Part shown: in pieces, positions 1 through 29,555 of the stretch
Position numbering within the stretch: position 1 is the stretch's first letter
Layout of the letters: the number at the start of each line of letters is the position of its first letter
IMG/VR virus record: IMGVR_UViG_3300044825_003425
Span: 1 to 29,555 of that record
Length of the DNA: 29,555 nucleotides
Reading direction: 5' to 3' (one strand)
Source of the DNA: a virus
Notes under the pieces: generated by a model
The model's input: only the letters and a program-made list of their open reading frames with translations
Told to the model about the DNA's origin: nothing
Databases searched by the model: none
Translations under genes and position numbers: made by a program

Positions 1-1425
1 GAACTCTTCGCCCTTGTCCTTGTCGCGCCCATGCCCGACGAACGGCAGAAGATCTTTGATCGCTTCCGGGTCCTGAGATCCTTCGACGTCGAGATGCCTG
101 CGCACCGCTGCGCTCACCTCAAATGTCTTTCCGTGCATCAGTCGACAGATCGCTGAGTTGTGCACGATGAGCCCACACGCAACGAAGCCTGCATCGTGCT
201 CCACCTGAATGTCATACGCATTCGCAGGCACGACGGGGAGCTGCTCGATACTCACGATCGTTGCGGTGACGAGCGCGCACTTCGCGAGATCATGACGCGG
301 CCACGGATCAATGTAGACCGTGCGCGCTTCTAGCTTTCCACGCCGGCATCGCCACGCGGTCTCGTCGTGTCCCCAGAGCGTATTCGCCGCGCCGGGTCCA
401 GTCGGCGCATACCGCACGAGTTGGTCTCCTGTGCGCAGCGACGCGGTGTACACCCAGCCCGCTCCACGTGTGAGGAACGGATGATCCTTCGTCGCGATCA
501 CGCGCGTCCCGTCGTCGCACGAGAGCGCGTACCACTTGCGCGCGGTCGTGATCTTCGTTGCGACAACACGGCGCGCGATGCCTGCGCTGCTGATGACTTG
601 TTCGCCAGGCACGATCGCCTCGATCGCCTTCGTCGAACCGTCCGCCATGAGCACGGGCGTACCAGCTGCGAAGCACGTCGCTTCGTCGAGCGTCGCCTCG
701 AGCTGGTATCGTTCGATTTCTGCTTCATTGAGCGCAGAAAGCTGTCCCCACGTGCGCGAGCGTGCTGCGTGGATCGACGCGACGCTGGTGAAGTACCCGG
801 ACGAACGACCAAGTTGAGTCGCCAGGACATCCTCCAGTCTCTTGCCGATCACGTTGTAGTCGACACCATCGCGCAGCCCTTGCTCCACGATGGTGCGAGC
901 ACGCGCGCTCGCGTTCACCTGACGCGTCTTGTACTCGTTCGTCACGTAGTTTGTCTGGGTACTGCTTGCGTGGTCGATGATGCGCTGATCGATCTGTGAC
1001 ATGCGCGCTGCGATGGGCAGTCGATATCGACCGACCATCACCTCACGCGTACTTGCGACCATCTCGCCAGAGCGCTTGCGTAGCTCGTCCGCGATCTTCG
1101 GATTGATGCTCTGCGCGACAGCACCGAGAGCCGCGCCGAACCTGCGATACACCTCTTCGCGTTGCGCATCGGTGAGCGTGTCCCAGCGTTTCGGAATCTC
1201 TTTCATCGCCTGCACACGCGCCTTCTCTTCGGCGCTCTGCGCGATTTGTTGAAGCTCGACAGCGAGAGCCGCGACAAACACAAGAAACCCGTTCTTCGTG
1301 AGCGGCGCGCGCGGCTTCGCTTTCGCGATTGCGACAGGATGTCCTGTTAGTTGTAGGCGCATCACGGCTGCTGCATCAGCAGCGAGCGTGAAGAGCGCCG
1401 CGTCGTGTGCGTGCGTGTGCATCAT
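1..1425 (-). CDS. Phage head morphogenesis protein (Mu F / SPP1 gp7-like), intein-containing, partial
   Basis: The frame opens at 1425 with an ATGA overlap with the portal stop and runs off the left edge without a stop (475 codons visible). Residues 1-250 are the N-terminal extein, helical and charged. Residues 251-423 are an intein (separate entry). The C-terminal extein resumes with SAICRLMHGKTF. Joining the exteins gives LDEAT-SAICRLMHGKTF, which matches the conserved 'DERTCPxCRxLDGKxF' signature of the Mu F/SPP1 gp7 minor head proteins. These proteins sit in procapsids near the portal and assist head assembly or DNA ejection. The position directly downstream of the portal gene is the usual one for the family. 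No strong ribosome-binding site is visible, so translation is probably coupled to the portal gene. The family call rests on motif and synteny. Confidence 0.82.
   Translation of the reverse strand, partial: MMHTHAHDAALFTLAADAAAVMRLQLTGHPVAIAKAKPRAPLTKNGFLVFVAALAVELQQIAQSAEEKARVQAMKEIPKRWDTLTDAQREEVYRRFGAALGAVAQSINPKIADELRKRSGEMVASTREVMVGRYRLPIAARMSQIDQRIIDHASSTQTNYVTNEYKTRQVNASARARTIVEQGLRDGVDYNVIGKRLEDVLATQLGRSSGYFTSVASIHAARSRTWGQLSALNEAEIERYQLEATLDEATCFAAGTPVLMADGSTKAIEAIVPGEQVISSAGIARRVVATKITTARKWYALSCDDGTRVIATKDHPFLTRGAGWVYTASLRTGDQLVRYAPTGPGAANTLWGHDETAWRCRRGKLEARTVYIDPWPRHDLAKCALVTATIVSIEQLPVVPANAYDIQVEHDAGFVACGLIVHNSAICRLMHGKTFEVSAAVRRHLDVEGSQDPEAIKDLLPFVGHGRDKDKGEEF
157..675 (-). other. 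Mini-intein (HINT domain, no homing endonuclease) inside the head morphogenesis gene
   Basis: This in-frame insertion encodes 173 residues. It starts with Cys (CFAAGTPVLMADGSTKAIEA, intein block A), has a block B with T-x-x-H (TKDHPFLT) and ends in a block F-like stretch (AYDIQVEHDAGFVACG then LIVHN). The last two residues are His-Asn and the first C-extein residue is Ser, so all residues needed for protein splicing are present. No LAGLIDADG or HNH endonuclease is seen and the length fits a mini-intein. It splits the conserved DE(A/R)T-x-x-x-C motif of the host protein, the kind of conserved site inteins favour. The borders follow from the motif chemistry. Splicing itself is inferred. Confidence 0.9.
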
Positions 1426-3335
1426 ACGCCAGTGCCATCGATGGCAGGTTCTACAAGGTCGTGCATCGTGTCGGTCGAGACAGCGACAGCGAGCACGCGC
1501 CCGTTCTCCGTCGCGATGTCCGCTTCCATCGACTTGACCGCGTTGTCGCGCATCGCTTTCTCAGCACGTGCCAGGAAGTCCGCGAGGTCGCGCGGAGTGA
1601 TCTCCGGTGGTGCGCTCTTGCGACGTGTATCCGAACCGAGCGACGCACTGTTGATGACCGAGCCGCCAGCGAGTCCACCACCACCGAAGCCGAGCTTCGA
1701 CAACTCGATCGGAAGATCGGCAAGCTCGTTGTCGAACTTGCTGAACGGCCGGTTGTAGATCTCCGCGAGGATCGGACGCATATCGTTTGGCGTCAAAGCA
1801 TTCGAGTCCGCCATGATCTTCGTGATCTCAGCCATCGTCTTCGGGTCACGTGCGACTGGAGAGTTCGACACGAATCGCCACCAACAGATCCCCTCGTTCA
1901 GGAGGATGTTGTCCATGTGTGCGTCGAACATCGCGCGCTCTGGCTGGTAAACCTGCTTCTCGACGAACGCTAGGCCAGCATCTGCCGATGCCTTGTTCAC
2001 GTCTTCGAGCATGCCGATCACGAACTTCGGCAGTCCAAACTGCGAGAGAATCGTGTCGCGCCCGTTCTTCTCGTACTCCTGAAAGAGCGCGTCATCGGGG
2101 ATGGCTTCTTTCAGCGGCTTCAGTTCGATGACCGTACGTGACATGCCCATGCCGACGCGTTGTGATTCAGCCTCGAGGATGAGCACCGACCCGTACTTCT
2201 CGATCCCCTTCGCATGCCCTTCGATGAGCGTGCGTAGCTTCTCGTCTGCGCCAGGTTTCAACGATCCGCCGCTGATGAGCACGACCATCCGCGGGATGCC
2301 GTTGTTGCGGAAGTGGTTCGCGTTCACGGTCTGCGCGTCACGCACGCCAGACACAACTGCCGACGCCGCTTCCCACGGCGGCGTGCCGTACACGGTGAGT
2401 GGTGAGTAGTTCGAGAAGTGATACGCCTCGATCGCTTGCGGCTCGTTCGCACGAAGCGATGTCGCCGAGCGGTGCGCACGACCATCGAGCGCGCTCACGA
2501 TGAGCGGACATCCGTACTGCTTGTAGTAGACATCCCGCCGCATCCCGATCTGCACCATCGTGCGGTACACACGTGGCACACTCACATGGTCGACAGTGAT
2601 CTTGGTCGAACGTACAGGCGTCTTTGTCCGGACGTACCACGGTGAGCCTCGCCCTGTGCAGATGACAGGACGCAAATACATCTGAGTGAATGGCACGTGA
2701 TCAAAGAGCGCGAGGTCGCCAGTTCCGTCGCGCTGCATGATGAAGAACCCGTAGCCTGCGGAGTCCTTGTCAGCGCCCATGCGACGACGGACCTCGGTGA
2801 ATGTGCTCCCTGGCGTGGCGAAGGAGAACAACGAATCGAGCGCCATCTGCTCGAGGTCCATCTGTGCGCGGATACGCGCAATTCGGAACTCAACGTCTTG
2901 ATCGGTCGGTGCGAAGTCGCGTGTGTTTTTTCCTGACCGCAGCGCCTGCCGCCATCCACCGGAGTGCTTGCGCAGGCGTTCGACCGCGATCGCCCTCTTC
3001 ACTTCGGCGCGCGCGTCGTCCGAGTCGAGGTTGAACACAGGCTCGTAGCGGTGCCCGTGCGAATGCACGTTGTTCTGACGTGTCCCTATGGCTGGTTTGA
3101 GCGCGGTCGATTCTGCGACGCGCAGCGCGATGTATTGTGGGTCGTATGGCGGAGCGATCGCGCCCGCACGTGTGAGCCGTTGCGCGTCTTCGTCATGCGC
3201 TTCGACACGTAGGCGTGGGATGATTGCGTCTCCCTGCACGCCACCCAGCACGAGCGCCTTGGCGACCACGTTGCCCGTGTCGCTTACGGCGCTTGCCAGC
3301 TCCGGTGCGTCGACAACCGTGGTCTCGTCGCTCAT
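1422..3335 (-). CDS. Phage portal protein (PBSX-type)
   Basis: This 637-aa protein resembles PBSX-family portals, which form the dodecameric ring at one capsid vertex through which DNA is packaged and ejected. Recognisable stretches are LKPAIGTRQNNVHSHGHR near residue 80, the conserved core HFSNYSPLTVYGTPPWE followed by ASAVVSGVRDAQTVNANHF (about residues 305-340), and ILSQFGLPKFVIGM in the C-terminal half. The length is somewhat above the usual 450-550 residues, with an extended N terminus and a C-terminal tail. The ATG at 3335 overlaps the upstream stop (ATGA). The stop overlaps the head morphogenesis start in the same way, so the genes form a translationally coupled structural operon. Confidence 0.88.
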   Translation of the reverse strand: MSDETTVVDAPELASAVSDTGNVVAKALVLGGVQGDAIIPRLRVEAHDEDAQRLTRAGAIAPPYDPQYIALRVAESTALKPAIGTRQNNVHSHGHRYEPVFNLDSDDARAEVKRAIAVERLRKHSGGWRQALRSGKNTRDFAPTDQDVEFRIARIRAQMDLEQMALDSLFSFATPGSTFTEVRRRMGADKDSAGYGFFIMQRDGTGDLALFDHVPFTQMYLRPVICTGRGSPWYVRTKTPVRSTKITVDHVSVPRVYRTMVQIGMRRDVYYKQYGCPLIVSALDGRAHRSATSLRANEPQAIEAYHFSNYSPLTVYGTPPWEAASAVVSGVRDAQTVNANHFRNNGIPRMVVLISGGSLKPGADEKLRTLIEGHAKGIEKYGSVLILEAESQRVGMGMSRTVIELKPLKEAIPDDALFQEYEKNGRDTILSQFGLPKFVIGMLEDVNKASADAGLAFVEKQVYQPERAMFDAHMDNILLNEGICWWRFVSNSPVARDPKTMAEITKIMADSNALTPNDMRPILAEIYNRPFSKFDNELADLPIELSKLGFGGGGLAGGSVINSASLGSDTRRKSAPPEITPRDLADFLARAEKAMRDNAVKSMEADIATENGRVLAVAVSTDTMHDLVEPAIDGTGV

Positions 3336-3631
3336 CTGATTTTGTACCCGGCGTAGTCGGCGACGATTTGACCGTCGACGTAGTTCTCGATCTTCAGTCG
3401 AATCGATTCGAGCGGATATCCGAGCGGAATGATCGACGGACCAGAAACCGTCTGGATGTCCGTGTATTCCTGTCGCTTCGACACACGACCTTGCAGGGTC
3501 ACATCCGCGGTGAACTCACCACCGATCTGGACAACGTGCCCCCAGTAATGACCGACGATGATCGGCGCGCTTGTTTCATTCGCTTCGCCATCGTCCGCGA
3601 CAAACTTGAACGGAAGCGGGTCATTGCGCAT
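3332..3631 (-). CDS. Small beta-rich protein of unknown function, upstream of portal
   Basis: This 99-aa protein starts at ATG 3631 behind a good GGAGG ribosome-binding site 9 nt upstream. The alternating pattern (IIVGHYWGHVVQIGG, FTADVTLQGRVS, SIRLKIENYVDGQIVADYAG) reads as a small beta-sandwich. It resembles the compact phage proteins that describe a mean-plus-deviation beta domain in head or tail gene clusters. No catalytic motif is visible. It overlaps the portal start by 4 bases. It is probably a virion or assembly accessory component, inferred from position only. Confidence 0.72.
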   Translation of the reverse strand: MRNDPLPFKFVADDGEANETSAPIIVGHYWGHVVQIGGEFTADVTLQGRVSKRQEYTDIQTVSGPSIIPLGYPLESIRLKIENYVDGQIVADYAGYKIR

Positions 3632-3634
3632 TGG

Positions 3635-3883
3635 TTAGGTCCTCCGGAATGTCACCACAACCGAGTTGTCGAGACCGTGCGACACGTTGGATGGGTCGCG
3701 CCCGACATGCGAACGCGCAAGCTCGCGCGCCTTGTTTTTGCGGCGCTCTTTGTTTTGTTCGCCATCTAGGGCAAGAACGCCAAGTGGAGCGGTGCGCTGC
3801 ACAGGCTTGCCGTCCACGCGCTCGGTCCATACTTCGAAGAGTTTGATGGGATGGCTCATCGTGTGGAGCATACGCGATGGCAA
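3635..3883 (-). CDS. Small basic protein of unknown function
   Basis: The frame encodes up to 82 aa from ATG 3883. An internal ATG at 3859 (MSHPIKLFEVW) is an equally plausible start and gives 74 aa, because neither has a clear ribosome-binding site. The middle is very basic (GEQNKERRKNKARELARSH) and the end is beta-like (NSVVVTFRRT). It sits between the HTH gene and the portal cluster on the same strand, and its stop lies just before the ribosome-binding site of the next gene. I do not recognise the family. Confidence 0.55.
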   Translation of the reverse strand: MPSRMLHTMSHPIKLFEVWTERVDGKPVQRTAPLGVLALDGEQNKERRKNKARELARSHVGRDPSNVSHGLDNSVVVTFRRT

Positions 3884-3901
3884 CGCGAGAGGTCGATAGG
3901 T

Positions 3902-4489
3902 TCAGTCAGTAGCTGCGCGCCGGCCTGGTCGAGACACCACTGGTTCGCCACGCAAAACAGCAACGACTTCGAGCAAGTTTTGCAGTTCGTCTTCGGTCAA
4001 CGAACCTGTCTTGCTGCGGAACTTCGTCAGCCGTGTGGCATCGAGCTTTGCGCGTCGTGCGATATCTACGAGTCGGACGCCTGCATTGACTGCCTGTGTG
4101 AGGTGAATGCGCACCTCGCCAGCCAACACTGCGCGATTCGGAATCGCGTGTAGAAACTGCACGGCCTCATCGAGCGTGACAGTCCGTCCTTCGATGAACA
4201 CTTGGATCATACGCTCGACCCCATCAGGGCACCGACGCGGCAAATCGAACCGGTGAATCGCGCGGCGCAGTCCTTGGTAGGTGATGCCCATCAGTCGCGC
4301 AGCGCTGCTGCTGTTCCCTCGAGCCGCTTGATGCGCAGCAAGGATTCGTTTTGCAGCTGCTTCCGGATCGACATGTTCCTGTGCCCCGAGATCCGGGAGG
4401 TCCAGCAATGCCGGAGGCTGGACGGCCTCCAGGTCGATCACGAGTGTTTCGTGCTCCATTGGCACGGCTAGTTTTTTTGCTGCGTTCAT
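3902..4489 (-). CDS. Double helix-turn-helix DNA-binding protein, candidate regulator
   Basis: I chose ATG 4489 (MNAAKKLAV, 195 aa) because it has an AGGA ribosome-binding site and lies about 14 nt after the start predicted from the minus-strand promoter at 4510-4537. The open frame extends upstream to 4687, but that would cover the divergent promoters. The middle (about residues 45-85, SSAARLMGITYQGLRRAIHR) looks like a Fis/NtrC-type helix-turn-helix. The C-terminal part (VRLVDIARRAKLDATRLTKF) looks like an XRE/Cro-type helix-turn-helix. It is the first gene of the structural operon and sits divergently beside the plus-strand cassette, which suits an autoregulated transcription factor acting on the CTATAAMC element. 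A small terminase subunit, also an HTH protein found near portals, is the main alternative. Confidence 0.72.
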   Translation of the reverse strand: MNAAKKLAVPMEHETLVIDLEAVQPPALLDLPDLGAQEHVDPEAAAKRILAAHQAARGNSSSAARLMGITYQGLRRAIHRFDLPRRCPDGVERMIQVFIEGRTVTLDEAVQFLHAIPNRAVLAGEVRIHLTQAVNAGVRLVDIARRAKLDATRLTKFRSKTGSLTEDELQNLLEVVAVLRGEPVVSRPGRRAATD

Positions 4490-4509
4490 ATTTGTTCCTA
4501 GGTGGTTCA

Positions 4510-4537
4510 TGTATAACCTCGCAGCGATACCACGCAA
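4510..4537 (-). promoter_or_regulatory. Minus-strand promoter of the structural operon
   Basis: Read on the minus strand there is a -35 TTGCGT, a 16-nt spacer and a -10 TATACA. The predicted start is near 4503, giving a leader of about 14 nt that contains AGGA before ATG 4489. The stretch GCGAGGTTATA over the -10 is the reverse complement of the TATAACCTC-type element found after the -35 of the plus-strand promoters. It strongly resembles the promoter at 24955-24983. Confidence 0.55.
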
Positions 4538-4588
4538 GAGCCGCGCCATACGTTTTGACCAGCAGGATATCCTTTCGTGTTTTCTTTC

Positions 4589-4617
4589 TTGACACGCTAT
4601 AAACCGCGATATATCTT
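4589..4617 (+). promoter_or_regulatory. Promoter P1, CTATAAMC class, leaderless
   Basis: TTGACA (4589-4594), a 17-nt spacer and TATCTT (4612-4617). The spacer carries CTATAAACC (4597-4605), starting 8 nt after the first base of the -35. A T/C-rich stretch (TTTTCTTTC) precedes the -35. The -10 begins 15 nt before ATG 4627, so transcription should start within a few bases of the start codon. Confidence 0.75.
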
Positions 4618-4626
4618 GTTCGGACA

Positions 4627-5652
4627 ATGAGCACACCGATTGACCCAAATCTTCCTGTGACCCGGACTGTGATTGTTGGTGGTACATCTGCCGCCGCCAA
4701 GGTGGCTTTTGTTCAGTCGCAATTGCGTGCGTCGGGGGCGCGCCATATCGGGGATCTCATCAGCTGGAATACGGACAGCATTGATGTTCCACGGGAAGAA
4801 GCTCGTGCTATCTTCGAGCAGATTGGGCTGGGACGTCTCATCCCCGAGATGGATCCGCAAACGGCGCTGAATCGAGCGGTCAAAGAGGCACGGCTCCGTC
4901 GCCAGGACGGGTTCACGGCAATGCCGTTTAAGAAGCCGAATGCAGACGCAGCTATGGCGTGGGGGATCTACCGTGTCGAGGCGAAGGACGGCGAGGCGGG
5001 CGATGCGCTTGTGCTTGGTGCACGTGTGCGCCTCATTGGCTCGCTCGCAGTGGTTTCTCCCCCGGAAGCAGGCGAGCCTGATGGAGAATGCATGGAGCGC
5101 GGTCGTGTGATTGTTGAGCATGCGAATCACCTGATCACGCACGTCGAGACGCGAGACATGAGCGGTGCATTGACTGCCACGGTGAACGCGTTGTCGGGTG
5201 TCCCGCTGCGCAACCGTGGCGGGTTCTATCTGTTGCCCCCGGCAACGTGCGAGCAATGGGCCTCGCTCCGCCCTGGGCTCGAACGCATGGGCGTTGGTCC
5301 GTTCGTGATCGAGATGTTCGACAGTCCGCAAGCGCTCCAGACTGCGGCAGCAGCGGCCCGTTCTGCGCTGGAGTCGGACATCGTCGAGCTCGTCGCGGAC
5401 CTCGAGAAGGCGCGGACGGACGGACTGCGGTCGGACGCGCTCGAGCGCCGGCTCGCCGCGTGCGAGTCACTTTGTGCGCGTGCGATGCTTTTCCGGGACG
5501 TCCTTCAGGATATGGCCGCGACAATCGAGGAGCGGGCGCAAGCACTCAAGAGTGCGTTCATCGCGTCGATGGAGAAGCCCGTCGTGGTGGTAGACGTGGA
5601 CGTGGTCCACGACGATCCAGATGCCGCGTTGTTTCAACTCGATGCAGCATGA
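4627..5652 (+). CDS. Uncharacterised 341-aa protein heading the MoxR/VWA cassette
   Basis: This is the first gene of the plus-strand cassette. It is transcribed from P1, apparently as a leaderless mRNA beginning almost at the ATG. The N-terminal two thirds are globular, with stretches such as AMAWGIYRVEAKDGEAGD, LGARVRLIGSLAVV and RNRGGFYLLPP followed by CEQWASLRPGLERMGVGPF. Residues about 240-315 are Ala/Leu/Glu-rich and probably coiled coil (SDIVELVADLEKA). The end is acidic. It precedes the MoxR-type ATPase and VWA genes, and uncharacterised proteins of this general type accompany phage MoxR/VWA pairs (possibly the DUF6744 group, from memory and untested). It may be a partner or substrate adaptor, which is inference. 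Confidence 0.8.
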   Translation: MSTPIDPNLPVTRTVIVGGTSAAAKVAFVQSQLRASGARHIGDLISWNTDSIDVPREEARAIFEQIGLGRLIPEMDPQTALNRAVKEARLRRQDGFTAMPFKKPNADAAMAWGIYRVEAKDGEAGDALVLGARVRLIGSLAVVSPPEAGEPDGECMERGRVIVEHANHLITHVETRDMSGALTATVNALSGVPLRNRGGFYLLPPATCEQWASLRPGLERMGVGPFVIEMFDSPQALQTAAAAARSALESDIVELVADLEKARTDGLRSDALERRLAACESLCARAMLFRDVLQDMAATIEERAQALKSAFIASMEKPVVVVDVDVVHDDPDAALFQLDAA

Positions 5653-5885
5653 CGTGTGCGGGCTACGACCCGCCTGTCTGCGCCGTGCTTTCAAGAAACG
5701 GCGTGGACAAGCTGGCCGCAGCGGCGAGCGAATGCGCAGGATATCCGGACGGACGACGGATGTTATGCGCGCATGGAGGAGCTTATGGATGGCAACGATA
5801 TCAAACGGGTGCGGCGTTCACGTATGCGAAAGAGCGTGCCACCAAATGCCGCAAAAGCGGCAGATGTGCTCGAAGATGTGTTTAA
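5649..5885 (+). CDS. Possible small overlapping ORF (doubtful)
   Basis: A 78-codon frame opens with an ATGA overlap at the stop of the preceding gene (MTCAGYDPPVCAVLSRNGVD). It fills the otherwise empty 5653-5784 gap. It also overlaps the better supported gene at 5785 by about 100 bases in another frame, and its end (KCRKSGRCARRCV) looks like a shadow reading. It may be a real short gene whose tail overlaps, or the stretch may be non-coding. Confidence 0.28.
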   Translation: MTCAGYDPPVCAVLSRNGVDKLAAAASECAGYPDGRRMLCAHGGAYGWQRYQTGAAFTYAKERATKCRKSGRCARRCV

Positions 5886-6126
5886 ACTAATCGGCGACAA
5901 GGGCAGCCTCACTTTGCCAGTCGAGGCTGTTTTGGCAATGGGCCTACCCGGCAAATGCAAGGGCGGCAAAATCACGAACGATGAAGTCCTCGACGCCAAC
6001 GAAGGCACACGTCACTGCGAATTCGACAAGGATGGGATCTCCTATTCGTTTGCGTACAACGAAGGGCCAAATCCGTTTGGTCCACAGAAGATGATCGACA
6101 TCACCGTCGAAGGCGTTTTTCACTGA
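5785..6126 (+). CDS. Small protein of unknown function before MoxR gene
   Basis: I chose ATG 5785 because GGAGG lies 5 nt upstream. This gives 113 aa beginning MDGNDIKRVRR. The longer frame from 5656 would run through low-quality sequence. The N terminus is basic (RVRRSRMRKSV), followed by a helical stretch (AADVLEDVFKLIGD) and a beta-rich C terminus (SYSFAYNEGPNPFGPQ, IDITVEGVF). No family is recognised. It is followed directly by a terminator and a new promoter, so it closes the P1 transcript. Confidence 0.7.
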   Translation: MDGNDIKRVRRSRMRKSVPPNAAKAADVLEDVFKLIGDKGSLTLPVEAVLAMGLPGKCKGGKITNDEVLDANEGTRHCEFDKDGISYSFAYNEGPNPFGPQKMIDITVEGVFH

Positions 6127-6134
6127 ACACCACC

Positions 6135-6185
6135 AAACGACAGGACCTCCTGAAACTTTCTTGGGTGTCCTGTCGTTTCTTTCTT
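6135..6185 (+). terminator. Intrinsic terminator fused to promoter P2
   Basis: There is a perfect 12-bp stem (AAACGACAGGAC at 6135-6146 with GTCCTGTCGTTT at 6167-6178). Extra inner pairs are likely, and a T/C-rich tract (TTTCTTTCTT) follows. The tract is at the same time the upstream part of the next promoter and overlaps its -35 box. Confidence 0.75.
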
Positions 6186-6211
6186 GACGCTCTATAAACT
6201 CGCATTATATA
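6184..6211 (+). promoter_or_regulatory. Promoter P2, CTATAAMC class
   Basis: TTGACG (6184-6189), a 16-nt spacer and TATATA (6206-6211). CTATAAACT lies at 6192-6200, again 8 nt after the -35 starts. Unlike most of its siblings it has a leader of about 43 nt, and GGAG lies 8 nt before ATG 6261. Confidence 0.75.
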
Positions 6212-6260
6212 CACTGCTCAACAAGTCGCACGGCGAGCGACGCAGCGCGGAGACACGACA

Positions 6261-7454
6261 ATGGCGAAAACAAACGGTGCATCGAAGACGGCAAAACATG
6301 AAGACACGAGCGAAACGGCGAATGCCGTGGACCTCGAGCAAGTCCGCAAGTCGTTCGTGCAGATTCGCGCGGGTCTCGAATCGGCCTACCGCGAACGCGC
6401 TGGTGCGATCGAGTGCGTGATTCTTGCCGCGCTGGCGGGTTGCCATGCGCTGCTCATCGGTCCCCCCGGCACGGCGAAGAGCGCGCTGTTCTTTTCATTC
6501 CTTGCGTCATTCACGGACGCTCGGAAGTTCCAGACGCTCGTAACGAAGTTTGGGACCGAAGACGAATACTTCGGTCCAGTGAAGCTCAGTGCGTTGAAGT
6601 TGGATAAGTGGGAGCGGAACCTGGACGGGCGCCTCGCAGCGGTGGAATGTGCATTTATGGATGAGATATTCAAGGGGAGCGATAGCCTCTTGAATACGTT
6701 GCTTAGTGCAATGAATGAGCGCCTGTACAAAGGCGAGTCTATCCCTCTTCGGATGCTCGTAGGTGCGTCGAACGAGCTCCCGCAAGAGGAAATCCTTGAT
6801 GCCGTCTATGACCGTTTTCTTTTGCGTGATGTCGTCGATTACATCGAAGCGGACGCGGTATGGATGGACCTGATGATCTCGCCGCCGACATACGCGCCGC
6901 CTGCACAGATTACGCTGGCAGAATGGGACGCGGCGCGCGCTGCCGTTGATGCTGTCGTGCTGCCTCGATATGTGGTCACCACGATGCTTGCCATTCGCAC
7001 GAACCTGAAAGCGGCCGGCATCATCGCGAGCGATCGTCGATGGCTCTCTCTGTGCCGTGTTCTTCGCGCGGCGGCATGGCTGGACGGCGAGACCGAAGTC
7101 GGGATGGACCACCTGCAGATCTTGCGGTTCGGGCTCTGGAACAAGCCGGAAGAACGCCCGGCGGTTGTCGCGGTGTTGGCCCAATTGGATAGGACCCACG
7201 TACAGAAGGCGAGCGAGATCATCGACGACGCATTGCGCGCCTACTCGCAACGGCCAGTGTCCGCATCGACCAGCACCAGCGAGCTTGCCGCACTTGTCGA
7301 AAAGATTGGCGCCGCTGCGACATCCGTTAAAAATATTCTCGATGGCGCGAAGAGCAGGCGTGTCACCGAACGTATCCAGCCGAAATTGACGGAACTTGGA
7401 TTGGCTTATGCCGACTGCAAAAAAGCAGTCACGAAGAGAATCGCGGATATGTGA
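6261..7454 (+). CDS. MoxR/RavA-type AAA+ ATPase
   Basis: This 397-aa AAA+ ATPase has Walker A GPPGTAKS at residues 67-74 and Walker B ending in MDE (D134, E135). Sensor 1 is the Asn of GASNELP near residue 171. Arginine-finger candidates lie in AVYDRFLLRD (about 181-190). A RavA-like SDRRW sensor-2 motif lies at 257-261, followed by the helical stretch RVLRAAAWLDGETEV and LWNKPEE. MoxR ATPases act as ATP-driven chaperones or metal-cofactor inserters, usually with a VWA partner. The next gene encodes exactly that, as in the E. coli RavA-ViaA pair. The C-terminal 100 residues are helical and family-specific. Transcribed from P2; a terminator follows. The target in the phage cycle is unknown. 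Confidence 0.92.
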   Translation: MAKTNGASKTAKHEDTSETANAVDLEQVRKSFVQIRAGLESAYRERAGAIECVILAALAGCHALLIGPPGTAKSALFFSFLASFTDARKFQTLVTKFGTEDEYFGPVKLSALKLDKWERNLDGRLAAVECAFMDEIFKGSDSLLNTLLSAMNERLYKGESIPLRMLVGASNELPQEEILDAVYDRFLLRDVVDYIEADAVWMDLMISPPTYAPPAQITLAEWDAARAAVDAVVLPRYVVTTMLAIRTNLKAAGIIASDRRWLSLCRVLRAAAWLDGETEVGMDHLQILRFGLWNKPEERPAVVAVLAQLDRTHVQKASEIIDDALRAYSQRPVSASTSTSELAALVEKIGAAATSVKNILDGAKSRRVTERIQPKLTELGLAYADCKKAVTKRIADM

Positions 7455-7487
7455 CATGAGCGGGGGGCTCGTGTCGCTTTCTTTCTT
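7453..7487 (+). terminator. Terminator fused to promoter P3
   Basis: GACATGAGC (7453-7461) pairs with GCTCGTGTC (7467-7475) in a 9-bp stem with one G-U pair and a five-G loop. TTTCTTTCTT follows and leads straight into the -35 box of P3. The stem begins within the stop codon of the ATPase gene. Confidence 0.62.
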
Positions 7488-7513
7488 GACAAGCTATAAA
7501 CTCGACACAAGAT
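7486..7513 (+). promoter_or_regulatory. Promoter P3, CTATAAMC class, leaderless
   Basis: TTGACA (7486-7491), a 16-nt spacer and a weak -10 CAAGAT (7508-7513). CTATAAACT lies at 7494-7502. The -10 begins 15 nt before ATG 7523, the same distance as in P1, P4, P6 and P7. Confidence 0.65.
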
Positions 7514-7522
7514 AGGCGCACC

Positions 7523-8698
7523 ATGATCCCGTATCAAAAAGCGGTCGTCGCACACGATTGCGTGAAGCGCGCACACAAAGACTTTCCATCGCTCGCGCTC
7601 GAGGTCTGGTCGGGTATCGTGGGCACAGGCAAGGTGGACCCCGGTTCAATCGGCGAAGCGCTGCGTGACACCGTGCCAGACGCGCATGCCGCCGTGGTTG
7701 CGTCGGTCGATGTTGCTGCTGCATACGCTTTCGATTTGTGGCTCCGCGAGTACACACGTCAGCGTGATTGGTGGACGCGTGCCAAGGCGTTCGAGCGCCG
7801 GGACGCGGCCCGGAAGATCTGGACGGAGTTCACCAAGCAAGCCGACCACGCGAAAGAAATCGCGTACGGATTTGGCTGGGACGATTCCGCCGCGTGGACG
7901 ATTCTGCGGGATGTCCGCCAAGTATCTGGCGACATGGCGCAAGTGAAGCGTATCGCCGCACTCGCGGGCCGGATGTTCGCCGCGCTGAATGGAAGCGCGG
8001 TCAAGCGCGTACCTGGCATGGCCGGCGAGATTTACTCAGTCGAGCAAGGTAACTCGATCGAGCGCCTCCTGCCCGCTGAACTGGCGCTGCTCGACTCGGG
8101 GCTGCTCGAGCTCCCGCTGCTCAATCGACTCGCGACTCGGCGCGCTGCGCAGTATGCCGTGCGTGGGACGCAGAAGCGCACACGCGGACCGCTTGTCGTT
8201 GCCATTGACGAAAGCGGCAGCATGCACGCCACACGCATTGAATGGGCGAAAGCGGCGGCGCTCGCGGTCGCGCGTGTCGCGCAAAAAGACAACCGTGTGA
8301 TGAAAGTTGTTCACTTCTCGACGTCGTGCGTCGTGCAGGACCTCCGTCCGTCCGACCCGGCGAGCGTGCTGGAGATGGTCCGCACGTTCCTCGGCGGAGG
8401 CACGGCGATTGGGACGGCGCTCGAGGCTTGCGTTGCGGAAGTCGCCGCGCTCGAGACGAAGGGCGCGCGAGGCGCGGACATCATCTGCATCACGGACGGC
8501 GTGGACGGCACCACGGACGCGCAAGAACGCGCGCTCGACATCGCGGACAAACTTTCCGCACGTCTCTGGACGGTAGGCATCGAGTGCGAAATCACGCCGG
8601 ACTATCCGATCCGGCGACGTGCGGTGACGTTCACCGAACTCGGACGGGATGGATTGACGAATGCGAGTACGGTGACGGCGCTCGCGCAAGCAACATGA
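7523..8698 (+). CDS. VWA-domain protein (ViaA/CoxE-like), MoxR partner
   Basis: This 391-aa protein has a helical N-terminal half and a C-terminal von Willebrand A domain. The MIDAS metal site is complete: D-E-S-G-S at residues 229-233, Thr294 in GGGTAIGTAL and Asp325 in ICITDGVDG. The linker NSIERLLPAELALL (about 177-190) is typical of ViaA/CoxE-type VWA proteins. In known pairs the VWA protein binds substrate and the MoxR ATPase remodels it. No signal peptide is visible, so it should be cytoplasmic. It has its own promoter (P3), whose start lies almost at the ATG, so dosage relative to the ATPase may be set independently. Confidence 0.92.
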   Translation: MIPYQKAVVAHDCVKRAHKDFPSLALEVWSGIVGTGKVDPGSIGEALRDTVPDAHAAVVASVDVAAAYAFDLWLREYTRQRDWWTRAKAFERRDAARKIWTEFTKQADHAKEIAYGFGWDDSAAWTILRDVRQVSGDMAQVKRIAALAGRMFAALNGSAVKRVPGMAGEIYSVEQGNSIERLLPAELALLDSGLLELPLLNRLATRRAAQYAVRGTQKRTRGPLVVAIDESGSMHATRIEWAKAAALAVARVAQKDNRVMKVVHFSTSCVVQDLRPSDPASVLEMVRTFLGGGTAIGTALEACVAEVAALETKGARGADIICITDGVDGTTDAQERALDIADKLSARLWTVGIECEITPDYPIRRRAVTFTELGRDGLTNASTVTALAQAT

Positions 8699-8704
8699 GG
8701 GAAC

Positions 8705-9661
8705 ATGGGCGAACAACTGAAACGAACTGGGACGATCAATCTTTTCGACACGCACTTCGGGATTTGGGAGGAAGGCCCAGAAGATAGGAAGCTTTGGGAT
8801 GCGTTCTGCGCTGGCTTGATGCACGTCTTTTCTGCATTACGTGGCCACCTATACAAGCGCGGATGGACGCTGCAAAAAGACGGCGGAGTGCACAAGGTCA
8901 TCCGTGACGGTCATTATGTTGGGCGCAAAGGTGACTTGGAAGCAGTGGTACAGTGCTCCGGCCGGACGTTCAAAGTCGAGTTTTTCCAGAACGTGAACAT
9001 CAAGAACCGGAACGGAGGACGGTACGATTTCGACAAATACGAGAAAGCACCACCGCGATTGCAGCGCCAAATGTGGGCGGAGATGGTTGCGCTCACGAAG
9101 TGGGCGCTGTCGGTCGGATATTGCTTCGAGTCGAAGGAACACCGCGGCCGTGTGCCGATCGATGTGTTGCGTCCCATCGAATTACAGATCCGCGATAGAA
9201 TGCAGACGCAAGTGCAATACGGAAACGATCCGCTCGATTACTTCAATCGAACGTGGGAGGTAGACCGATTCAAGCGTGGTGCAGATGGGTGGCCGCTCGA
9301 TTCCGAAATCGGCTCATATAACCGAAAGGATCGCGACGGAGCGCTGATGTTGAATGGCGACATCAGGTACTTCTACCATTGGGACAAGCGCGTTGGAGTC
9401 GGTCGAGTTTTCACGTCGATGAACAATATGTGGGAAGTCTGGTCGCTCGACCGCAAGACGCACCTGTCGAAGCAGGCGAGCTTCGAACTGTTCTCGTGTG
9501 CAGACGCCAGCAAGCTCCCGCGCCGGAAACCGTTGAAGCACGCTGAGCAGATCGCCCGCCTGCGATCCGAACTCGAGAAGGCGACAAAAACAAACGACTG
9601 GAAGCGCGTCCAGAAACTTGGTCGAGTGCTCGCACGACTGAGCACGCAGCAACAAAAGTAG
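8705..9661 (+). CDS. Uncharacterised 318-aa protein downstream of VWA
   Basis: It starts at ATG 8705, 6 nt after the VWA stop, with GAGGGA just upstream. It is rich in aromatic and charged residues, with HYVGRKGDLEAVVQ and KVEFFQNVNIKNRNGGRYDF around residues 70-110. Further on are GYCFESKEHRGRVP (about 137-150), DIRYFYHWDKRVGVGRVF and NNMWEVWS (about 218-245), and a basic C-terminal helix (AEQIARLRSELEKATK). I do not recognise the family. It shares the P3 transcript with the VWA gene and may be a third component of that cassette. Confidence 0.8.
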   Translation: MGEQLKRTGTINLFDTHFGIWEEGPEDRKLWDAFCAGLMHVFSALRGHLYKRGWTLQKDGGVHKVIRDGHYVGRKGDLEAVVQCSGRTFKVEFFQNVNIKNRNGGRYDFDKYEKAPPRLQRQMWAEMVALTKWALSVGYCFESKEHRGRVPIDVLRPIELQIRDRMQTQVQYGNDPLDYFNRTWEVDRFKRGADGWPLDSEIGSYNRKDRDGALMLNGDIRYFYHWDKRVGVGRVFTSMNNMWEVWSLDRKTHLSKQASFELFSCADASKLPRRKPLKHAEQIARLRSELEKATKTNDWKRVQKLGRVLARLSTQQQK

Positions 9662-9679
9662 CAGCACAATCTTTTTTTC

Positions 9680-9708
9680 TTGACGCGCTATAAACTGCGC
9701 GCTAGATG
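9680..9708 (+). promoter_or_regulatory. Promoter P4, CTATAAMC class, leaderless
   Basis: TTGACG (9680-9685), a 17-nt spacer and TAGATG (9703-9708). CTATAAACT lies at 9688-9696 and a run of seven T precedes the -35. The ATG inside the -10 (9706) cannot be the start. ATG 9718 lies 15 nt after the first base of the -10, as in the sibling promoters. Confidence 0.72.
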
Positions 9709-9717
9709 TTGCGGACC

Positions 9718-10197
9718 ATGAACGAGACGATGACAACGGCAGCAAATGTGGTGGCAGAACTTCAGTCCGGTGGGTTCGAGACGCGTCCCCTCTCTGGTCG
9801 CGAGTTCCCCGTTCCGCATAGCGTTGCCTCGGATCCTGCGTATCGCTGGCGTCTTCTCTCGATTGGCGCGTGTCGTCGCATTCTGCGTGCTGCATTCCCG
9901 CAAGAGAGCGGCAACATGATCGACCATTGGGCGGGTAACGAGAATCTGGACGCGTTCACTGGCTCGCTTGGTGTTCAGATTCGTGCGGCTGTTGCTGCCG
10001 CGATCTGTCCGCGCACGGACATCCTTCAGGATGCCGTCATCGGGCGACGCGCGCAGCACGTGCTCGCTGGCGTTCCGGCAAAGCCTGCGCGTGCGCTCCG
10101 TCCGCTTGACGTGGTTCGCACCAAGACGCGCACGGCGGAGCGTCAGGAAGCGATTGACGCGCTCGAGCTCGCCAACATGGGAAGGATGTACGCGTGA
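9718..10197 (+). CDS. Uncharacterised 159-aa protein, first gene of P4 operon
   Basis: The frame is open from 9706, but that ATG is part of the promoter -10 box. ATG 9718 fits the leaderless spacing and ATG 9730 is possible. The protein (MNETMTTAANVV) has a helical core (YRWRLLSIGACRRILRAAF, then DAFTGSLGVQIRAAVAAA). Its C terminus is basic and lies before the overlap with the next gene. No family is recognised. It heads a run of eight genes joined by 4-base overlaps up to 13103. Confidence 0.72.
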   Translation: MNETMTTAANVVAELQSGGFETRPLSGREFPVPHSVASDPAYRWRLLSIGACRRILRAAFPQESGNMIDHWAGNENLDAFTGSLGVQIRAAVAAAICPRTDILQDAVIGRRAQHVLAGVPAKPARALRPLDVVRTKTRTAERQEAIDALELANMGRMYA

Positions 10198-10379
10198 GTG
10201 TGTCCGCTCCCCGTCGCCCCGACGGATCCGAGTATCCGCCGGACATCCTGTTCCTTGCGGACATCTTCGGTGTCGAGCCGGAGAGCATCATGCGCAGCGG
10301 ACGAACCCCGTCCGAACGCACGGAACGAGCAACGGCAGACATGGGCCACTTGGTAGACCCCGACCGCTTTGCGGAATGA
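10194..10379 (+). CDS. Small protein of unknown function
   Basis: This 61-aa frame starts with GTG 10194, overlapping the preceding stop (GTGA). It contains PPDILFLADIFGVEPESIM, which could form a short helix-turn-helix-like segment, and an acidic end. The case for it is the 4-base overlaps at both ends. Confidence 0.6.
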   Translation: MSVSAPRRPDGSEYPPDILFLADIFGVEPESIMRSGRTPSERTERATADMGHLVDPDRFAE

Positions 10380-10906
10380 AAGGTATTGTTTCCATGGATC
10401 ACCCCATCATTCGATTTCTTCAACGCAATGATGCCCGCGAAACGTGGGAGTACGAGCGGCCTGTGATTCTTGCGGTCGAACTACTTTGCCTTATTGCTGG
10501 CGCATGGGCCGCGCCCACGCGTGACTCGATGTGGCTCTTGCTCGTGTCGTCCATGCCGCTCACTCTTTTGGCCACTGAGTTCGCGCGCGCTGACCGCTCT
10601 GGCGCTGCACGCAAAGCCGAGCGAGCAGCGGCGCTCGGTATTCCGTCGGTCACGCTTACGTGCGAAGCGGACATGGTCCGTGTCGCGAAGAACCGACAGC
10701 TGCTCGCCGCCACGGCGCCCATCGTCGCGCTTTCTGCATCGGTTGCTGGTGCTGGCGGTGCTGGCATCACGCGTGCTGCTGTCGTCAGTTTCATCGTGTC
10801 CGTCGTCCGGTGGGCGATGGTCGAAGCGTACGGAGCGTGGCGCGCGTGGTATCGCTCGCACGTGCCGGTCAATATCTGCGTCGGAAACGAAAGGACATCC
10901 TCGTGA
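10376..10906 (+). CDS. Predicted four-helix membrane protein
   Basis: This 176-aa protein starts at ATG 10376 (ATGA overlap) or ATG 10394, which has AAAGG 10 nt upstream. Two hydrophobic segments lie at about residues 29-46 and 52-69 and two more at about 109-131 and 134-150. The first hairpin contains ELLCLIAGAWAAP. The plus-strand genes at 16573 (ELFALIAGAFAEP) and 19779 (LALGAFGAYAHEP) carry a related motif. It is probably in the host inner membrane. It has none of the features I would expect of a holin beyond size and hydrophobicity, and no lysis genes lie nearby. Confidence 0.7.
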   Translation: MKGIVSMDHPIIRFLQRNDARETWEYERPVILAVELLCLIAGAWAAPTRDSMWLLLVSSMPLTLLATEFARADRSGAARKAERAAALGIPSVTLTCEADMVRVAKNRQLLAATAPIVALSASVAGAGGAGITRAAVVSFIVSVVRWAMVEAYGAWRAWYRSHVPVNICVGNERTSS

Positions 10907-11625
10907 GTGCAACGGGTCGTGGTTCGCCGCGTATGCGGTTCGATTGGTACCGGACGCCCGCATGGTCATTGCTTCGGTTTCTCGACGAGCATGTTCTGTC
11001 TGGCGCGGGGACACGATACGTCGAGCCTGGTGCAGGCGATGGCATCCTGATCCGCGCGCTTGACGCATGGCGCGAGCGCCGGCGGTTGTCCCCGGTCCAT
11101 TGGGACGCGTGGGAGATCGACGAGCAGCACCGACGACTGCTCGAGGTCACCAGCGCGCGCGTGCACATTCGCGATTTCTTCACGTCGCACGTCCCCGCGT
11201 CTCTCTATGATGTCGCGCTTGGAAATCCGAGCTACGAGATCGCCGAGTCAGTGTACCGGCATTGTCGCTCGATTGCGCGCCAAGTGGCGCTGCTACTGCC
11301 GCTGGACTTCCTCGGAAGTGCTGAGCGACACGCGCTGTTCGCGGCGGATATGCCAGACATCTACGTACTCCCACAGCGTCCGACGTTCGTCGTGTCAAAC
11401 AAGATTGACGTGGACGGCAAGATGACCACGACGACGAGCGACGCGCAGGTCTATTGCTGGGCACATTGGCCCGAGCATAGGCAACCATTCGGCAAGGTGC
11501 GTATCCTTGGATTGACTCCGGGGGATGTCCTGTCAGGTGCGCGCGCAGCGGCCCCGCAGATCTGGATCGAACGAGGCGAGATCGTCCGGGTGGATCCGGG
11601 CGATCCTTTCTTCATTGGGAGATGA
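10903..11625 (+). CDS. SAM-dependent DNA (adenine) methyltransferase-like protein
   Basis: This 240-aa protein starts at GTG 10903 (GTGA overlap, AGGA upstream). ATG 10933 is an alternative. Its opening FDWYRTPAWSLLRFL resembles the 'D-(F/W)-Y-x-TP' opening of phage N6-adenine methyltransferase-like proteins. Motif I is VEPGAGDG (residues 40-47) for S-adenosylmethionine binding. The catalytic motif reads NPSY (108-111) instead of NPPY, a known tolerated variant. EID at 71-73 may be the acidic SAM contact. It may modify phage DNA against host restriction. Whether it is active, and on what site, cannot be read from the sequence. Confidence 0.75.
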   Translation: MSATGRGSPRMRFDWYRTPAWSLLRFLDEHVLSGAGTRYVEPGAGDGILIRALDAWRERRRLSPVHWDAWEIDEQHRRLLEVTSARVHIRDFFTSHVPASLYDVALGNPSYEIAESVYRHCRSIARQVALLLPLDFLGSAERHALFAADMPDIYVLPQRPTFVVSNKIDVDGKMTTTTSDAQVYCWAHWPEHRQPFGKVRILGLTPGDVLSGARAAAPQIWIERGEIVRVDPGDPFFIGR

Positions 11626-11990
11626 ACATGAGTACCAACAACGACAAACCGCAAGACGACAACATCCAGCAAAGCGAGTGGCGGACTGCGTGGGAGGAAG
11701 AGCATGAAGAAAACGCTCGTCTTCGCGCACGTATCGCTGACCTCGAGCGGAGCGCTGCATCTGCTCGCGAAATTGCCCGTGTGGCCATGACTCACACTGG
11801 CACGCGTGCGATTCGTGCCGAATTCTTTATCACTAAATTCGGCCCCCAAATGATTGTTTGCGATCCGGCTGGCGACGAAATCACCACGACGAAACGGCTT
11901 GCTAAATTCCTCGATGCTGCTCTTTGGTCGATGGTTGGTGTGGAGCCTGATCCCGATGGTGAACCTGTTCCAATTGGGAGTAGCGCGTGA
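11622..11990 (+). CDS. Small coiled-coil protein of unknown function
   Basis: This 122-aa protein starts at ATG 11622 (ATGA overlap) or ATG 11628. Residues about 20-50 (EEHEENARLRARIADLERSA) form a clear short coiled coil. The second half (IRAEFFITKFGPQMIVCDPA) is beta-like, followed by a helix. No catalytic motif is seen. It overlaps the next gene by 4 bases. Confidence 0.68.
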   Translation: MNMSTNNDKPQDDNIQQSEWRTAWEEEHEENARLRARIADLERSAASAREIARVAMTHTGTRAIRAEFFITKFGPQMIVCDPAGDEITTTKRLAKFLDAALWSMVGVEPDPDGEPVPIGSSA

Positions 11991-12271
11991 TTCGCGCTGT
12001 ACTCGTCGATGGTCATTGGCGCGTTGTCGACGATGTCGATCGGCGATGCATGCCGAACGACACGAATGAAGATGGTGAGATCGGTGGATCGTTCGTCTCG
12101 CGTTCTGCCGCAACGGAGCACGATTGGAGCGTCGGTACGCGGCTCGATGAACGCGCGGCGTTGCTTCTTGCTGGCGTTCTCCGACGTCTTCACGACGCGA
12201 ACCAAGAGCGCGCGATGCGCATTCTGAACACGTGTGAACCGTGCCGTGTTCGGTTCTGGAACAAACAATGA
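11987..12271 (+). CDS. Small protein of unknown function
   Basis: This 94-aa protein starts at GTG 11987 (GTGA overlap). It opens with a beta hairpin (RAVLVDGHWRVVDDVD). A helix follows (DERAALLLAGVLRRLHDANQ), and the end has two Cys (CEPCRVRFW). The two Cys alone are too few to call a zinc site. It overlaps the DUF1643 gene by 4 bases. Confidence 0.65.
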   Translation: MIRAVLVDGHWRVVDDVDRRCMPNDTNEDGEIGGSFVSRSAATEHDWSVGTRLDERAALLLAGVLRRLHDANQERAMRILNTCEPCRVRFWNKQ

Positions 12272-12879
12272 AACAGCAATCACTCCTTGCGAATACACAG
12301 GACACTCCGTTGATTCTTGACGCTTACGGATGGGGCGGCTCTGCACTGTTCTCGCACTGCAACAAGTACAGATATGAGCTTCGCCGCACGTGGACCAACG
12401 GAGACGGGACCGCGTTGGTTGTCATGCTCAATCCGAGCACGGCAGACGGCGCGAAAAACGATCCGACGATCGAACGTGTTTGTCGCACCGTACGTGTCGC
12501 TGGCGTGCGTGAATTGGTCGTGGTGAACCTGTTCGCGTATCGCACGCCATATCCAGCGGAACTCGTCAAGGCACACCGCGACGGGACTGACATCATTGGA
12601 GCCGCGAATGACCGGACGATCGCGGGACTGGCGATCAATGCGCGTTTGATCTTGGCCGCATGGGGCTCCTGCTCGGATGCGCCATTGCTCGCGCGAGAAC
12701 GGGCACACACGCTCTGTTTCGGGGCTGGTCCGCTCGCAGGCCGGGAACTCCTGGCGCTGCGATTGACGAACGACGGTGCGCCCGCGCATCCGCTCTATCT
12801 GCCGAAAGCGCTAACACCCACGTTGTACCCACGCGCGCAGCTCGAGCGCTGGGTCAGTGGCGAGAGGACCAAGCGATGA
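12268..12879 (+). CDS. DUF1643-family protein
   Basis: This 203-aa protein starts at ATG 12268 (ATGA overlap). It matches the DUF1643 pattern. There is an N-terminal RYELRRTW-type strand, then VVMLNPSTADG followed by NDPTIERVC, and then VVNLFAYRTPYPAEL. ILAAWGSC lies near the middle, and a C-terminal stretch on Pro/Leu with LPKALTPTLY resembles the family's 'HPLYL' ending. DUF1643 proteins are widespread in phages and bacteria and have no established biochemical role. The gene is complete and of normal length for the family. Confidence 0.88.
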   Translation: MKQQSLLANTQDTPLILDAYGWGGSALFSHCNKYRYELRRTWTNGDGTALVVMLNPSTADGAKNDPTIERVCRTVRVAGVRELVVVNLFAYRTPYPAELVKAHRDGTDIIGAANDRTIAGLAINARLILAAWGSCSDAPLLARERAHTLCFGAGPLAGRELLALRLTNDGAPAHPLYLPKALTPTLYPRAQLERWVSGERTKR

Positions 12880-13103
12880 CCTGCCAGCGCTTCACCGCTC
12901 CCGGTGCCGATCTGTTCATCTGCGGTCGCAATCTTCGCTCCTGTTATCGGTGCGGCCACACCGCACGGACATCCTGCCAGTTCGATGGGTGCGATCGCCC
13001 GTTGTGCGACGGACACGCACGCAAGGCCGACGGACAAACTCGCTGTTCGCAGCACGCGCCAATAAGCGTGAATGAGAACATGCCGAAACCGCCAGGTCGC
13101 TAG
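12876..13103 (+). CDS. Small zinc-binding protein
   Basis: This 75-aa protein starts at ATG 12876 (ATGA overlap). It has a dense Cys/His pattern: CYRCGH, then C-x-FDGCDRPLCDGHA, then CSQHA. This suggests one or two structural zinc sites of treble-clef type. It is the last gene of the P4 operon. Its stop overlaps the stop of the convergent gene in CTAG, leaving no room for a terminator between them. Confidence 0.72.
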   Translation: MTCQRFTAPGADLFICGRNLRSCYRCGHTARTSCQFDGCDRPLCDGHARKADGQTRCSQHAPISVNENMPKPPGR

Positions 13104-13504
13104 TTTATCATTCCGCCGGACATCCTACCGAATAACCGCGCATCATCCAGCTCGTACACGACAACCCGCGCAGCCTGATCTTCGTCCGTCACCGGACAGT
13201 ACTGCCCGCGAATCTCTGTGCTCTCGCCGTCGTTCGTCCCAGTCGGCACAACACGTACGCCGTACGTGCGGAGCAGCGTCGCGAGCCTCTCGCATTCTGC
13301 CTGTAACAGCCAGCGCGCACCGACGACAAACTCGATATACGGGCCGTGCTCCACGTCCATCCCGTCTGAGCTTCGCGTCGTATCGAACCCATGCGCGCGC
13401 AGCCATTCGACCGTCCGACGCACACCCGCGTCGATATTCTCCAGGACATCCTTCGGAAGAGCATCGACCGTGCGATCCATACTGTCGTTCTGTGTGTCTT
13501 GCAT
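13100..13504 (-). CDS. Uncharacterised 134-aa protein downstream of terminase
   Basis: I chose ATG 13504 (MQDTQNDSMDR) because the longer frame to 13900 lies inside the terminase gene. ATG 13480 (MDRTVDALP) is an alternative, and neither has a clear ribosome-binding site. The helical opening ENIDAGVRRTVEWLRAHGFD is followed by HGPYIEFVV, CERLATLLRTYGVRVV and VVVYELDDARLFG, an alternating helix/strand fold. The gene is probably co-transcribed with the terminase. I do not recognise the family. Confidence 0.7.
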   Translation of the reverse strand: MQDTQNDSMDRTVDALPKDVLENIDAGVRRTVEWLRAHGFDTTRSSDGMDVEHGPYIEFVVGARWLLQAECERLATLLRTYGVRVVPTGTNDGESTEIRGQYCPVTDEDQAARVVVYELDDARLFGRMSGGMIN

Positions 13505-13526
13505 GTGCGCGTGAACATAGCGCGAA

Positions 13527-15080
13527 TCAGGCGACGCGCACGCCCACGTTGCCGCCCGCAACAAGCTCGTAGTCGCGCGCCCCATGCGAACCAATCCAGC
13601 AGCCCATGAGCCGATCGCCTGTGTGTGCGTCGGGGCTGAACGCATAGATCTCTCCGATCCACTCAGACACCTCCGGCGCGCACACACCATTGTCGTTCGG
13701 GACGATCCACCGGCCCTGCGACATCTCGATGCCAATCGCGGTGACACCGAGCGCGGGGTTCCACTTGTTGACGTTTGTCTGGAACGCGAGCACGGGGAAC
13801 GGGCGCACGGCTCCCCCGGTCTCGTCGTACGCCTGCTGCTGCATGAAGTGGAACAGCAGCATCTGCGTCGCGTTTGTTTCGACGAACACGACCGAGCCAA
13901 ACCGTTCGTGGGCGCGACGCGCGCGTTTGACGATTTCCGGTCCGTCCCAATGCCCGCTTTCGACAGAGATTACCTGCCGCGTACCCGGCGGATACACGAC
14001 CTCGGTGCCGTCGTCGGTGGTGAACCGCGCACCTCGCGGATACACGAGCAGCGTGAACACGCACGAACGCCCGCTGCCATCGGTCTTGCCGACACCAATG
14101 TCCACGCCTGTGACGGTGAAGCATCCTTCGGGGATGTCCTCTGGGGCGAGCGATTGTAGCAGGCCAAGTCCGTCACCGAGCGCGAGTGCTTTCTCGACCC
14201 AATCTTCCTTGAAGTGGACCGAGCCTTCGCGCACCGCTACGCAATCGATCTGCCGGATTGTCTCGGGCGCACCTTCCCCACCACAGTCGATCACCTTCTT
14301 CGCGATGACCTCCGACGTGTACCGCTGCGGCCATGTGGGAGCGCCCGTCTTTGGGTCGCGCATTGGGAAGCGGCGCGCAACATAGCCAGGCTTGCGTGCG
14401 TACTCGTGTACGAGATCGTCAGGGTGGTATGCGGTGTTCAAGAAAACGACGCGTGCTTGTCTGGTCAAACGCGAAGCGATCGTCTGCTTGAACCACGCGG
14501 ACAGCTTCTTGCGCTGTCCCTTCGTGCGCGCCGTGCGCCACGTGCACACGTCGTCGACGATCACGAGATCCGCGCGTGCGCCCTGAATCGAACCGAATAC
14601 GCCGCATGCACGGATAGATGGATCGCGCGCGAAGCTCGTACGCTCCACCGTGAGCCGATGATCGGTCCACTTCTCCTCGCGACCAGCTCGAGCACCACGC
14701 TTCGCTTTCGCGGGGCGGAGTTTCGGAAATACGAGATGCAGCTCCGCGCTCTCATCGATGTACCGGCGTATGGCCGAGACAATCTCTTCAGCCTTTTCGT
14801 CGGTCTCGCTGACGATGACGATGCGGAGGTTCGGATTCTTGCCGAGCTCCCAGAGCGCGCGTCCAACGCTGATCGCGATCGACTTGCCCGCTTCCGCGTG
14901 CGCCCACAAGCAAAGCCTGGGTGTCTCAGAGATCATCCGATGCCACTGCTCGTGCATCGGCGCGTTCTCGAACGGTTTGTCCGGGTCCTCGTCGTCGCGC
15001 AGGACAAACGAGTTGAACGCAGATGGATTGTTCTGCGCGATGACCGCACATGAGCGGCGCGCGTCTTCGACCGCTTTCAT
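13527..15080 (-). CDS. terL: Terminase large subunit
   Basis: The packaging motor ATPase and headful or site-specific nuclease, 517 aa from ATG 15080. The open frame continues to GTG 15209 (560 aa). That GTG lies inside the divergent promoter, so a later start is favoured, but GTG codons near 15152 and 15176 remain possible. The Walker A is the divergent form AHAEAGKS (residues 60-67), common in terminases. Walker B is LVIVDD (172-177), followed by the coupling region VVFLNTAYHPDD (about 211-222). The RNase H-like nuclease has Asp327 in VTGVDIGVGK, Glu401 in VVFVETNATQ and Asp489 in HTGDRLMG. All motifs are intact. It is separated from the portal cluster by about 9 kb of plus-strand genes, which is unusual. 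Confidence 0.92.
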   Translation of the reverse strand: MKAVEDARRSCAVIAQNNPSAFNSFVLRDDEDPDKPFENAPMHEQWHRMISETPRLCLWAHAEAGKSIAISVGRALWELGKNPNLRIVIVSETDEKAEEIVSAIRRYIDESAELHLVFPKLRPAKAKRGARAGREEKWTDHRLTVERTSFARDPSIRACGVFGSIQGARADLVIVDDVCTWRTARTKGQRKKLSAWFKQTIASRLTRQARVVFLNTAYHPDDLVHEYARKPGYVARRFPMRDPKTGAPTWPQRYTSEVIAKKVIDCGGEGAPETIRQIDCVAVREGSVHFKEDWVEKALALGDGLGLLQSLAPEDIPEGCFTVTGVDIGVGKTDGSGRSCVFTLLVYPRGARFTTDDGTEVVYPPGTRQVISVESGHWDGPEIVKRARRAHERFGSVVFVETNATQMLLFHFMQQQAYDETGGAVRPFPVLAFQTNVNKWNPALGVTAIGIEMSQGRWIVPNDNGVCAPEVSEWIGEIYAFSPDAHTGDRLMGCWIGSHGARDYELVAGGNVGVRVA

Positions 15081-15194
15081 CAGCTCGCGCTGCTGAGCGA
15101 TGGATGCTCGCGTCGCTTGATCTGTTGCCGTTGGGTGCGCAGCCGCTTGCACTCCGCCGACACTACAGCGAGGCACGCAAATGCGCACGCTTTC

Positions 15195-15222
15195 TTGACG
15201 GACTATCACGCGTGATTACTGT
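15195..15222 (+). promoter_or_regulatory. Promoter P5, variant element, with leader and RBS
   Basis: TTGACG (15195-15200), a 16-nt spacer and TACTGT (15217-15222). The element after the -35 reads CTATCACGC (15203-15211), a variant also seen in the minus-strand promoter at 24955-24983. The leader is about 20 nt and GAGGAG lies before ATG 15250. The promoter overlaps the longest possible N terminus of the divergent terminase frame. Confidence 0.65.
15205..15216. repeat. 12-bp perfect palindrome inside promoter P5
   Basis: ATCACGCGTGAT is fully self-complementary and sits between the -35 and -10 boxes of P5, where a dimeric repressor could bind. It also lies just upstream of the divergent terminase gene. 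Confidence 0.6.
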
Positions 15223-15249
15223 CTTGGTTCGCGTGAGGAGTCATATCGA

Positions 15250-16119
15250 ATGGGAAAGACATCCAGCCAAGTCGTGATTGCTGGGACCGACGCGACCATC
15301 ACGCATTGTTCTCTATGTGGCCGAAAGACACCAAAGTGTAAGTGGTGTTGGAAGGGTGGTGGTGGCGATCCACCAATGCCTGAGATGGCATCGTGGAAGA
15401 CTTGGCGACGTGGGCTTGAACGTGTTTTACGACGTGAGTTGAAACGCGCTGATGTGAATTCTGATGACGAACAACGCACCATTGAAGCGGTGCTTTTTGA
15501 CCGTGGAACAGTGCCATCAAGCGCAGAACTGATCGCGCTTCCATACCTTGCGCGAATGTGTTCCGAGGGTCGGTATAACGCTGGTCGTTCGACGGCACTG
15601 CTCACACGTCGCATCCATCTCGAACTTCGTCGTGTGTACATACCTCCTGACCAAGAGACGTTCATCGAGCGTATTGAGCGTATGCGTCGATTGACGCGCG
15701 ACGAACTCATTGCGCAAACAAAGCGTGATGCGGAAGAACAGCAGCGAATACAAGCGCTCTCTTGGCATCTCGAAGATCTGGCCTGCATTTCGGTGATGGC
15801 GGCAAATCGTCTCCGGCGCGCAGGAGTCACGCCAGCACAACGAACCTTGGCTGAAATCGTGGAAATTGTTGTGGAGCGTGTGGGTACAGATGCGTCGCTC
15901 CGGATCCCACATGCGCATTGGTGGCGAATTGCATCTGGTGTCGCTGCCGACGAGTTACGTAAACGCAACACGCGTATTCGTGTGGAACCGGCAAAACGGA
16001 TCCGTGTCGCGGATAGTTTTCCCACGTCGAATGAACAGGACATCCTCGCGGATGAAGAGGCACGCGCATCCGCCGATGCTGCTGAGCAACCCCGCGTGCG
16101 AAAGGCGAGAGCAACATGA
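15250..16119 (+). CDS. Uncharacterised protein with N-terminal zinc knuckle
   Basis: This 289-aa protein starts at ATG 15250 behind GAGGAG. Residues 20-33 (CSLCGRKTPKCKWCW) form a CxxC-x6-CxxC zinc knuckle, followed by Gly-rich GGGGDPP. The rest is helical and Arg/Glu-rich (RRGLERVLRRELKRA, ERIERMRRLTRDELIAQ), with possible coiled coil around residues 135-175. A basic segment near 235-255 (ELRKRNTRIRVEPAKR) may bind nucleic acid. It is divergent from the terminase and opens the second plus-strand cassette. Its codons look less GC-biased at third positions than those of its neighbours, possibly a recent acquisition. A packaging or regulatory role is possible but unproven. Confidence 0.75.
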   Translation: MGKTSSQVVIAGTDATITHCSLCGRKTPKCKWCWKGGGGDPPMPEMASWKTWRRGLERVLRRELKRADVNSDDEQRTIEAVLFDRGTVPSSAELIALPYLARMCSEGRYNAGRSTALLTRRIHLELRRVYIPPDQETFIERIERMRRLTRDELIAQTKRDAEEQQRIQALSWHLEDLACISVMAANRLRRAGVTPAQRTLAEIVEIVVERVGTDASLRIPHAHWWRIASGVAADELRKRNTRIRVEPAKRIRVADSFPTSNEQDILADEEARASADAAEQPRVRKARAT

Positions 16120-16538
16120 GCGAGAGTAAACCAGCGTGGCTCGACCAATGGATTGATATGCAATCGAAGAAGCGTGTGTACGACGAAGTCGCGGTTTCAT
16201 CGATGCGCGCAGCAGCGAACAGCAGCGCCGAAATGCGCAACATCATGCTCAGGTATCCGCCGTATTGCGTGATCAGTTTTCCGGAAAAACAGGCGACGAC
16301 ATTCGGCATCGTCATGGGTGTAACCATGATCGAACTGGACAAACCGACCAAAGGAATGCCGAGGCGCAAGCTTGCGATTCGACATGTCCCAAGCCCGTTA
16401 CATATCGCGGGCGCGACGACTCCGCACGAACAGGAAATAGGGTATGTGTTCCCTGAAGGCGTTGACGTGATCGCGTACTCGCCGCAGTTCACACCCGAAA
16501 CAATGCGCGCACTCATCGCGCCTGTGGGTTCTGCATAG
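16116..16538 (+). CDS. Uncharacterised 140-aa protein
   Basis: It starts at ATG 16116 (ATGA overlap). A helical N terminus (WLDQWIDMQSKKRVYDEVA) precedes a beta-rich body (PPYCVISFPEK, FGIVMGVTMIEL, KLAIRHVP, IGYVFPEGVDVIAYSP). No catalytic signature is seen. It is co-transcribed with the zinc-knuckle protein from P5. Confidence 0.68.
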   Translation: MSESKPAWLDQWIDMQSKKRVYDEVAVSSMRAAANSSAEMRNIMLRYPPYCVISFPEKQATTFGIVMGVTMIELDKPTKGMPRRKLAIRHVPSPLHIAGATTPHEQEIGYVFPEGVDVIAYSPQFTPETMRALIAPVGSA

Positions 16539-16572
16539 ACTCGCGTGCTCTGCATGGCGTAGAACGCACACC

Positions 16573-17001
16573 ATGCACAAGACTTCCCCTTCATTCGATT
16601 TGCCTGTGCGCTCGCAGCTTCGCGAGCATCTTCCACTCGTGCTTATTGAGTTGTTCGCGCTCATTGCTGGCGCGTTTGCGGAGCCAAGTGCGCACACGCT
16701 TGCGCTTCTCATCGCGTTGCTGTGCGTTCGTCATGGTCTGCTCGCGTGCGTCGCGACGTACCGCAGCATGCAGGCAAGACGCGCAACCCGTGTGTCTGTC
16801 GAGGTGCGTCTGGCCGAACGTCCGAAACCAGAGCAGCGCGAGCATGGCGTGACTGCTGGCGGTGGATTGGTCGGTCCTATGGCACCGCTAGTCGATCAGA
16901 AGACCAGCCCGTACGATTGTCACGGGATCGCGCAGGCTGTTGAAGCTGTCATTGCAACGAAGAACAACATCGATCCGAATCCGACAAAGCTCACTGAGTA
17001 G
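16573..17001 (+). CDS. Predicted membrane-hairpin protein
   Basis: This 142-aa protein starts at ATG 16573. No ribosome-binding site is visible in the 34-nt gap before it. Residues about 19-36 and 40-62 form two hydrophobic helices, with ELFALIAGAFAEP at 26-38 clearly related to the motif of the 10376 gene. A basic segment follows (RSMQARRATR). The C-terminal half is soluble and polar, ending in GIAQAVEAVIATKNNID. Its 3' end overlaps the convergent methyltransferase gene by 11 bases. Confidence 0.65.
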   Translation: MHKTSPSFDLPVRSQLREHLPLVLIELFALIAGAFAEPSAHTLALLIALLCVRHGLLACVATYRSMQARRATRVSVEVRLAERPKPEQREHGVTAGGGLVGPMAPLVDQKTSPYDCHGIAQAVEAVIATKNNIDPNPTKLTE

Positions 17002-17944
17002 TGACGGCTGCACGCACGTCGCTCACTGCAGCACCAAGTCGTCGAAGCGATGTCTCGATCGCGACGTTCGACGCGTCCATTCCGATCCACTTGCGTCCGT
17101 GTTTCTCCGCAACCGCGAGCGCCGTGCCAGACCCGCAGTAAGGATCGAGCACCGTGTCCCCTTCGTTTGAGAACGAAAGAATCACCCGCTCGAGGAGCGC
17201 CTCTGGTTTTTGCGTAGGATATCCTGTTCGTTCGTGACCCGATGGTGCAACCACCGGGATGTCCCACACGTCAGACAGTGGCGGGCCTGCGCTCCACTCG
17301 TCGGTTGTCTCGCTCTTCACTCGCTGTTTGTCCCGGACCACGGCACGCTGTTTCGCGCCGCCGAACGTGCGCTGCGTGCTCTCTGCGAGAGGCTCATATC
17401 CGGGGAGCGCGTTGAACGTGTGCGAGTCTGAAGCTACATACACGAGCAGCACGTCGTGCATCCGTTGCAGGCGTTTGGATGGTGTGGGCCAGCGTCGGTA
17501 ACGCCAAACGATCTCGTTCACGAATTGCTCGCGCCCGAACGCTGCATCCATCAGCACACGTACGAGATGCGTCATCGTGTCGTCGATGTGCACGACGCAC
17601 ACGCCACGCGGTGCGAGCAAGCGCCGGAGCTCGACGAGACGCACAGCAAGGTGCACCAGGAACGCGCCATCTGCCTTGCGCTCGTACAGCTCGAGGAGCG
17701 TGATAAGTGCGCGGAGCACCCAGCGCGGCGTCTCTCCAGGCATCTGTGCAAGCTCGCTGATGGTCGCCTCTTCGTCGTGCGTCCATGCCCATCTGTCCGA
17801 GTACGCGACCGCGCCGGAGCGCGCCCGGAAGATCTCGCCCGTGCGGAATGGCGGATCAGCGTACGCGAGGTCAACAGAACCGGCGGCCATCCGCCGGAGT
17901 TCGGCGATATTGTCGCCGTGTATCAAGCTCCCAGACATACGCAT
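16991..17944 (-). CDS. Beta-class DNA methyltransferase (N4-cytosine or N6-adenine)
   Basis: This 317-aa protein opens MRMSGSLIHGDN. ATG 17938 is an alternative start. The motif order is catalytic first: VDLAYADPPF (D30-PPF33), then motif X-like GYPTQKPEALLERVI, then SAM-binding LDPYCGSGT (266-274) with IGMDAS after it. That order is the beta class, as in many type II and orphan modification enzymes. A variable target-recognition region lies between (about 140-235, including WRYRRWPTPSKRLQRM). No restriction endonuclease gene is adjacent, so it is an orphan enzyme, probably protecting phage DNA or marking sites. Its recognition sequence is unknown. It is the only minus-strand gene between two plus-strand cassettes. 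Confidence 0.88.
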   Translation of the reverse strand: MRMSGSLIHGDNIAELRRMAAGSVDLAYADPPFRTGEIFRARSGAVAYSDRWAWTHDEEATISELAQMPGETPRWVLRALITLLELYERKADGAFLVHLAVRLVELRRLLAPRGVCVVHIDDTMTHLVRVLMDAAFGREQFVNEIVWRYRRWPTPSKRLQRMHDVLLVYVASDSHTFNALPGYEPLAESTQRTFGGAKQRAVVRDKQRVKSETTDEWSAGPPLSDVWDIPVVAPSGHERTGYPTQKPEALLERVILSFSNEGDTVLDPYCGSGTALAVAEKHGRKWIGMDASNVAIETSLRRLGAAVSDVRAAVTTQ

Positions 17945-17985
17945 AAGGTACGCCCGAAATATTTTTGCGCACGCTCGTTTGTTTC

Positions 17986-18014
17986 TTGACGGTTTATAAC
18001 CTGCGCGCTATACA
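17986..18014 (+). promoter_or_regulatory. Promoter P6, CTATAAMC class, leaderless
   Basis: TTGACG (17986-17991), a 17-nt spacer and TATACA (18009-18014). TTATAACCT lies at 17994-18002, and TTTGTTTC precedes the -35. The -10 begins 15 nt before ATG 18024. Confidence 0.78.
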
Positions 18015-18023
18015 TGCAGAGTC

Positions 18024-18191
18024 ATGAACCGAGCGGGTGCAGAACTCAATGCCATTATCGCCACGACCGAACCGCACATCGAGCAGCTCGAACGAGAAGC
18101 GGCGCGGCGAAGGTGGGCGATGGACATCGAGTGCGCAGCCATTCTCGCGCGCATGGATGCGACGACTCTCCGTCGCGAACTAACCCGATAA
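18024..18191 (+). CDS. Small helical protein, first gene of P6 operon
   Basis: This 55-aa protein (MNRAGAELNAIIATTEPH) starts at the exact leaderless distance from P6 and ends with TAA at 18191. It is entirely helical and charged (IEQLEREAARRRWAMDIECA) and may form a coiled coil. No family is recognised. The promoter spacing and the good ribosome-binding site of the next gene just after its stop support it. Confidence 0.65.
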   Translation: MNRAGAELNAIIATTEPHIEQLEREAARRRWAMDIECAAILARMDATTLRRELTR

Positions 18192-18203
18192 TTGGAGGTT
18201 GTG

Positions 18204-18467
18204 ATGCCGAATGTCGAATGGATCCTTGGTTCTATTCTTTCCCTCTCTGGTTGGCGCTTGGATGTTTTGCTGGTCCGTGTGACCAGCTTCTCGCGCGTGC
18301 TGTTTCTGGGTGTCGCGTTCGCGGTGAGTCCACCGGCCGCACAGCTCGTTTCGCCGGATGTCCGGATGGATGCGCGGACGGTCATTGACACGGTGGGCTA
18401 CGCCGTTGAAGAGACGGACGAACGCGCGGATATCCTGACGGATTATGCGTTCGGATTGGCGGCGTGA
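18204..18467 (+). CDS. Small hydrophobic protein of unknown function
   Basis: ATG 18204 has GGAGG 7 nt upstream. This gives 87 aa beginning MPNVEWILGSILSLSGW. Residues about 5-50 are hydrophobic and could include one or two membrane segments (VLFLGVAFAVSPP). The C terminus is acidic (EETDERADILTDYA). Family unknown. Confidence 0.6.
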   Translation: MPNVEWILGSILSLSGWRLDVLLVRVTSFSRVLFLGVAFAVSPPAAQLVSPDVRMDARTVIDTVGYAVEETDERADILTDYAFGLAA

Positions 18468-18468
18468 C

Positions 18469-18711
18469 GTGGCCTGGACGAAGCGCCAACTGATGGACGC
18501 GACGGTCATCCGGCTCATGGAACGCGGGCCTGGTGCGGGCACGTTCTATCTGATGAACAAGCAATCCACCGGCTGGTCATCGAGCTGTTACCCGTACGCG
18601 ACGCTCTCTGCGCTGCTCGCGGAATGGGACGTCGAACTCGGCCGCCACGACCGTGATCAATGGAGCGCGTTTATTCACGCGTATCCAAGAAAGAAGAGCG
18701 AACAAGGATGA
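18469..18711 (+). CDS. Small protein of unknown function
   Basis: GTG 18469, just after the preceding stop, gives 80 aa (AWTKRQLMDATVIRLMERGP). ATG 18445 would add 8 residues with overlap. The middle (GTFYLMNKQSTGWSSSCYP, then ATLSALLAEWDVELGR) looks like a compact helix/strand domain. It overlaps the next gene by 4 bases. Confidence 0.6.
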   Translation: MAWTKRQLMDATVIRLMERGPGAGTFYLMNKQSTGWSSSCYPYATLSALLAEWDVELGRHDRDQWSAFIHAYPRKKSEQG

Positions 18712-19277
18712 GCACAAGGACTATTGCAGACATCGCGTCCACTCTCGCGACGCAGGATAATGAATGCACCGTGAATCCCATGTTCGTCGTGCAGAAGCAC
18801 GAACGCATTTGGGGCTTGAGCCTCGATTACGTCGAGGACTACGTGTGGGTATCCGTCGAGGATTTCGAGCGTCACGAAGCCGATGAGAAGACCACCAAGC
18901 AGCTCGAACAATTGCACCAAGAATCGTACGATGACGAGATCGAACTCGATGACGATGACGGTTGCAAAGTCAAATGGACGCGCGTCGGATACCGCGATCA
19001 ATGGGTCTTCGTCACGGCGTGTCTCACGCGTGTGGGGTGCGAGGAGTATCTCCGGCTGAACGGGCATAACCTGGGCAAGACCCGGATCATGGTCGATGGC
19101 GAAGTCCGGAACAAAGAATGGGAGACGCTCCGCGCTCATATCGCGCGTGTGCCTCACGTTCATGCAGCGATCAAAGCAGCGAGTCAGGCACATGTCGACG
19201 GGAACAAGCCGCTTCTTGCTGATGCGCTTGGCGCGCTGATGGCCATCATCACGCACGCTGAAGGATGCCCACCGTGA
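18708..19277 (+). CDS. Uncharacterised 189-aa acidic phage/plasmid-type protein
   Basis: It starts at ATG 18708 (ATGA overlap), beginning MSTRTIADIAS. Key stretches are NPMFVVQKHERIWGL, an acidic stretch (ESYDDEIELDDDDG, about 77-90), YRDQWVFVTACLTRVGCEEY and LRLNGHNLGKTRIMVDG. From memory, proteins of this general build are common in phages and plasmids without known function. No catalytic motif can be named. It overlaps the next gene by GTGA. Confidence 0.78.
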   Translation: MSTRTIADIASTLATQDNECTVNPMFVVQKHERIWGLSLDYVEDYVWVSVEDFERHEADEKTTKQLEQLHQESYDDEIELDDDDGCKVKWTRVGYRDQWVFVTACLTRVGCEEYLRLNGHNLGKTRIMVDGEVRNKEWETLRAHIARVPHVHAAIKAASQAHVDGNKPLLADALGALMAIITHAEGCPP

Positions 19278-19513
19278 GCACCCATAGCGCGCAGGAAATG
19301 CGGTTCGACATCGACATCGAACCGCTCGGACATCCCGGCGGACCGACGAAGCCCGTCCCGGTATACGCGCGCTCCGCATCTGCTGCGGCGCGTATCGCTC
19401 AACAAGTTTTCCCGCGCGGCGAACAGCGCGTGCGTGCCGTTCGATTGGACTCGCGCATCGTTTGGGAATCGCAGAACCACATGACCAACAATGAGCAGAA
19501 TATCCCATGGTGA
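19274..19513 (+). CDS. Small protein of unknown function
   Basis: GTG 19274 overlaps the preceding stop (GTGA) and gives 79 aa (STHSAQEMRFDIDIEPLG). ATG 19265 is an in-frame alternative. It is a compact alpha/beta sequence (VPVYARSASAAARIAQQVF, RVRAVRLDSRIVWES) with no recognised family. Confidence 0.6.
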   Translation: MSTHSAQEMRFDIDIEPLGHPGGPTKPVPVYARSASAAARIAQQVFPRGEQRVRAVRLDSRIVWESQNHMTNNEQNIPW

Positions 19514-19737
19514 CGATTCGCGAAGCATCTGGGTGCGTGCACGCTGGGATTCACCTACACGGTGCTGGCGGACCAATGAACCGACAGGGCATCGAACGCG
19601 AGATCCGGCGAGCAACGGCGGGGCGCGATCTGCTCATCTATGAGCCCGTACCTGGGCACGCGCGCGCCTACGTACAAACGTCGCTTGTCGACTGCAATGA
19701 ACGCATAATTGACTTGCGCGGAGCGATGCTACTCTGA
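19507..19737 (+). CDS. Small protein of unknown function
   Basis: It starts at ATG 19507 or GTG 19510, both overlapping the preceding stop, and encodes up to 76 aa. The second half (RQGIEREIRRATAGRDLLIY, then ARAYVQTSLVDC) looks like a small alpha/beta domain. It is the last gene of the P6 transcript. No terminator is visible before P7. Confidence 0.52.
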   Translation: MVTIREASGCVHAGIHLHGAGGPMNRQGIEREIRRATAGRDLLIYEPVPGHARAYVQTSLVDCNERIIDLRGAMLL

Positions 19738-19740
19738 CCC

Positions 19741-19769
19741 TTGCTTCTCTATAACCTGCTGGTTACACT
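19741..19769 (+). promoter_or_regulatory. Promoter P7, CTATAAMC class, leaderless
   Basis: The -35 is weaker (TTGCTT, 19741-19746), followed by a 17-nt spacer and TACACT (19764-19769). CTATAACCT lies at 19749-19757, 8 nt after the -35 starts, and the -10 begins 15 nt before ATG 19779. The conserved element and spacing make the call despite the weak -35. Confidence 0.65.
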
Positions 19770-19778
19770 TTCACCACC

Positions 19779-19949
19779 ATGCATCACGAACATCCAACGC
19801 GTCGAGAACGATTCTTTTGGATTGGTTCCATGCTCGCTCTCGGCGCGTTTGGCGCGTACGCACACGAGCCGATCGCTGTACTCGGTGCGGCGCTTGGTCT
19901 GTTCCTATGGTTTGTCGCGATTCCGCGACAGAAAGGTTCCCCTTCATGA
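19779..19949 (+). CDS. Small membrane-hairpin protein
   Basis: This 56-aa protein (MHHEHPTRRERFFWIGSM) starts at the leaderless distance from P7 and ends by an ATGA overlap with the next gene. Two hydrophobic helices at about residues 13-27 and 32-48 flank the turn YAHEP. LALGAFGAYAHEP resembles the motif of the membrane proteins at 10376 and 16573. Each of the three plus-strand cassettes thus has one such protein. Function unknown. Confidence 0.65.
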   Translation: MHHEHPTRRERFFWIGSMLALGAFGAYAHEPIAVLGAALGLFLWFVAIPRQKGSPS

Positions 19950-21658
19950 ATTCGTCAGGACATCCATTTGGTCCCGGCCCGACTGCGACCATCCGTGAGG
20001 ACAGCCCGCGCGCGGACGCGTGGCGCACAATCTTCGGCGGACTGACTGCGCCGATTAAAACGGCAGTGCCACAACGATGCGAAATCGCGCGAACTGTCTC
20101 GCTCGTGTATTGGCTCGATATCGGCCGCATCGACAGCGCGATGATGGACCGACTGGTTGCTCATGCACAGTCGCAAATCGCGGGCGTAGTGCCGCATGAA
20201 CAGGTTCGTCTCGTGCTGGTGGCGGAAGGAATGCCCATCAAATGCGAGGATGTCTCGACCATCACGGACGAACATCCGGAAGGAATCATTGCTGGACTCA
20301 ACGCGGAGATTGCGAAAGCCACTCGGTATCAGCGAGAAACTTCCGAGTACGACCGAAAATTCGCGGTGGATAACAACATCATTACAGCACGTGTCCCCAA
20401 CCTCCGAACCGTGCCATCAAAGCCGTTCCGGATCGCAATCGTCGAAGCAGACATTCCGCACGAGATCTCCGACGAACGTCCGAGCGATGACGCTTCGATG
20501 TCAATATATGTGCCGAAGGACAAACCATCTGACGCAACTCACCATGCGGCGCTCGATGCGGTATTTAAAGACATTGCCGATCGGATCGACGCGCAGGCGG
20601 GCGTTCCGCTTGGCATGCTCCGCGCGAATGACGCGACTCCGCGAGCAACGTATGACATTCCACCCGGAGCGAGTATTGGCGACACGACGATCAATCCGGA
20701 CCGCATGACTGCCCAACAGATTGCCGAAATGATTGGCGGCGAAGTGATCAACGAACAGACCATTCGCAGTCCGTCGCTCGCGATACAGAGCGCGCAATCA
20801 CACATTATCTTCGACAGGCATGACATCCGTTCCGAACTTTCTTCCGGCGACGGTCTTCCGCCCGCTCTGTGCCAATGCCTCACGGACGGCACGCCGCGCG
20901 GTCCGCATTGCGTTCACGCGCGCGAATGGCCGTTCCGTGGCGACGACGGCGTCCGGCGTGTGCGCAAGCACGGCGGTGTGCCTACGTGCCCGCGCGCATG
21001 CGTCGAATGCTCCGACGGCGCTCACCACTTCTGCTTCTGCGAGATCGACATGCAGCCCATGCTCCCGTTGGACATGAGCGACGACGCGCTCGATGATGAC
21101 GAACGCGAAGAGATCGCTGCGCTGCGCCAGCATCCAGCGCATCTTGCGGGATGCGAAAGCTGGTACGAGTGTCGGCATTGCGATGGGTGGCTCGAGGCGA
21201 GCGACAACGATGATCTCGACGAAGACGCTCCGCCGGACAGCGATGATGCGCCCGACAGCGACGATTGCGACGACGAGGACGACGATTCGTTCGAAGATGA
21301 TGACGATGACTGGGATGATGAGAGCGATGATAACGAGCCGGATAGCTCTCCAACGCGTTCGCTTCATCCGGTGAACGATTCACAGATCGACCTCTTTGCT
21401 ACCCCCGCACCGCCCGTCGCGGTACCCGCATGGGCCTCGGAACTGGCTCATCGCATTCTGTTCTTTGGGCGGTTCATCAAGATTGTCGGGATGAACGTGC
21501 CGAACAACGTGACCGTGCAATGGTCGGCTGTTATTGCGACATGGTCGAATGATGTGCAGACGCGCGTGCACGAATGGCTTGTTTCTGCTGATGCGCCACT
21601 TAACGTGCCGGACGCGGTGCAAGCGCTGGTCGAACAGGCGAATGGATGTGGAGTATGA
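19946..21658 (+). CDS. 570-aa protein with Cys/His cluster and very acidic segment
   Basis: It starts at ATG 19946 (MNSSGHPFGPGPTATI, ATGA overlap). Residues 1-290 are globular, with VSLVYWLDIGRIDSAMMDRL and EQVRLVLVAEGMPIK. Residues about 305-420 hold many Cys and His (CQCLTDGTPRGPHC, CPRACVECSDGAHHFCFCE, CESWYECRHC), probably several zinc sites. Residues about 425-475 are almost all Asp, Glu and Ser (SDDCDDEDDDSFEDDDDDWD), probably disordered. A folded helical end follows (ELAHRILFFGRFIKIVG). No family is recognised. The acidic segment could mimic DNA or contact basic proteins, which is inference. Confidence 0.78.
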   Translation: MNSSGHPFGPGPTATIREDSPRADAWRTIFGGLTAPIKTAVPQRCEIARTVSLVYWLDIGRIDSAMMDRLVAHAQSQIAGVVPHEQVRLVLVAEGMPIKCEDVSTITDEHPEGIIAGLNAEIAKATRYQRETSEYDRKFAVDNNIITARVPNLRTVPSKPFRIAIVEADIPHEISDERPSDDASMSIYVPKDKPSDATHHAALDAVFKDIADRIDAQAGVPLGMLRANDATPRATYDIPPGASIGDTTINPDRMTAQQIAEMIGGEVINEQTIRSPSLAIQSAQSHIIFDRHDIRSELSSGDGLPPALCQCLTDGTPRGPHCVHAREWPFRGDDGVRRVRKHGGVPTCPRACVECSDGAHHFCFCEIDMQPMLPLDMSDDALDDDEREEIAALRQHPAHLAGCESWYECRHCDGWLEASDNDDLDEDAPPDSDDAPDSDDCDDEDDDSFEDDDDDWDDESDDNEPDSSPTRSLHPVNDSQIDLFATPAPPVAVPAWASELAHRILFFGRFIKIVGMNVPNNVTVQWSAVIATWSNDVQTRVHEWLVSADAPLNVPDAVQALVEQANGCGV

Positions 21659-22071
21659 GCGAATCAAAGCGGCAGGACATCCGTTCGATTTCCGATGTGA
21701 CTGATGACGAAATCGTTGCAGCACTCGCGGCCTATGGGATGAATGGAATCGACCTCGAAGATACCGACGACGGGAATGCCGTCCAAGAGATGTGTTACAC
21801 GCTCCGAATCGGGCGCGGTCATTCTCCGTTGCTTCCGGAAGATATCGACATCGAGCTCGCGAGCCGCATTCACTCGCTGGCATCCGAAGATGATGGCGCG
21901 CGAATCGTGTTCAATACGATCAACCTCGTGACGCTCGGTCCACGAGAATGGGCGCGCCGCCTGGCTGGTCTCTGCGAAGACAGCATCGCCGCCATCATGG
22001 CGGGCGAAGAACCACCGTTGGACGACCTGACCGCCGACGAGATTCACCGCATCGCGTTCGCCCCGTCATGA
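21655..22071 (+). CDS. Uncharacterised acidic 138-aa protein
   Basis: It starts at ATG 21655 (ATGA overlap), beginning MSESKRQDIRSISDV. It is helical and acidic (TDDEIVAALAAYGMNGID, PREWARRLAGLCEDSI, DDLTADEIHRIAFAPS). The two stretches with 'TDDEI' and 'TADEI' resemble short substrate-adaptor helices, but no fold can be named. It overlaps the next gene by 4 bases. Confidence 0.68.
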   Translation: MSESKRQDIRSISDVTDDEIVAALAAYGMNGIDLEDTDDGNAVQEMCYTLRIGRGHSPLLPEDIDIELASRIHSLASEDDGARIVFNTINLVTLGPREWARRLAGLCEDSIAAIMAGEEPPLDDLTADEIHRIAFAPS

Positions 22072-22334
22072 GCCATTCTTGGCGCTTTTCCCCGGTCTTC
22101 CGTTCGCCGCATCCTGACACACCGCAGGAAGAAACCGACGCGCGTTTCGCCGCCGGCTACGACGATGCGCTCGGCGAGGTCTACGACACGAACGCGCTGT
22201 CGTTCGCGGACCAGTTCGGCAAGCGCGCTGTGTACCACATCCGGTGCGGCCGGAAGCTCGGCGGCGGGCGCTTCTGCTTCCGGCGCGCTGACCATCCCGA
22301 AGACCAGTGCGAACCGCGCTGGGAATACCCGTAA
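22068..22334 (+). CDS. Small Cys-containing protein of unknown function
   Basis: This 88-aa protein starts at ATG 22068 (ATGA overlap). The end IRCGRKLGGGRFCF with HPEDQC gives a C-x11-C-x7-H-x4-C spacing that could hold one metal ion. It is the last gene of the P7 transcript. The convergent gene's stop lies 10 bases away and no terminator hairpin is seen between them. Confidence 0.62.
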   Translation: MSHSWRFSPVFRSPHPDTPQEETDARFAAGYDDALGEVYDTNALSFADQFGKRAVYHIRCGRKLGGGRFCFRRADHPEDQCEPRWEYP

Positions 22335-22343
22335 GACATCCTG

Positions 22344-22601
22344 TCAGTCCACTGATCTCGCTGGACCATCGAAGAAGGCGAGCCTCGCTCGAAACGTCTC
22401 AGTTGTTGCCACGTCGTTCGGCAACAACTTCGGCTTGATCGCTGGCGTGAACGCACTGCTCTTGAGCTGGTCGAGGTCCGTCTTTGCCGCGTCCCACGAC
22501 GAGTACGGCGTCGCCGCGCTCGGCCTGTGCGTCCACCCGCGTTTGCCGAGTTCGTTCATCATCCATGTATTGTCGCGGAAGTCGAAAATGCCCCAGGCCA
22601 T
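22344..22601 (-). CDS. Small protein of unknown function
   Basis: ATG 22601 gives 85 aa. The opening AWGIFDFRDNTWMMNELGKR resembles small phage proteins that begin 'W-x-IFD-x-x-D-x-xWM'. The longer frame to 22703 lies inside the preceding gene. The start codon sits at the edge of a strong hairpin (22590-22626) and no ribosome-binding site is visible, so initiation may be controlled by folding. It is the last gene of the minus-strand accessory region. Confidence 0.62.
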   Translation of the reverse strand: MAWGIFDFRDNTWMMNELGKRGWTHRPSAATPYSSWDAAKTDLDQLKSSAFTPAIKPKLLPNDVATTETFRARLAFFDGPARSVD

Positions 22602-22626
22602 GCACGTGTGTAGCACGGCCTGGGGC
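22590..22626 (-). terminator. Strong hairpin overlapping a start codon
   Basis: GCCCCAGGCC (22590-22599) and GGCCTGGGGC (22617-22626) form a perfect 10-bp GC stem. On the minus-strand transcript it is followed by ATTTTC, weakly terminator-like. It lies between the 752-aa gene and the 22601 gene and includes the latter's start. It could end most transcription, hide the start codon, or both. Confidence 0.55.
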
Positions 22627-22638
22627 GAGCGGTAGGAG

Positions 22639-24897
22639 TCAGCCGTCGAATACTGGTCCGTCTTCGGACAGATCGTCGTTCGCGTGCTCGTCGAGAAGCA
22701 CACCGTGAGTTGCAGCTAGGGCAAGCAACGCGTGGTACATCCGGATAATGCGCTGCCGGCGCGTCAGAATACTCGGCGAACCGCCGCGCATGGGTTCCGC
22801 GATAATTGCCGTCAGGCCACGGAGGAGCGGCAAAGATATGTGGATGTCCGTGCTTCGCCCACCCATCCAGCAAAGATTGAGCGGAACAGCCTCTTGCTGC
22901 GTTGGATGCAGCTCGTTGGACGGTTCATCGGAGTCAAACAAGTTCTCGTGCATGATTCGCTCGACAGTCGCCACGATGCCGTTCTTGTCCAGACCCTGTC
23001 CGCCTTCGCGCAGAATCGCTCGGACATCCTTCAGCTCTTGCAGTATCGTTTCCAAAATGCGCATCGAATTCGCAAAATCCGACACTATGTCGATATGGTG
23101 TCGCTCCAACAAGATCCGCAGGTTATGATACTTGCCATCACGCTCGCGCATTGTGCGCAGGAGCGCCCACCGCTCCGCGTAATACTCACGCGCGTCCGGC
23201 CCGTTCGCCGCGTCTTCCTCGGTCACTGCTTCCCGGTCCACGTCCGTCACGTCGACCGGACCGACAATCGACCGGATATTATGATAGATCGTGGAGATGT
23301 CGGTGCTCTCGGTGCTCTTTGACTCGATGAGGCGCATAAGGGATTGGATGCGCTCGATGGGCGAGTCGAAGGACGGCCAGTCGAGTTTGTCCAACGCGCT
23401 CTCGATGGCTTCGAGAAACTCGTTCACGGCTTCTGCCATGTTGTCTGACTTGGGTGGCGCACCTCGCTTCGTCAGCATGAGATGGATGCGCCCACGTTCG
23501 TCAGCCATTTCGTTCCATTGCCTAACCACCCGAGCAACCCGCGATGCGAGCGGCTGCTTCGATTGCGTGTCGCGATCTTGTACACCATCCGTGAACCCTG
23601 CGCCGGCATCGGTCAGCACGTTATGCGCATCGCGTATTTCTCGTTTCATTGTCGCGTGCTCGCTGATGAGCCTCGCGGCGCGGTGTGTTGGCGTCAGATG
23701 CTCCTTCGCTTTCTTCTCCTCCGGCGTGAAGGCAGCATCGAGTGATCGAACGAGGTCTCGTCCCTGCTGAACCTCCGACCGCAAGGCGGACAGGTAGGCC
23801 TTGTTGATGGCGTCTGGCCCTCTATTCTTCGTGGTTTCGTCCACAATAATCGGACCGACAATCGACCGAATATCCTGCCAAAGTGCATCATGGGCCGCGC
23901 GCAGCTTGTCACGATCGGTGTGTGCAGCTGTGAGAAGCTCGACGGTATTCACCAGACGATCAAGATTACCCGGCTTGTCGGTATCCCAGCCGCCTTCGCG
24001 CAACGCGTTCTTGACGCCAGAGAGGAGTGCCGTGACAACCACTACTCGCTCGGTGATGCTTAGCTTCATCGAGATCCCGGCATCATCCAACAATTGATTG
24101 ATTGCACGCGCGTTCTTCGCGAATTCGCGGATCTGTCGCTCGTACTCTTCCCGTTGCTTTCGCTCTTCTTCGCGAATCCCGCCAACGTAGTCCGCCGCTG
24201 CTGTCTGTGTAGCCCACCGGCAGAGCCCCGGCAAAAGCGCGCGCAGCCATTCCGGAACCACATCCGTCGCACCGTGTTCGTGCAGCCATTGGTCCACCGC
24301 CATCGCGCTGATTCGCCTGTCCGCTTCCGCGCCGAGATCGAGCTGTATTCGCGCGGTCGCGTTCATCTGCGTGGATTGCACGGATGTCCTGGCTGTTTGC
24401 GCGACGGGTTGTCCGATGAGACCCACGCCGATGGGAACGGCCTTGTCGTTTGTTTCCATCCCACGGTACGTACGGATCACGTATGCCAAACGTTGAATCA
24501 TTTGCGGCTCGCCACCCACGCACGGGCGGTCCTGTTCCTGCGCCTTCTCGACTTCGGCGAGCAGCGCTTGTACATCGAGCTGTTCGTCGAAGAACCGCAC
24601 CGTGTCCGGGAGTTTGTCCATGCGCCCGCGCAGTTCGTCCCGCTCCTTTTCCGCTGTCTCGCGCTTCATCCGGACATCCGCGAAGAACGGCGCGACCTGG
24701 TGCATCGCCCGACGCATGATCTCACGGACGAGCGTCTGCCCGTTCCGCGTCTGTGTGAATGAGCCAAAGCCAATCTCTTTGAGCCATGCATCCACCGTTG
24801 CGAGTGGAACAGCATCCGCGATGTCAATCAAGTACGCCCGCGCATCTTGTTCGATCTCCGCGAGTCTCGCCTGCTGCTCATTCTTCTCGTCGCTCAT
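22639..24897 (-). CDS. Long repeat-containing helical protein, function unknown
   Basis: I chose ATG 24897 (MSDEKNEQQARLAEIEQ, 752 aa) because GGAGG lies 11 nt upstream and the promoter and hairpin lie before it. The longer frame to 25179 lies inside the upstream gene. It is mostly helical and charged with coiled-coil stretches (REEERKQREEYERQIREF). Internal motifs recur: VD-x-WL-x-E-x-G near residues 35 and 201, LREGG at 299-303 and 629-633, and IRSIVGP at 343-349 and 541-547, each followed by 'GPDA'. This points to duplicated modules. No enzyme motif is seen. A scaffolding or DNA-associated structural role is possible but only a guess. Confidence 0.8.
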   Translation of the reverse strand: MSDEKNEQQARLAEIEQDARAYLIDIADAVPLATVDAWLKEIGFGSFTQTRNGQTLVREIMRRAMHQVAPFFADVRMKRETAEKERDELRGRMDKLPDTVRFFDEQLDVQALLAEVEKAQEQDRPCVGGEPQMIQRLAYVIRTYRGMETNDKAVPIGVGLIGQPVAQTARTSVQSTQMNATARIQLDLGAEADRRISAMAVDQWLHEHGATDVVPEWLRALLPGLCRWATQTAAADYVGGIREEERKQREEYERQIREFAKNARAINQLLDDAGISMKLSITERVVVVTALLSGVKNALREGGWDTDKPGNLDRLVNTVELLTAAHTDRDKLRAAHDALWQDIRSIVGPIIVDETTKNRGPDAINKAYLSALRSEVQQGRDLVRSLDAAFTPEEKKAKEHLTPTHRAARLISEHATMKREIRDAHNVLTDAGAGFTDGVQDRDTQSKQPLASRVARVVRQWNEMADERGRIHLMLTKRGAPPKSDNMAEAVNEFLEAIESALDKLDWPSFDSPIERIQSLMRLIESKSTESTDISTIYHNIRSIVGPVDVTDVDREAVTEEDAANGPDAREYYAERWALLRTMRERDGKYHNLRILLERHHIDIVSDFANSMRILETILQELKDVRAILREGGQGLDKNGIVATVERIMHENLFDSDEPSNELHPTQQEAVPLNLCWMGGRSTDIHISLPLLRGLTAIIAEPMRGGSPSILTRRQRIIRMYHALLALAATHGVLLDEHANDDLSEDGPVFDG

Positions 24898-24920
24898 GTT
24901 CTTATTCGCCTCCAAACAGA

Positions 24921-24955
24921 AAGACCGGAGCGCACCCGTGAGTGCGTCCGGTCTT
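24921..24955 (-). terminator. 14-bp hairpin between two minus-strand genes, leader or terminator
   Basis: Bases 24921-24935 pair with 24942-24955, giving a 14-bp stem with one bulged G and a 6-nt loop. On the minus-strand transcript TTTCTGTTT follows. It may terminate read-through from the upstream gene. It also lies at the very 5' end of the transcript predicted from the adjoining promoter, where it could protect the mRNA. Confidence 0.65.
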
Positions 24956-24983
24956 CTATAACCTCGGCGTGATAGGTAGTCAA
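24955..24983 (-). promoter_or_regulatory. Minus-strand promoter of the 752-aa gene
   Basis: Read on the minus strand: TTGACT, a 17-nt spacer and TATAGA. CTATCACGC follows the -35 at the same offset as in P5. The GAGGTTATA over the -10 is the reverse complement of the TATAACCTC-type element. The -35 overlaps the stop codon of the upstream gene. The predicted leader is about 50 nt with GGAGG before ATG 24897. Confidence 0.65.
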
Positions 24984-25390
24984 CCAGAGTGACTCGATAG
25001 GACATCCGCGAGGTCCGCGAACTGTCCGGGATCGAGCGGAACCAGCACGATGAAGTCCTCGAACGATTCGAGGCCCGCTCTGCTCGGGTGTGGGTCGTGC
25101 ACGATTTCATCGCCGCGTGCGACGACCGAATGGAGAAAGTCGCCCCTGGGGCTTTTGCCGCTGCGAATGTGGTACCCACGCGGCGGTTTGCCTCCTGCTG
25201 GCGGATTGAGCATCAGCCCATACCAACCACGTTCATGCAGCCATTCGAGCAGTCGTTTCCACCAATCAATGTCGGGCTTGTCGCAGAATGCCGGGACTTG
25301 CGTTATTGGCAGATGCAAGAGCGACGCGACACACGCGGACAAGCAGTTTCCGTGCGGCATGCCGAATGTCGTCTGGTCGACGGGGATCAT
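24980..25390 (-). CDS. Papain-like (C39-type) cysteine peptidase-like protein
   Basis: This 136-aa protein starts at ATG 25390 (MIPVDQTTFGMPHGNC, ATGA overlap). It follows the layout of a phage family with a papain-like active site: Cys16 in GNCLSACVASLL, His87 in DFLHSVV and Asp99 in EIVHDPHPSR, with SGKSPRG before the His. No signal peptide is visible. In the family the substrate is unknown and many members may not be peptidases. All three likely catalytic residues are present here. Confidence 0.75.
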   Translation of the reverse strand: MIPVDQTTFGMPHGNCLSACVASLLHLPITQVPAFCDKPDIDWWKRLLEWLHERGWYGLMLNPPAGGKPPRGYHIRSGKSPRGDFLHSVVARGDEIVHDPHPSRAGLESFEDFIVLVPLDPGQFADLADVLSSHSG

Positions 25391-26211
25391 GCTGTTGCTC
25401 GTTCTCCCGCGCCAATCACGCGCGGTTTGATTGCTTCCCACGCTTCTTCGTGCGTCGCGTGAATCTCATCCGCGATCAGCGCGAAGAAGTTCCGGTTTGC
25501 GTGCGGCCCGCTGATCACGATGCGCGTCCGCGGTTTGTCCGCCGTCCTGGTCTTAATCGCTGTTGCAATGGCAATACCCAATTCCGTCGCAGCGCCTTCC
25601 GACACCTCTGCCGGCGCAAGCAGCCAGAACACGCCAGCCCGCATCACCGCGCCAATGTCGTTCATCACATCCGTGAGCCGCTCTTTTTCTCCGAGTTGCT
25701 CATCGTACCCACTTGCGCGCGACCAGTCGAACGTGATGCGTGCGCCCGCCTCTCGAGCGCGGTCAATCCACGGACGTCCGACCATGAGCCGTTCCGATGA
25801 ACCGCCAGCTATGTAAAGCGGAAGGATGTCCTGTTCGTCTTTCGGAGCAATGGTTTCGCGCAGCGCGAGCGGCGAGTCTCGGCGCGCCTCTCGCTCCGCC
25901 AGCTTCGCCTCGAGTTCCGCCACACGCCGCGTAAGCCGCTCGTTCTCAGTAAGCACACCCGCAAAATCGTTCAGCCCGATCCGAACCAACGCGCAGTCCG
26001 TGTCGTGTCTCGGCTTCGTGCCAAGCAACGACCAGAGCGCGGCGGATGCGTCTGCCCACGCTTTGCCAGCGACGTCCATCTCCGCCGCATCGAACTCGTG
26101 TCCGCTACCGAGCAGCGATTCCACACTCGCCACCATGTTCCGGGCCCGTGTCCCAAAGTCCACCGCGAGCGCCATGACGCGCCAGCGCAAACTCTCCTGT
26201 CCCTCGTTCAC
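25387..26211 (-). CDS. Nucleoside 2-deoxyribosyltransferase-like protein
   Basis: This 274-aa protein starts at GTG 26211 (GTGA overlap). Residues 1-125 are helical with a coiled coil (NERLTRRVAELEAKLAERE, about 90-108). The C-terminal part (about 130-260) resembles the nucleoside 2-deoxyribosyltransferase-like fold: LPLYIAGGSSERLM at the start, ITFDWS, MRAGVFWLLAP, then EGAATELGIA with the probable catalytic Glu210, and RIVISGPHANRNFF. The family cleaves or swaps nucleoside bases and includes modified-nucleotide hydrolases. In a phage it could act on nucleotides or NAD-like signals. The long N-terminal extension is unusual. Confidence 0.75.
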   Translation of the reverse strand: MNEGQESLRWRVMALAVDFGTRARNMVASVESLLGSGHEFDAAEMDVAGKAWADASAALWSLLGTKPRHDTDCALVRIGLNDFAGVLTENERLTRRVAELEAKLAEREARRDSPLALRETIAPKDEQDILPLYIAGGSSERLMVGRPWIDRAREAGARITFDWSRASGYDEQLGEKERLTDVMNDIGAVMRAGVFWLLAPAEVSEGAATELGIAIATAIKTRTADKPRTRIVISGPHANRNFFALIADEIHATHEEAWEAIKPRVIGAGERATA

Positions 26212-26522
26212 TTTTCCTCGCTCTCGTTCGTTTGGGCGGATGTTCCGCCGGTTTCCGTGCCTTCGTTTGCGTCCGTCTTCCGGAGAATCGATGCGGCATA
26301 GCCGAACCGTTTCGCCGCTTCCTCGCGCATCCGGTTTCCCGCGGCATACCCTTCATCGTACGCCTCAAGGTAGACCGCGCCAAACCGCGGATGCTTTACG
26401 TGGTCTTGTCGTTTGGCGAGACAACCGAACCCGTCGCGGTATCCACGGACCCACGTGTGGTATTTGTTCGCCGCATCGATTTCTTCATTGGTCCGCTTGA
26501 CGTACATTGCTTTGGTTTCCAT
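26208..26522 (-). CDS. Uncharacterised phage protein
   Basis: It encodes 104 aa from ATG 26522 (METKAMYVKRTNEEIDAANK). ATG 26507 (MYVKR) is an alternative. The stretch YHTWVRGYRDGFG and the later EAYDEGYAAGNRMREEAA resemble small phage proteins with 'W-x-x-G-x-x-DG' and 'Y-x-x-GY-x-AG' motifs. The start overlaps the 3' part of the preceding gene in another frame by about 126 bases, an unusually long overlap here. It overlaps the next gene by GTGA. Confidence 0.65.
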   Translation of the reverse strand: METKAMYVKRTNEEIDAANKYHTWVRGYRDGFGCLAKRQDHVKHPRFGAVYLEAYDEGYAAGNRMREEAAKRFGYAASILRKTDANEGTETGGTSAQTNESEEK

Positions 26523-27037
26523 CGATAACAACGCACACAGAATCCATTCGCTTTGTGCGGGTTATCATTCGTCCTGCATTTCTTGCATGCATGTGGCTTG
26601 CGTCCAGTTCCCCATGCAGTCCGCTCCGTGATCTGCGTGCGGTTTGACCAGAGCTTGGGGATGTGCACGGTCTGTTCGATGCACGCGAGAATCTTGGCCT
26701 GTTGTGCGTGCGAGAAGACGACGCGTCGGTGTTTGTCCGTCTTCGTTGTGGGAGCATGTTCGGACATCCGTGGAGCTCGACGAAGACACAGGCCCAAACG
26801 CGTAGCAACGCCAAGGATGCGCGACCTGTCGTACCCGGACAACCGCTCCATGTCGCGCATCGTAACAAGCCCATCGCACGCTCGCCCCATCCCGAGCGCA
26901 CGCGCTCGGAGCGCGACGGCGGTGGGCGTGCGGCCCAGACGGGCCGCTATGCGTTCGATTCCCCAGCTGCCCCAGCGAGCTTCGAGGATCGTATCGTCCG
27001 CATCCAGCCACTTTTTCCGGCGCTTACGTCGGGCCAT
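26396..27037 (-). CDS. HTH/SANT-like DNA-binding protein with C-terminal zinc module
   Basis: ATG 27037 (MARRKRRKKWLDAD) has GAGG 9 nt upstream and gives 213 aa. Residues about 8-50 (DTILEARWGSWGIERIAARL, then GRTPTAVALRARALGM) are a Myb/SANT or GcrA-like helix-turn-helix. A second one may follow near 65-85 (MERLSGYDRSRILGVATRLG). Near residue 155, CKKCRTNDNPHKANGFCVRC is a CxxC...CxxC zinc site. After it the sequence becomes Ser/Thr-rich and overlaps the next gene, so the natural end may be earlier or the tail may be tolerated. It is a likely DNA-binding regulator. Confidence 0.68.
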   Translation of the reverse strand: MARRKRRKKWLDADDTILEARWGSWGIERIAARLGRTPTAVALRARALGMGRACDGLVTMRDMERLSGYDRSRILGVATRLGLCLRRAPRMSEHAPTTKTDKHRRVVFSHAQQAKILACIEQTVHIPKLWSNRTQITERTAWGTGRKPHACKKCRTNDNPHKANGFCVRCYRWKPKQCTSSGPMKKSMRRTNTTRGSVDTATGSVVSPNDKTT

Positions 27038-27042
27038 GACAA

Positions 27043-27423
27043 TCAGCCTCGGGGGCGCGGTTTGCAAATCGTGAGAAACGGATACGAGCCTGCGCGCAAT
27101 TTGGTGGGCTCTGCAGGAAGCTCGATGCTCGGTCGCAGTTTGCCCGTCTCAAGCAGTTTCGCCCGCGGCTTAACGCTGTGCTCCGCCGCGATGATTCCGC
27201 CCGGCGCGAGCAGCCGAACCGGAAGTGCGCCCGAGCGAGTGTTCCAATTCTTGCGCTTGTTGTAATCAGCGAACGCGACGAACCCACAAATCATGAGTCC
27301 GGCACGTCCACACGTGTACTCCCGCCATCGCTTACCCTTGCCATCCTGATACACGATGGCCCATTCTTGCCGGTGGGTTTGTCCTCGCATCACGCATGTA
27401 CGCTCATTGCGTTTCGTCTTCAT
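27043..27423 (-). CDS. Uncharacterised basic protein
   Basis: This 126-aa protein starts at ATG 27423 (MKTKRNERTCVMRGQTH) with AAAGG upstream. The first half is an alternating strand pattern (EWAIVYQDGKGKRWREYTCG). The rest includes a Lys/Arg-rich segment and PVRLLAPGG. No family is recognised. Its stop lies 5 bases before the next start. Confidence 0.68.
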   Translation of the reverse strand: MKTKRNERTCVMRGQTHRQEWAIVYQDGKGKRWREYTCGRAGLMICGFVAFADYNKRKNWNTRSGALPVRLLAPGGIIAAEHSVKPRAKLLETGKLRPSIELPAEPTKLRAGSYPFLTICKPRPRG

Positions 27424-27438
27424 TGTTTTCGCCTTTCT

Positions 27439-27561
27439 TCAGTGATTGTCGTTCGGACGATCAATACGTTGGCAGCACCAAATCGAGCCATGACAGGCAA
27501 GCCTTGCGCGCCATTTCCACACCATCAAAATGCCACGCACATATTCGCTTGCGCGCCTCAT
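27439..27561 (-). CDS. Short basic ORF
   Basis: This is a 40-aa frame (MRRASEYVRGILMVWKW). It has a leader almost identical to that of the next gene: the minus-strand GAAAGGCGA lies the same distance before each ATG. That shared ribosome-binding region is the main support. The product is basic with several Trp and Cys and matches nothing I know. It could be a remnant. Confidence 0.48.
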   Translation of the reverse strand: MRRASEYVRGILMVWKWRARLACHGSIWCCQRIDRPNDNH

Positions 27562-27577
27562 TGCTTCTCGCCTTTCT

Positions 27578-28099
27578 TCACAGCGCTTTCCGCATGCGCA
27601 CCGTGTACATGCTGTCACGCGGTACGGGTTCATTGGTCTTCTTGTCGAATTGTTCTCCGCGTTGCAGCACCCATCGTTTTGGTGTTTCGCGGACGATTGA
27701 CGATTTCCATTCATTTATTGGTTTGTCATTCTTTCCAGATGCGTGCTTGTAAAAACAACCGATGATCACATCATCGCCGACTTTGAGCGGCGCCGTTTGA
27801 GTTTGTCCCTTGCCCGTCAACTTCCCGGTCGTCACCCGCTCGACAAGCTCCTGCACCTTCGCCCGGATGTCCATCCGTTTCATCCGCGGAAACGCGCCGA
27901 CGAGAGCGCCGATTGTCCACGCGCGGGCCTTCGCTTCTGCGTCCGGTGCATTCTGTTCGCGCAGCGGAGCAACGAGCGCACAGAACAACTGCTTCGCATG
28001 CTGTTCTGTGCGCGACACCGTTCCACCCGAGCCAACATCGCTCCACTTCGTCTCTGCGACTTCCCGCAATGCCTGCGGCGTCAAACTCTTTTTAGCCAT
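27578..28099 (-). CDS. Uncharacterised 173-aa protein with SH3-like C terminus
   Basis: ATG 28099 (MAKKSLTPQALREVAE) has GGAG 7 nt upstream. Residues 1-110 are helical (MKRMDIRAKVQELVERV). The C-terminal 60 residues (LKVGDDVIIGCFYKHASGK, SSIVRETPKRWVLQRG) look like a small beta-barrel of SH3/KOW type that may bind nucleic acid or protein. The gene overlaps the preceding one by 8 bases. No family is recognised. Confidence 0.72.
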   Translation of the reverse strand: MAKKSLTPQALREVAETKWSDVGSGGTVSRTEQHAKQLFCALVAPLREQNAPDAEAKARAWTIGALVGAFPRMKRMDIRAKVQELVERVTTGKLTGKGQTQTAPLKVGDDVIIGCFYKHASGKNDKPINEWKSSIVRETPKRWVLQRGEQFDKKTNEPVPRDSMYTVRMRKAL

Positions 28100-28604
28100 G
28101 TCCGTTCTCCATCCAGTGTGCTGTCGCGCCAAACACATCTTCCATCGCATTGTCCGCTTCGACGATCGCCCTGTTTGTCGTGCTGTACTTCTCACTAGTC
28201 ATCCGCGGCGCAAGCCAATCAATCAGCCCGGCTATTGCGACAGCCTCTGGTGCCCCTGATCGCGCCCGGTGGTCGAACACAAGCATGGCGCGCGCGACCG
28301 ACGGAAGCTGCTGCATTGCTTCTCTCACCTCTCCCAGCGGCTTCTCCATGTGCACCACAATGGGTGTGAGCACGTCCCCTTCGCGCGCCAGTTCGAATTG
28401 CACGCCGTCAACCGCGCATCGAACCGTCAGGATGTCCGGCCGGATTTGTGATGGTGCGAGGAATTCAGCAAGCACGCTGCGTGCAGGGAGCCGCTCACGC
28501 GCGACGATCTTCGGGCGGAGCTGCATGGCGAAGCGGGGCCAGCGCAACAGCGGGGATGCGTCGTCGAATACACGGCGGGCGGGGAGGGCGAGACGGGTGG
28601 TCAT
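28092..28604 (-). CDS. Uncharacterised 170-aa protein
   Basis: It starts at ATG 28604 (MTTRLALPARRVFDDA, ATGA overlap). The first third is basic and Pro/Arg-rich. The middle is strand-rich (RPDILTVRCAVDGVQFELA, GDVLTPIVVHMEKPLG) and the C terminus helical (AIVEADNAMEDVFGATAHW). No motif is recognised. It belongs to a coupled run of genes from 29313 down to 27578. Confidence 0.68.
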   Translation of the reverse strand: MTTRLALPARRVFDDASPLLRWPRFAMQLRPKIVARERLPARSVLAEFLAPSQIRPDILTVRCAVDGVQFELAREGDVLTPIVVHMEKPLGEVREAMQQLPSVARAMLVFDHRARSGAPEAVAIAGLIDWLAPRMTSEKYSTTNRAIVEADNAMEDVFGATAHWMENGHG

Positions 28605-28819
28605 CTGAACAAGAACAGATCCGGCTGGTTTTCAACGTGTTCACGCAGCTTCGCGATGGACTCCTCGGTCAGCAGGTCATTGCGATAGTATACCACTGCA
28701 TGAATACCACAGAGCGACACACCCTCGTTCGTCAGGATGGCGTCATCGCCGCATTCTGTGTCATCACTCGTATCGATAATGACGCCGCACTTTGCGGATT
28801 CTTGCTTGTTGTTGCTCAC
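28601..28819 (-). CDS. Small Cys/His protein
   Basis: GTG 28819 (GTGA overlap) gives 72 aa (SNNKQESAKCGVIIDTSD). The longer frame lies inside the preceding gene. The cysteines of AKCG, TECGD and SLCGIH form a C...C...C-x-x-H pattern typical of a small zinc-binding phage protein. LTNEG before CGIH is shared by such proteins. The C-terminal helix is charged. Confidence 0.65.
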   Translation of the reverse strand: MSNNKQESAKCGVIIDTSDDTECGDDAILTNEGVSLCGIHAVVYYRNDLLTEESIAKLREHVENQPDLFLFR

Positions 28820-29313
28820 GTCCCCTCCGTCTTCACCGCTTCGATTTCCTTCCGCACCACGCCAAGAATGTCCGCCGCACTCACTGGCCCACAGCTCGGC
28901 GCGCATTCGCGCGAGATGTACTTGCGCAATTGCTCGACCGCATTGTGCCCATTCTTTACGGCTGCATATGCGTGCGAGAGCGAATCGACCGCCGCATGCA
29001 GGCGAATCGCCTGGTTGAGGTTCTCCGATTCGTGCACGTACTTCTTCGCGCGGTCGCACTCAGCACGGAACGCGACGTTCGCGTCCATGTATTCGTCGAG
29101 CAATCGGTGCGCGGCGGCGCGAATAATGTCAGCGCTGTCATTGTTCGATCCGCTTCGCTCATTCATGAGCGCCTCGAGCTGAGCAATCCGCGAACGCAAT
29201 GCGGCGATCTCCGCCTCTGTTTCGGGCGAGCGGATGACGCGACCTTCCTTGTCGACGAGAACAGCCACAGGTTGGTCCAGACGAATCACGTCGTAAACTC
29301 CAGATTGGCTCAC
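28816..29313 (-). CDS. Coiled-coil protein of unknown function
   Basis: This 165-aa protein starts at GTG 29313 (SQSGVYDVIRLDQPVAVLV, GTGA overlap). After a short beta hairpin (VAVLVDKEGRVI) there is a coiled coil (ETEAEIAALRSRIAQLEALM, about 31-50). Further helices follow (ADIIRAAAHRLLDEYMDA). The C terminus has two Cys (RECAPSCG). No family is recognised. Confidence 0.68.
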   Translation of the reverse strand: MSQSGVYDVIRLDQPVAVLVDKEGRVIRSPETEAEIAALRSRIAQLEALMNERSGSNNDSADIIRAAAHRLLDEYMDANVAFRAECDRAKKYVHESENLNQAIRLHAAVDSLSHAYAAVKNGHNAVEQLRKYISRECAPSCGPVSAADILGVVRKEIEAVKTEGT

Positions 29314-29555
29314 ATCTCCTCCATCAGTTCTTTCACCGTGCTCATGACCGCATCCATCGCGGCGTCCGCCTCACTCACCGCTTCGCGCGCATTCCGCCGG
29401 ATATCCTGCGGGTTCTTCCGCGTAGTGTCCTTCAGCTTCAGGAGCTTGCGGGCCTTCCGGATGGACTGCTCCATGGTCATGCGCATGCCCTTCGAGAACT
29501 TCCCGCCATCGTCACGACAGCGAAGGACGAGTAGGCGCGCGGCCGGCGTGCCGTC
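29310..29555 (-). CDS. Helical protein, C-terminal part only (runs off right edge)
   Basis: Eighty-one codons are visible before the TGA at 29310, and the 5' end lies beyond the window. The sequence includes PAARLLVLRCRDDGGKFSKG, a basic helix (QSIRKARKLLKLKDTTRKN) and an acidic helical end (VSEADAAMDAVMSTVKELM). It overlaps the following gene. No family call is possible from this fragment. Confidence 0.6.
   Translation of the reverse strand, partial: DGTPAARLLVLRCRDDGGKFSKGMRMTMEQSIRKARKLLKLKDTTRKNPQDIRRNAREAVSEADAAMDAVMSTVKELMEEM

Follow-up and report, generated by a model that had tools for sequence, protein, structure and literature searches.

A spacer word in fixed register with the −35 box in the predicted promoters of an uncultured tailed phage

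Results

The phage fragment

The window, by which we mean the whole stretch of DNA analyzed here, is an IMG/VR virus record of 29,555 bases with a GC content of 59.7%. It is a fragment of a tailed phage and carries genes for a portal protein, a MuF-like head protein, a terminase, a MoxR ATPase-VWA pair and methyltransferases. Among phage records we found no near relative. A sister contig (L032) is 93% identical over 1.9 kb at the window's left end only and continues into structural genes, and for the MoxR-like ATPase, the 8705 protein and the terminase IMG/VR yielded no close relative. An actinobacterial host is only a guess, made from the leaderless starts and from the relatives of the methyltransferase and phrog_5845.

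The MoxR-type AAA ATPase adjoins a VWA-domain protein (6261-8698), an arrangement that is uncommon in phages, and the MuF-like head gene contains a mini-intein-like stretch (CFAAGTPVLMADGS ... HN, about 158-681, minus strand) that is also present in the sister contig. The octamer GGACATCC/GGATGTCC occurs 28 times compared to 1.4 expected, about every kilobase on both strands and mostly inside genes; the sister contig has it 14 times in 10.4 kb, and distant relatives lack it. GGAYRTCC has 36 sites in the window (1-29555).

A set of promoters with a common spacer element

The first-pass annotation had described seven plus-strand promoters with a nine-base element in the spacer. All seven lie where it placed them and read as it had given them, and every plus-strand transcription unit of the window (4627, 6261, 7523, 9718, 15250, 18024 and 19779 onward) opens with one such site. 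An eighth site, TTGACTACCTATCACGC, lies on the minus strand at 24983, and the leave-one-out motif places it among the top eight positions of the window. It has the CTATCACGC form of the element in common with the plus-strand site at 15195. The predicted promoters are:

4589..4617, plus strand: TTGACA-N17-TATCTT; spacer element CTATAAACC at 4597-4605; leaderless ATG at 4627
6184..6212, plus strand: element CTATAAACT at 6192-6200; gene ATG at 6261, with leader and GGAG
7486..7514, plus strand: element CTATAAACT at 7494-7502; leaderless ATG at 7523
9680..9708, plus strand: TTGACG-N17-TAGATG; element CTATAAACT at 9688-9696; leaderless ATG at 9718
15195..15223, plus strand: element variant CTATCACGC at 15203-15211; ATG at 15250 with GAGG
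17986..18014, plus strand: TTGACG-N17-TATACA; element TTATAACCT at 17994-18002; leaderless ATG at 18024
19741..19769, plus strand: TTGCTT-N17-TACACT; element CTATAACCT at 19749-19757; leaderless ATG at 19779
24955..24983, minus strand: eighth promoter, TTGACT-N17-TATAGA; element CTATCACGC at 24975-24967; precedes the minus-strand gene starting at 24897
4510..4537, minus strand: variant promoter of the HTH gene and the structural operon, TTGCGT-N16-TATACA (16-bp spacer), read by eye

The register of the element is fixed, as had been claimed: in 7/7 plus-strand sites the distance from the first T of the −35 box to the start of the 9-mer is exactly 8 nt. The annotation had further noted TTTCT before most −35 boxes, and TTTC is indeed found directly 5' of TTGAC in six sites; the exception is the site at 19741, which lacks TTTC and has TTGCTT as its −35 box. 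The variant promoter of the HTH gene carries TATAACCTCG on the opposite strand over its −10 box.

To count the motif against expectation we used 500 dinucleotide shuffles of the window, with both strands counted. TTGAC-N3-YTAT occurs seven times on both strands compared to 0.13 expected (shuffle maximum 2), and YTATAAMCY occurs eight times compared to 0.08 expected. Within 40 bp after the 52 TTGACs of the window TATMA is found at offset 9 only, seven times. A motif search of the window, of the kind proposed earlier for the whole genome, separates the set clearly: the members score 18.5-34.6 bits in a position weight matrix built from the eight sites, the next best position reaches 9.7 bits, and each held-out site still ranks above all non-members in 29.5 kb if the matrix is built from the others. 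The interval from 9.7 to 18.5 bits is empty and all eight sites lie at promoters, so that no free-standing sites were found in the window.

Promoter anatomy

The information profile of the sites consists of a conserved TTTC, TTGAC, three free bases (N3), YTATMAMSY and then the TA of the −10 box, 17 bp from the −35 box. TTGAC is present in 7/8 sites and corresponds to the −35 box of a sigma70/SigA promoter. The −10 boxes had been described as variable, which applies to their letters but not to their position, since the TA occupies one fixed offset in 5/8 sites (p=0.0008, shuffling) and lies within one base of it in 7/8 (p=0.0002, shuffling). The accompanying view that the set is the opposite of an ordinary sigma70 promoter was overstated: −35 box, 17-bp spacer and −10 box are of the sigma70/SigA type.

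In 5/7 plus-strand units 37-38 bp separate the start of the −35 box from the ATG and no Shine-Dalgarno sequence is present, whereas the units behind 6184 and 15195 have leaders with one (GGAG and GAGG, respectively). Judged by this layout, five of the seven plus-strand units have leaderless promoters of the sigma70/SigA type with predicted transcription starts.

The spacer element is under selection: CTATAA does not change from site to site, whereas the three bases next to it (N3) are random. The same contrast argues against recent copying, and a recent duplication of one promoter was ruled out by the random N3 and flanks. The best four matches of the window to TATAACCT-N2-AGGTTATA all lie in promoters (19750, 17995, 24957 and 4512), the one at 4512 being in the HTH gene's own promoter. 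The best dyad, TATAACCT-GC-TGGTTACA, belongs to the promoter at 19741. These matches suggest that the −10 box is overlapped by a dyad or a half-site; the symmetry is clear in three to four sites, and the others keep one half alone.

Hairpins next to the promoters

Hairpins flank some of the promoters; a search of Rfam gave no match.

6135..6178, plus strand: terminator-like hairpin, −23.2 kcal/mol, z −5.6; its T-tract runs into the promoter at 6184
7451..7477, plus strand: terminator-like hairpin, −19.9 kcal/mol, z −4.0; its T-tract runs into the promoter at 7486
24916..24959, minus strand: hairpin, z −4.2, directly downstream of the promoter at 24983; its 5' arm contains the predicted start

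At 6184 and 7486 the TTTC is thus the T-tract of the upstream hairpin. That TTTC is a mere terminator T-tract throughout was ruled out, as the tract is also present at 4589, 9680 and 17986, where no stable hairpin directly precedes it. In the arrangement at 24983-24916 (minus strand) transcripts that read through from the upstream gene might be terminated and those of the promoter itself might escape.

Distribution in other genomes

In IMG/VR the strict motif TTTCTTGACNNNYTATAAMCY gave 24 single matches, most of which were out of register and almost all of which came from AT-rich contigs. A version with two further G/C bases gave seven single matches over about 85,000 GTDB species genomes. We had concluded from these strict scans that the motif is private to this phage, and dropped this after a looser scan; the strict sequence itself remains private. 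The looser, register-complete pattern CTTGAC-N3-YTATMA-N9-TA-N13-ATG occurs in 87 IMG/VR stretches, many of them perhaps by chance, where the chance level in such pattern scans is our own estimate and not the output of a tool. Two contigs, related to each other and incomplete like the window, stood out, G004 (IMGVR 3300023179_000237) and G005 (3300007735_000628). TTGACNNNYTATMA has 14 plus 3 matches and 0 control matches in G004, and 15 forward, 0 reverse and 0 control matches in G005.

Alignment of the matching sites revealed dozens of putative leaderless promoters of the form TTGAC-TTT-CTATAAAA or TTATC(A/G) in the same register as in the window, with a TAnACT-like −10 box at 16-17 and the ATG mostly at 36-38. 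After TTGAC, offset 9 has TATA/TATC 21 and 20 times, compared to five times at most for any other offset. TAT at +9 is present in 13/31 (G004) and 13/32 (G005) register-matched promoters, and many others have a looser A/T-rich TAA. Each contig has about 20 leaderless promoters with TTGAC-N3-YTATMA at +8, and both A-form and C-form elements occur, as in the window; unlike the window, their N3 is mostly TTT, the element continues with AAAA or TTT, and the GC content is 44-45%. In addition, three GC-rich viral contigs (L066, L086 and L102) have single leaderless genes for XRE-like regulators behind TTGAC-N3-YTATMA promoters. No such promoters were found in the compared stretches of the portal relatives (L033-L054).

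The first-pass annotation had named occurrence of the spacer in ordinary host promoters as a point against its proposal. The strict motif yields scattered singles in GTDB, and the register-complete pattern (with TAnnnT) was found in 1/398 genomes of Pseudomonadota, the group covered by the loose scan. The layout thus recurs in phages and, at least for the groups that were sampled, is not that of an ordinary promoter of bacterial chromosomes.

Candidate regulators

3902..4489, minus strand: candidate regulator, an HTH protein of 195 aa whose gene opens the leftward structural operon

The HTH protein has weak matches to HTH_29 (5e-5, below the cut-off) and HTH_8 (1e-4, 22.4 bits with a cut-off of 22), no match in PHROGs or among solved structures, and no close relatives in IMG/VR. 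An AlphaFold model computed without an alignment was too poor (pLDDT 43) and was discarded. By its position and the weak HTH matches the protein is a candidate only for the regulator of the spacer. A second candidate DNA-binding regulator is the protein at 26396-27037 (minus strand), with a SANT/GcrA-like N-terminus, as read by eye, and a Cys-rich C-terminal segment; it has no convincing family match.

Discussion

Operators located in the spacer are familiar from tetO in PLtetO-1 and from lambda OL/OR, where the repressor site with TATCA-type letters lies between or over the −35 and −10 boxes. Those operators are dyads at one or two promoters, whereas the window has mostly a half-site at eight. 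Cluster A mycobacteriophages have operators and stoperators (L5 GGTGGMTGTCAAG, Bxb1 GTTACGWDTCAAG; PMC3029335, PMC5712189) bound by a small repressor protein that contains two DNA-binding domains (PMC9283540). Reverse-complemented, these sites resemble ours in having CTTGA(C), two or three loose bases and a specific block, and they are likewise asymmetric, intergenic and oriented with transcription. They differ from the sites of the window, which are all promoters with a −10 box, none of them free-standing, and have a longer gap; searches of domain families, PHROGs and solved structures with the HTH protein gave no sequence match to a Cluster A Rep protein. Leaderless SigA promoters have been predicted in Cluster O mycobacteriophages (PMC4351075), with SigA-type boxes at about 17 bp, a predicted +1 at the start codon and several dispersed units as in the window; no spacer element is described there, and the 17-bp repeat of these phages lies mostly away from promoters (PMC4351075). 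The start-associated repeats SAS/ESAS of Cluster K, whose function was left open (PMC3203893), are also multi-copy, phage-specific repeats directly 5' of start codons in dispersed small units, with an inverted-repeat extension. SAS however marks translation starts, and a −35/−10 register is not described (PMC3203893).

That something reads the spacer word is argued by its fixed helical phase and exact letters, and the −35 box, spacer length, −10 box and leaderless starts point to the main sigma factor of the host. What the first-pass annotation had proposed, a promoter class with a reader of its spacer, holds for the class, for selection on the element and for the layout, which recurs in other phages and is not that of ordinary chromosomal promoters in the sampled genomes. 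Beyond this we infer the use of the host's sigma70-type polymerase, a reader other than the polymerase, its origin from the phage and the sign of regulation.

We propose, at about even chances, that the spacer word is an operator through which a phage DNA-binding protein switches non-structural units that are mostly leaderless and driven by host sigma70/SigA. The main (sigma70/SigA-type) RNA polymerase of the host would transcribe the non-structural genes from dispersed, near-identical promoters in which TTTC-TTGAC (the TTTC in six of them) is followed by three free bases, by YTATMAMSY and, at 17 bp, by a weak −10 box. The phage protein would dock on the spacer word in a single helical phase with respect to the −35 box, overlapping the polymerase footprint, and may switch all units together, with repression as the simplest mode and co-activation as a possible one. 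This is in agreement with the random N3 next to an invariant element, the leave-one-out separation, the site at every plus-strand unit, the dyad-type matches in promoters including that of the HTH gene, and the XRE-like regulator genes of the three GC-rich contigs behind the same leaderless layout. As a class, the strict motif is missing from the species of GTDB and from other viral contigs, which fits the rapid change expected of phage operators.

Several observations weigh against an operator. Most sites conserve the left dyad half alone, the window has no free-standing sites as Cluster A has with its stoperators, and the relaxed A/T-rich TAA of G004 and G005 fits a preference of the polymerase equally well. 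Since the window and these two contigs have no detectable gene in common (tblastn, E 1e-3), a shared phage regulator is not visible. The many half-sites, the relaxed element and the missing shared regulator make a serious rival of the idea that the host RNA polymerase itself reads the spacer word, by shape or an A/T-rich contact in the upstream spacer half, as a promoter-strength element that needs no extra regulator. The same register in phage contigs without shared genes and an element that grades into looser letters would agree with this; the exact letters in the window (AAMCY in addition to TAT), including the C-rich CTATCACGC form, and the single genome among 398 Pseudomonadota would not, and we regard it as possible, if somewhat unlikely. 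A regulator of the host, hijacked by the phage, could also bind the element, as phages often use host regulators; since a search of about 85,000 species genomes for the strict site gave scattered single matches only, this seems improbable.

Two readings dispense with the sigma70-type promoter. TTTCTTGAC-N3-CTATA could be the promoter of a single-subunit, T7-like RNA polymerase of the phage: the block aligns with the T7 consensus TAATACGACTCACTATA at GAC-N3-CTATA and has the right length, about 22 bp of it being conserved, and the terminase is weakly related to T7-like maturase B. This leaves the significant −10 box at 17 bp and the ATG 9 nt behind it unexplained, the +1 is A here where T7-type enzymes favor G, and no polymerase gene was seen in the 29.5 kb of this incomplete genome, so that we consider it very improbable. 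Even less credit is due to TATAAA as the TATA box of an archaeal host, about 26 bp before leaderless ATGs. The distance from TATA to ATG is 25-27 bp in five units and the starts are leaderless, but TTGAC with TAnnnT at 17 bp is a bacterial pair of boxes, the related proteins are almost all from bacterial phages, and the proteome is neutral and not halophilic.

A wider and rather speculative idea, which we hold to be unlikely, is that unrelated phages with leaderless genes share a spacer-reading architecture (TTGAC, TAT at +9, a −10 box at 16-17 bp and the ATG at about +38), served by an undescribed class of phage or host factor that associates with the polymerase and recognizes the upstream half of the spacer. 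For uncultured phages the layout provides a sequence rule that predicts transcription starts, and the promoter rule would mark genes that are switched jointly. The sites further offer clean, in-phase material for testing what reads the spacer of the promoter, a phage factor or RNA polymerase.
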